From: Alternaria dauci
Lineage: Eukaryota > Ascomycota > Dothideomycetes > Pleosporales > Pleosporaceae
Assembly: GCF_042100115.1 (NCBI RefSeq)
Contig: NC_091275.1
Location: 124,001-188,000, forward strand
Direction: 5' to 3'
Length of the DNA: 64,000 nt
Shown here: in pieces, positions 1-64,000 of the stretch
How positions within the stretch are numbered: the stretch's first letter is position 1
Layout: the number at the start of each line of letters is the position of its first letter
The notes under the pieces: generated by a model
Told to the model about the DNA's origin: nothing
Databases searched by the model: none
Seen by the model: only the letters and a program-made list of their open reading frames with translations
Made by a program: the position numbers and the translations under genes

Positions 1-3000
1 TCGGCCATGGTATGAACCAGGCACACAGTCAATGCGGCACGCCGCTAGAGCTGACATTATGGCGCTGATCCAGTATTCCTCCTTCATCGCCTTGGCCCTG
101 GCGTGTTGCACGGCAGCGCGTAACACAGTGAACCAGCTCGCGTTCTTTGAAAAGAGGTAGCTACTAGATTGGCCATGGCTGTTAACACACTCCCAGTAGA
201 GCTCTTGCGCAAAGTCGCGTCGCGTCTGGCTTCTCAAACCCGAAGTCGCTTCTGGATAAAAGACAGGAAAGATCGACTCGTACTCCCTGTACTGTGTTAG
301 CGGCTGATATTTGAAACGCTAATTGCACGAACCCTGCAGAGAAGGGGTGCTCGCTTTCAGCCCAACGCGTCACCTGCTCTTGCGCCTCCTGTCGTGCCTG
401 CAGTGTTGTTAGGCTTACGCTTTGAGCATTGCCCCGTCCGCCCTTGTTCAGAGCGCGATAGAATTGGTGTGTTACGAAAGCGATTGTCTGCGGCTTCCAC
501 ATCTCTTCGAGCACCTCTACTAGGAACTCTTCTGCGCCACGAGGCCCTTTACCTGTGAGCCCACCAAGCTCACGGAACCATACCTCGCTGTGACAATAAG
601 CGGCAACCTGGGGCCCATAGTGGTGGCGAATGGAAGCAACGTGCATCATAATAGGTCGTCCATTGTCCATGCGCGGCCAACGCACTAGGTTAGCATGGCC
701 ACTGCCTTGCAGATTGAGCATGTTGGGGTCGATAAACGGCCACCCACCCTGCTCAATGCTTTCTATGGTGCAGAGAGGCCCGAGCACTGAGCCCACTAAA
801 GACCGGGGGAACCCAGTAAAGCAGTAGCTGCCAAGGCGATCGAATGCGGCCACACCTTCCGCTAGGGCAAAAGGCAGCCCTTTAGAGCCAGCAGCCTTGA
901 AGCGACGATAAAACTCGTCTGATGCGTGCGCGAACAGACTAGCAAAGGAGGAGAGAACCTTTGGAAAGATGCGTTCTTTGAACGCGAAGAGGACATCAAT
1001 GTAGGTAGGTTGTTCCAGCGAGAAGTACCGGATTAGCTGGAGGATAGGTTGAAGCACTGTCGCAAAATTCCGTTGACCGTCAGCTAACTGCGACACCTGC
1101 ACAGACAGAACTTGCTCCATCCTAAACGCGTACAGTTCTTCCTTTATAGCGGCTTTAATCCGCTGTTGCTCGCGAGCGAACGGTTGGGAAGACGTAGGGT
1201 TATCAGGAGTCTGTTCGCCTCGCAATTTCCGCAGTAAACGCTGCCGCTTCGCCGCTACCCGAGGGTTTAGGTTGCCATCCTGATCTGGCAGCGTCAGGGC
1301 AGCCGTGGCAATGCCCTTGGTAGCAAGTAAGTTGCCGGGGCTATGGCGTATAGTTCGCTTAATGTTGGAGTACGCCTGAAAATAACCACTAGTCAACACG
1401 CTCGCACCGTTGTTCTGATAGCTCATGTTGTCCTCCATTACAGCGAGCACGTTGTCGCGTAGGAATGCTGGGGGCTGCGCGGAGGAGAAGTTGCCGTACG
1501 ATGGATGGAAGGCAAGAGGGTAGAAGGTAAAGTCGCGCGGGTGTTGGTATTGGCGAACAACGTTGTTGCGATTGGCAAGGAGGCAGCGCGCAGGTGCGAG
1601 AATGACACCGACGTCATTAGAGGCGTTAGGGAGGTTGGAAGATGCTATTGAGTGGATGTCGACCGCTAGCGCGTAGGAGACCGTCTCAATGCTCTCCAGT
1701 CTATACTTGTCCTCTAGTGCGCGTAGAAGATCCTGTGTGTAGTTATCAAACGGCTGTTGATGGTCGTGCGGCGGGGGAATTGGATCGCCTGTTTGTGTAC
1801 CGCTCTGTGGGGGCGTAGCCCCCTCTGCGCCGCCTTCGGACCTAGCCGCCGCGTCTTCAGAGTTAGATAAATCATTCTGAGAGTTTGGTAAATCATTCCC
1901 AGAGTTTGACAAATCATTCCTAGAATCAGACGTCTCGCTATCAGAGTCAGACGTCTCGTCATCAGAGTCAGACGTCTCGTCATCAGAGTCAGACGTCTCG
2001 TCATCAGAGTCAGACGTCTCGTCATCAGGGCGCAACCGGGTTTCCTTAGGCAGACTATTGAGTTGCTCAGTAGACAACTCAATTGGAAGGTTCTGCCCGT
2101 AGTCATACGCATGGAACGCTGGCAGGTTCTTAGTCCAGAACGGATCCTGCGTGTTCTTGCGCACGTACTCTGGCCACCCTTCCATGAACTGCTCCTGGAA
2201 CGTTTCCCACTTGACGATTGAGATCGATTGCGACTGGGGTCCATCCAATTTCCAAGAAGCCTCAACACCCTCTCCAAGTAATACGCCTGTAAGGAAGACT
2301 TTCTTAATGTACGACGTAAGGAACAGGGCATGGGAGGGTTTGAGAGCGCTGTGCTCAGACGCCTTCTCGCGGCGTTTGCGACGTTCGCTGCCTGACAGAA
2401 GAGGGTCTACTGTGCTATCGACAGGGTGCATAACAATAAACCAAGATTCGCGCGTTCCACCCTTTGCAAGACGGAAGGTACGATGCTCCATATCAAACGA
2501 CAGTCCGTGGCTGTGTTTAGCGCTGTATGGAGCTCGCCAGTGTTTAAAGCTGATTGTTACGTGGTCGAAGAACGTAGAGAACTTCACAATGGGTTGGAGC
2601 GGCCGGCCGATGATAATGATAAGGTCGAGGTGGAACTCAGGGATAAATTTGTCCTCAGGCTTGGCTGGTCGGGACCCAACGCGCCTCGATCCGTAGTCTA
2701 TCGTGTATCGCTTCTGCAGCATTCCAATAGCCTTACTGCCGTTAAATTCGGGGCTGTCTATCATCTTGATAAATCCCTTCACTACTACGTAGTTACTATA
2801 TGCGTACAAGTAGGATGCTCTTAAACTCACCAGGTAGTCGGTGGTCACCTCCGCTGTGGTCAATAGCCCAGGTAAGTTGATTATTCGCTATTGCGTCTTC
2901 GTCCCCAAGGCTGCTCTCGTGGTATTCTTCTCCATCATGCTCGTCAGGTTCTCTATCGTGCTCATCAGGTTGCACATCTTGGTACAGGCCGTCCTCCTCT

Positions 3001-3056
3001 CCAGCACTGCTGTTATCGTAATCGCTATCGTTTTGTTGTGCAAGATCTAAAGACAT
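1..3056 (-). CDS. Element gene A, orphan 1,170-aa-type protein, left copy (3' end cut by window)
   Basis: I do not recognise this protein. The proposed start is the ATG at 3056, opening an acidic N-terminus rich in D and E. Intron 1 is 2782-2830 (GTGAGT...TAG, 49 bp, phase 1) and intron 2 is 304-373 (GTGACG...CAG, 70 bp, phase 0). Both restore an open frame and remove overlaps between three ORFs. The body has a tandem acidic repeat DDETSDS (near 1920-2030) followed by an asparagine/serine stretch, then a long region without low complexity. The right copy (24593-28224) is complete and gives 1,170 aa. It lies 158 bp downstream of the ParB-like gene on the same strand, so the two may be co-expressed. 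Against the right copy it has a K/E and an R/G change, both from single transitions. Confidence 0.75.
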
Positions 3057-3214
3057 GATGATAAGAACAGTATTATATAAAATAGTACGTTGGCTAAGGG
3101 CTGAGGATCTTGTAGGGTAGATCGATAGATGATGATCGAGAATCACAATATCCAGTGCAGAGGAAAGAGGAGAGGAACAGTGTCTATTGGGTTAGGGCTA
3201 GGGTCAGATACGGA

Positions 3215-5482
3215 TTACTTCCTCCAAGCCCCTCGTTGTTTCTGTCGAGTCTTTTCGCTTGGAGAAGCACTGCCCTCTACAGCTACCTGGTCGCCAAGGG
3301 TGTGTTTCTTACGGTGTTTCTTTCGGGTCTTTTCGCTTAGAGAAGCACTGCCCTTTACAGCTACCTGGTCGCTAAGGGTGCGTTTCTGACGGTGTTTCTC
3401 TCGGGCTGCAGCAAGGTCGCTTAGACTCAAGTCCTCAATCCCCCTGTTTTGAACTTTGGTCTGCTGGGATGCCTTGGGTATGCGCGGCTCAGTTGAGGGG
3501 TGAGAAATTAGCTCTGGGGTAAGCTGGTCCGAACTCGACCGTGCTGAAACGCTACGTGCCGCTTCAGAGACTGTCAGATTGAGCTCTCTCTCTCTGCTAG
3601 ACTCGGCGTTAGAGTGCCTTGCGGGCAGCGGAACCTCTTGACTTGTATTATCAGAGTCTTCTAGAGTGTGTCTAGACATCCATTCAGTGATTGCGACCTG
3701 AATTGTCTCTAGCAAGTCGTTTGCTGCCCTAGTAGACTGGAGCGCAGGTTCGTTGACGACTTCAGGGACCTGACAGATAGCATCACACGCGATTTGTGCG
3801 ATTGTAGGCGTTCGCGCTATGTAGGTATCGCTTTGAATTAGGCACGCCAAGTGCTTGTTGTGCAAGGTTGGCCCTGTGAAACTGGTCACAATTGACAGCA
3901 GTTCTCTCCACACCTTATGCTGGAAGCGTGCGCCGTAGTTCTTGATCTCTGCACTTGGGTACTCGTCAATATAGCGGTCTAGTATAGAGCTTGTGAATGC
4001 TTCCGCATTTTGCTGTACGTGTTGCAGTACTTCTTGTTGGAGGTCAAGAGATTTTTGATCAGCCTGGCCGGCATGCCTGCTCTGCAGCACGGGCACTAGA
4101 TACTTCCGCAGTGCGGGTTTGTTGTTGTCGCTGTCAGACACCTTGGCGGATCCGCTGTTTACCCATTGGCTGACGTGGGTCATAATACTCCTCATAAGCT
4201 TCCCCTCTTTCTTCGGGGTTTTTAAGAGAGCGAGGATGTTTGTGTACGTGTGTGTGGGCTTTGAAAGTACAGTGGAGTATAGCGCATGGTAGGCCTCATT
4301 GCTTAGAGTTGGGAAGAAGCCCTGCCGGCGCGTATGGGAAGGGCCAGGATCCTTGTCTAACTCCTCGCCAGGGTAGAACAGGTCTTGTACGTCATGGGGA
4401 CTTCGTGCCTGGGGCAGGCTAGCTAGCGTGTTCCAGTCTGCTAAACTGGCGTCAACCCCATACTGCTTTCGAATAGATGTAGAGATGCGAAGTACGTTCT
4501 CAAACGCAGCGAACCAATGCTAGACAGTAGATTAGCAAGACAGGTCAGAGTATTTCGGCGGCGGGTTACACATACGTCATCTATCCGACAACTAGCCATC
4601 CACTCAAAAGTGGAGAGATTAAACGTTGCCTGCCCAATTGCGGTAGAACACCAACGCGTAAGCAGGGGCTGCCAGTTTTGATTTCTCCACAGGGTAACTA
4701 GCCGCCGTATTGGGAACTTGACGCGGCTACTAAGCTGAAGATGCTCTCTCATCTCTTTCTCAACTGACTTGCTTGAGCCTTGAAAGAGATTGGCGTTTGT
4801 GCAGAACAGGCTGGTTAACTCGGACCATATCTGGCCATGATTGTCAGGGAGCGTAATATCGGCCCGATTCGCCCGAAGTTTAACACGAGTGTCTGGTGGT
4901 AGCGTGTCTAAAAAGGTTAGGGGCTGTTGTTCACAGTACGCGCGTTAAGGGGCACCCGCCTTTATCGTAGATGCGGCACACCCACCACCTCTCCTCTTCT
5001 CCTAACTGCCGAAGGCGAAGATACTCTTTGAATGCCTCTACACGATGGTGACCCGTAATAAGTTCCGCTGTCCCTCCAGTCACGCTTTTCCAGCTCTTGA
5101 ACGACGGCCATTCCAATCCTTCCTTATCCGCAAACGTGGCAGAAGTAACTGTGCTCTGAGCTGGCAATTCCACCTTCAGATGATGAAGCATCTGCTCTAC
5201 GTGTTCCTTAGAACAGGCAATCTGCAGTTGGTGGCTAGGGTCTCGTCGAAGAATACCAGTTTCGTTAAAGATCTCGCAGAGGCGGCGCTGGTGTGCTGTG
5301 TCAATAGACCTATTGACACCAAAACTCCATTCTGCGCTAAGCGCATCGATTGGAAACTTCGCTATAGCGAGTAGGTATGGCGCAGCTTGTTCGTGGATAG
5401 GAGTTGTCTCTTCAATCTCTGGATCATTCGTACGCTGCCGTTTGCTGTTTTTGGTTAAAACGTTTGCTAGAGGGCGCTTCAT
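3215..5482 (-). CDS. Element gene B, ParB/sulfiredoxin-like domain protein, left copy
   Basis: Three exons (4960-5482, 4576-4907, 3215-4519) total 2,160 nt, giving 719 aa. Intron 2 (4520-4575) is canonical GTATGT...TAG. Intron 1 (4908-4959) appears to be GC-AG, with a CCCCTAACC branch site and TTTTTAG acceptor. It joins the YDK and TLPPDTR segments into an uninterrupted domain. The N-terminus has a basic NLS-like KNSKRQR. Residues ~40-150 resemble the ParB N-terminal fold: an FPIDALS strand, a helix, NETGILRR, and TGHHRVEAF at 143-151 in the place of the ParB GERRxxA box. A segment with LRANR and LPDNHGQIW follows; I recall it from fungal ParB-like hypothetical proteins. The C-terminus carries two ~29-residue basic repeats. 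Possible roles are DNA or nucleotide binding or nuclease; the 34-bp palindromic array starts 158 bp upstream. The domain call is by eye. Confidence 0.72.
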
Positions 5483-5639
5483 TGCAACGTTGTTAGAAAG
5501 AACACAGAAACTAAGGTAAGTGGAAAAGAGATAAGAGAAGGTAAGAAAGCAATAGAGAGGTACTACACAAGGTATAAGTAGGCGAGAAGCCGTCTATTCT
5601 TGCATAGGCCGCTGTAAGTCTAGCGGTGAGTGTTAGTCA

Positions 5640-6475
5640 CTCTCGCCCCCAAGGGCAGCACCTTACGGCAATCCGCGGCTACTATCTCGCCCCTGGGGGC
5701 AGCACTCTACGCCTACTATCTCGCCCCCGGGGGCAGCACTCTACGGCTACTATCTCGCCCCCGGGGGCAGCACTCTACGGCTACTATCTCGCCCCCGGGG
5801 GCAGCACTCTACGGCTACTATCTCGCCCCCGGGGGCAGCACTCTACGGCTACTATCTCGCCCCTGGGGGCAGCACTCTACGGCTACTATCTCGCCCCCGG
5901 GGGCAGCACTCTACGGCTACTATCTCGCCCCCGGGGGCAGCACTCTACGGCTACTATCTCGCCCCTGGGGGCAGCACTCTACGGCTACTATCTCGCCCCT
6001 GGGGGTAGCACTCTACGGCTACTATCTCGCCCCCGGGGGCAGCACTCTACGGCTACTATCTCGCCCCCGGGGGTAGCACTCTACGGCTACTATCTCGCCC
6101 CTGGGGGCAGCACTCTACGGCTACTATCTCGCCCCCGGGGGCAGCACTCTACGGCTACTATCTCGCCCCCGGGGGCAGCACTCTACGGCTACTATCTCGC
6201 CCCTGGGGGCAGCACTCTACGGCTACTATCTCGCCCCTGGGGGCAGCACTCTACGGCTACTATCTCGCCCCCGGGGGCAGCACTCTACGGCTACTATCTT
6301 GCCCCTGGGGGCAGCACTCTACGCCTACTATCTCGCCCCCGGGGGTAGCAACTTGCAGTAACTTGCAGCAACCCGCGCCTACTATCTCGCCCCTGGGGGC
6401 AGCACTCTACGCCTACTATCTCGCCCCTAAGGGTAGTACTCTATAGATACTATCTTACCCCTAGGGGTAGACTTC
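5640..6475. repeat. 34-bp palindromic tandem array (left copy)
   Basis: About 24 cores are spaced mostly exactly 34 bp apart. Each unit holds a self-complementary core, GCCCCCGGGGGC or the variant GCCCCTGGGGGC, flanked by CTACTATCTC and AGCACTCTAC. Spacing is strict between about 5688 and 6330 and decays to the right, where GCAGCAACTTGCAGTAAC-type sequence and AT-shifted cores such as ACCCCTAGGGGT appear. The ORFs crossing the array exist only because 34-bp units lack stops in two frames. It lies directly upstream of the ParB-like gene. Confidence 0.95.
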
Positions 6476-6533
6476 TATAACTACTCTCTTACCTCTAACC
6501 CTATGCTAGTTATACTGTTTACCTCTATAGTAT

Positions 6534-8040
6534 TTAGGGCTTCTTAGTTACTTAAGGCTTCTTAGTTATTTAGGGCTTCTTAGTTACTTAGGGCTTCTTA
6601 GTTACTTAAGGCTTTTAAGATTAATTTATATTAAAGTTAAAGTAAAATAGTAGTAAAGTTTATATTTATTTTATTCTTATAATATTATTAGCTATATAGT
6701 AATATAAATAATAAAACTATATACTTTAGAAATAAATCTTACTATTAGTAATAAAGGATTTAAAAAACTATACTAACTATTACTTAAAATACTTAAAAAC
6801 TCTTTTTTTAAATAAAATAAAAAAAAATTTATTTTTACCTTAAATCTTTTATTAACTTTTAATAAATACTACTTTTAAAATTATTTCTTTCTACTAGTTT
6901 ACTTAATTAAAAATAGCTATATAGTTAGAAGTAGTATATAAAAGGCTATACTTAAGGAGCTATTATATAAGTATACTATTATTTTATTAAATAAGAAAAG
7001 AAGTTAAGGAAAGCTATAGTTTAAAAGTTATTTAGGAAGTAGTAGCTTAGAGTATTATTTATTTAGTATACTAGTATAGAATCTAAGTAAACTACTTACT
7101 ACTTAGATTCTATAAGTAGTATACTTTATATATATATCTAGGATACTATTAAGGAATAAACTAAATAAGCTTTAGCTTATTATATAGTAAGTTAATTAGA
7201 AGTAACTAGTTATTATAAAATAATAAATTATAAAAAACTACTTCTTATTTTTTAAATAACTATACTTAGTAGTTACTAATACTTTATTATACTTTTTTTT
7301 CTTAAAGAAAAAATACTAAATTTTTATAAAATATTTTTTATTTTAAAGTATTAAATATTTTATTCTTTTACTTTATAAATATCTTTATCTTAAATATAAG
7401 TTATACTCTTTTCTTCTTTTTATAAAGTAGTTAAAAGTTATTAAATCTAAGTAAACCTTTATATAAGAATATAGATAAATAAAAAAGTAAAAAAATCTTA
7501 TTTAATATATTACTATATACTATATACTTACCCTTAGTTAAGTAAAATAAATAACTTTTTTTAAAAGGTTTCTTAATTATAGTAAAACTTTATAAATTCT
7601 TAATCTTTATTTAAGTTTTATATATAGTAGTATAAATTTCTTTTATAAAGATAATATAAGAAAGTCTTACTTAGTAGTAACTAGTATTTAGTTAATATAG
7701 CTTTAAACTATCTTTACTTATTACTTAATTAAATACTTAATAACTTTATTCTTACTTTAGTATTTATTATTCTACTTATTTAAATAAAATTTAATTTAAC
7801 TAGCTTTATTTTATACTTTTTCTTTATTTATTACTTTATTATTATAAAGTAAAAGTAGTCTAGTTTTATTACTTCTATAGTAATATTATTAAATAATAAA
7901 TAAGAAAGAAAAAAATTAATTATTATAAATATATTTAGTAGAAAGTATATTTTTTAAAGATATAGTAAAAGGATTACTAACTATTTATACTAATAGATAT
8001 ATAAATTTTTAAAAGATTAGGTAATACTAACTTTAATATT
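6534..8040. other. AT-rich, RIP-like non-coding tract
   Basis: About 1.5 kb of very AT-rich sequence with abundant TA and almost no CA or TG dinucleotides, the pattern left by repeat-induced point mutation. It opens with about four copies of an 18-bp repeat (TTAGGGCTTCTTAGTTAC type, 6534-6615). I find no open reading frame or recognisable protein remnant. Confidence 0.8.
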
Positions 8041-9058
8041 TATTAAAAGTTACTATAATATAAACCTTAACTTACTATAATATAAACCTTAACTTACTAT
8101 AATATAAACCTTAACTTACTATAATATAAACCTTAACTTACTATAATATAAACCTTAACTTACTATAATATAAACCGTAACTTGCTGTAACATGAACCTT
8201 AACTTACTGTAACATCAACCTTAACTTACGGCAACATCAACCGCAACTTACTGCAATATTAACCGCAACTTACTGTAACATGAACCTCAACTTGCTGCAA
8301 CATAAACCTCAACTTGCTGCAACATCAACCGCAACTTGCTGCAACATAAACCTCAACTTGCTGCAACATGAACCTCAACTTGCTGCAACATAAACCTCAA
8401 CTTGCTGCAACATGAACCTCAACTTGCGGCAACATCAACCGCAACTTGCTGCAACATCAACCGCAACTTGCTGCAACATGAACCTCAACTTGCGGCAACA
8501 TCAACCGCAACTTGCTGCAACATGAACCTCAACTTGCTGCAACATGAACCTCAACTTGCTGCAACATCAACCGCAACTTGCTGCAACATGAACCTCAACT
8601 TGCTGCAACATTAACTGCAACTTGCTGTAACATTAACCGCAACTTGCTGTAATATGAACCTCAACTTGCGGCAACATCAACCGCAACTTGCTGCAACATT
8701 AACCGCAACTTGCTGCAACATGAACCTCAACTTGCTGCAACATTAACCGCAACTTACTGCAACATCAACCGCAACTTGCTGCAACATGAACCTCAACTTG
8801 CTGCAACATCAACCGCAACTTGCTGCAACATGAACCTCAACTTGCTGCAACATTAACTGCAACTTGCTGTAACATTAACCGCAACTTGCTGTAATATGAA
8901 CCTCAACTTGCGGCAACATCAACCGCAACTTGCTGCAACATTAACCGCAACTTGCTGCAACATGAACCTCAACTTGCTGCAACATTAACCGCAACTTACT
9001 GCAACATCAACCGCAACTTGCTGCAACATGAACCTCAACTTGCTGCAACATCAACCGT
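8041..9058. repeat. 22-bp tandem array with a RIP gradient
   Basis: About 46 units of 22 bp. Intact units on the right read CAACTTGCTGCAACATGAAC and related variants, each holding the interrupted palindrome TTGCNGCAA. Units on the left (8041-8190) read CTTACTATAATATAAACC, the same sequence after C-to-T and G-to-A changes. An 11-unit (242-bp) higher-order repeat is visible, for example the TTAACTGC variant at 8611 and again at 8853. Confidence 0.95.
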
Positions 9059-9611
9059 GATATATCGTAATGTATAATACAACATACTATAGTACATATT
9101 ACCAACTATTGTACCACCTATTGTACCTTACTATACTACATATTACAGCTTTATACACCCGTATAAGTTCTACATACAGTATATTATTACTTCTCCTCCA
9201 AAATCCTCTTCTGCCTTAACTCCTCTTCTCCCCAACGTAGCCGCAACTCTCCAGAACCGCTTGAAGTTCAGGGCTTTACTTCCAACCCATCTATTGTCAA
9301 ACATATACAGCTGCATACGGTGAACTCAAGGTGTTTAGGAAACACACCTTTACCGCGATTTATTACAGTGTCTTTCAACAGTGTTGTGCTTGCGTCTTTT
9401 ACCAGCACGTTTATTATTTTGATACAGTGTATTATCACTTTAAGAGGAATAGAGTAAGCGCATAAACTCTTACTCTACTACTTCTCTTCATTACTACGTA
9501 CTGGCTTTCAAAGAACAAGAAGAGATCGATATTAGCCTAGTCCCACACTATCCTACTGGGAGGCTTGTCTTCCTTGATCTCCAAATCACCTCCAGCGTCT
9601 CTAGAACCTTT
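9059..9611. other. Intergenic, 3' side of the zinc-knuckle helicase
   Basis: The left half is moderately AT-rich (TATTGTACC and CATATTACAG stretches); the right half has normal base composition. I see no gene, hairpin or repeat that I would support. It presumably holds the 3' UTR and polyadenylation signals of the minus-strand helicase gene. Confidence 0.5.
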
Positions 9612-12600
9612 TCAATCGTACTGGTTCCAGTCGTGTGCTACGTTGCTGCACTGATCTCCACCGTGACCCTCATCATTGCCGGCGTGATCCTCATCATCGT
9701 CAGCGTGATCCTCACCCTCTGGCTTGTCCTTGGCTTCGTCTCCACCATCGTCGGCGTGATCCTCACCCTCTGGCTTGTCCTTGGCTTCGTCTCCACCATC
9801 GTCGGCATGATCCTCACCCTCTGGCTTGTCCTTGGCTTCGTCTCCACCATCGTCGGCGTGATCCTCACCCTCTGGCTTGTCCTTGGCTTCGTCTCCACCA
9901 TCGTCGGCGTGATCCTCACCCTCTGGCTTGTCCTTGGCGTCATCCCGATTCCAGTCATCTCCACCGGAATAGAAAGGAATCCCATCATCATTTGGCTTGT
10001 CCTTGGCGTCATCCCGATTCCAGTCATCTCCACCGGAATAGAAAGGAACCCCATCATCATTTGGCTTGTCCTTGGCGTCATCCCGATTCCAGTCATCTCC
10101 ACCGGAATAGAAAGGAACCCCATCATCATTTGGCTTGTCCTTGGCGTCATCCCGATTCCAGTCATCTCCACCGGAATAGAAATCAATTCCATCACCGTCG
10201 ACGGGGGAGGCTGTGGAAAATGTGGGGAGAGGTCCGTAGTTGGCATCGGGAAACATCTTTATGGGCTCTTCAGTGGCCTGAGAGCCCGCAGCGAAGGCCT
10301 CTATATGCTCGGCGACATTGAACGGGGGGTTGAACTCGCACCAACCTTGAGCCAATTCTGGATCAACGTGCAATTGGATGGCGGATTTTCGGTCTAGGCA
10401 CCATTTCCAAACCTTGTAGTAGGCGAGCTTGACGTACCGCTTGTCCTTGTCGGTCGCACCAGTGTATTCGGCGAGGACGCTCACAGGATTACCAACGATA
10501 ACGAGGAGGGAACGCGCGCGTCCAACGGCTAGGAGCATTCGTGTGGTATGCTTGACGAAACCGAGGTCGCCAGCGTTGGTGGTGTCGAATACAATACCTT
10601 CCTTCTCGGCGCCCTGCATTTTGTCGACTGTGAAGACTTCGACGTCTCGCAGCTGGACGCTAAGTTTGAACAGCTCCTCCTCGTCAACCTGATTGGCTAA
10701 GTGCTCCATGAATCTAGCCAATACGAAGCGGATAGCGGCAACTTGCGCTACATACGGGGTGATGATAGCGACCTGCTTACCAGAAAACCCGCCAGCGATC
10801 ATCTTGCAGACGGCCCGGAGGGTATAGGGAATGAAGTCCTTGTTGTAGCGAGACTTGGTGGCACCGACGATGTCGTGGCTACCTTTGACGCTGACGAAGA
10901 TGACGCGATGGCCGGAGGAAATGTTGAACTGCTCCATCGCGATCTCCATGGCGCGAATGTTTTCTTCCCGGTCATCTACCCCGGGGGCCACTTCCATACG
11001 GCCACGAGGAAGGATGTGGTTGGTGAGAGCGTTGATGTCGGAATTGAAGCGGTACTGTGTGTGCAGGTAAATAGTGGTACAGCCGCCTAGCATCGCACGA
11101 TGGAAGAAAGGTAGGTCCTGCTGATCACTGAAGACGTGACGTTCCTCCGAACCACCGGCAGCAGAAGGCTTTGGCTGATGGATATCGCCGAAGAACAGGT
11201 GGGGTGTTATGGCCTTGCGCTCGACCATCAGCGGGCCCTCGTTATTATAGGCGTGCGTGTACACGAGAGGAGCGAGCGTGCTTGACTCGCTTGACTTGCC
11301 AGCCTCGTCGTGATGAACGGCATACGGCTGCTCGAGCGTATGAGTACGCGGCTGCGAGATTACGTCGGAGGTCATGCCAATGGCTACGGCCAGTTGAGCG
11401 AGGTCCCTAATGATCTCGTTGGTGAGAGCAGTCAGTCGGCGCATGTCATCGGCGTCGAATTCTTGGCCTGAAGCATAGAGGTCGAGCTGAAAACGGAAAT
11501 CGCGGTACTTTTTTGGTTGGGCGATTTCGTGTACCACTAACTCGTTCGTATCGGCATTACGCTCCGGCACTCCGGCGAGGCGCAGAACCCACGCACCCTC
11601 CGACAGCATTTCCAACTGAAGTCGCTTGTCGGTGAAAGACGACTTTGTCTCGGACGTCTCAAGAAGGATGCGGAATTGCGAGTCCACTGTCAGTGCGTCA
11701 AGGAACGCCATGGTCCGCCTGTCTTCACTGGACTTCTCCTGGTAAGCCGCTGCCTGCTCTTTCAGCTGGTCCTTGGTGAAGTGCTCTTCTTCGATGTATT
11801 CAAAGTAGGGCGGCTTCTCGTTCTTTAGCAGGACGTTGCGAGCAGCTTCGGACTCCTTGCGAACAACCGCTGTCTCCGTCTCTTTCATATGGCGTCGGAT
11901 TACGATAGGGAAACGTGCCTGGATGCCAGCGGCCTTGAGCTCCTTCCGTCGCTCTAGGCAGGCCGTGTAGATCCTGAGCATAGCGTCGTCGAGCTGCTTG
12001 TTCAACGGCGACGTGACCCAGAAAGCAGCAAGGCGACCAAGGCCATGGATAACGCCAGTTTGTTGAGCCTCGTAGTGCGCAACAGCCAGAGCCTCGATGA
12101 TGCGTGTCTTGCCAACGCCACCAGGACCTTGGATGAGCGCTACACCACCGGCAAGGGCGCGAAGCTTCTGCAAAACGTCGGGTTGGAGTGAGCGGTTCAG
12201 ACGCTCCATGATGCTGTCCTTAGCACCGTTGTCTCCCAAATACGCGAACATGCCGGCGAAGTAGTCCACGATCTTGTCGTCTGGGAAGCGAAGGTAGGAG
12301 TTGTGGAGGATTTGAGTGACATCGCTAAAGGCATCGCCGCCTCGGAAGTAATGGTTAAGGGCGTTGATCTGGCGCTTGATTCCCACGGTGGCAGGGTTCA
12401 AGCGAGCAAAGACGTAGATGCCGCGAAGCTTACGCAATGCCTCTTCAGCTTCAGGCAAAGTACGATAGTTAAATGCACAGCTGTAGTGAACGCCCTCCTT
12501 GAACAGGGGCTGCTCGGCGAAGGATGCACCCAAGCGAGGGCGGTAGAGAAAGCCGCCTATGTAGCTAGCGGGCGTGATGCCTGCGGACGGTTTGATCTCA

Positions 12601-14018
12601 AATCGCCAGGTGTCCGCTTGCTCCTGGTAGGGACTGAACTGGATGTCCACGAAGGCGCCCTCGCGGTAGCTGGCGCCCTCTGGTACCCTGAGCTCGGCGT
12701 AGTATAACCGGTCACCGCCGCCGCGAACCTTCATAATCTTGGTGTCGGTGATCTCGAAACCCTTCTGCTTGGCGGCCTTGCGCAGTTCGTGGACAAGGTT
12801 CTGGTAGTGCACGGTGACGTACTGTGTGTTGTTCTGGAATGCCCACTGGGGAGGGACCTTGAATCCTTTCGGCTGCTTGTCGACAGAGATCTCCATGCCA
12901 GTCTGAGGGTTGACACGACAGTCCTTCCAGTAGAGCAGAATCGGGTCGTTCTTGTATTGAGCTTGCATCTCTTTGTACACGGTATCCATGCGCTCTTGTG
13001 CTGACTCTGTGGCGACCGTGAAGAAGTGCAGCACGGTGCCCTCGCCGCCATTCTCGAGGATATCGCGAGCACGATGGATGACTTCATCGAAGATCCCAAA
13101 GTTCTGGTGGGAGAAGAACCCCAATCCGTAGAGGGGGCGGGAGTTCAGAGGTTGTCCGTCAGGTTGTTCGGTTTGGAGGTCGAAGCGGAAGTGTAGGAGC
13201 ATCCCTAGTTCGCTGAGTGCAAGCTTACTAGCAGCTCGCTTAACATCTTCTTGGGAAACCCTTGAGGTGAAGAACTCATCGGTGATCTTCATGGGAAGTA
13301 CAGTGCAGTTGACGATGTTGTGGGCTGTCAGGGTAATGGAGGCTGCCCGATGAGCGTGGCCACGGAGGGTGATACTAGCGTCGTCGCTCGGATAGGAAAT
13401 ATCCATCTCTACACTAACGGAGGAGACATAGTGAGGGATCTTCCGAGTGAATAACTTTGTTGTGAAGCTAGGTTTATCCAGTGGTGGGGCCATGGTTTGG
13501 GCAGGAGGAAGCTCGTCTTTGCCATCCTTGGAGACGTCCTCCTTGGAGACGTCCTCCTTGGAGGCGTCCTCCTTAGGAGCACGAAACTTGCGGGTTTTGA
13601 TCGGCTGGGGATAGAAGCAATCCGAGGCAACGTGGCCGAGACGGTTACAGCCGTTGCACCTAGGGCCCTGGTCTGCTGCTGGCTCACTAGGGCATTGCTT
13701 GGAGAGGTGCCCGTGACCACCGCAGTTGAAGCACTCGTTCGTGGGACAGTCGCGGTAGACATGGCCAACCTCGCCGCAGTTGGAACACGCTTGCTGTTCG
13801 AGCTTCTTGGGGCAATCTTTGGCCCTGTGGCCTGGTTCTTTGCAGGTGAAGCAGGCGTGCTTCTCTCGGTCAGGGGCGTCGGGAAGGCCTCCGAGCTGGA
13901 CAGAGTCTTTGCCGGGTGCCTCCAAGACAGCAATGCCCTGGTCGTAGACTTCTGTATCATGCGGCGCCGACGTCGGCCGGTCATTGACCATGTAGTGCAT
14001 GACAGACTGGTCGGCCAT
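9612..14018 (-). CDS. Zinc-knuckle superfamily-1 (Upf1/Dna2-type) helicase, element gene C
   Basis: A single exon of 1,468 aa from the ATG at 14018 (MADQSV); an in-frame ATG lies 10 codons upstream. Residues ~56-135 hold four CCHC zinc knuckles, for example CFTCKEPGHRAKDC and CSNCGEVGHVYRDC. The helicase core has Walker A GPGGVGKT (~631), motif II DEAG (~903), a motif III-like GDIHQP (~943), QYRFNSD, VDKMQGAE (motif V type) and TTRMLLAVGRARS (motif VI type, ~1157). This order is that of Upf1-like SF1 helicases, which unwind RNA or DNA using ATP. The C-terminus is repetitive: four ~23-residue units with FYSGGDDWNRDD, then five 17-residue units with AKDKPEGEDHADD, very acidic. It is divergent from the SNF2-like gene with a shared ~1.1-kb promoter. 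Zinc knuckles suggest single-stranded nucleic acid binding. The substrate is unknown. Confidence 0.88.
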   Translation of the reverse strand: MADQSVMHYMVNDRPTSAPHDTEVYDQGIAVLEAPGKDSVQLGGLPDAPDREKHACFTCKEPGHRAKDCPKKLEQQACSNCGEVGHVYRDCPTNECFNCGGHGHLSKQCPSEPAADQGPRCNGCNRLGHVASDCFYPQPIKTRKFRAPKEDASKEDVSKEDVSKDGKDELPPAQTMAPPLDKPSFTTKLFTRKIPHYVSSVSVEMDISYPSDDASITLRGHAHRAASITLTAHNIVNCTVLPMKITDEFFTSRVSQEDVKRAASKLALSELGMLLHFRFDLQTEQPDGQPLNSRPLYGLGFFSHQNFGIFDEVIHRARDILENGGEGTVLHFFTVATESAQERMDTVYKEMQAQYKNDPILLYWKDCRVNPQTGMEISVDKQPKGFKVPPQWAFQNNTQYVTVHYQNLVHELRKAAKQKGFEITDTKIMKVRGGGDRLYYAELRVPEGASYREGAFVDIQFSPYQEQADTWRFEIKPSAGITPASYIGGFLYRPRLGASFAEQPLFKEGVHYSCAFNYRTLPEAEEALRKLRGIYVFARLNPATVGIKRQINALNHYFRGGDAFSDVTQILHNSYLRFPDDKIVDYFAGMFAYLGDNGAKDSIMERLNRSLQPDVLQKLRALAGGVALIQGPGGVGKTRIIEALAVAHYEAQQTGVIHGLGRLAAFWVTSPLNKQLDDAMLRIYTACLERRKELKAAGIQARFPIVIRRHMKETETAVVRKESEAARNVLLKNEKPPYFEYIEEEHFTKDQLKEQAAAYQEKSSEDRRTMAFLDALTVDSQFRILLETSETKSSFTDKRLQLEMLSEGAWVLRLAGVPERNADTNELVVHEIAQPKKYRDFRFQLDLYASGQEFDADDMRRLTALTNEIIRDLAQLAVAIGMTSDVISQPRTHTLEQPYAVHHDEAGKSSESSTLAPLVYTHAYNNEGPLMVERKAITPHLFFGDIHQPKPSAAGGSEERHVFSDQQDLPFFHRAMLGGCTTIYLHTQYRFNSDINALTNHILPRGRMEVAPGVDDREENIRAMEIAMEQFNISSGHRVIFVSVKGSHDIVGATKSRYNKDFIPYTLRAVCKMIAGGFSGKQVAIITPYVAQVAAIRFVLARFMEHLANQVDEEELFKLSVQLRDVEVFTVDKMQGAEKEGIVFDTTNAGDLGFVKHTTRMLLAVGRARSLLVIVGNPVSVLAEYTGATDKDKRYVKLAYYKVWKWCLDRKSAIQLHVDPELAQGWCEFNPPFNVAEHIEAFAAGSQATEEPIKMFPDANYGPLPTFSTASPVDGDGIDFYSGGDDWNRDDAKDKPNDDGVPFYSGGDDWNRDDAKDKPNDDGVPFYSGGDDWNRDDAKDKPNDDGIPFYSGGDDWNRDDAKDKPEGEDHADDGGDEAKDKPEGEDHADDGGDEAKDKPEGEDHADDGGDEAKDKPEGEDHADDGGDEAKDKPEGEDHADDDEDHAGNDEGHGGDQCSNVAHDWNQYD

Positions 14019-15128
14019 GCTGGACGATATGCAAAAACAGAGTTTCAACGGTAGGTGAGACTTTGTTTCTATACGGACAGCACATCGTTAGCAATCGATC
14101 AGCGGAACAGGAGGCCACAACAACTTACCGACAAGGGTCAATGGGTAGGTAGAGATATCGACGTTGAGAGTGGTTTGCTTTCAAGAGAAGCAATTCGGGG
14201 AAGGTGTCAAGTAGTTGGTGTGGAGGAAAGTGTTATTTGTGCAGGACTAGGTAGCGCGAGCGCGAGAGACGCTAACGCCAAGCAAATTTTGCGTTGCTCA
14301 CCTTGGGTTGTGCGTGAGGAAGCGAGGAGCAAGATAAAGACACGTGAAAAGAAGGATTGGATGGAGAACGATAGGGACGCGAAGAGGATATGGGGATCAC
14401 CCGAGTTCTACAAGTTGGTACCAAGAGACAGAAGTGGACAGCCAGTCGACCTTTGGGCAATAGGAAGATAACTATCGGACCGGCCATACAAATAAGCGAG
14501 GACATGCCAAGGTGAATGGGAGATCTAGCGAGCGTCAAGGCCACAGCAATGCGCAGCGTGTAGCCGGCTACGTCTTGGCTCTCTCCTTCGCGACTACAGT
14601 TAGTCCTACGGCTGGGTGATCCCCATATCTCTTTTCGCTTTCTTTTGTTTGGTTCTATCAACTTCTATGCTCGATTCAGTTCACGATGACGGCCAGAACT
14701 GCGTTTGGGTGATCCCCATGTCTCTCCCTACTTTCCCTGCTCCTTGTCTCTCTTCTCCCTCTGCTCGCTTTCTATACACTCGGGTGATCCCCATATCTTT
14801 TATCAACTTTCTCTGTTTCGCGCGTACGCAACGTGAGCCCGCGTCAGAGTCTTGTGCGCTGTACCCGCAATGCTCAACAGTGAGCGCTCACGCCAGAACC
14901 GGGTGGCTATACTATGCCCTACTCCTGGTCATCGTTCTACTAGGCTCAGTACGGGCGACGAGGCTAAAATTACTGGGAGCTTCCCCTTTCACTTTTCACC
15001 GCTCTCCGGCTGTTTCCTCGCGCATGTTGCCACAACACGAACGTTGCGACGCTCGCCGCAACACCACCCACCCACCACGTACCGCAGCATCGTCAACCTG
15101 CATACACCTTCTACCACGGGTGACTAGG
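14019..15128. other. Divergent promoter region between the two helicase genes
   Basis: The 1.1 kb between the helicase ATG at 14018 and the SNF2-like ATG at 15129 contains the four 15-bp motifs. The frame of the SNF2-like gene stays open upstream to 14616, but that extension runs through the 15-bp motif repeats and CT-rich DNA, so I treat it as 5' UTR or promoter. Confidence 0.6.
14388..14796. promoter_or_regulatory. Four copies of a 15-bp motif in the shared helicase promoter
   Basis: GGGTGATCCCCATAT occurs at 14614-14628 and 14782-14796, with one mismatch at 14707-14721 (GGGTGATCCCCATGT), and inverted at 14388-14402. The outermost copies share a longer TCGGGTGATCCCCATATC context. All lie between the divergent helicase genes, at spacings of 93, 75 and about 226 bp. 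A regulator or replication-protein binding site is likely; the binder is unknown. Confidence 0.8.
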
Positions 15129-18100
15129 ATGGACGATAACACGCAGTCACCCGCCCATCCACCGGCAGGCGACCCCAGCTCCCTTAGCTACTCGGGGAAC
15201 CAAACAGAGATCTTCCGCGGCTTCGGCATCGACGACGCCACCAGACAAAAGGAGATAGCCAGGACGATTGACAAGATTCTTGTGGACAACTACCCCGATG
15301 CACGCAATCGAGGTGCAGCAAAGCTCAGCGACACTGCCAATGAAGACCTGAACAAGAACCTACACGCCCTGGTCTGGAAGTCCGTACCCGACTTCCGCAA
15401 CGAACCCAAGGCGTGGAGGACAATGGCGATTAGCAAGTTGATCACACATTCTCTCAATCGCCTGAGGAAGCGTAAAGCGGAAGGCGACCATGCTAAAGCC
15501 CCAACCCCCAACCCCTTGACGGCAACCTCTACACTCCAAAAGCGCGAGTTATCGCCAGAATCAACGCACAACTCCAAAGACCACCCACCTAAGCGCTCTC
15601 GATCCAGAACCGTTCCTACAGGATTCACGCCTACTCCGAACAACGACAAGCCTGCTAATCCTCCCATGCCAACCGCTTCAAATCTCGACACACAGGTACA
15701 TATATGCGCCGTAAAGGATGGAGAGATCAGCGAAGTAGTCAGCATGGTCGAATTCAGTGACATATGTTGGGAGGGCATCCCCAACTGGGAAAAACTACGC
15801 GACGAAGCTGAGCAATGCTACGAAACTGCGCAAGGCCTAGGACTCGATGGATTCGACTTCAAGGGCCGCTTGTTTATCGCTCCAAGAGCAAATCAGCATA
15901 TCGGAATTGGAAGCCAAGGTGGATTCAACTTTGCTATGCGAGAAATCCCAGCTGGCACAGCCGTAGTGTTTGTCACGACGGTTAGATTGAACGTAACCGA
16001 CACGCAAGTTGCCTCCTCCAAAGTCGTCCCGCCAGCAGAGGTGCAAGATGGTCAGCAACAAGATGCCACCCACATGCAAGTTGCCTCCTCCGAGCCCGCC
16101 CCGCCAGCAGAGGTGCAAGGTGACCAGCAACAAGATGCCACCCACATGCAAGTTGCCTCCTCCGAGCCCGCCCCGCCAGCAGAGGTGCAAGATGGTCAGC
16201 AACAAGATGCCACCCACATGCAAGTTGCCTCCTCCGAGCCCGCCCCGCCAGCAGAGGTGCAAGGTGACCAGCAACAAGATGCCACCCACATGCAAGTTGC
16301 CTCCTCCGAGCCCGCCCCGCCAGCAGAGGTGCAAGATGGTCAGCAACAAGATGCCACCCACATGCAAGTTGCCTCCTCCGAGCCCGCCCCGCCAGCAGAG
16401 GTGCAAGGTGACCAGCAACAAGATGCCACCCACATGCAAGTTGCCTCCTCCGAGCCCGCCCCGCCAGCAGAGGTGCAAGATGGTCAGCAACAAGATGCCA
16501 CCCACATGCAAGTTGCCTCCTCCGAGCCCGCCCCGCCAGCAGAGGTGCAAGGTGACCAGCAACAAGATGCCACCCACATGCAAGTTGCCTCCTCCGAAGC
16601 CGTCCCACCGGAAAGTAAGGAGCTTACACCCAAGACACTCAAGGAGATACTAGATTTGGCGGCCAACATACATCCATTATCCTGGTCGAGGGAAGAATCC
16701 ACACCTAGCAACAGCGCACACAAGCAGCATCCTGTAGGTCCGTTCTCGTCATACATGTCCAGGAATAACAGCATCGCCTTCCCCCGCACACTTCAACCCT
16801 CGTCGTTCACACCCGTGAATCTGCTACCGCTCGCCAGACCTGCCAAACCACCGTCCAGCGCACCTAAGTCCTTTCTCAAGTTTGTCGAGACCTTCCCTTC
16901 TAATAGCTACCACGGTAGCGGACTAGACGACCCAATACATATCAGCGACGATAGTGGTAGCAGCGATTCTAGTGACAGCGAGTCTAGTAACAACATGGAC
17001 ATTCTCGTAGACGATGAAGAGGTGCTAGAAGAATGCATGTTAGACGAAGGCGAACCGGAACAACCCCCATTGAACGAACAAGCTAAGACCCAGGCAAACG
17101 CGCATTTCTCGAGCACTATGAAGGTGAAGATGGATGGTATGTCTGCTTTTGCGCACGCGCAAAAGTCGAACATAGACTTGTGGGACTTAGCCGCGCAAAC
17201 CTTCGGCCTTGCGCTCGACGACCTCAAAGGCGACCAGATCAACCTCGGAACTGGGGTCGGCTTAAACCCAGATTTCCACCCGCTACCCCATCAGTTGGTC
17301 GGCGCCAAGGATGGCTTGGATGTCCTCGCCGGCGACCGAGGAGCACTTGTCATCGCCGACGACATGGGCATGGGCAAGACGATCACCGATGTCCTCATAT
17401 GGTATCTCAATTTTGCTAGATCGTACCAGCGCCTCGGCATCAGCGCGACGCCAGACTTCCCCTACACTGCTCTCAAATCGAACGGAGACGAGATAGAGAC
17501 GCCGAATCTGTTTGGATGCACCTACTTTGTTGCGAGTGCAGCAGGCCTTGAAACATTGGTACAAGCATGGCGTATGATCATGGGTGGCAGCGCCCACTTG
17601 GCTCAAGGATCAGAGTACAAGCCACCGAAGCTGATAGTCTTGCACGGTACGGGCGAAGAGATTGTACAGCGTTATGGCGGTGCGAAGAACAGCATCTACT
17701 CTAGCATGACACCAAAAGAGTGGGATGAAGTCAACCGTCGCCCTAACTGGTTGAAATCACGATTGGCCTATGGGGAGTACAACAAGGTGTGGAAGTTGAA
17801 CAACCCGACTAAGGAATGGGCAAACAGCGTCCCTGAGACATCGGACTTCAGACCTCAAAAGACGAGCGTTAGGTTCTTGATAGTCTCAACTCGCGAGTCT
17901 TGGAAGACGAAGATCTTTGGCACGCTTGTCGATACCTCTGCGCCCCCTCAGTACAAGAGGCTAAAACAACAGTTAGAAAAGACCGACAAGAGGCATACTA
18001 AGAAGAGGGCGGCGTTGAGAGCACAGCTGAGCCTGTGCGCCAAGACGCATATGGACACTTCACGATTGCCTGCGCTTGATGGTCTCGGCCCTTGGCAGGC

Positions 18101-19634
18101 TCGTCGCATGCAAATATGGACAGACGACAAAGGTGTGAGGGTCGAGGTGTGGTTGGTCACATTCGTTGGTTGCGCTGCAATAATCATGGTCGACGAGCTG
18201 CATACCGCCCCGGGTACAAAAACTCAAACCTACACCCACATCATCGACCCCATTTTGGACTACAGGCCCAATGATCATCGTACTGGTATAGTAGGTCAGA
18301 CGGGCACAGCTCTCACGAACGGGGTCGACCTGGTGTTAGGATTCGCCGACCACGTGATCCAGCGGTTAGTACAAAAGCAGTCCACCGATCCAGGCGCCAA
18401 AGCTTTAGCCAATTTGAAAGGGGTAGATTGTACTGCAGTGTGGAGAAAGCTCCTCAATAGCTACAAGAAGTATCACGACGGGATGCAGCGTTGTAAAACC
18501 GAGAAGGAAAAGAACAAAGTACAGTCCGCGCTCGACAAGCAACTCCAGTCCGGCGAGATCAAGGACATGCTGAACAATTTTCGGGACATGGTTCGGTGGT
18601 GTTTCATAATGCGCGACACCGACAGTCTGGATCCCTGGCGCAAACCCCTCAACGTTGTCACAGCAAAGCTTACTGTCAACTTCACGTATCTGCAGCACGA
18701 TGCGTGTTACTTCGCTAACGTGGAACAAGAAGAGTCTCGCGTGCTAGCCGCGGTCAAACAGCATTACGAGAAGGAAGTGGAGGCCTGGGAAGACCAAGGG
18801 GGAGAGAGCAGCAAGAAGTCCAAGCCCACCATGCCCCCAGGCGCAGTCGCAGACTCCGAGGCCTACCGCATTGCGCGACATGTCAGCATCTTTCCTAACC
18901 TTATGGCCGCAATCAACAATTGGGATGCCGACCAGCTTATCGGAGATCGGATCCTCGACCCTCACCGCAGTCTCAGTAATAACAACGAAAACCTCCGCAC
19001 AGCTCTTGTGAACAGCGACACAATTCGACACTCATTCATCTGGGACATTGCATTGGAGGCTTGCAAGGGCTCAGCCAAGGTCGCATACATTCACAAGACG
19101 TTGGAAGAGCTACGCAACAAGAAGACGACCATTCCCCATCCCCGTCCTCGCGCACACCAAGGAGAAACCCTAGAGTACAGAGCCAAGTACGTCGTACTCG
19201 CGAGCTCGACATTGTCACGTGCTCTGATCTACGCTTACATCTGCCAAACGTTTGGAGAGAAACACGTTGTTCATGCCTACAACGCCGTGACACGGGACAA
19301 GGAAGTACCCAAGTGGAAGAAGGTCTGGGATGAGGGGGGCGGCAAGGTCGACGATGGCGTCTATATTCTCGTGGGTGCAACGGGCGCGATGTGTCAGTCA
19401 ATATCGCTTACAGAGGGCAACATCTTGCATGGTCTTGAGCCTCAGAGTAACGCGCATATTGCTGAACAGGCTGCGAAACGCCAACATCGCATTAATACGA
19501 GGTTCGCCGAAGTCTTCGTTGAATGGCTGACAACTACTGCCCCTCAAGGATGCCGAGACACCATTGACATGAGGATAGTCAAGAACCTCCAAGCTAAAGG
19601 CTATTTTCAGAGCACGATAAAGGCGCAAGACTGA
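15129..19634 (+). CDS. SNF2-like superfamily-2 helicase/ATPase, element gene D
   Basis: A single exon of 1,501 aa from the ATG at 15129 (MDDNTQSP). The N-terminal ~110 residues form a basic helical-looking segment, then a nuclear-localisation-like KRSRSR stretch. Residues ~293-490 hold eight 24-residue repeats (QVASSEPAPPAEVQ), and an acidic, serine-rich region follows. The ATPase core begins with LPHQLVGAKDGLDVL (Q-motif type), Walker A DDMGMGKT (~744), DExH box MVDELH (~1020), GQTGTALTNG (motif III type, ~1055) and a C-terminal EQAAKRQHRINT (~1447) in the place of SNF2 motif VI, which normally reads QxxxRxxRIGQ. SNF2 proteins are ATP-driven DNA translocases, often chromatin remodellers. The lobes are separated by a long insert (~1060-1380). 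Motif VI is divergent, so activity is uncertain. Confidence 0.8.
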   Translation: MDDNTQSPAHPPAGDPSSLSYSGNQTEIFRGFGIDDATRQKEIARTIDKILVDNYPDARNRGAAKLSDTANEDLNKNLHALVWKSVPDFRNEPKAWRTMAISKLITHSLNRLRKRKAEGDHAKAPTPNPLTATSTLQKRELSPESTHNSKDHPPKRSRSRTVPTGFTPTPNNDKPANPPMPTASNLDTQVHICAVKDGEISEVVSMVEFSDICWEGIPNWEKLRDEAEQCYETAQGLGLDGFDFKGRLFIAPRANQHIGIGSQGGFNFAMREIPAGTAVVFVTTVRLNVTDTQVASSKVVPPAEVQDGQQQDATHMQVASSEPAPPAEVQGDQQQDATHMQVASSEPAPPAEVQDGQQQDATHMQVASSEPAPPAEVQGDQQQDATHMQVASSEPAPPAEVQDGQQQDATHMQVASSEPAPPAEVQGDQQQDATHMQVASSEPAPPAEVQDGQQQDATHMQVASSEPAPPAEVQGDQQQDATHMQVASSEAVPPESKELTPKTLKEILDLAANIHPLSWSREESTPSNSAHKQHPVGPFSSYMSRNNSIAFPRTLQPSSFTPVNLLPLARPAKPPSSAPKSFLKFVETFPSNSYHGSGLDDPIHISDDSGSSDSSDSESSNNMDILVDDEEVLEECMLDEGEPEQPPLNEQAKTQANAHFSSTMKVKMDGMSAFAHAQKSNIDLWDLAAQTFGLALDDLKGDQINLGTGVGLNPDFHPLPHQLVGAKDGLDVLAGDRGALVIADDMGMGKTITDVLIWYLNFARSYQRLGISATPDFPYTALKSNGDEIETPNLFGCTYFVASAAGLETLVQAWRMIMGGSAHLAQGSEYKPPKLIVLHGTGEEIVQRYGGAKNSIYSSMTPKEWDEVNRRPNWLKSRLAYGEYNKVWKLNNPTKEWANSVPETSDFRPQKTSVRFLIVSTRESWKTKIFGTLVDTSAPPQYKRLKQQLEKTDKRHTKKRAALRAQLSLCAKTHMDTSRLPALDGLGPWQARRMQIWTDDKGVRVEVWLVTFVGCAAIIMVDELHTAPGTKTQTYTHIIDPILDYRPNDHRTGIVGQTGTALTNGVDLVLGFADHVIQRLVQKQSTDPGAKALANLKGVDCTAVWRKLLNSYKKYHDGMQRCKTEKEKNKVQSALDKQLQSGEIKDMLNNFRDMVRWCFIMRDTDSLDPWRKPLNVVTAKLTVNFTYLQHDACYFANVEQEESRVLAAVKQHYEKEVEAWEDQGGESSKKSKPTMPPGAVADSEAYRIARHVSIFPNLMAAINNWDADQLIGDRILDPHRSLSNNNENLRTALVNSDTIRHSFIWDIALEACKGSAKVAYIHKTLEELRNKKTTIPHPRPRAHQGETLEYRAKYVVLASSTLSRALIYAYICQTFGEKHVVHAYNAVTRDKEVPKWKKVWDEGGGKVDDGVYILVGATGAMCQSISLTEGNILHGLEPQSNAHIAEQAAKRQHRINTRFAEVFVEWLTTTAPQGCRDTIDMRIVKNLQAKGYFQSTIKAQD
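16002..16600 (+). repeat. Coding 72-nt tandem repeat within the SNF2-like gene
   Basis: Eight 72-nt units encode QVASSEPAPPAEVQ followed by DG or GD and QQQDATHM. DG and GD variants alternate, so the true period is a 144-nt dimer amplified four times. The first unit is variant (SSKVVPPAEVQ) and the array ends in a variant SSEAVPPE. Long ORFs on the opposite strand here are shadows of this repeat. Confidence 0.93.
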
Positions 19635-19950
19635 GATACTTTGAAGGAATGACTGCCCGGAAATCGCGGAGACATACTGTAACTTTCTCAAGTAGTCTGT
19701 AGTACAAAATCGATCCCATGACTCAATACCGATATAGGCGCACCAGACTAACATAGAGTAACGCTGTACGTATTGCCTACTGCTGCCACTGTAGGAAGCC
19801 TAGAAAGTTGCCTCTGTTAGCAATAGCAAGTTACTGCTGTACCTAGGTAACGTTGTGAGTGGAAGCGCTGCTGTCAGCCTGACTTGCGGGCGCGTGGTCT
19901 TCCGAGTCAGGCCGAATGCAACCTACCACACTAAATACTACTCCATGCTT
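19635..19950. other. Intergenic, 3' of the SNF2-like gene
   Basis: About 316 bp of 3' flank leading into the 68-bp array. I see no gene or structured element. Confidence 0.5.
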
Positions 19951-20223
19951 CGCAACCGCTTCGCAATGTGCCCTCGCTAGCAACCAACCGTTGCGGCAAC
20001 TTGCGTCCCAAGCCATATCGCAACCGCTTCGCAACGTGCCCTCGCTAGCAACCAACCGTTGCGGCAACTTGCGTCCCAAGCCATATCGCAACCGCTTCGC
20101 AACGTGCCCTCGCTAGCAACCAACCGTTGCGGCAACTTGCGTCCCAAGCCATATCGCAACCGCTTCGCAACGTGCCCTCGCTAGCAACCAACCGTTGCGG
20201 CAACTTGCTTCCCAAGCCATATC
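19951..20223. repeat. 68-bp tandem array, four copies
   Basis: Units start at 19951, 20019, 20087 and 20155, exactly 68 bp apart, with very few substitutions. Each contains CGCAACCGCTTCGCAA and the palindrome GTTGCGGCAAC followed by TTGCGTCCCAAGCC. A fifth, partial copy lies 1 kb downstream at 21189-21252. ORFs across the array on the minus strand are artefacts of the period. Confidence 0.95.
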
Positions 20224-20273
20224 GTGATCTAATGACATAGTTTTGTACGACGGCTTACGCCGAAAAGTCAGAC

Positions 20274-21158
20274 ATGGATGCGATACAGGCTCTAGCTGCA
20301 GCCTATAGGGTATATAAGCTCTCGGCGGTACAGCCACCTACTGCACTGAAATACGAGCTAGACCAGGGACAGGACTTCAACAAGAATGCGATTCGGAACA
20401 CGGTGCTGTGCAACACCAAGGCGTTTGCAGATTCCAATGAAGCGAATCTACCAAAGCGAGAATCGGAGACTGAACAGCAGCATCACGACAGGATTGCACG
20501 CCGCATTTCAGGAGAATCAAACTAGGGCGATCGACTCGTTCGTGGAAGATCTGAGGAACCAGTGGCCAAGGCAGAGTCCCAGCGTGCCGTCCAGGACTGA
20601 GTATACTGCCTACCTCGACGTTTTCTCTACAGCGACAACCATTAGGAATCAGTTTGTTCATTGGTTCAACAACCGTCTGTTCATGCAGCAGACTTGTCAA
20701 CAATCAAGCCAGCTTGATCGCTATCAAGCTGGGGCATCAAGCTGGCGTATCAATCAAGCCAAGCTAGAGTAGAGGTATAAATCAATTAAGCCAAGCTACT
20801 ATAAGCTAGCTTGATTGTTTGGCTTGATTGGCTTGATAGAATTAATACTCTATAAAGAAGGTTAAAGTAAGTAAGTAAGGTCACGTGGTGATAAGATCAC
20901 GTGGTGATAAGATTATATAAGGATACCCCTACACTATCCCCTTTTAAGCTTCTTGAAAGGGGGATTAATTTTGTTAAGCTAATCAAGCTAAACAAGCCAA
21001 GCTTATTAATTTTAACCATCAAGCCAATCAAGCTAAGCTGAGGTAGAGGTACCCACTAATCAAGCTAAGCTGGGGCACCCAGCTTGATTGGCTTGATTGT
21101 TGACAACTCTGTCATGCAGTACCTTGGACAGTCCAGAGAGTTGCCCAAAAGGTGTTAG
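20274..21158 (+). pseudogene. Small element ORF, frameshifted and split by a MITE
   Basis: An ATG at 20274 (MDAIQALAAAYRVYKL) opens an 83-codon frame. The next frame continues with coding-like sequence (EDLRNQWPRQSPSVPSR, then IRNQFVHWFNNRLFMQ), so a frameshift or missed intron lies near 20470-20525. The hAT-type MITE at 20699-21111 breaks the frame after LFMQ. Beyond the second target-site copy the frame continues YLGQSRELPKRC to a stop at 21156. I do not recognise the protein. It sits between the 68-bp array and its detached fifth copy. Confidence 0.5.
20699..21111. mobile_element. hAT-type MITE, 413 bp, with 8-bp target-site duplication
   Basis: Terminal inverted repeats of about 22 bp start CAGACTTGTCAACAATC on the left and CAGAGTTGTCAACAATC on the right end read inward, one mismatch. 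They are flanked by the perfect 8-bp direct repeat TCATGCAG (20691-20698 and 21112-21119). CAG-starting TIRs plus an 8-bp duplication are the hAT hallmark. The interior is non-coding, full of AAGCC/AGCTTGATTGG inverted motifs, with a repeated TCACGTGGTGATAAGA. It is non-autonomous. Confidence 0.9.
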
Positions 21159-21188
21159 TAGGTGTATGAAGCCATACCGTGGTCTCTG

Positions 21189-21252
21189 CGTAACTTGCCC
21201 TCGCTGGCAACCAACCGTTGCGGCAACTTGCGTCCCAAGCCATATCGCAACC
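21189..21252. repeat. Detached fifth copy of the 68-bp repeat
   Basis: This matches the 68-bp unit from the CCCTCGCT segment through GTTGCGGCAACTTGCG to CATATCGCAACC, with a few substitutions. It shows that the ~960 bp between it and the main array, which carries the small broken ORF and the MITE, is bracketed by repeat copies. Confidence 0.85.
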
Positions 21253-21696
21253 TTGCAGCTGGAACATTCGGACGCTTTAACTACCTTAGGGCTGGCGCTC
21301 CAACCTTCTTCACGCTGCACCTCTAAAGGCAAATACTAGTGTTATATTATTTGGAACTGCGCTCTTAGATGTACGAGGCAGAGCGACCCTCCCTATCTAG
21401 GACTACCTCTTTGAGATCTTTCGTGTCTTCAACAACTAAACTTTAGTATTCAATATTATATAAGAATAGCACTCTAAAAAGAGAAATAACATGTATTCTA
21501 CACTCAAGGACGCGACCTCTTCTGGGATTAGGGACCGTACTCTACCTTGTTAGTCGGTGCGACTATATGCCGCACCTTGCCGGCACGCCCTGGCCCCCTG
21601 CTTTCCATGCCACGTCTTCTTTTCTCTGCTGTTATTCTTACTACTTTTCTACCCACACACTAATCGCTGGCTTAGAGCGTCAGCCTTGGTTCTAAA
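21253..21696. other. Intergenic, upstream of element gene E
   Basis: About 444 bp with a pyrimidine-rich stretch (about 21600-21660) shortly before the gene E start, as is common in fungal promoters and 5' UTRs. No other element recognised. Confidence 0.5.
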
Positions 21697-23687
21697 ATGG
21701 ATCAGTTACAGCTCGATAGTGACCATTGTCAGGATAAACACAGCGGAAGAGGCTTTCCTGCACAGTGGGACGCTACAGTCGCTAACAACTTAGCATACAG
21801 CCCACCTAACCCGTCCTACAGCAGATTTCTTGCGCGTCGTCTCGCAGAACCATGCCGTGTACCAGGCGATGTACGATACGCGGGATGGATCGTTCCAGAA
21901 GTAGGCGACGACGAAGCGTGCAAGCCGGTTTTCATAGCCCACTCGACACTAGATGCGATATGGCTGCTGAAAGAGACGCTGGGTGCCAGCACACTTGACG
22001 CAGAAAATTGGGGGCGTCTCACAAGCGCTGCTATGGACTTTGCTAGTAGTAAGTCTCTAGAGCCTAGAAACTTAACTACAGCGCGGCTAATGACGCCAAC
22101 GGAAGGCATCGCGGAGGACCGCATGGCTATAGACTCAGACAAGGACGATAGCATACCGCCATCAGCACAGAGGGCTACAGGCGACCTTGTGCCGTACCGT
22201 AAACGTCCAGCCTCCTCATCGCCTATTCGCAGCGAGATCCGTGCCAACAGCTTAAACCGCCTAGCAATACAGGAGGACAGCGCGGACGAATCGACGGCTA
22301 GGGCTAGCGAAGTCAACACTATGACAGTACACGCTGGCAAAGACACAGCTAGAGCGGAGGGGGGACACGAGCGCGGAACAAGCGACGAGGACAGCGAAAA
22401 CCAGAGTGCGACGACGCCTCTATCCGTAAAGAGGTCCGCAACAGTTACAAACAAGAATCGTCTTGCAGAGCTACGGCGTACAAGAAAGCTAGAAAGATCG
22501 CGTGTAATAAAGCTCGAGGCGATAGGCTTAAAGGAACCGCCTGAGAAGATGCCTGCGCAGGAACGTATGGCGTACGGCAGCATTGCGCCAGACGATGAGC
22601 CGACGATCTCTTGGATCTTCAAGCAAAAAGTCGCGGAAGATGCTGATTTCTATACAGCCTCGCCAACACCCTACTATACTGCCTGCAGCATGCTAGCAAA
22701 AGCGCGTGCTTTTGGAAATGCAACCTCGCAGTACAGCGCTGCGCAGTTCCTGCATAATTGGCGGAAACAGGGCACGCCGTTCTTGGTAAAACCAGTAGAT
22801 CGTTATGTTCTTACCCAGACGCAAATGTCGCAGTCAGTGGATAGTAGCGCAACACTTCATACTGATGCCGACAATGCATTCTGCTTTGCCTGGGACATGT
22901 GCACACGGTACGAGACGATGCTTGCAGCTGTAAACATTGGCACTCGCTGGGCTTTCGCTTTGCTAGGGAAGGCGTACGCTCGCAAGGTCGACGAAATCCA
23001 GGTCGCTGATCGTCTAGCCAGTAACGACAGAACTCGCAACAGGTACGGGAAGGGCCAGGCACGAACAGAGGCTATCACATATTTGGTCCATCTGGTTTGC
23101 CAATCACCATCTAAATCTGACCACGCAGCCTTTCGTTACCGCCTAAAGCGAGCGACACGATGGTTCGACATAGTTCAAGCTCTAGGCTGGGGATCGCTGC
23201 TGCTCATACCCCACGAAGAGGTCTCAAACCATTGGCTCGAGCGTGTGCTGCGGAAGAACCAGCGCGATGTTTTTCTTGAGCTAGTGAAGCGCGAACGGCC
23301 GGAAATTTGCACGGCAAGCAGGGCCCTCGAAGCCTGGCTAGGGCCGGATGGAATTACTGGTGCGCCGATTGCTGGAAAGGAGAGGCTTAGCATTGAAGCG
23401 AATGCGCTAGCTACGGCGGTGGGGTTAACAGAGATTCCAGACAGCGAAGCCGAAGATGACACTGATTCTGACGCATCGGAAAGTATCCCGGCATCGCCGG
23501 CGCCATTGCGACAGATGTCGGTACTTGAATTATTCTGTCCTGTAAGCCCTATAGGTTGAACAATAAACCGGGTTACCTGACGACCCTGAACTATGCGCTG
23601 CGGAAAAAGAGTGATGGGCTCGAAGAGCACAATGCTGAGCTTCTAGCGACACTCTACGGAAGTAGTGAGGTAGACGAGAGTTGCTAG
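21697..23687 (+). CDS. Element gene E, orphan 640-aa protein
   Basis: I do not recognise this protein. Exon 1 is 21697-23541. A 68-bp intron (23542-23609, GTAAGC...AAAAAG, CTGAAC branch-like site, phase 0) replaces a short read-through end with a coding-like second exon ending LYGSSEVDESC at 23687. Without the intron the frame stops at 23559 (620 aa). Residues ~1-120 look globular (FLARRLAEPCRVPGD, YAGWIVPEVGDDE). Residues ~130-260 are charged and disordered-looking, with RTRKLERSRVIKLEA forming a basic helix. Residues ~300-560 are globular with many aromatics (FKQKVAEDADFYT, FLHNWRKQGTPFLV, WFDIVQALGWGS). The tail is acidic and serine-rich. It converges on gene A of the next unit. No signal peptide or membrane segment is seen. 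Confidence 0.72.
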
Positions 23688-24592
23688 TCATAGCGGTGCT
23701 TATTAGCAGGTGGGGTGTATGCGTCCGTGTTGCGGAAGCTTGCCAATTTAGTGTTAGGCTAGGTCTGTCGTCTAAGTCACCGGCTGTACCGTGGCTCTCG
23801 ACGATTACAGCCTGCTAGGAAGCTGCTGTCGTATTGCGATACAGATAAGTCAACAACACCGCAGGCTACAAATCTACAAATAACTACAAAGAAGAGCGAA
23901 ACACATAGCGGCTTCCTCTCTTTTCCTTAAAGGTTGCCGCGCAAGGTGCTATTACCTTTGCCTGCGGAGAATAGTAACAGGATGCCTCTACACTGTGCTA
24001 CTTCAGCCACTAATGCAATGTAGACTTCGCAGGCTCTATTCTCTAGTGCCTGCGTCTTTTTACTATTACGTTAATTATGTAAATAGTAGAGAAGAGACAC
24101 AGTTAAGATTAAGAAACGGATTACATGCGACAACGATAGTACGGTTAATATTGGGGTTGGTGTTTTTCTGAATTTACAGTTAATACGAAATATTTTAAAA
24201 AATCATAACACTACGTAACGTGTATTAATCTCTTCAAAAGCTGTATAGGATAGAAGATGTATATAGTATATACGTGTTTTATAGGAGAGAAGATGTAAAA
24301 TTATAGTGGAAGCTATAATAGCTTACTCTACACTGGGGACTCCTGTATAATAGTATGACATCGGTCAACCCATGCATAATCAGAACTACCAAACACGCAT
24401 TGAATAAAACCTTTAGCATCGCTCCGTAGTCGCATTAACTCTGTACGTCTCTTCTCAAGAACGGAATCATAGTTGATCGCTATGTCGCTGTTCCTTGGGG
24501 AGTCTCGACGCCCACTAGTAACCCGAATCCATTGCAGTTGTCGAAGGAAGCGGTTGTTGCAACCTTTGTGCTCTACCCCAGATAGTACTATG
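23688..24592. other. Intergenic between convergent genes E and A
   Basis: About 905 bp between two gene 3' ends. It turns AT-rich from about 24050 to 24330. I see no ORF, tandem repeat or inverted repeat to report. Because it also closes the unit, one junction between successive units could lie anywhere in it. Confidence 0.5.
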
Positions 24593-27500
24593 TTAGCAAT
24601 GCTTCTTACTTGGGAAAAGGGCCTCTCTTAGGGAAGTCTTACCAATCTTCTTCGTCATCTCCCGTACCGAAAGCACCCAACCATCGTCTTCCTCCGACGG
24701 GAAGTAATCTGGTCGAAGAGACCAGAGCATTCTTGTTACCAAGGCGGCCGCAAACATTTCAGAGTTCTTGGTTGGTCCTTTGGAAAACTCAGTCGCATTC
24801 ACCGCTACAGTAGGGGTAGCTGAAGAGGATGCAAGGGTTAACACCAACATGAGCATTAGATCGCATTTTGGCTGACCTAAGCACTCGATGAGGCACTGAC
24901 GTGCTCTGTGGTAGTGTTCACGAACCTTCTGATTCATGCCGGACTTTGAGAACTGGCCGTCCAACTGCTGAAAACCTTTTTCAACTAGCGGCGGGATGGC
25001 GTTAAAAGGGATTTGGCAACCAAAGTCGATAGTACTCTTTGTTTGCGAGCGCCGCTTTGCTTGGTGTACTGCCTCAATCGCTGCCCGCTTGAGGCTGCCC
25101 GGTCTCGCCGCTATAGCGGATGGGGCCGGAACGTTACCGACTAGCCGCGTCATTCTCCGGTAGCTCAATCGGCCATGGTATGAACCAGGCACACAGTCAA
25201 TGCGGCACGCCGCTAGAGCTGACATTATGGCGCTGATCCAGTATTCCTCCTTCATCGCCTTGGCCCTGGCGTGTTGCACGGCAGCGCGTAACACAGTGAA
25301 CCAGCTCGCGTTCTTTGAAAAGAGGTAGCTACTAGATTGGCCATGGCTGTTAACACACTCCCAGTAGAGCTCTTGCGCAAAGTCGCGTCGCGTCTGGCTT
25401 CTCAAACCCGAAGTCGCTTCTGGATAAAAGACAGGAAAGATCGACTCGTACTCCCTGTACTGTGTTAGCGGCTGATATTTGAAACGCTAATTGCACGAAC
25501 CCTGCAGAGAAGGGGTGCTCGCTTTCAGCCCAACGCGTCACCTGCTCTTGCGCCTCCTGTCGTGCCTGCAGTGTTGTTAGGCTTACGCTTTGAGCATTGC
25601 CCCGTCCGCCCTTGTTCAGAGCGCGATAGAATTGGTGTGTTACGAAAGCGATTGTCTGCGGCTTCCACATCTCTTCGAGCACCTCTACTAGGAACTCTTC
25701 TGCGCCACGAGGCCCTTTACCTGTGAGCCCACCAAGCTCACGGAACCATACCTCGCTGTGACAATAAGCGGCAACCTGGGGCCCATAGTGGTGGCGAATG
25801 GAAGCAACGTGCATCATAATAGGTCGTCCATTGTCCATGCGCGGCCAACGCACTAGGTTAGCATGGCCACTGCCTTGCAGATTGAGCATGTTGGGGTCGA
25901 TAAACGGCCACCCACCCTGCTCAATGCTTTCTATGGTGCAGAGAGGCCCGAGCACTGAGCCCACTAAAGACCGGGGGAACCCAGTAAAGCAGTAGCTGCC
26001 AAGGCGATCGAATGCGGCCACACCTTCCGCTAGGGCAAAAGGCAGCCCTTTAGAGCCAGCAGCCTTGAAGCGACGATAAAACTCGTCTGATGCGTGCGCG
26101 AACAGACTAGCAAAGGAGGAGAGAACCTTTGGAAAGATGCGTTCTTTGAACGCGAAGAGGACATCAATGTAGGTAGGTTGTTCCAGCGAGAAGTACCGGA
26201 TTAGCTGGAGGATAGGTTGAAGCACTGTCGCAAAATTCCGTTGACCGTCAGCTAACTGCGACACCTGCACAGACAGAACTTGCTCCATCCTAAACGCGTA
26301 CAGTTCTTCCTTTATAGCGGCTTTAATCCGCTGTTGCTCGCGAGCGAACGGTTGGGAAGACGTAGGGTTATCAGGAGTCTGTTCGCCTCGCAATTTCCGC
26401 AGTAAACGCTGCCGCTTCGCCGCTACCCGAGGGTTTAGGTTGCCATCCTGATCTGGCAGCGTCAGGGCAGCCGTGGCAATGCCCTTGGTAGCAAGTAAGT
26501 TGCCGGGGCTATGGCGTATAGTTCGCTTAATGTTGGAGTACGCCTGAAAATAACCACTAGTCAACACGCTCGCACCGTTGTTCTGATAGCTCATGTTGTC
26601 CTCCATTACAGCGAGCACGTTGTCGCGTAGGAATGCTGGGGGCTGCGCGGAGGAGAAGTTGCCGTACGATGGATGGAAGGCAAGAGGGTAGAAGGTAAAG
26701 TCGCGCGGGTGTTGGTATTGGCGAACAACGTTGTTGCGATTGGCAAGGAGGCAGCGCGCAGGTGCGAGAATGACACCGACGTCATTAGAGGCGTTAGGGA
26801 GGTTGGAAGATGCTATTGAGTGGATGTCGACCGCTAGCGCGTAGGAGACCGTCTCAATGCTCTCCAGTCTATACTTGTCCTCTAGTGCGCGTAGAAGATC
26901 CTGTGTGTAGTTATCAAACGGCTGTTGATGGTCGTGCGGCGGGGGAATTGGATCGCCTGTTTGTGTACCGCTCTGTGGGGGCGTAGCCCCCTCTGCGCCG
27001 CCTTCGGACCTAGCCGCCGCGTCTTCAGAGTTAGATAAATCATTCTGAGAGTTTGGTAAATCATTCCCAGAGTTTGACAAATCATTCCCAGAATCAGACG
27101 TCTCGCTATCAGAGTCAGACGTCTCGTCATCAGAGTCAGACGTCTCGTCATCAGAGTCAGACGTCTCGTCATCAGAGTCAGACGTCTCGTCATCAGGGCG
27201 CAACCGGGTTTCCTTAGGCAGACTATTGAGTTGCTCAGTAGACAACTCAATTGGAAGGTTCTGCCCGTAGTCATACGCATGGAACGCTGGCAGGTTCTCA
27301 GTCCAGAACGGATCCTGCGTGTTCTTGCGCACGTACTCTGGCCACCCTTCCATGAACTGCTCCTGGAACGTTTCCCACTTGACGATTGAGATCGATTGCG
27401 ACTGGGGTCCATCCAATTTCCAAGAAGCCTCAACACCCTCTCCAAGTAATACGCCTGTAAGGAAGACTTTCTTAATGTACGACGTAAGGAACAGGGCATG

Positions 27501-28224
27501 GGAGGGTTTGAGAGCGCTGTGCTCAGACGCCTTCTCGCGGCGTTTGCGACGTTCGCTGCCTGACAGAAGAGGGTCTACTGTGCTATCGACAGGGTGCATA
27601 ACAATAAACCAAGATTCGCGCGTTCCACCCTTTGCAAGACGGAAGGTACGATGCTCCATATCAAACGACAGTCCGTGGCTGTGTTTAGCGCTGTATGGAG
27701 CTCGCCAGTGTTTAAAGCTGATTGTTACGTGGTCGAAGAACGTAGAGAACTTCACAATGGGTTGGAGCGGCCGGCCGATGATAATGATAAGGTCGAGGTG
27801 GAACTCAGGGATAAATTTGTCCTCAGGCTTGGCTGGTCGGGACCCAACGCGCCTCGATCCGTAGTCTATCGTGTATCGCTTCTGCAGCATTCCAATAGCC
27901 TTACTGCCGTTAAATTCGGGGCTGTCTATCATCTTGATAAATCCCTTCACTACTACGTAGTTACTATATGCGTACAAGTAGGATGCTCTTAAACTCACCA
28001 GGTAGTCGGTGGTCACCTCCGCTGTGGTCAATAGCCCAGGTAAGTTGATTATTCGCTATTGCGTCTTCGTCCCCAAGGCTGCTCTCGTGGTATTCTTCTC
28101 CATCATGCTCGTCAGGTTCTCTATCGTGCTCATCAGGTTGCACATCTTGGTACAGGCCGTCCTCCTCTCCAGCACTGCTGTTATCGTAATCGCTATCGTT
28201 TTGTTGTGCAAGATCTAAAGACAT
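24593..28224 (-). CDS. Element gene A, orphan 1,170-aa protein, complete copy
   Basis: Three exons (27999-28224, 25542-27949, 24593-25471) total 3,513 nt, giving 1,170 aa. Splicing out 27950-27998 (phase 1) joins the acidic N-terminus to KGFIKMIDSPEF; splicing out 25472-25541 (phase 0) joins ARQEAQEQ to PLTQYREYESIF. Seen regions: an acidic N-terminal ~75 residues; a globular part with GRPLQPIVKFSTFFDHV and HGLSFDMEHRTFRLAKGG; the DDETSDS repeat plus Asn/Ser linker; a long globular part with aromatic-rich segments (FYPLAFHPSYGNF, YCFTGFPRSLVG); and a C-terminal helical part ending in a basic-acidic tail. No catalytic motif is recognised, and no transposase triad or tyrosine-recombinase signature stands out. 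The protein is intact in the complete copy, with no stops, so it is probably functional. Confidence 0.78.
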
Positions 28225-31200
28225 GATGATAAGAACAGTATTATATAAAATAGTACGTTGGCTAAGGGCTGAGGATCTTGTAGGGTAGATCGATAGATGA
28301 TGATCGAGAATCACAATATCCAGTGCAGAGGAAAGAGGAGAGGAACAGTGTCTATTGGGTTAGGGCTAGGGTCAGATACGGATTACTTCCTCCAAGCCCC
28401 TCGTTGTTTCTGTCGAGTCTTTTCGCTTGGAGAAGCACTGCCCTCTACAGCTACCTGGTCGCCAAGGGTGTGTTTCTTACGGTGTTTCTTTCGGGTCTTT
28501 TCGCTTAGAGAAGCACTGCCCTTTACAGCTACCTGGTCGCTAAGGGTGCGTTTCTGACGGTGTTTCTCTCGGGCTGCAGCAAGGTCGCTTAGACTCAAGT
28601 CCTCAATCCCCCTGTTTTGAACTTTGGTCTGCTGGGATGCCTTGGGTATGCGCGGCTCAGTTGAGGGGTGAGAAATTAGCTCTGGGGTAAGCTGGTCCGA
28701 ACTCGACCGTGCTGAAACGCTACGTGCCGCTTCAGAGACTGTCAGATTGAGCTCTCTCTCTCTGCTAGACTCGGCGTTAGAGTGCCTTGCGGGCAGCGGA
28801 ACCTCTTGACTTGTATTATCAGAGTCTTCTAGAGTGTGTCTAGACATCCATTCAGTGATTGCGACCTGAATTGTCTCTAGCAAGTCGTTTGCTGCCCTAG
28901 TAGACTGGAGCGCAGGTTCGTTGACGACTTCAGGGACCTGACAGATAGCATCACACGCGATTTGTGCGATTGTAGGCGTTCGCGCTATGTAGGTATCGCT
29001 TTGAATTAGGCACGCCAAGTGCTTGTTGTGCAAGGTTGGCCCTGTGAAACTGGTCACAATTGACAGCAGTTCTCTCCACACCTTATGCTGGAAGCGTGCG
29101 CCGTAGTTCTTGATCTCTGCACTTGGGTACTCGTCAATATAGCGGTCTAGTATAGAGCTTGTGAATGCTTCCGCATTTTGCTGTACGTGTTGCAGTACTT
29201 CTTGTTGGAGGTCAAGAGATTTTTGATCAGCCTGGCCGGCATGCCTGCTCTGCAGCACGGGCACTAGATACTTCCGCAGTGCGGGTTTGTTGTTGTCGCT
29301 GTCAGACACCTTGGCGGATCCGCTGTTTACCCATTGGCTGACGTGGGTCATAATACTCCTCATAAGCTTCCCCTCTTTCTTCGGGGTTTTTAAGAGAGCG
29401 AGGATGTTTGTGTACGTGTGTGTGGGCTTTGAAAGTACAGTGGAGTATAGCGCATGGTAGGCCTCATTGCTTAGAGTTGGGAAGAAGCCCTGCCGGCGCG
29501 TATGGGAAGGGCCAGGATCCTTGTCTAACTCCTCGCCAGGGTAGAACAGGTCTTGTACGTCATGGGGACTTCGTGCCTGGGGCAGGCTAGCTAGCGTGTT
29601 CCAGTCTGCTAAACTGGCGTCAACCCCATACTGCTTTCGAATAGATGTAGAGATGCGAAGTACGTTCTCAAACGCAGCGAACCAATGCTAGACAGTAGAT
29701 TAGCAAGACAGGTCAGAGTATTTCGGCGGCGGGTTACACATACGTCATCTATCCGACAACTAGCCATCCACTCAAAAGTGGAGAGATTAAACGTTGCCTG
29801 CCCAATTGCGGTAGAACACCAACGCGTAAGCAGGGGCTGCCAGTTTTGATTTCTCCACAGGGTAACTAGCCGCCGTATTGGGAACTTGACGCGGCTACTA
29901 AGCTGAAGATGCTCTCTCATCTCTTTCTCAACTGACTTGCTTGAGCCTTGAAAGAGATTGGCGTTTGTGCAGAACAGGCTGGTTAACTCGGACCATATCT
30001 GGCCATGATTGTCAGGGAGCGTAATATCGGCCCGATTCGCCCGAAGTTTAACACGAGTGTCTGGTGGTAGCGTGTCTAAAAAGGTTAGGGGCTGTTGTTC
30101 ACAGTACGCGCGTTAAGGGGCACCCGCCTTTATCGTAGATGCGGCACACCCACCACCTCTCCTCTTCTCCTAACTGCCGAAGGCGAAGATACTCTTTGAA
30201 TGCCTCTACACGATGGTGACCCGTAATAAGTTCCGCTGTCCCTCCAGTCACGCTTTTCCAGCTCTTGAACGACGGCCATTCCAATCCTTCCTTATCCGCA
30301 AACGTGGCAGAAGTAACTGTGCTCTGAGCTGGCAATTCCACCTTCAGATGATGAAGCATCTGCTCTACGTGTTCCTTAGAACAGGCAATCTGCAGTTGGT
30401 GGCTAGGGTCTCGTCGAAGAATACCAGTTTCGTTAAAGATCTCGCAGAGGCGGCGCTGGTGTGCTGTGTCAATAGACCTATTGACACCAAAACTCCATTC
30501 TGCGCTAAGCGCATCGATTGGAAACTTCGCTATAGCGAGTAGGTATGGCGCAGCTTGTTCGTGGATAGGAGTTGTCTCTTCAATCTCTGGATCATTCGTA
30601 CGCTGCCGTTTGCTGTTTTTGGTTAAAACGTTTGCTAGAGGGCGCTTCATTGCAACGTTGTTAGAAAGAACACAGAAACTAAGGTAAGTGGAAAAGAGAT
30701 AAGAGAAGGTAAGAAAGCAATAGAGAGGTACTACACAAGGTATAAGTAGGCGAGAAGCCGTCTATTCTTGCATAGGCCGCTGTAAGTCTAGCGGTGAGTG
30801 TTAGTCACTCTCGCCCCCAAGGGCAGCACCTTACGGCAATCCGCGGCTACTATCTCGCCCCTGGGGGCAGCACTCTACGCCTACTATCTCGCCCCCGGGG
30901 GCAGCACTCTACGGCTACTATCTCGCCCCCGGGGGCAGCACTCTACGGCTACTATCTCGCCCCCGGGGGCAGCACTCTACGGCTACTATCTCGCCCCCGG
31001 GGGCAGCACTCTACGGCTACTATCTCGCCCCTGGGGGCAGCACTCTACGGCTACTATCTCGCCCCCGGGGGCAGCACTCTACGGCTACTATCTCGCCCCC
31101 GGGGGCAGCACTCTACGGCTACTATCTCGCCCCTGGGGGCAGCACTCTACGGCTACTATCTCGCCCCTGGGGGTAGCACTCTACGGCTACTATCTCGCCC

Positions 31201-31701
31201 CCGGGGGCAGCACTCTACGGCTACTATCTCGCCCCCGGGGGTAGCACTCTACGGCTACTATCTCGCCCCTGGGGGCAGCACTCTACGGCTACTATCTCGC
31301 CCCCGGGGGCAGCACTCTACGGCTACTATCTCGCCCCCGGGGGCAGCACTCTACGGCTACTATCTCGCCCCTGGGGGCAGCACTCTACGGCTACTATCTC
31401 GCCCCTGGGGGCAGCACTCTACGGCTACTATCTCGCCCCCGGGGGCAGCACTCTACGGCTACTATCTTGCCCCTGGGGGCAGCACTCTACGCCTACTATC
31501 TCGCCCCCGGGGGTAGCAACTTGCAGTAACTTGCAGCAACCCGCGCCTACTATCTCGCCCCTGGGGGCAGCACTCTACGCCTACTATCTCGCCCCTAAGG
31601 GTAGTACTCTATAGATACTATCTTACCCCTAGGGGTAGACCTCTATAGCTACTCTCTTACCTCTAACCCTATGCTAGTTATACTGTTTACCTCTATAGTA
31701 T
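25169..31701. repeat. 25-kb element, second copy of the repeated part
   Basis: This is the direct repeat of 1-6,533. The copies are so similar that every ORF coordinate in it equals the left one plus 25,168. Identity stops at 31,702. Because both genes in the repeat are intact in both copies, the duplication is recent or maintained. Confidence 0.97.
28383..30650 (-). CDS. Element gene B, ParB/sulfiredoxin-like domain protein, second copy
   Basis: Same structure as the left copy: exons 30128-30650, 29744-30075 and 28383-29687, 719 aa. No coding difference from the left copy was noticed. The ParB-like box TGHHRVEAF is at 143-151. The GC-AG first intron (30076-30127) is unchanged, so if that donor were a disabling mutation both copies share it. 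The stop is 158 bp upstream of the gene A start; the palindromic array begins about 158 bp upstream of the ATG. Alternatives to a partition function are a sulfiredoxin-fold nuclease or a transcriptional regulator. Confidence 0.72.
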
Positions 31702-31814
31702 CTCGCCCCTAAGGGTAGTACTCTATAGATACTATCTTACCCCTAGGGGTAGACCCCTATAGCTACTATCCTACCTCTAACCCTATCCTAGTTATACTGT
31801 TTACCTCTATAGTA
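30808..31814. repeat. 34-bp palindromic array, second copy, with extra terminal 113-bp duplication
   Basis: This repeats the left array, but the final 113 bp (31588-31700, from TCTCGCCCCTAAGGGTAG to TACCTCTATAGTA) is duplicated at 31701-31813 with a few C/T changes. After 31,814 the sequence changes abruptly to transposon remnants, so this is the visible right boundary of the element array. Confidence 0.9.
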
Positions 31815-31836
31815 TGCGCTTCATGAAACTCGTGAC

Positions 31837-32170
31837 TTGAAGCCAGACGAAAGATTTGTATATATCTGTATCGCACAAAGACATGGTGTTGCACGTTCTA
31901 CGTTGTCGCACGCGCACCGACACGTGCAGGTGCCCCGGGAGGTTACCGTGTCCGTGCACACGATGCACGCCGTCAGTCAATGCACGCGATCGCGATTTCG
32001 TCCCATCTTTACACTCCCCTACGACTCAACGCCACTATGCCTATAGAAGAAACCCTTGCAGAGCTAGACGCTCTCGACCCTAGCGATGAGCTTTGCTACG
32101 CAACAATAGCTAAAGAAGTATGGTGTTGCGTCGTGTTCCCTTACACCGCAAACAGGTGCCTTTAAGTAGT
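31837..32170 (+). pseudogene. Two fragments of pogo-type transposase N-termini (HTH)
   Basis: The frame from 31837 reads KPDERFVY...IAQRHGVARSTLSHAHR, matching the helix-turn-helix (psq type) that opens fungal pogo/DDE-1 transposases. A second start at 32039 reads MPIEETLAELDALDPSDELCYATIAKE, the typical N-terminus of the same family, and then loses frame. These look like two nested, decayed copies rather than one gene. The family match is from memory of common fungal sequences. Confidence 0.6.
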
Positions 32171-32352
32171 TTCTTTCCCATATTTTGCCAAAATCGATCC
32201 AGCTAGTCTCGTGCTGGCGCAACCCCTCTCTCCAGGAGTTTCCAGAACTTGGGATGCTCGAGCATGTCGAAATAATGTTCTACTCTCCTCCCTCTATCAT
32301 CAGTCTCTAGGGCGACCGTCGAAGCAAGAGGCCACTCGAGGCCGGAAGTATC

Positions 32353-32831
32353 TCACCCGGGCGACGAGAAAGCTGTTGTCAAGTTTTTGCTAACGAAGTC
32401 TGAGCTCGTACATCCTGTGCGGATCAAGTTCGTACCCTCTATAGCCTTCAGCATCGCGTCATCTGTGAAGAAGCTGAATAAGCTACCGGGCCAGAGGTGG
32501 GCACGATACTTTGCAATGCGGAATTTAGAGATTAAAGCGAGAGCGTTAGGCCGGTCGGCTGGCACCGCCTTGAGAGATACATGTATGGAAAGATGACCGC
32601 TGGTTCGAGGTCGTTGAGAAAGTGCTTCAAGCCCTAGCTGTTGTACTGGAAAGTAGCTATAACATGAAAGAGACAGGCTTGATGTTGAGCATGCTAAGTT
32701 GTGCTAAAGTGCTAGTAGGTAAGGACGGCCCGGGCTCCCGTCGTCGCGCGGGCATCAAGCAAACAATGGTGAAAGTCGTTGAATGTATCAATGTCGATGC
32801 CAGGGTACTACCGCCTCTCATCCCAGCTTAG
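32353..32831 (+). pseudogene. Pogo/DDE-1 transposase fragment
   Basis: Two overlapping frames carry a split transposase. One ends with KLPGQRWARYFAMRNLEIKA. The other continues WFEVVEKVLQALAVVLE, then YNMKETGLMLSMLS (family consensus YNMDETG, whose D is the first catalytic Asp, here K) and VLVGKDGPG...RRAGIKQTM, ending VVECINVDARVLPPLIPA. A frameshift and the lost Asp show it is dead. The rest of the DDE domain is missing. Confidence 0.72.
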
Positions 32832-34217
32832 GAATCTACAATATTGAGTCACAGGGTTTATATACCTGGAAAGATCTAACTGCTTCACTATAATGCTTAC
32901 ATGCCTCCGAGACATCGACCCATTAGAGACCAATCTTGCGTCGTCCTAAGGGCAAGGTATTAAAAATTAGTAAGAAAAATCTCCTAAAGTCTTAATAGAG
33001 GGCTCCTTACCTTATAAGAGTTTAAAGGATACATAACTACTACTATAGTTCTTAATGCACTCCTCTCCAGATCCGCACCAGCTACTATCAAGTGCACCTT
33101 TTCCAGACGTTACTCCTACGCGTACATCGTCGATAAACACTATAAAGTTCTAGCATCTTTATCTAGAATTAGCTACTAATAAGATACTGTCCTTAGGGTT
33201 CTTAACAATATCTAAGGAAATAGTACTAGGCTTAAGCGTATTAGCTTTACGAGGCATTAAGATTTCTATCTATAGATAGATAATTCCTGTAGTGCATAGT
33301 TTACCCTTTATCTATTCTCCGTCTCCTAGACCTAAGAACATAGGGATAGAGCCCGTAAAATTAGGACGAGTTTAGTTAAACTTTGCTCTATCCTAGCAAG
33401 TGTAAGAGCATTGCTCGTCAACAGGAAGCGGTTTAGCGCACGAGAGAGATAGAATGTACCCTAAAACCATGTATTAGTCAGAACTATTCATCTGCAAGGA
33501 TACAGGAGGATCACCATTCGGGCACGTTAGCTGTGGGGCTGAGTGTAGGTTTGATGGAGATTGCGCATTCGTGATGCGGCAGAATAAAAGGGAAGTGAGG
33601 AACAAAAAGGTCTGCATGGTGTTGCTTCTTTTAAATGGGTTAACGATGGTATAGATCCACGCATGGAGTTGATATAGTGTCCTTCAGGCAGGGATTCTAC
33701 TCGTTGCCTTTGGCACAGCGTCGGAACCCCTCTGTCCGACTTAATTCTTTGTCCCTAATGTCGGTGATGTACGTGATAAGTTGTTCCTATGGCGCGGTCC
33801 ATACCGGGTAAAGTGTTGTCAATCTGAAAAGAAAGCATTAGAGGATCGACTTCAACAATCCAAGACTTTGTCACTCATTCTGATCCGGAAGCTGTGGTTG
33901 GCAAAAACAAAACTATCAAAAGCAATGATTCGGGAGCAAAGGTTTCCCCAAAACCAGATTTTCCGAAAGGAATTCTCACGATAAAAGGGTAGGGTTAGCT
34001 TCGGAACTCCCCTCTCTATGCTGGGTGCATTGCCTGTATATAGACATTGTCACGTAGATCCTATTTAGCGGATTATCTATCGCGTGAATGTTCGGAAGAG
34101 GGGCCGTGGAAAATGTTACGAACTAAACATATAAGAGTGTAGCTCGCTCGGAGCTTGTTTTTATTCATCAAAACACATTAACTATCGTTAAGCTCTGCCT
34201 ATCTACTCGAACTTATT
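32832..34217. other. Intergenic, no supported gene
   Basis: Mixed composition, partly AT-rich (32950-33420). A 67-codon ORF at 33781-33984 (lysine-rich) has no recognisable features and I do not call it a gene. The last 100 bp presumably form the promoter of the WSC gene; TATAAGAG is at about 34130. Confidence 0.4.
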
Positions 34218-34965
34218 ATGAGATCCTCCTGGATTCTCTTTATCTCTGGTCTCTGTGCTAAAGTCTACGGCACAGATATACAACAACAAGTACTCGGCAG
34301 TTCTCTTGACTTGTCTAGCATCTCATACACGTGCGATAATGGTAGTTAGAAACTTCGCTTAAACTTAGATTCGTAGAAGCTTACTAAGATAAATAGGTGC
34401 AAAGCCATCTATTACCTGTACGGATCCCGCGCTCTACGAACACAGCTGCTCCTGCACTTGCACAAACGGCATTAACTTTAATCAACTACTCCCTCTACCG
34501 TCTCAGAACACTTCCGCCTCCGTTATAAATGAATGCCTGCTAGAGAAAGAGCAATGGCTTGAACGCGAGCAGGAACTCGCTGCTGAAATCGCCTTAAAGC
34601 AGCAGGAGCTCCTAGACCGCGAGCAAGAGTTTGTTAAGCGCGAACAAGACCTGGTGGATAAAATGAGTAAATGCACCAAAACCACATATAAGGGCTGTTA
34701 CAATGGAGGTCCCGCCAGCAAGTATCACAAGATCGAGAAGTATACAGTGGATGCATGCGCAAAGAGCTGCTCGGGTAAGGAATACACAATAATGAGTATT
34801 GTTGGTACGACCTGTTACTGTGGAAACGACCGTAACATACTTGGAAAGATAACAAAGGTCGCAGATGGAAACTGTGCTCTGCAATGCTTAGATGGTTCTG
34901 GTCAGAAGTGTGGAGGTGGAAGCGGCATGTATAGGTCACTTTATTACTTAGACAAATGTTTCTAA
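34218..34965 (+). CDS. Secreted WSC-domain protein with coiled-coil
   Basis: Two exons (34218-34341 and 34397-34965) give 230 aa. The 55-bp intron is GTAGTT...AAATAG (phase 1) with a TTACTAAG branch-like site, and it joins YTCDNG to AKPSITCTDP. Residues 1-18 are a signal peptide (MRSSWILFISGLCAKVYG). A Cys-rich stretch (HSCSCTCTNG) follows, then a heptad-like Glu/Gln-rich coiled-coil (EREQELAAEIALKQQEL). The C-terminal ~90 residues form a WSC domain: YKGCYNGG, CAKSCSGKEY, TTCYCGNDRN, CALQCLDG, KCGGGSGMY. WSC domains bind carbohydrate and occur in cell-wall sensors and extracellular enzymes. There is no membrane segment, so it is probably secreted. It is intact within transposon debris, a location typical of fungal effector genes. 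Function unknown. Confidence 0.82.
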
Positions 34966-34977
34966 ATGGGAAAAGTT

Positions 34978-35290
34978 AATGTGTACCACTGCGAGCCTGC
35001 CACTTATAACGATCCCAAGAATCGACAACGTTAAACTTGGGGATGATGACATGCTTCTTGAATAACTCAAACCGCTAGTGGAAGTAATATGCGACGAGGT
35101 CGGGGTTGTCCCTCACGAAATCCTGTGCTAGGCGTGCCTGCATAGCAGATGTTGCGGTCTTCCACTCTTCGTACCGCAGCATAAAACGTAACAAATTATT
35201 CCAGTGATAATCCGCAGCGGAGAGAGTAATGAAGAGGTGCGGAGCCTTTAACTGGCGGACCTGCAAAAATTTAGGAGGGCCCTTTGACAC
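34978..35290 (-). pseudogene. Helitron helicase-like N-terminal domain fragment
   Basis: The minus-strand frame reads GPPKFLQVRQLKAPHLFITL then SAADYHWNNLLRFMLRYEEW, which matches the Helitron-like N domain (its LFxTLSAADxHWxxL block). After an in-frame stop at about 35075 it continues RFELFKKHVIIPKFNVVDSW and YKWQARSGTH. No replication-initiator HUH motif or helicase is left. It is a short dead remnant. Confidence 0.75.
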
Positions 35291-35589
35291 AGCCTATCCT
35301 ATATGAGGCGACGAAAGAGGCCTACCCACTATAAGGCGACGAAAGAGGCCTGATTCATGCTAAACCAGGCTAAGCGTTAGGGTTTCCGCCCGCATCCGGT
35401 AAGCACGTAACCCCCGATTCGCGAATCTCGACACCCCTAATTCGTTTTAACATAAAGCTCTACAGTACTTAATATCTAACTATATAAGGTTATAGGATGT
35501 AGGGTCTATATCCTTAAAGAACTAGTCTGTGCGTAAGAAAATTAGCTAGATATCCTAGCTATATATCCTCTATTTAGTCCTAGTGTCTT

Positions 35590-35755
35590 TTAGAGTAAGG
35601 ATATTTAGTCTAATAGTAAGGATACTTAGTTTAATAGTAAGGATATTTAGTCTAATAGTAAGGATACTTAGTCTAATAGTAAGGATACTTAGTTTAATAG
35701 TAAGGATACTTAGTCTAATAGTAAAGATACTTAGTTAAGTAGTAAGCTTATAAGA
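35590..35755. repeat. 21-bp tandem repeat, about eight copies
   Basis: Units of about 21 bp (AAGGATACTTAGTCTAATAGT and close variants) follow one another with C/T variation. The flanking sequence from 35400 is AT-rich and RIP-like. Confidence 0.85.
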
Positions 35756-35861
35756 TTATTTTAGTCCTAAAGTAAGGTTAAAATAATATACTAGTATAAA
35801 AGAGTAAAGATTATATACTATAGGTAGGGGTAAATAGAAAACCTTTCTAAGTACCCCTATT

Positions 35862-36348
35862 TATTATATAGGGTTTTACTATACTTCTCTAAGCTTAGTC
35901 TATACTAAGGTAAGTTAGGCTTAGGGAATAGTCTATAAGGTAGGATATAGAATAATTAGGTAGAAAAGAGTTATTATTATAACTAAGAGATAATTGCTAC
36001 TAATTCTATAAATAATAGAATAACTAGTTAATAATCTATATAAGAGATAGACTATTTAAGTTAACTATAATAAGTATAATAAGAAGATCTAATATATTCT
36101 TATACTTATTACTAGAGGTCTTATCCTCTTTAGCTTCCCTCTACTACTTACTCTTAAGGGAGGTTTAAGAGGATATAACTTCCTTTATACTACTAGCTTT
36201 ACTTTTTTAGTAAGAGGCTAGTTCTTAGTAAGAGGCTAAATACCTTAATAGTACCCTATATTAATCTTTACCTTCTAATATAGTTACCTAATAGTCTCTT
36301 ACTATATAACCTATATTAAGGAGAGATCCTTTATATTACTTTATAATA
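35862..36348 (-). repeat. Left LTR (3' LTR of the minus-strand retroelement)
   Basis: This matches 42590-43077 along its whole length, from TATTATATAGGG to TTATAATA, with scattered C/T and G/A differences and about 1 bp of indel. The right copy keeps more C and G, so this copy is the more heavily mutated. Confidence 0.9.
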
Positions 36349-39300
36349 TTATCCCCTCTCTTAAGGATATTATTTTAATACTCTAGATTATTATTTTCTT
36401 ATACTTAGTCTAGTAGTAGTAGTAGAGGTATAGCTACTCCTATAGTATTATAACCTCTCTTTCCTCTTTTCCTTACTTTCCTTAACTATACCTAAGGTTT
36501 AGACTTCTTAATATATCTATACCTAGAACTTAACTTAATAGCGCTAGGCTTATACTAACTATATCTATTAGTAAAGGAATAAGATAACTTTTTATTATAA
36601 GTAGTATAAAGAGAAGAATCTTTATTATTTTATAAATACTACCTTAGTGTAGTATATAGGCTATATTTTAGTAAAAGCTAAGTATAGCTTATTTATAACT
36701 AAGGAAGAGTAGGAGAATATTAAGGCTAAAAAGTAGTAAAAGTATCTTAAGATTATTTACCTAAAGGTATAATATATATAGCTAGATACTTAGTTATTAT
36801 AGGAAGAGTTAGAGCTTCTAAAGGTTAAGGCGTAAGAGTAAGTATTTACTAATTAAGATTATACTATTTTAAGCTTTTAGGATTATATAAAAGAGTAAGC
36901 TAAAGGGAACTCTACCTTTAGTATAAACTTTTAATTAACTAAACTATTACTACCTAGACTATTAACTAACTTAGGCTAGTTATAGAATAATACTTCTTTT
37001 AATCTTTTTTCTAAATTCTTTTCTTCCCTTAAGGATTTAGTCCTCCCTTCTCTAGGTATCTCTAATAGTATTTATATACTTATAACTTATAGTTTATTAA
37101 ATTTTCCTTTAGTTTCTAAGTATTCTAGCTCTCTAGCTATCTTAACTACTTAACTAAGTATTTCTACTAATAACTAATTTTCTATAGGTCCCTAATTTCC
37201 TTAACCTTATACTTATTATCTTTAAGCTTTATATTAGTAGCTAGCTTAGTATCTATAGGTACTTTTTCTAAAAGTTTCTTATAAAAGATAAGGTAGATAT
37301 ATATACTTAATAAGAGTTAGAGTTTATAGTTTACTTTACTTATTTCCTTTAGAACCTTAAATAGTCTTACTTAGAGGTTATCTAGTTTCTTACTTAATTA
37401 CTTAGTTTTTAAGTTTTATTATAATAGGAAAACTTTATCCCCTTTCTTAAAGGTTAGTCCCTTAATCCTTTACTTATTAGCTACTTTAGCTATTATAAGG
37501 TTCCTATAAGTTATATTCTTACTTAATTCTATATATAGTTCTTATATTAAGTAGGCTTTATTATTTATACTTACTATAATACTTTCTATATCCTTTAAAT
37601 CTTAATAAGTAACTAGCTTATATCTATAGTTTATATAGTATAGTAAGTACTTTATTATTATAAACCTAGTACTATTATAGGCTAGTTATACTATTAGTAA
37701 GAGTTTAACCTAGTTATCTTATAGCTTATTAGCGTATATCCTTAGATACTATTCTAGTATCTAGTTTATTCTTTCTACTTAGCTATCTATTTTAGGGTAA
37801 AAGCTAGTTAATAGCTTCTTCTTTATACCTTATTTTACTAGGAATATATTCTAATACTTAGAAGTAAATAGTTTATTATAATTAGTAATAAACTCCTTAG
37901 GTATCCTATATTCTAATGTTAGTTCCTTACTAACCTTATACTTATATTCTTCTACTATAATAGTTTCTTTAGTAGGTATAAACTTTACTCCTTTTATATA
38001 TTAGTATATAATAACTAGGATTATATTATATAATCTTCTAGATCCTAGTTCTAATAATTTTAGGAGCTTTGCTATAAAGTCTATTATTATACTATTCTAT
38101 AGTCTTATTAGTAGTAGTAAGGGTTATAATAAACTATAGGGCTTATATCTCTTAGGCTTATTCTAGTAATAAGCTAAATAGTTACCTAGGACGTCCTATA
38201 CCTTTACTTATAAGCGTAGTATTATAAATACCTTTACTAAACGTCTAACTATCTCTTCTAGTAATATATATCTAAATTCTAAGGACTTATATAGTTCCTT
38301 AATAAGATTTAATCTTAGGTATAAAGATATATATATTTAATTACCTTAAATTATATCTTAGTACTCTTACTTATTTTATAATAGTTTATTAGAGCTATTT
38401 TTATTAGGCTTAAACTACTAGCTAGCTACTCTCTACTACTATTACTGCTAAAGTATTTCTACTTACTTAGCTACCTTAGCTATCTTAGTTAGTTCTAGCT
38501 AGTTATAATATAAAGTACTATTAGGTATCTTCTTAAATATAGTATTATATAGTTCTTTATAACTATCTTTACGTAAATTAGATCTCCTACTTAGAGTATC
38601 TATAGCTTTATTAAGTATTCTAGTATAGTGTGTTATCTTAAAGTTAAACTAGGCTAGTATCTTAGCCTATTAGACTTATTATTAGTTAAGTTTTTTTATA
38701 GTTATAAATATTACTAAGTTCTAGTAATTAGTAAAAACCTTAATCTAATATAGTAGTCCTAATAAATAGACCTCCTACTATTTAAAGGAATTAACTACTC
38801 CTAGTAGCTCCTTATTATAAATATTATAGTTAAGTTCTACTCTAGAGAACTTCCTTAAGTAGTAGAATACTAGTCTCTACTTCTTATCTAGGTACTACTA
38901 TAATAATATAGCTCTAAGTATATAATCTAACGTATTAGTCTTAACTTACGTCTCTTATTTTAGGTTATATATCTCTAGTATAGGTACCTTAAGGAATATC
39001 TACTTAATTTAATCAAAAGCCTCCTAATATTCCTCGTCCTATTTAAAACTAGTTTCCTTCTTTATAATCTTAGAGAGGGGTATAGTAATCTTTAAGTAAT
39101 CCTTAATAAACTTCTAGTAGTAGTTAGTAAACCCTAGAAAGGATTATATATCCTTAACTATTTTAGGCGTTAGCTACTCCTATATAGCTACTATCTTCTT
39201 TAGGTTTATCTTTACTCCCTCTATAGATATTATAAAGCCTAGGTATTCTATTTCCTTTATATAGAATTCGTACTTCCCTAGCTATAGGTATAGCTTATAT

Positions 39301-42300
39301 TCCTTAAGCTTCCTTAGCACTTTCTTAATATACTCTATATATTCTTCTAGCGTCCCGCTAGTATATACTAGTATATTATTAATATATACTATAATAAAGA
39401 TTCTAAGGTACTTATAGAGCGCGTTATTAATAACTAACTAAAACATTACTAGGGTATTTATTAACCTAAAAGGTATTACTATATATTTAAATAGTCTATA
39501 TTTTATCTTAAAAGCTATTATCTATTCGTGTCCTTCCTTAATCCTAATTTAGTAAAATCCTTCCTAAATATCAAACTTTATAAACTACTTAGCTCCCTAG
39601 CGTTAATCTATAAGCTCTATAATTAGTAGTAAGAGATATTAGTTCTTCTAAGTAACACTATTTAACTTATAGAAGTTAATATATAGTTACTACTTCCTAT
39701 TAGGCTTCTTTATAAATAAGATAGGTAAGGCTATTAGGCCTAATCCTAGTTAGATAAATCCCTTCTTTAGATTCTTCTAGATATAATCCCTTAGCTTAGC
39801 ATTATACTTAGGCGATATAGGATACATTAGTCTTAGGCTTAACTTTACCCCTTTATCTAAGATAATCTTATAATCCTAATCCTAATAGTCTACTAAATCT
39901 ATAGCTTTATTTTCCTTAAAGAGTTCTCTAAACTTATTAGTCTAATACTCTCTTAGTATCTCTAGTAGTAAGGGTCCTTCCTTTATAGTTATAACTTATC
40001 TTATCTATATAACTCCTACTCTTTAAGGGTCCTTCTTATAGATTCTTATAATCTTATAAGGTAAGATCTTACTAAACCTCCTATCCTAGGTTAAGCTCTA
40101 GTCCTTTAAGCTTACTCTTCTATATACTCTAGTAACCTTATATATAAGTTCTCTTCTAAGTATTATCTATATTTGCTAATTAATAGTAGGGTTATAGGTA
40201 TCTAGCTAGTTATAACCTATTAATATATCTAGTCCTCTTAGATCTATAATATTAATATTTATAAGGTACTTAATACCTACTATCTATAGCTTTATTAGTT
40301 TTATCTCTAACCTTATTATACTACTTCTATATTCTATAGGTTTTTTATTAGCTAGTACTACTAGTACTAGTTTTTTCTTAATCTAGTAAGGTATCCTATA
40401 CTTCTCTACTACTCTAGGTAAGATTATTATTCTTATAGCCCTACTATCTATAAGCGCTTAGATATCTTAACTAAGTATAGATATAGTTATAAGTAGCTAC
40501 TTTACTTAACTATTAGTATCCCATACCTTCCTAAGGGTCCTTTTAGGTATACCTTTATTAGTATAATCTTATAACTAATAATATCTTAGTTTTTTAACTA
40601 TTTACTTTTCTTATACTTAGGAAAGTAGCTTATATTATTCTTTAAGCTATAGTATATTAAGTACCTTTTATTATAATAGAAGCTCTAATAAATATTCTAA
40701 TAAGGAATCTCCTCCTTAGTAATTCTCTTCCTTAGTTAACCCTTCTTAGCTTTAAAAATCTTATAATCTATAATCTTATAGATATTTAATAATAGAGTAT
40801 AATAGTAATAGTTATCTACCTTATATACTTCCTTTAGCTACTTATAATAGAAGTAATACCTATTCTTATATTACGTCTAAAGGATTTATTTATACATTTC
40901 TACTTTCTTTAGTTTATAGATATAGTAGTTATCTACTAGATACTTATTTACTTAGAGACTTAGGTAATAGTACTAATCTTAGTCTATCTTATACTTCTCT
41001 TTATCTTCCCTATAGAATTAGTAATTAATTTTATAGTTATACTAATATATTTTCTTATATTCTTTAGTATCTTCTTCTTCTTTAGATATTTCTTAAGCCT
41101 TACCCTTAACTTCTAAGTCTTTAAAGTAAGGTTATTAGGTTACTACCTAGTACCTTATTACTTTAGTATTCTTACTAGTAATTATAATTTACCTTTAAAT
41201 CCTATAGCTATTAGTATAGTATATAGTATCTTTATAAATCTAATACTACTAATTAGTTAGACGTTCTAGGACGTCTTTACCCTTAACTTTCTAGTCCTTT
41301 ACCTTTAGCTTATCTATAGCTAATACCTTATTACTTATCTTAATTTATAAGATAATTATAAAAGCTTCTTTATTAGCTAACCTTACTTCTTTATAAAGGT
41401 CTAGGTTACTTAAGTTATTATCTAGCTCTATCTAAGTTAGGTATAGTATACCTTATCTAATTATCTTAATCTTAATAGCTACCTATTTAACCTAATCTTC
41501 CTTATAGTCTTAGGTAAAGTATCTTACTTTACTATATTAGAGATATACTTTATTATTATAACACTTCTAGTATTCTTCCTTAGAGAGACTATCTTATCTC
41601 TATCTTTAAGTCTTTTTATCTTTAGCTTTTTCTTATACCTTACTAGTTATAATAGTATTACTATCTCTATTATACCTTCTATATTACCTCTTTATATTTA
41701 GTAGGTTAGTTTAAAAGTATTTCTTCTAGTTATTTTATTCCTAAAGCCTATTATCTATATATATAGCTAGCTTAATTAGAGCGTATAGTATTCTAAGCTT
41801 ATTATAGTATATAAGGCTATCCTTAATATTTTCTTTAAGGCCTACTTTAAATACTATTTAAAGTACTATATTATCCTAATTAATCTATACTTATAGTTAC
41901 TTAAATTCTACTATATATACTAATACTAACGTAGTCTACCTTAGGTAAGTAATCTTCTTCTCTACTTAGTTCTAAGTATCTACTTCTTTAAAGATATATC
42001 TTATTTCCTCCTTAAACTCTATTTAGCCTATAAATAAGGTTTAGGTTTTTACTTTAGTACCTCTATATTCTATATCTAGTAGATAGTTATTAATATAAGG
42101 TTATATTTAGTTAGCTACCTTATCCTTTATATATATACTTATTATAAGGATCTTTTCTTAATTATTAACTACCTTATTATACTTATAGTATAAGTTAGTA
42201 TAAGTAAGAAATATCTAAAGTTTCTCTTAGTCTCTACTATATTTCTTAGGAGCTACTATCTTAGGTTTTCTAGTAGTAATAGGTTTTTTATTAAGTATAG

Positions 42301-42589
42301 CTATTAGCTAGTTTATAAGCTAATTAATTATATTCTATATCTTAGCTATCTACTAAGCCTAAATAAGGGCCTATTACCTAAGATTTTATAGCTCTTTATT
42401 ACTAGGGTTCTCCTCTAAGTCTAAGTTAGATATATTAAGTATCTTATTATTAACTAGTATAGCTACTAGTATTAAGAGTCCTAGACCCTAAGCCCTATTA
42501 TTTTATACTACTCTTAGAGATACTATATTAAATCTTAATTAGGTAGATCTATTAGTTTAAATATCTACTTATATCTAAGGTAGTTAAAG

Positions 42590-43077
42590 TATTATATAGG
42601 GTTTTACTATACTTCTCTAAACTTAGTCTATACTAAGGTAAGTTAGGCTTAGGTAATAGTCTATAAGGTAAGATATAGAATAATTAAGTAGAAAAGAGTT
42701 ATTATTATAACTAAGAGATAATTACTACTAATTCTATAAATAATAGAATAACTAGTTAATAATCTATATAAGAGATAAACTATTTAAGTTAACTATAATA
42801 AGTATAATAATAAGATCTAATATATTCTTATACTTATTACCTTAGGTCTTATCCTCTTTAGCTTCCCTCTATTACTTACTCCTAAGGGAGGTTTAGGAGG
42901 ATATAGCTTCCCTTATACTATTAGCTTCCTTTTCTTAAGAGGAGGCTAGTTCTTAGTAGGAGGCTAAATTACCTAATTAGTGCCCTACATTAATCCTTAC
43001 CTTCTAATATAGTTACCTAATAGTCTCTTAATATATAACCTACGTTAAGGAGAGATCCTTTATATTACCTTATAATA
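42590..43077 (-). repeat. Right LTR (5' LTR of the minus-strand retroelement)
   Basis: This is the partner of 35862-36348. Its internal side joins sequence that should hold the primer-binding site, but mutation makes the tRNA match unreadable. Confidence 0.9.
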
Positions 43078-43984
43078 AGTATCTAATAAAGACTTAGTAT
43101 CTTAAGAAGACTAGTCTTAGTAAGATACTAATTACGTAATTATAGCCCTATAATAATTATTACCTTCTAATAGAGTTACTAGTTAGCCTTTAACCCTAAA
43201 CCTCACGTTAAGGAGAGAATCCTTTTATTACCTTATAATAATAGAGCTAGTTCTTCTCTTTCTAATACTCTAAAAATCTTCTTCTTAGCTACTTAAGTTC
43301 TAGAGATATAAAGTATTAAAAAGAGTAACTTTTAAAATTACTTTTTCTTTATATTACGCCTCTATATTATTATCCTTATAGGTAGTAAACGTTACTTAGT
43401 AAGCGTCTTAATGTATTATATAAGCTTAGCTTCGTATTATAGGTAGAAGGATTAGTTATATAGGCTATACTTATTACTTTAGTATTTATGTTATCTTATT
43501 AGCGTTAGATATAGTACGTTATACTTTTTATTAATTTATTAGTAGAAGAATTATTCTCCTAGATTATATAATTTAATTTCTATAATTACTTCTTAAATTA
43601 GGTCTATATTAGTTAAGTTATAATATATTAAAGTTTTATTATTATAGTAGTAGGGGTACTTAACTAGTAACTATAACTATCTAGTGTATAGTTACTATAG
43701 GCTAATCTAGCTAATAAAAATAGGTACTTAGATAAACCGCTATAGGTAGGTATAGAAGCTATCTATCTTACTATCTTATATTTAGAGCCTTATATACTTT
43801 ACTAGAGATCCTTTCGCCTTATTCTTATTCTTACGTATAGGAACTATAAAAGCTAATAGCTACTAATCTAATATCTACACTATAGGTGAGGGTCTAGAGG
43901 TCTAGAGCTACTACCTAAGACTATAATTGCTGCGAGCTTAAAGGCGCCCCACCTAACGTTACTACGCCGCTCTAGAACCCTTTA
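43078..43984. other. AT-rich tract with a second, diverged LTR end
   Basis: About 43140-43250 repeats the last part of the LTR (ACCTTCTAATA..., ACGTTAAGGAGAGA, CCTTATAATA) at lower identity. It is a remnant of a related but older element. The remainder is RIP-like, with no gene found. Confidence 0.6.
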
Positions 43985-44340
43985 GTGTATATACGTTATC
44001 TAACTAAGGTCGCGCCTAGAGATAGTATACTAAGGTGCTAGGGTGAATTAATTACAAATTAATTTAGAATTAAATTAGAATTGATTTACTCTTTATATAG
44101 AAATAACTTCTTAAGAAAAGAAGATATAGAAAAACTTTATATTATAAATCTTAAGATATAAGCTAAATCTATAACTTTATAATATAAAGTTTTTCTATAT
44201 CTTCTTTTCTTAAGAAGTTATTTCTATATAAAGAGTAAATCAATTCTAATTTAATTCTAAATTAATTTGTAATTAATTCACCCTAGCACTTTAGCATGCT
44301 ATCTCTAGGCGCGACCTTAGTTAAATGACGTGTATGCACG
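43985..44340. repeat. Large near-perfect inverted repeat (foldback, about 355 bp)
   Basis: The left arm (43985-44147) and right arm (44175-44340) are reverse complements around a ~27-bp AT-rich centre. The inner ~100 bp (AAGAAAAGAAGATATAGAAA; TTAGAATTAAATTAGAATTG) look perfect. The outer ~55 bp (AACTAAGGTCGCGCCTAGAG) differ mainly by C-to-T and G-to-A on the left arm. It marks the change from AT-rich to normal composition. Confidence 0.93.
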
Positions 44341-45395
44341 CCCTAATGCTTCTTCCGATGGCCGCCATGCGATAAAGAGGTAGCGACCCCACATCCTCTT
44401 TTGCGCAACAAAATTGACGATGCCCTCTGTGCCCCGGGGCCCGCTCTGCCAAGTCAAATGCGACGAGGAGACCTAGACGCCACAGCGCACGCAAACCACC
44501 ATCGCCAACAACAAAGTTGAGCAAGTGAAATAAGGCATCCGATGGACGTGTAGTGTGCTTCATCGCCGTGCCAGCCACCAGATACGTGTGTCAACGATGC
44601 TTGCACAGCTCCGACCACCGGCGCTGCAGGTGCGAAATGCAGTAATGCGACAGATTGCAAATCTATCTTGACATGTTCGAGCCTAGATGTCGTTTGCAGT
44701 AGCGCGCAGTGCGACTAGGGGTGAGTGAACTCTATGTGTGCGATCGGTCGTGTGAGGCTGAACTTAATCTATAAATATACAGGATAGACGTGTAGTGCCT
44801 CTATGGCATGTTAGAAGCCGAGCATCTGCGTCTGCTCGAATGATGCTTATAACGTGGGTTAGCCTAGCCGGGCAAAATTCTTACGATTGAAGCTGATGTA
44901 TAGTGGTATCTTGTATGAATGAATACAGACCCGTTGGAAGATCGCGGACGTGGAAAGGCGTGCAGAGCTGGAAGAGTGGTAGCCTAGTCTTTTCATGTTG
45001 GTTGATACGTCGTTGAGAGACGCAGGCAATATAAGAGTATAGCAGGACCTACGCTTAAAGATATATCTACCGCATCACTAATGAATGCAGCCTAGTCGAT
45101 TACCCCAGCAAATGAGAATATCTGGGGCCGCCATTTAACTTAGGAAAACTAGAAACCTCTAGTAAGACTGCTAGACGGACGTTACGAGAGTATTGTAATA
45201 ACATATAAAGCAGAATATACAGTATAAATAGGGGAGAGAGTAAAACGCATATCTTGCTCCAAACGTGTTGTTCTTTTTTGTGAATATATACAAAGGAGTA
45301 CGCTTACCCTCCTCTAACTTCTCTATCTATCTGTCTCTGCTACAAATACAAGCCATCCACTCTACTCGCATACTCCTCTCTACACGTAGTTTCTA
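44341..45395. other. Intergenic, 3' side of the FAD oxidase
   Basis: Normal base composition. Short ORFs at 44321-44660 on the minus strand have no recognisable features. I see no repeat or RNA gene. Confidence 0.45.
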
Positions 45396-46948
45396 CTACG
45401 GTATAATCGCGAGGCCGAAACCAGAGAAGAGACCTTCAGGATCAACAGCACCCTTGATCTCGCGAAGCCTTTCGTAGTTGGCACCATACAGCCTAGAGCT
45501 CAACTCCTCCACGCTGAGTTCCGAGTCCACGTAGTTGGGGAAACTGCGGAGAGGTGCTGAGGTCTTCAAAACATCCTCGAACTGGTTGAAAGAGTTCTGC
45601 ATGTATGCAACGCCATCACTTGGCCAGACATTGTTGCGTCCTACGCCATCGACACGGACCAGCCAGAGGTTATCGCCGTGCGCGAAGGAATGCTCACTGT
45701 CGGCGATCTCGCTGCTGACTCCGCCCCACAGGTCGATGAAGCCAGAGGGGCTGATGTCGGTTCGGTTGAGTGAATCATATGCATCCAGCAATGCCTTTGC
45801 TTGCGTCGAGGTGAACGGGTTTTGGCTGGTTGTGGTCCACGACTGAACGAGCGAAGCGCGGCCACCAAGCGTGCCTCCGGTCGGCGAGTTCATGCCAGCA
45901 CCAGCCGCTGCTACCTCTGCGTCCCAGAAGGTTGGGACGATGGTCTTTGTGAGGTTGAGGTTGATAGCCGGGCTGACTGCGTCAAGAGACTCGAGAAGTG
46001 GCGCCAAAGCGGAATCAAACTCTGATTCTGGTCCGTAGAAGAACCCGGCAGACACGAAGGTGGACAAGCTAAAGCGCAGGGAGAGGGTTTCGGGCGCCTG
46101 ACCATCAAGAACCCACTTTTGAATCGCCAGAAGCGCAGCAGAACCGGCAGCAGTGTCGACGTCACCGATAGCAAGCGTGTAGCTCACGGCTCCGTTGTAA
46201 GGAAGCTCAAATGTCTTGGTCGTTGCAGAAAGAGCAACTCCAAAGTTCGCGCCAGCGCCCTGAGCTGCCCAAAGGAGATCGGAACCAGGCCCGGCGTTGA
46301 CAACGGTGCCGTTGTACAGCATGTACTCGACGGAAACGAGATTGTCGGCAGGGATGCCGAGAAGTCTGCTAGTGGTACCGAAGCCACCGCCGAAGGAACT
46401 TCCAACCAAGCCGACATGAGAGCCTCTCACGTGCGGGAAGTGGCGCCTATGGTTGTCGTGAGCGTACTTGGCAGTCTATATACGTCAGTACTGTCTCTTC
46501 TCATGCATTGTCAAGGGCCGCTTACAGGTCCCACGTTGGAACCACCTCCAAAGGTCAACTGGTCGGTCGAATCATCGAAACTCAGCTCGGTAAACGCGCC
46601 CATATCAATGACAAGATTGCCGGGGTTGCCAAATCCGAAGCCTTGGAAGGAATGTGCACGACCAAGGACAGACACCTTCACTGACGCGTTCCGAGCACAG
46701 CTCAGAGCTGATGCGACATCATCCTTGGTCTCGGGGAAAGCGATAGAGACAGGCTGTCGTGGGATACGAGATTGAAAGGACGCAGTGTCGTTGGTCCAGG
46801 TTGCATCGGTTGAAACTGTCGATTCTACGCCAGCGCTTGTGAGACAGGCCTGAATGCTGGCTGCGTTGCTGCTCTGGCCACGCACAACGGATGGTGCAAG
46901 GGACAGCAGACTGAGCAGACCATGCTTGTACAACTGAGAAGGCGCCAT
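45396..46948 (-). CDS. Secreted FAD-linked oxidase (BBE-type, AA7-like)
   Basis: Exons 46526-46948 and 45396-46475, with a 50-bp intron (GTAAGC...TATAG, phase 0), give 500 aa. Residues 1-25 are a signal peptide. The FAD-binding PCMH fold shows FPETKDDVASALSCA, LGRAHSFQGFG (His99 at the usual flavin-attachment site) and GSSFGGGFGTTSRLLG. The C-terminus has the BBE block YGANYERLREIKGAVDPEGLFS. Enzymes of this group oxidise sugars, oligosaccharides or secondary metabolites with O2, releasing H2O2. The second flavin-attaching Cys of bicovalent members would sit in VRGSHVGLVGSSFGGG and is absent, so flavin attachment is probably through His only. The substrate cannot be read from sequence. Confidence 0.9.
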
Positions 46949-48773
46949 GTTGATAGATCTGGTCTATCCGCGTGGAAATTCTGAGGTTCAGTTATAGCTG
47001 TTGAATGAAAGTGAATGTTTTTTCCTGTCCACGGGAACTGCTCGCTTTCTATACTCAGGAGTACAATCAGATCTTCGCCTACCAACAATGGCGCAATGTC
47101 CGCTACGGCCCTTCTCAATGGGGAGAGCAACGTAAGGCATGGTCGCATTTTTCGGCGCATCTCGGTGACTGTCAGCTCCATTCTCGGTCCTGCCTGATGC
47201 GACGTGGCCAAGCCTTGGCCCTCCCCCCACACCTTCCAGAACGCGTGCTACACCGTACAGCGTATGCCCTATCCATCGCATTATGCTGGGTTGAACGCTG
47301 CGATTGTTATAGCTGGATCCCTTATCTGATGTTCAGAGAATCGTTCATCCTTCGTCTAGCGACATTCCTAACGCGGTAAGATACCCGGCGTATCTCGTGG
47401 GCTCTAGCAGATTACAGTACCCTCTTGCCTAGGCTGTATCCGACTGCATCTGCTAGCAACGTGTTGCTCTAACTCTTTAGATATCGTGATCACTCAGACA
47501 GTGTCCAGCAAACGAAGTTTCGATACTTGAATATATGGCTTACTCTGTGGTGTATTGTGCCGGCATATTAGATGGCGTCGTGCATCCCTCACATCTCACC
47601 TGTTCGATGGCAGTAAGCTTGTCGGACATTGATGAGGCAGAGTAAGCGTAAGCGTTGTTGTCGCGTCTAGACGTTGTCATCGAATGATCATAGAATACTT
47701 CGTAGCGTACTGGACACACGCTTCGAGCAGAAACCCATCTGCCGACGCGTCGGAATTGCCTCCGAGCTCGACTCATTGTTGCGACACACCAATGAACAGA
47801 CGGGACCTCCGCACGGTCTTGAAACGGTAAGGGAAACATGCATAACCCGCCTGCCGTCGTCTTGTGCGATCAAACGTCGCGCGGATAGTCATTTTGTGAA
47901 GGCAGCAGGAAGCTTGGCGGGGCAGGACGCATGATGTTTTCATTACCGACGTACATCCTGCTTAGAAAACAAAAAATTTCTTTCCGAATGGCGTATCTGA
48001 ATCGCGGATTGTTACTGTTGGGACGTTCAGTCGTCATAGGGAATATCCATAGTCCAGGTCATGTTAGTTGCGTGCTTTGAAGCTGTGCGGGAGAAAGGCA
48101 GGAGAACAACAGCACCTCGGAGGCTCCGTGGGTCACCGCACCTGTGCATCGCACGTGTTCCCGGCGAACACGCGGAATCGGCCCGAACGATCACTAATCA
48201 ACTGAACGTCGTGGGAGTCCTACAAAAGCCGTTATACTGGATTATCTAATAGATATTTTGGACCAATGCGAAAAGTCCAGCACTCACCGCAGGCGCAGGT
48301 GCAAGACGACACCACCCCTGCGCAAACCTGAAGAATCAGATTTTAGCTCTTCCTGCTCTACACTCTTGGTCATCTGATCTGCTTCGGCTTTACCAACGGT
48401 TTCCCCATGCTCCACATTGGGCATGCTTTTTGATCACTCCAATTGCCGCTCCTATGGCATGATTCCAAGTCGCAGGATCCCCACAGCGATGCTAGGAGAG
48501 CGGAACGTCTTAGTTGCTTGATCAAACACTCTAGATCTCCCTTGGCAAGCTTGGTATGCAATTTCCGGACCCTCCGCACGTACCAGGGCAGTGTAGTTCC
48601 TGATCAATCAAGTCTTGGCTAGTGCTTACTGTTGAAGGTAGATCATCGAGACAACGCCGTCGCAAACGGTATATACCATAGATACTGTGTCCTATGACAG
48701 AACTTCTTGAAGGTATCCTTTCCCATTCCCTCGCTTCATCGATCCGTCGGGCATATACGAATAAACTTGCACA
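46949..48773. other. Intergenic, no supported gene
   Basis: About 1.8 kb between divergent genes. Several ORFs of 60-135 codons overlap each other in different frames without protein features. It presumably holds both promoters. No repeats or tRNA-like structures recognised. Confidence 0.45.
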
Positions 48774-50096
48774 ATGCGTTCACTCTTTTGGCACTCTGTG
48801 CTTCCCACTTTGCTCCTGCTCAACCCTAGCAGCGCCATCCAGCTCTTCGCAGCGCATTCCGACGGCAACGTTAGCACGCTTCTGTTCACAGAAGATGGCA
48901 ACACGTCGAGCCTGACCGTTACGTCTAGGACAGCGGAATGCGGACCTAACGCGGCGAGTCTGAATCTCGATTACCAGAATCGCATCTTGTACTGTCTGGA
49001 CCGTGGTCGGGCCCCTGGTACCCAGGGCTCGCTGAACAGCTTGCGCATCGCGGCCGATGGGTCGCTGACCAGAATCGCGCGGGTTAGCGCGCCATTTTCG
49101 GGCGTTGCTGCGGAGTATTTCAATGACGAGAATACTGGGGTTAGAGGCTATATTTCCACCTCTTAGTAAGTACTTCGGTCTTCTTGCTCATCTGTCCGTG
49201 GACTCGACTAACAAGTTTGAATAGTAACAGGAGCGCCATCGGCTTATACCGTCTTCCTGATGACACTGGTAGTCTCGCCGAGCCAAGTCAGATTATCTTT
49301 CCTAACACGTCTGCCGTTGGACCCGTGACTGCAAGGCAAGATCGGAGTTACCTGCACGGCGTTATCCTAGACCCCACCCGCAAGTTCTTACTCATGACTG
49401 ATCTGGGTCAGGACATGATCAGGGTGTTCCGTTACAACGAACAAACCATTGCGCCGCTAGTTGAACTGGCTCCCTTGGTCACACCGCGTGGATGTGGACC
49501 GAGGAAAGCCGTCTTCTGGACTGCGCCGGAGTCGGGTATCTTGTACTTGTTTGTGAACGGCGAGCTGGACCAGAGGATCTATACGTATCAGGTCGAGTAC
49601 ACAGACAATGGGTTGGAATGGACGCACGTGAGCGATGTTGTGTCGATCAGTGATTACCTTCCGGTTACGACAGCGCCGACGAGTGAGCTTGCTGTCTCGG
49701 TGAGTTCTTCTTTTCGCATACTTGTGAGTTGGCATGCTAATGTTGTCTCGCGTACAGCCCGATGGTCGCTTTGTGATTGTATCGAACCGCGACGTTTCTT
49801 TCACTGGATCTGCTCTCTTCAGAACCAGGTCTAGCGATACTCTTTCCACCTTCGCGATCAACGCCAATGGCACGTTGACACCGGTGCAGCAGGCGCCGTC
49901 TGGAGGCTGGTCGCCCCGCCAATTCATGATCAACACTGAAGGTGACAAGATTGCGGTTGGCCACCAGAACAACAACTCGGTGGTCATCTGGAAACGCGAT
50001 GTCGAGTCGGGTAAGATTGTGTTGGAAGAGGATGGTGGAAAGTTGGGTGTTGTGACGCTTACCGGTGCTGTTGTCTTTACGCAATGGGATCCTTAG
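48774..50096 (+). CDS. Secreted lactonase-family seven-bladed beta-propeller protein
   Basis: Three exons (48774-49165, 49225-49699, 49758-50096) give 401 aa. Introns of 59 and 58 bp have GTAAGT and GTGAGT donors and close the frame. Residues 1-22 are a signal peptide (RSLFWHSVLPTLLLLNPSSA). The body has the propeller repeats of the 6-phosphogluconolactonase/carboxymuconate-cyclase-like family: LDYQNRILYCLDRG, LHGVILDPTRKFLLMTDLGQ, IRVFRYNE, GPRKAVFW, PDGRFVIVSNR, LSTFAINANGTL, GGWSPRQFMINTEGDKIAVG. Family members hydrolyse lactones or serve as extracellular scaffolds. The secreted fungal members are mostly uncharacterised, so the substrate is unknown. Confidence 0.9.
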
Positions 50097-50588
50097 AGGA
50101 ACGGTACGCTGTGGCGCAGACCTAGCTGTGGATCGGATCTCATTTGGATTTTTCGCAACCATAATCAGTATGGAAAGGCGGATGCACCGGGCTCCACGCT
50201 GAGACAGTTGTAGCGCTTCTTGTATAAAACTCATTGTGGAACATGTTCCACGCTCAAGCACGGCAGCATTATAGTTCCATGTGACCAGAGCTGCATGGAT
50301 GTTAGGCCTGTGTAAGAGGTCTTGTTAGCGTACCTGTTCCCTTTCACCTACCACTGCCACCTCGATCCCGGTGAACCAACCGCTATTGTGTTTCTGCGAT
50401 GAATGAAGCGTGCACCGAGCTTTCCGTTCACTTTCACCTCCATCGCAATGCTATTATCAGCGACGACGAAACGACCGCCTTGCCAGTTTCTTTCCTTGAA
50501 GCAACCTCTACACTCGAGACCGCTACTCAGCTTCTTCTCCCTCCGTCATACCAACGACCAGAACACAACAGACCACCAACTGACCAAC

Positions 50589-51107
50589 ATGTTATACAGG
50601 CTAGACCGTCCGGTCGACATGACGCACGCCGTTCTGACCTACGATGCCCCCACGACCTACCGCGGAGTGGGTATGTACGGCGCCGGCGCCGGCGCACGCG
50701 AAGCCGCCGATGAACGCCTCATCGAAGAAGTCAGAGCTCGCCGCGCCGCAAGCGATGCCTCGAAAGCCAAGCGGACCGTCGCACCTGCGCGAGAAACCTA
50801 CACCGAGCCCACCAAAGCCATCAAACAACAGCTCGCCGAAGTGAGAGCCCACCACCGGTTCTTAACAGAGGAGCTGAAAAAGAATGAGACGATGGAGGCA
50901 ATGCTGCTTCGGAAGGCGGATAGGTTGAAAGAGACGAGGAGGAAGCTTCAAGAGACGGACATGATGAAGAGGCAGAGAGAGAAGAAGCGGCAGACGGCTT
51001 TTGATGGCAAGAAGGTGGCGTTAGCTGCGAAGTCGAAGGGCGTTGAGAAGCCAAAGAAGACGGAATCCAAGGCGATGAAGGGATTCCGCAAGCTGATGCA
51101 GTCGTAA
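50589..51107 (+). CDS. Small basic coiled-coil protein, uncharacterised
   Basis: 172 aa from the ATG at 50589 (MLYRLDRPVDMTHAV). The frame is open back to 50403, but that extension looks like 5' UTR. A short N-terminal part with Gly/Ala (GVGMYGAGAGAREAADERL) is followed by long charged helices (EEVRARRAASDASKAKR, LTEELKKNETMEAMLLRKAD) and a lysine-rich tail. The helical pattern and net positive charge suggest a nucleic-acid-associated or cytoskeletal protein, but I do not recognise the family. No signal peptide is expected from the chosen start. Confidence 0.6.
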   Translation: MLYRLDRPVDMTHAVLTYDAPTTYRGVGMYGAGAGAREAADERLIEEVRARRAASDASKAKRTVAPARETYTEPTKAIKQQLAEVRAHHRFLTEELKKNETMEAMLLRKADRLKETRRKLQETDMMKRQREKKRQTAFDGKKVALAAKSKGVEKPKKTESKAMKGFRKLMQS

Positions 51108-51966
51108 ATGCCCCTCAAAGTTTGAGCGCATTGCATGATTTTGTAGACGTTGTTGTCGTTACCGGACCATGTGGAGCTGTGTAGGAAATGAATTTGCTCA
51201 TGCGATGTGCGCTCATGCGACGTGCGATGCTATCAGCGTGAGTGACATTCATCGAAGGTTCATGAGACGTGGAGTGAGAGGCGTTAGGTTCCAGGCACTC
51301 CACAAAGCCACCCGCGGCGGCGCACGGACTGGTGACGTACCACGACACCGTGACAGCCTTGCATAACACGTAACGCCACAACTCTATATACACATCCCAT
51401 CCATATCGCCCACAGTCTTCTTCGCATTTCTAGTCGCCCTTTGCACCGCCATCTGCTTCTCGCCGCCATACCTGACCTACGTGCACCTGCGTTCAAAAAC
51501 GTCTCCTCACCCCTGCAGCACATCATCCGATATCGCAACATCGATTCGCCATCATCACGCAAGACGACCAACAATCCAAAACAGCAGGTACTCAACGGGC
51601 CCAAGATACGCGACTTAGCACTGCATCGCGCATGGCCCTCGTATTCGTTGCTTAATTACGCCAATCTACCCCAGACTTATTGCGACTAGGCGAAGCTGGG
51701 AAGGTGTCACGACGGGACGTTGCCGAGAAAAAGAGGTGCGTTGACAGCAGACACCGTCGAGGCGCGACACAAGAGCTAGCGTCTCAGCGTCTGGTGGATT
51801 TACATATCTTCACTGGTCGTAGCGGCTTGCGTTCAGAAGTGCATGTGCCAGAAGGGACGCGGGACAAGCCTTTTGCCACCCAGACTGCATACTTGAAGAG
51901 ACGATCATACCCTGAACGGGGGCTGTAAACATCCACAACAAGTTCAGTATTTACGAAAACAACGAT
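51108..51966. other. Intergenic upstream of the F-box gene
   Basis: Overlapping short ORFs only, no recognisable feature. It contains the F-box gene promoter. Confidence 0.45.
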
Positions 51967-53569
51967 ATGGATACGCCATCTCTCGAAACTCGTAGCTCAA
52001 TACCGCAGCCAGCCATCCCGCCGCTGCTCAATCTGCCCGCGGAATTACTCCACGATGTACTCCGCTACCTCAGTCTCTCCGACCTTCTCACCGTGGGCAT
52101 GGTCAGCAAAGCCCTGCGTCAGCACACGCTCCAAGACATCCTCTGGCAAGCCTTTGTCGAGACAGAAGTCCCGCGCATCACCAAGCCCACGCACCTAACC
52201 TGGCGCGCCCTCTTCCAGCAACACCACCCATACTGGTTCATCGCACGCCGTAAGATCTGGTTCGCAGACACGGCGCACACAGGCAAACTCATCGTCGCAC
52301 GGTACGACCACCGTCTCGACGCCATCGAAGCCTACGCGCTTGTCGCCGAGCGCCGCGTCCCATCCGCGCTATCATGGGACCAGCATCCCGAAGCCATAAT
52401 CCACACGTTCGACCCAAAGATCCGGCTCGATCTCAACGCGCCGATTGTGCGTCTCAACAAAGACGCATACGAAGACGCCATCGGCCCCGTTGGATACCGT
52501 CTACAAAAAGAAATCAGAATGGGCCTGTACCGCGACCGCCAACAACAAGCCGCAAGTCTCTTTTCGCAACTCATGCTCACGCGGCCATGGCCACAAGCCA
52601 TCACCGGCGACGCAACGCCCGTCTGGCCACCGCTCACACTCCCCAGCTCCCACCGCACCCGCAACGACACCTCCCCCTCCGGTTTCCGGCAACCAAGCCA
52701 GAAACCCGGTCTCTTATCCCAGCTCTCCACATCCACATTTCGCATCCGCCGGTGGATGGAGTTTTCCACGCGCGCACTGGGTCTCGGTATGCGGATAGGC
52801 GAGGACGTGACGACGTGGGCGACGCTGCCGGAAGCGTGCTATACGCCGACGAAACAGAAGCCGTGGCAGGGCATCTGGTGTGGGGATTACGCGGGCCATG
52901 GCTGCGAGTTCCTGGTCATTATGCAGCCGGACGACGCAGATGCGAAGCCGCTGCCTGAACGCGCGGTGTGGGCGATGCGGGCGAGGGAGCGGGAGGGCAG
53001 TGTGTCGAGTGAGGGGAGTTGGACGACAGCGCCTACGGATGCGGCGTCGGAGGATGGGCAGGGCAGCGATGCGGAGATGGAGAGTGCGGATGATCTGGAG
53101 GATAGCGTTGCGACGTTGCAGGAAGCGTTTCATGTTGGGCAGAGTGGTGGACCGGAGCACAGCGTTAGTGCTACTACGGGAGAAGAGGAAAAAGACTTGG
53201 GCGTGTACCGCGGCCGCATCGAGGCTGTCAAGTTGACGGGCGATCCTAACATACCACGCGGAGAATATACGTTCATCGCGCCTGATATTGGACCCAACGG
53301 CTTGATCCGCGTTGCCAAAGAGGAAATCTTCAAGGGCGCAAGGATCGTGAGGAGCGTTGGGCATATCGCGGCTACGGGCTTCAGGAACGGTACGTTGTCA
53401 TGTATTCACCGTGGTAGTTCTGGTACACGATTGCTAATATAATCTAGACAATTATATGACGAGTCAACTCATTCTCATCTCGCATGATCGATTAGCGCAG
53501 TATTGGGAGACCTTTGGGCATGTTTCCTTCTACCAACGAGTCGATGTCGAGGCTCTGACCAGGGTATGA
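51967..53569 (+). CDS. F-box protein
   Basis: Exons 51967-53389 and 53448-53569 give 514 aa. The 58-bp intron is GTACGT...ATCTAG with a TGCTAAT branch-like site, phase 1. The second exon adds a 40-residue tail ending HVSFYQRVDVEALTRV. An F-box lies at residues ~22-65 (NLPAELLHDVLRYLSLSDLL, VSKALRQHTLQDILWQAFV). A large domain seen in many fungal F-box proteins follows (HPYWFIARRKIWFAD; WQGIWCGDYAGHGCEFLVI; GVYRGRIEAVKLTGD; PRGEYTFIAPDIGP), broken by an acidic disordered insert (~340-395). F-box proteins bind Skp1 and bring substrates to SCF ubiquitin ligases; the substrate is unknown. Confidence 0.9.
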
Positions 53570-53735
53570 TCAACGATAGACGCAGTTTCAGGACTAGCAT
53601 GGTGGAGTTGGTGGAGTTGTTTAGAGTATACGTGTATTCATCCAATCGCATATCGCATCTAATCAGTATTTATGAACATGGACGTTGGTGACAATCGTCT
53701 TGAACTAGTTTCACGGTATTCCGGATAATCACACG

Positions 53736-54875
<1,140 letters not shown>

Positions 54876-55183
54876 GTTGGAGCTGTGATGCGGAACTGAT
54901 TGCCTCGCGTGGCATTTTTGGTGTTGCTGCAGCTGTCGCCGAAGTTCGGAGGTCCGAGCTTCCTGTGCCGCGGAGCGCCAACAGTCCGCCCCCACGGCGA
55001 CCAAGACAGTCAAAAGTGATGGGAAATGTCACATGACTGCGTCTACGTTACACTCGTTAATCTATTGTGTCTTCAATCCCAACCCCGTCCTAGAAACGCC
55101 CGTAGTGGTGCCGCACACCTTTCCATCAAGTGTCGCAAACCACGATGCCCAACTCCGTTCCTTGCCCAATAACCAACCATGTC

Positions 55184-56437
55184 CTAGTCCAGATCCTCAT
55201 TCTTCTCTTCACTCTGCTCACCTCTATGAACTTCCTCAAACTTCTCCTTGGGATCCGCAACACCGTCCTTCTTCGCCTGCTCAGTCGGCAGCAGCTCGAT
55301 CACCACAACAAAAAGCTCCTGGTTCGTTTCCCGGTTCTTGAGCACATATCTAAGTGTGTGCGATCTGATTAGTACAATCGATCAAGTCAGCCCCATATCC
55401 CACGGTCCAAAGAAACATATGCGCGTAAGTAGCGGTGGAATGCTCAACAGAACAAGAGGATGAGGAACAAGAAAAGTCATAACGTACCGCAACGGTTGCC
55501 CATCCCAATGCCCAATCATGCTGATATTCGGCAGCCCATACCCAATCTTGAGCGCAAACTCGTTAAAGTCAAGATATGGATTGTAAAAATCGCACTTGTA
55601 TTCCCTGCCCGCCTCAAACACAAAGTCTTTTCGGTTCTGCTCAGTCAGGAAGAACTTTTGCCTCGCTGCAGACTTATCCGGTACGTGCTTCTCTTTCCTG
55701 ACTTGGACTCCGTCGCCATCCGCGCCTTCCTCGTAGATGATGGCTTCTCCGTCTGACCCCGGCACTTCGACGTCTCCTTCCGTTTGCACGTGGCCCTCTA
55801 GTTCCTCTCCGCTAGGCTTGTCTGCATCGTCCTTGTTTCCGATTCTCAGCACATTTATGGAAGATAGCAGCGCGCCGTAGAGATACGGCTCATCGGCGTA
55901 CACGTCGCCATCGAGACCCGGATCGATCCACCACTTGACTATCCCAAACGCCTTGTCGAACAGCGGGGGCAAGCGGTCGCGAATCGGGTGGTCAAAGTCG
56001 TTGCCAAACACGAGCTTGTCGCCTGCAATGTCTTGCTTCGGCGTGAAGGAGAAGGAGATTGAGTAGCGGTCGTATGGGTGTTGGGGGGTCGAGAAGTATG
56101 GCGATGTTTTCGGGGAGCCTTCTGGTAGGCCTAGAGAGGTGATATGTTAGCGGCGACGGGAGGGGCAGAGGGGCAGGCGGCTGTGGAGCGGCTCAGAAGG
56201 GAGCCGGATAGGAAGATGACGGAGGCAGGCAAAACCTCCATCATCCGTGGGTGCGGGGTGGGCTAGGACGCGGAACGTACCCCGATAGTCTTTGATGCGC
56301 ATATGTATCTTCGCGTCAATGTGATCGGAGGATATTTCGACTGGTTTTTCGCTGTTCACAAGTACATCTTGGTGTTTCGAAGTGTCGTATGTTGCGCCTG
56401 CCGTTACGTGCAGTATGTACTGCTCGTGCGTCGCCAT
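55184..56437 (-). CDS. DUF1769 family protein
   Basis: Three exons (56281-56437, 55488-56130, 55184-55349) give 321 aa. Introns of 150 bp (GTACGT...CTCTAG) and 138 bp (GTACGT...CTTAG) both close the frame. Seen blocks: EQYILHVTAGATYD, RIKDYRGLPEGSPKTSPYF, YDRYSISFSFTPK, LVFGNDFDHPIRDRLPP, IVKWWIDPGLDGDVYADEPY, and the third-exon RYVLKNRET with FVVVIELLPTEQAKKDG. These are typical of the fungal DUF1769 proteins, small cytosolic-looking proteins without established function. A charged, probably disordered insert (~155-200) interrupts the domain. No signal peptide. It is divergent from nothing obvious on its left; LYS12 lies 309 bp away on the same strand. Confidence 0.88.
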
Positions 56438-57525
56438 GCTTGCTCGGAATCGGTACTCAGAATGCGCTGGATGGGATTCCGGTTGAAAGCGGTCACAGTA
56501 TTCCGAGTGTTGCGTCAGGTTGTTGTAGTGTTTCTTCGGTATTGATCACACGCGCTGGCGGGCGGCGGGACCCAGAAATTTGGTGATGGGCGATGACGTT
56601 CCGAGAATGCGGAAGCAGGGATATCCGCGCTAGAGTCTACCAGGTCAAGCGCGATCTGCCATGCGTCGCTTTCCACATTGAGATGGAGGGGTAGGCAACA
56701 TCACCACCAACTCTTGTACTTGTGCTACGTCTTCGGACCCAGAACATCAACATAGCGATATGTGCTATTTTCAATGCTGTTGACATGAAACGACCTTCCG
56801 GCTTGAATCACACGCGCAGGAGATTTGTTTTTCTGGGAGCTCGATGGGCGATTTTACTGATGCAGTAACGTACAGGTTCATCGCGAACATTACGCTTGCC
56901 CCACCGATAACGATGAAGACACGGGTACTATTCGCGGACTTGCGTCTACGCGCAATACAACAGACACGATCAAGAATGATGTAGAGAACGTGGGTCTGAG
57001 CGGGAAGACGTATATGTCCATCGCTGCATTCAGGGGCATGCATGACATGACTGCGACGCGGCATTTGAGATCTCGAACCCTGGCTACTTCCCACCATCTT
57101 CTTTATTAACCCGAGGCTGCTGATGATCCTTATAAAGGTCAGTGCCGTATCGGACCCACAGTGCTTTAGTCAGAATGCCGTGGAGTTGACGCTGCGATCC
57201 CAATCAGATTTATAATAGCGAAATTTGTGGATGGCATTGTAGAAGGATTCAGCGTAGGAATTGGAGAAGGCGCTTGTTTCTCAGGGGAGAGTTGCAATAT
57301 TGTTTGACAGAGGTGAGGTCTACCGGTGGGTTTTGGCATTGCGATTGACCGTGGTTGGCAATCTTGGAAGGATCTCACATAAGCACCGTAATTACACCAA
57401 CAACAAGATCCCTCTGCCTAAAGTAGGCTAGTATAATGTGAGCACAGCAGATATATATAAAGGACGTTAACAAAAGTTGATAGCATCAAACAACACCACT
57501 CTCTCCTACAATCCAAGCTCTAAAA
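56438..57525. other. Intergenic, no supported gene
   Basis: About 1.1 kb. A 108-codon minus-strand ORF (56771-57097) has no recognised features. A TATA-like TATATATAAAGG is at about 57453, 70 bp before the small secreted protein gene, and probably drives it. Confidence 0.5.
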
Positions 57526-57861
57526 ATGGTTTCCTTCAAGATTATCAGCATAGCGGCTGCTTGTACTATACTCGCATCTCCCATCATCGCCTCGCCTACG
57601 CCGCAAACCTGGGGTTGTCGCAGCTTTCGCCAAGAATCAGGCCCGGATACGGGATGTATAATACCAGAGATGGTATGCGGCGCTGGTCAAATCAGAGGAC
57701 CACAATGGGAACGGGCGAACACAAACTCGCGTCCAGGGGTTTGCTTAGCCTATGCTAGTGTATGTCTCAGCCTTCTTGTAGCAACTCTACGGATTACAGA
57801 CGCATTCAGGTTCTACTTACTAACATAAGCTTTCTAGTGGGAGTGCTGCCCGCGGCGTTGA
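57526..57861 (+). CDS. Small secreted cysteine-rich protein
   Basis: Exon 1 is 57526-57759 and exon 2 is 57838-57861. The 78-bp intron has GTATGT, a perfect CTTACTAACA branch site and TTTCTAG, phase 0. The product is 85 aa. Without splicing the frame runs on to a hydrophobic artefact tail. Residues 1-23 are a signal peptide (MVSFKIISIAAACTILASPI). The mature part, ~60 residues, has six cysteines (WGCRSF, TGCIIP, MVCGAG, GVCLAYASWECC), an even number compatible with three disulfides. Small secreted Cys-rich proteins in plant-associated fungi include effectors and antimicrobial proteins. No family is recognised, so the role is inference only. Confidence 0.78.
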
Positions 57862-57875
57862 GCAAAGTCACGGTT

Positions 57876-58922
57876 TCAGAGTAGATCGAAAGTTACATGA
57901 AGCCTTTTCTCCGCAATCGTAGCTCCAACAATAGCAATCTCATGATCCTCAATAGTATCAGACCTATGCGTGCCGCCCTGCCAACCATGCAACTCCCACG
58001 AGCTTCCGCACCGCCACCAGTTCATTGCATGTGTAAGAGGCAGATCACAGAAGACGTCGCATTCAGCCGCGTCGATGTAGGCTTGAGACATGTTTGCCAG
58101 ATCTGTAGCTCGGGATGGCGCTTGGAACGTGGTGACTCTATCAGTGCTGGATTTGCCTGCAAGTGCGTGGTTCCAGGCCGCGCTGTTAGTGATACCGATC
58201 TAGGCTACGCCGTATTCAAATCGTGCATTTGAGACGCGCTTGCATCGGTCATTTAGCATGGGTGAGAGTAACATCTGCGCTCTGATGGCCACGGTAGAGA
58301 TGTTTCCATTGCGAGCCAAGAGGCAGGCAGGCAGGCAGCAGCAGCGAGGGGGGCACCCCCGGAGAAGCCGCAGATGAGTACTATAGCTGCAGGATCGATG
58401 CCTAACTAAGCTTGCGCATTCGTGGTGAGTCATACGAGTGCGTCGTAGTAGGCTTCGGCCCCTCCTTGTGCAGGCGTCTGGTGCGGGCGTCTCGGATGCA
58501 AGCCGGTATTCGATTGAGGCGATGATGCACGGTGTGTCATGAACGAGGTCGATCAGCTGTTCGGGGCCGCTGAAGCGATCGCCTGAGACCATGCTGCCTC
58601 CTTGGGCGTAAGATGGAATCGGTAGCTCATGAGAAGCAGCCTTTGATGCGAAGATAGAAAGGGTGTTGCTGTGACCACTAAGGTTACGGATGACATTATG
58701 GGTGTGCGCGAGATGCGGGTTTGCGCTGAGAATTGCTTCTAGGCTTCCACTAACATCCAGGCTGCGGAGAAAGGAGACGTTCAACTCTTCTAGTAGAACG
58801 ACTGAATCCATGATGGGTACCAGACCGTGGCCGATGGGTGGTCTAGCGATTGTGATGCGTGGGTCTACCTGGGCGGCCTGCGGGTGCGGGTACGGGTGCG
58901 GGTAGGTCGAAGAATTGGACAT
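57876..58922 (-). pseudogene. Alpha/beta-hydrolase (hydrolase-3 type) pseudogene
   Basis: The N-terminal frame from 58922 includes SYAQGGSMVSGDRFSG (degenerate HGG oxyanion region) and IIASIEYRLASETPAPD. The nucleophile block GFSGGAPLAAAACL is in another frame, showing a frameshift near 58440-58480 and a second near 58330; a stop interrupts the same region. After the stop at about 58200 the frame continues NSAAWNHALAG, YIDAAECDVFCD, AMNWWRCGSS and GGTHRSDT (catalytic His region). The family's usual HGGG has lost its first His. Several independent lesions mean it is dead. Confidence 0.78.
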
Positions 58923-60813
58923 GACGCCCGGTGAGGGTTTGCTAGCGGGACGGATTCAGGCATAATTTTGCTTGTTTCGAGGCGACAGACGTTTGCGACG
59001 ATTATTGAAGCATTGTGCTGACAGTAAGCGTGAGACGTGGGGAGATTCCACGAACCGGGGTGAGGTCGAAGTCGCTACCTGCCGGCCCGCTCCACCCCAC
59101 AGGGCAAACTTCCCGCTGCTGCAGGCATCCTACCCATGCGATGTCAACGTCCCATGCACCAGGCTATCACCATATGCAATACGTTTCCGCGCATTCTTTG
59201 GAAGACGATTTCTTCCGCCACATCAGGCGCCCTGTCGTGTCAACCACCGAACTGTGCGCAGTGAGCACCTGCTTGAATGAGCGCGTCCTTCCATGAGCAT
59301 GTTTGCGAATGAGCACGTTTTCCATGAGCATGTTTTCCATGAGCATGTTTTCCATGAGCACGTTTTCCTTGATAGCTGCTCTTACGAGTAAGTCTAGCGA
59401 CGCAACTTGCGGCTTAGGGCGTCGTAACCGTACGACGTCTTCGCTCTTAACCTTGTTCGGACACAAACTCCGTGAACAAGAGATAGCCACCCCGCTATAG
59501 AGATCCTACCCGCACCTAACGCCAGAGCTCCGGTGGAGACGAGTTATTGTATAGTTGACTCCGGCATCGAGGGTGTCGCGGCGACAACGAACAAGCGTAG
59601 GGAACGATGGCCTAACCGTTGGCACGTAGGTAGAATGTTATCAGCACGAGATGATACAATCTTGGAGCCGCTGGAAACCTCAGTTAGCTTTCTCGCTCAC
59701 ACCTGCTATAATGCTTACCGCATTCCGTGGCCCTCACATGATGCTACCACTGGAGATCGGTATATTGCAACGCTGCATAGGCATCACAATGCTGCTCGGT
59801 GTACTCATCATCGATCAATCAGGCTTCCAGCGGTGAGCAGCTATTCACCCTTGTCGATTCTGGCCGGCTAGGGTCCGGCAGGAGGACCATGGGACTGCGA
59901 CGTTGACCAAGCAAAAGCCTTTTAATGCGATACATCGACTGAGGTTGGTCAATGGCGAAGAGCGCGGCGTTGTTGCTCGATTCATTCTCAACGTGGCTAT
60001 TCGCGCGCACACGAATGTGGGTGCGACATTGAGCAGATCGCCACTCGCAACGGAGCACGCAAGACTGCAGGATCTATTGTTGGCCGTGGCCAATGGATGA
60101 GCATAATCGGATATACAGCCGGACATGTGGCTGCGGAAGCACGCTGGGGAGAGGTCTTGGTTGTGGAACACGACGCGTTAGTTTCGCAATGGCGCGGGTG
60201 CCAGCCGTCACGTGGTCCTTGGCGCGTGCTAGTTCCGACTCAGCCTGTGCCAGCATCCCATCACACTTCAACCTCATTCATCTCACATTCTAGTCCCCGC
60301 TCGCACATGGGTCATCGCATGCATCGCGACGCCCGCCAGACAGATTAGTCTGAAGCGCGATTCCTCGGCCAAGACACACTCGATGCTGACTACAAAGCTT
60401 CGGATTCCAGCTGACCTCGCAGACTCCAATCTAGTCAAGAGCAAGATTGTCGTCCAGCGGCGAAATGTGTTACCTCTGCCATGACTCGATTGATATGCTG
60501 ACCGTATGTTGCATCGGCTGGGGCAACTGCATGTAGTCGTCTTGTCGCGAACAACCTCATATTACCTCAGCCACCCCTGCAGTGCCGGCGCTCGGTCTCT
60601 GCCCAAATGCCGCCCCCAGTCATATGGTCACTTCATGAGTGCAGTCAGCGTTTGCCTGACGCGATAACACATGTGGCGTTCGGCTCTCTCACCTGCTGGA
60701 CTAGCCGTCCTTGAGCCGACTTTATTCTAGCAGCTTTATAGGACCGACTTCTAGACTCAGGCGAACCTTCACTCACCTTCTGACATCAAACTTCATCTCA
60801 TGGCTCACTAACC
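58923..60813. other. Intergenic upstream of the isocyanide synthase gene
   Basis: About 1.9 kb with no convincing gene. A 15-bp minisatellite (GAGCATGTTTTCCAT, about five copies) lies at 59284-59370. ORFs at 59500-60350 overlap in opposite frames without features. The last few hundred bases would be the promoter of the hybrid synthase gene. I did not find a clear TTTGCTC-type copper motif by eye. Confidence 0.5.
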
Positions 60814-63800
60814 ATGGTTGACATGACGATGCGTCTTGACAACGTGACCAGGAGTAGCCCTGCTGGACTCGGAATAACGCTACCATGCGAAGAGGCGACG
60901 ATTGTCAGTACTCCTTCTATGGTGAGAGATACCTCACACAAGATCCTCGACATCATATATGAACATGCTCTCAACAAGTTCGACGATTCGAAGGACCGCT
61001 TAGCTGCAGGAACGGCAAAGTTTCTTTCCGTAATCGACCGATTCGTCGAAGCAGGCGAGCGTGTCGATGCATGCTTGCCGGCCTTTCCTTTCAAGTCAGC
61101 CAACAAGGTTTACAAAGTGCTCGGGTCTCTTCCAGATAAGGCGGAGGAGCTAGCGCTCCAGCGGCTGAACCACATGTGCGCAAGGATAAAAGATGTCTAC
61201 AAGCCCGGAGCGAGAGTTACTATCATCTCAGATGGCATTACATACAATGGTACGTATACTCACCGTCGATAGTCGTATCGTAGACTGACATGTCAACGAA
61301 GATCTCCTTTCGATATCAGATCGCGAAACATGGGTCTATGGCGAGGCCTTGCGTCAAATGGCGATAGAGAAGAAGTTTACATACATCGAATTTTCTCGAC
61401 TGAAAGACATCCTCGACTTTCCAGAGCTGCCAGACAAGCTGCGAGAGATAACCTACGTCGCCAACTGCACCAACTTCAGACGATTGCTTTTCAACAAGTA
61501 CGGGAGGCCTGATATCGAGATCGACAAGGAGATCAGAGAAAACGCAGACACTAGGCTGACTTATCTCGGCTATCGCAAGTTTCTTGAGTCCGATTTGAAG
61601 TACATCTTTGCGCTAGGAGAAAATCGCGGCAGCAACCAGTACAAGAGAGATGTCAAGTACCTTGCCAAGCAGATGCTGTTTAGAGGATACGTAAGTTCCC
61701 TGATTGTTCATTCCACTCAACTGAGGTTGTTCGCTAGAAACTGACTTCAAGAATAGGCGTATGCTGGAGCTGTCAAAGAAGCGTACCCAAATCATCTCAG
61801 ATTGTCGATTCACGAGTCCATTGGTGATCACAAGATATCGATTAGCCTGCTCGACACAAGAACAGGTTACACGACGCCATGGCATTGCAGCGTTGCCTTG
61901 TTGGCTGATGGGGACTGGGTCAGCGCACCTGCAGGCGAATTTCAGAAGGATCCACGGCTCGAACTCATGTATGAAAACGGACGGCCAAGTTACTTCAAAG
62001 AAAAGGAGCTGCAAGGAACCGACATGCCATGGATCAATGAGGAAAATGCCAGCTATCTGCAAGCTCGACTCCCCTTCAACGGCACACGAAGTGGCTATTC
62101 GTCGCCGAGCGCAGTCTCGGTGGTGAGCGGTATGTCAACGCCACCGACATCCTTCGGGACATCCCCACCACGTTCATCGCACTCTCCGCCGCGCTCTTCT
62201 CCCGGTCTCGGACCCCCAGAGACGCTGCATATCGATGACGTCGGAAGTGAGCCAGCTTTTGGTCACCGTCTAATACCTCAGATCATGGACCAGCTCGCTA
62301 GAACTCAGCCCGATCGGGTCGTTTTCTCGATCGCTAAGCCCTCAAATGCAGGCCTGGAACTTCGAGACATATCAGCACATGCCTTTGCCAAAGCAGTAGA
62401 CAAGACAGCATGGTGGCTCCGTCATCAGGTCGGCGAATCGACATCGGTGCGACCGGTGGGCTACATCGGCCCTCACGACCTTCGGCATATCCTCATCACT
62501 TATGCTTGCGTGAAGGTCGGCTACGCCGCACTTTATCTCTCGCCCAAAAATAGCACGGAGGGTGCTCTTGCTGTGCTAGAAGCAACAGAATGCGATATCT
62601 GGGCCAAGGCAAGCGAGGTGGAAGCGGCGCCTCTTGTGAAGGTCATCCTGAAGAAGCGCCCGATGAAGTTGCTCGAGCTGCCATTACTCGAAGACCTGCT
62701 GGCTGCGGAAGATGCAGAATACTACCCTTACATCAAAACTTTTGCTGCAGCTGCTACGGATCCGTTTTGTTATCTTCACACCTCGGGTTCGACAGGCGTA
62801 CCAAAACCAATCCCATGGTCTCACGGATTGATCGGAACGATGGATGCTATTCGCCTGCTTCCGCCTGTAGATGGCGACGATGGACTACTGCCTTGGACAT
62901 CGGACTGGAAAGAAGGAGACCGGATATACTCTTCTTTCCCCATGTGCCATGGTGCCGGAATTATCATGGACATACTTATGCCAGCGCTCTTCGGGTTGAC
63001 CTGCGTATTAGGACCAGAAAACGTCATCCCTAACATGTCGCTTTTAGAAACTCTTGCCGACCACGCCAAGATCGAAATCTGGAGCATGGTACCATCGCTT
63101 GTCGATGAGTTGGGAGAGACACCTAATGTTCTGGCCAAGTTTCAGTCTTCAAAGTTCATCTGTGCATCTGGCGGGCCAGTCAGTCCCACCAGTGCTGGCA
63201 AAGTCAACGATGTCATCAGAGTGCTGAACCTAACCGGAACGACGGAAGGTCTATTCATCGGAAATCTCGTCGTGGAAAGGGAGGACTGGTTCTGGTTCTC
63301 GTTTCATCCCTACTCCGGCTTCGAGTTCAAGGAGGTCGAGCCAGGCATCTACGAGCACTGGGTGCACCGGAACGAACATGCGTCCCTGTTCCAAGGCATC
63401 TTTTACACATTTCCGGACAAGGACTCTATCAACTTCAAGGATCTCTATAAGCGGCATCCAACGAAACCTAACCTCTGGGCTTTCACAGGTCGTAACGACG
63501 ACCTCATTGTTCTCTCCAGTGGTTACAAGATCTTGCCTTTGGAGTTCGAAGCACTCGTCGGTACTCATCCCGCGATCGATGGATGTCTTGTCGTAGGCAG
63601 CAACAAGTTGCAGGCTAGTCTTCTCATCGAGTTGAAGAATCCCTTGGCCAAGACCGACGACATGGTAGAGAGTATATGGACTAAGATTGAGGCAAGCATT
63701 ACATCATCCCGACAAACTGTACATCTGTCGCGTGACTATGTCTTCTTTGCCCAGCCAGACAGGCCGTTCATCCGGACAGACAAAGGCACAGTCAAGCGAC

Positions 63801-64000
63801 GCGCTACCATATTGCTTTACGAAGACTACATCGAGCGATTCTACAACGCTCGCAGCAACGAGACTTGCTTCATTGTCGATATTAGCTCCGCGTCGACAAT
63901 GCAGCGGTCAGTGCGGGAGATTCTTGCTTCTTCGCTCCCAGCAATCCGATCTGCTTCTCCAGATAATAATCTTTTTGCACTCGGTCTCGATTCTTTGGGA
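60814..64000 (+). CDS. Isocyanide synthase-NRPS hybrid, 5' part (cut by window end)
   Basis: Exons 60814-61249, 61302-61690 and 61757 to the window end give at least 1,023 aa. Introns of 52 bp (GTACGT...CGAAG, phase 1) and 66 bp (GTAAGT...AATAG, phase 0) both close the frame. Residues ~45-420 form a DIT1/PvcA-type isocyanide synthase (FPFKSANKVYKVLG, GARVTIISDG, FTYIEFSRL, RGYAYAGAVKEAYPNHLRLS, PWHCSVALL). This family turns an amino acid into an isonitrile using ribulose 5-phosphate. A Ser/Pro linker (~450-485) follows, then an adenylation domain with HTSGSTGVPKPIPWSH (~614), SFPMCHGAG, LTGTTEG, FTGRNDDLIVLSSGYKI and TDKGTVKRR (~948). At the window end begins a carrier domain (FALGLDSLG, Ser of the phosphopantetheine site). 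The architecture is that of CrmA-type enzymes of copper-responsive clusters in Aspergillus. Confidence 0.88.

Follow-up and report, generated by a model that had tools for sequence, protein, structure and literature searches.

RecQ is the usual telomere-linked helicase of fungi, and the Y′ elements of Saccharomyces cerevisiae are telomere-adjacent, tandem, helicase-coding and homogenised. The usual view of subtelomeric helicase repeats is that recombination between chromosome ends carries them along as passengers. In the available part of the published account, Colletotrichum higginsianum carries three families of telomere-linked RecQ helicase elements at all 24 ends, which are single, lie in one orientation, measure 11.3-18.5 kb and encode a RecQ-type helicase together with DUF3505 (PMC5576322). 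Excerpts of two further sources likewise place RecQ genes close to telomeres in Mycosphaerella graminicola (PMC4522978) and Agaricus bisporus (PMC7473861). FoTeRs are described as telomeric retrotransposons whose locations coincide with those of telomere-linked helicases (PMC12857005), and work on Pyricularia reports a 4-kb subtelomeric repeat that is amplified after telomere failure and bounded by interstitial telomeres (PMC8381367).

The analysis reported here suggests that a block of about 25,000 bases and about five genes, without a known mobility enzyme, adds itself to chromosome ends and spreads in this way. Our literature search, conducted largely without subscription papers, found no published description of this chromosome-end element. 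The window, by which we mean the whole 64,000-nucleotide stretch analysed, is C4:124001-188000, close to the left end of contig 4 in one genome of 34,901,638 bases and 10 contigs (contigs are abbreviated C). Self-alignment matches positions 1-6,533 to 25,169-31,701 without gaps at 99.94% identity (4 mismatches in 6,533), bearing out the head-to-tail tandem with a 25,168-bp unit that the first-pass annotation had proposed. Because 1-6,533 repeats 25,169-31,701, one complete unit is 6,534-31,701 (25,168 bp, delimited by the self-alignment and the edge positions), running from a distal 18-bp array through a proximal edge. Positions 1-6,533 are the inner portion of the next unit outward, with genes A and B, a 34-bp array and the edge, and positions 31,816-64,000 are chromosome-specific flank, with strong RIP at 36,000-44,000 and host genes from about 45 kb. 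Chance as the source of the tandem is ruled out by the 36 copies of gene A found genome-wide, all in the same orientation.

Gene C, on the reverse strand at 9,612-14,018 (starting at Met24 of the open frame 9,612-14,087), encodes a UPF1-type SF1 helicase with CCHC zinc knuckles, and Pfam matches to AAA_12 (3.6e-27) and zf-CCHC (1.6e-18) confirm the earlier call of an SF1 zinc-knuckle helicase. A RecQ identity for the unit was considered and rejected, given that gene C is SF1 and that every match to the recQ model falls outside the units, some inward of them at C3, C5, C8 and C9 and others at different places along the chromosomes. Gene D, on the forward strand at 14,604-19,634, is a 1,676-codon open frame with SNF2-like motifs in its C-terminal half. 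These motifs are recognisable by eye, and to that extent the SNF2-like ATPase named beforehand stands, but Pfam, NCBIfam, PDB-sequence and protein searches gave it no SNF2 support. The protein searches scored only the candidates sharing most words (7,999 for gene C and 8,000 for gene D), so their silence on these two genes carries little weight. Two overlapping forward-strand frames at 20,241-20,769 form a possible small sixth gene, with no significant match in Pfam, and gene E is a 627-codon forward-strand frame at 21,676-23,559.

Gene A, on the reverse strand at 24,331-28,224, has predicted introns and encodes a protein of about 1,190 aa from an undescribed fungal family, with 68 relatives outside this genome, 3 of these in named ascomycetes (Pyrenochaeta sp. 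MPI-SDFR-AT-0127, Dactylonectria macrodidyma and Lindgomyces ingoldianus). The gene had been recognised before, but its extent is corrected here, as comparison with the relative P0022 carries it through the 24,593-25,486 frame to about 24,331. The model of gene B (717 aa, reverse strand, 28,383-30,650) is likewise corrected, to three predicted exons at 30,650-30,150, 30,091-29,744 and 29,687-28,383. One of these exons gave a sub-threshold hint of DUF3723 that disappeared when the whole protein was used. The unit thus has genes on both strands and keeps its predicted introns. Pfam scans of its long frames gave no domain belonging to a reverse transcriptase, a transposase, an integrase or Rep, and the first-pass statement that it holds no known mobility enzyme is sound as far as Pfam can tell. 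The helicase relative P0007 lies on a metagenome contig of 29,877 bp, a length that does not recur among the contigs of the gene-A matches.

Between and beside these genes lie arrays and linkers. The forward-strand 18-bp array TTAGGGCTTCTTAGTTAC occupies 6,534-6,614 with 4.5 copies, compared with about 61 counted beside the C4 left telomere. It is followed by an AT-rich linker at 6,620-8,040 with a complete RIP signature (CpA/TpG index 0.0, GC 0.147) and by a 22-bp array at 8,050-9,057 whose distal six copies are RIP-mutated. The repeat search also places a 68-bp array at 19,950-20,224 and, close to the inner edge, a 34-bp array with a CCCCCGGGGG dyad at 30,844-31,657. The first-pass list of three satellite-like arrays is corrected in that the arrays include the telomere-side 18-bp and inner-edge 34-bp ones. 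Repeats occur inside the reading frames of genes A, C and D as well.

Translated searches of the genome recovered 36 copies of gene A (all 38 candidates scored), 34 full copies of gene E plus two cut by contig ends (all 39 candidates scored) and at least 31 copies of gene C (31 of 45 candidates scored), with none at C2 right among the gene-C matches listed. A tally of genes A, E and C places the element at 19 of the 20 contig ends, the exception being C7 right. Each gene faces its own end in the same way in every copy (36/36 for gene A, 34/34 for gene E and 31/31 for gene C). Counted by gene A, C4 left has six units, C1 right and C3 right four each, C5 right and C8 right three each, and C2 right and C6 right two each, with single units at the other 12 ends; within arrays, gene A recurs every 24.1-27.1 kb. 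This distribution and fixed orientation bear out the suggestion of a subtelomeric amplification unit. An extra gene-A match of 39 residues at 59% lies inside C5.

The proximal edge of the unit is a defined sequence. The edge TTTACCTCTATAGTAT of the outer unit (6,518-6,533, forward strand) is joined to the 18-bp array, and the inner unit ends with the exact sequence at 31,686-31,701 (forward strand), followed by a forward-strand 114-bp duplicate of the edge region (31,702-31,815) that closes with a second edge copy at 31,800-31,815. Across the genome TTTACCTCTATAGTAT occurs at 40 places, each time in the same orientation towards the nearer end, while the reversed control occurs at none. In the most distant case the edge lies 220 kb from the contig end, at C3 right, where the contig runs 119.6 kb past the telomere junction. 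We compared 114 bases beyond the edge in 21 flanks, comprising the 19 element-bearing ends and two copies further in, and found one related pair, C2 left with C8 right, at 95% identity across 109 bases with an offset of five. Over these 114 bases, 18 distinct flanks for 19 ends thus adjoin the exact edge, two ends having a common flank; the C2 left and C8 right flanks may represent one event that was subsequently copied. The long flanks of C4, C3 and C6 left (32, 14 and 4 kb) have nothing in common by blastn.

Homologous exchange brings flanking homology along. The meeting of one exact edge with unrelated DNA therefore points to a terminus-specific joining event, and the 18 flanks suggest that the ends gained the element through such events, which makes the question of self-movement a testable one. 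The mobility guessed at in the first-pass annotation gains support from this exact inner edge joined to many differing flanks, which the first pass could not have seen; self-mobility itself would be a possible step beyond that.

The opposite, distal side of the element meets the telomere at a nearly constant junction. The left ends examined start with (CCCTAA)n, followed by CGGTTACAG, the 18-bp array TTAGGGCTTCTTAGTTAC, the AT-rich linker, the 22-bp array and gene C. The junction CCCTAACGGTTACAGCTTCTTAG is found at 17 exact places on 14 of the 19 element-bearing ends; C5 left has a variant with one additional base and C2 left a shorter form, and no junction is found at C2, C5 or C6 right. The last three ends, together with contig sequence that continues beyond the junction at C3 right (119.6 kb) and C4 right (21.0 kb), indicate that a few ends are imperfectly assembled. 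C3 left shows two nested junctions and C6 left three, with short array pieces between them, and this nesting does not follow from a model of terminal addition. The genome also encodes a telomerase RNA-binding domain, in two pieces at C8:1169027-1169472, and a TAG inside one of the pieces may sit in an intron.

Seven joins between units were examined: five come from C4 left, and C1 right and C3 right contribute one apiece. In five of the seven, TTAGGGCTTC of the next unit's 18-bp array comes after the edge, with between 4 and 30 copies of that array left at the C4 joins. In the other two the 18-bp array is lost and the edge meets the AT linker at an internal position, in C4 at the equivalent of window position 6,734 and in C3 right near window position 6,975 (placed by eye with one mismatch, there being no exact match). 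An edge joined into the 34-bp array at 31,588 similarly accounts for the 114-bp duplication that closes the element of the window. The unbroken receiving sites, where identified, end in TAT, AAT or, for some 18-bp repeats, TAC. In C4 left no telomere run of at least three CCCTAA or TTAGGG separates the units. The arriving edge is constant and the receiver shortened to varying degrees, which fits the loss of an end and the later addition of a new element. Circular intermediates or unequal exchange alone, from which the tandem had been derived in the first-pass annotation, are not the best account of it, given that an element's own edge abuts a shortened next unit in all seven joins.

Patterns of RIP give a relative age to the copies. 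Eight units (the six of C4 left and those of C3 left and C6 left) were aligned over 16.7-21.8 of 21.8 kb and differ at nine sites, all of them C/T at CpA or G/A at TpG, a count that leaves out the ambiguously aligned 68- and 72-bp arrays. In-frame stops are present in seven of the 36 copies of gene A (TAG) and in five of 31 copies of gene C (TAG or TAA). The RIPped linker at 6,620-8,040 is nearly unchanged across the units compared and, since it is RIPped (index 0.0) yet common to them, the units seem to share a single ancestor that had undergone RIP before them. At C8 left, 24.7 kb further in, an edge copy marks an older unit. Over 601 bases near this edge compared with gene B, it agrees in purine or pyrimidine at 596 positions and in base at 437, and 156 of the 164 changes are C>T or G>A; conversion has reached 75 of 79 CpA/TpG sites and 67 of 76 CpG sites, but only 14 of the 154 remaining C or G positions. 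About 11 kb outward of this copy, a 401-base sample is not unit sequence, and the old copy is therefore truncated or interrupted. RecQ genes lie further in than the units at several ends, several of them full of stops, and two near-end RecQ genes are open, at C5 and C3 right. With a fresh unit outside and a RIP-dead unit and RecQ relics inside, the arrangement reads like a succession of elements holding the ends, the present one having displaced its predecessors.

We give a probability of roughly 0.6 to the reading that the unit is a telomere-terminal element whose inner edge is defined and which is added onto chromosome ends. Its observed base is the position at ends, the orientation, both junctions, the truncation of the receiver and the older copy; we infer in addition that joining is carried out by element proteins, with a DNA copy as donor and telomere loss as trigger. 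Under this proposal, an end without a telomere would be healed by joining to the inner edge of the element through an overlap of two to three bases (AT or TAT). The added copy would bring the 18-bp array and the telomere junction on its opposite side and so recap the chromosome, and telomerase would keep a TTAGGG run on the distal end of the element. Repeated loss and healing would build head-to-tail arrays, while recombination between ends would copy and homogenise units and RIP would destroy old copies. Copying or joining is probably the work of proteins A, C and D. More tentatively, and with odds below even, the unit may be a self-encoded, reverse-transcriptase-free terminal transposon, which would make it a new class of mobile element, that heals broken ends with a defined DNA edge, its own telomere seed and a machinery of protein A, the SF1 zinc-knuckle helicase and the SNF2-like motor.

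The explanation that competes best, though we consider it unlikely, is a passive, Y′-like subtelomeric repeat maintained by break-induced replication and unequal exchange only, its proteins being passengers or recombination helpers. The near identity of the units, the array spacing of 24.1-27.1 kb, the one flank common to two ends and two C4 joins with an equal short array, which may be mutual copies, all agree with it. Indeed, because the units are nearly identical, ordinary recombination between ends must also act, and copying between ends, as seen in the near-identical units and the C2 left and C8 right flank, could explain much of the copy number. Homologous copying nevertheless leaves one exact edge against 18 distinct flanks unexplained, and also the joins at two sites within the AT linker.

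A non-autonomous terminal retroelement in the style of HeT-A, for which an enzyme from another locus would reverse-transcribe an RNA copy onto the end, appears improbable. Target-primed reverse transcription does leave a fixed edge, a short overlap and terminal addition, as here, but it accords poorly with a unit that has predicted introns, genes on both strands and no Pfam-detectable reverse transcriptase domain in its long frames. A linear or circular plasmid or viral genome integrating at ends is less probable again. Although head-to-tail arrays and several genes of its own would suit such an origin, Pfam finds no polymerase, capsid, recombinase or replication protein, and genes C and A have no relatives among the viral contigs searched, leaving the plasmid-like or viral-like element suggested at first pass without direct support. 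To our knowledge, no free form is known. An assembly artefact in which one copy was repeated by the assembler is scarcely credible in spite of the overrun junctions at C3 right and C4 right (119.6 and 21.0 kb) and the absence of one at C2, C5 and C6 right, since the copies differ in flanks, array lengths, in-frame repeat numbers and point changes and one is RIP-aged, and assembly error as sole cause is ruled out by the differing flanks and array lengths and the RIP-aged copy.

Taken as an element added onto chromosome ends, the unit can be set beside the systems introduced above. It resembles yeast Y′ in being telomere-adjacent, tandem, helicase-coding and homogenised, and differs in its other class of helicase, its several genes and the lack of telomere-like repeats between tandem units in C4 left, the array read. 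Like the Pyricularia amplification it forms head-to-tail arrays at ends thought to have failed, unlike it the boundary is the element's own edge and not interstitial telomeres, judging from the accessible text (PMC8381367). It is, like the Starships in the part of the source available, a large multi-gene ascomycete element, and unlike them it is terminal, in high copy and, in Pfam scans of the unit's frames, without a match to the DUF3435 tyrosine recombinase that is their captain (PMC10175614). The Pfam scans also gave no Rep (HUH) or Pif1 family, as would be expected of a Helitron, and no DNA polymerase B, integrase or capsid, as would be expected of a Maverick/Polinton or dsDNA virus.

A fixed edge, one orientation and serial terminal addition, the last of these inferred for our element, are also features of MoTeR/FoTeR (PMC12857005), Drosophila HeT-A/TART (PMC5537684) and rotifer Terminons (PMC10175614), as far as the available portions of these sources describe them. 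Unlike telomeric retroelements, the unit has no reverse transcriptase of its own in Pfam scans of the long frames, and its inner junction is not a telomeric repeat. If movement without reverse transcriptase proves true, the element would parallel the telomere retroelements of Drosophila on a DNA basis, in a fungus whose genome retains telomerase. Protein A, for its part, introduces a fungal family not described before. Together with yeast Y′, the closest likeness is to telomere-linked RecQ elements such as those of C. higginsianum, which are also long, helicase-coding, in one orientation and placed between telomere and chromosome-unique DNA (PMC5576322), and the telomere-adjacent, single-orientation placement of RecQ elements is found here at 19 of 20 ends and in 36 of 36 copies of gene A. 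Those elements are single and encode RecQ and DUF3505 (PMC5576322), whereas the present ones are about 25 kb, tandem at seven ends, and encode an SF1 helicase, a SNF2-like ATPase and protein A. Compared with RecQ elements and telomeric retroelements together, the unit carries neither a RecQ helicase nor, by Pfam, a reverse transcriptase; it is like them in place and orientation, and is larger, multi-gene and tandem.

The ends of two further contigs of this genome carry more than one telomere junction, the point at which the distal side of the element meets the telomere. Two such junctions are nested at the left tip of C3 (G000:C3:1-720) and three at that of C6 (G000:C6:1-1245), and at both tips a telomere run is followed by CGGTTACAG, a short 18-bp array and then another telomere run. 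Other junctions lie well inside their contigs, 119.6 kb inward of the right end of C3 (G000:C3:3325539-3445196) and 21.0 kb inward of that of C4 (G000:C4:3421415-3442401), where the terminal kilobase is non-telomeric and has no Rfam match. These internal junctions could be assembly joins or end fusions. Within the window, the 22-bp array opens with six copies that carry RIP mutations (8050-8190), and its remaining copies are free of them, as if RIP had spilled over from the adjoining AT-rich linker and then stopped.

Three of the element's genes contain in-frame tandem repeats: gene A (1922-2028), gene C, the SF1 helicase (9695-10182), and gene D, with SNF2-like motifs (15996-16597). The open frame spans 894 or 901 codons in copies of gene A and 1,462-1,531 codons in those of gene C.

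RecQ-like genes lie directly inward of units at G000:C5:32016, C8:35686, C8:2661228, C3:3203138, C3:3212081 and C9:2613732, and four of these six contain in-frame stops. In the flank that lies within the window, a secondary-metabolism-like gene (61757-64000, continuing beyond the window end) combines a DIT1_PvcA piece with an AMP-binding enzyme.

At the left end of C1, a further copy of the edge, the unit's inner 16-bp sequence, lies 29 kb deeper in the chromosome than the element (G000:C1:55761-55776); it probably marks a second old element copy, the sequence read there being flank only. Chromosome-internally, 39 residues at G000:C5:2795912-2796028 match gene A at 59% identity, possibly a relic from another element lineage.
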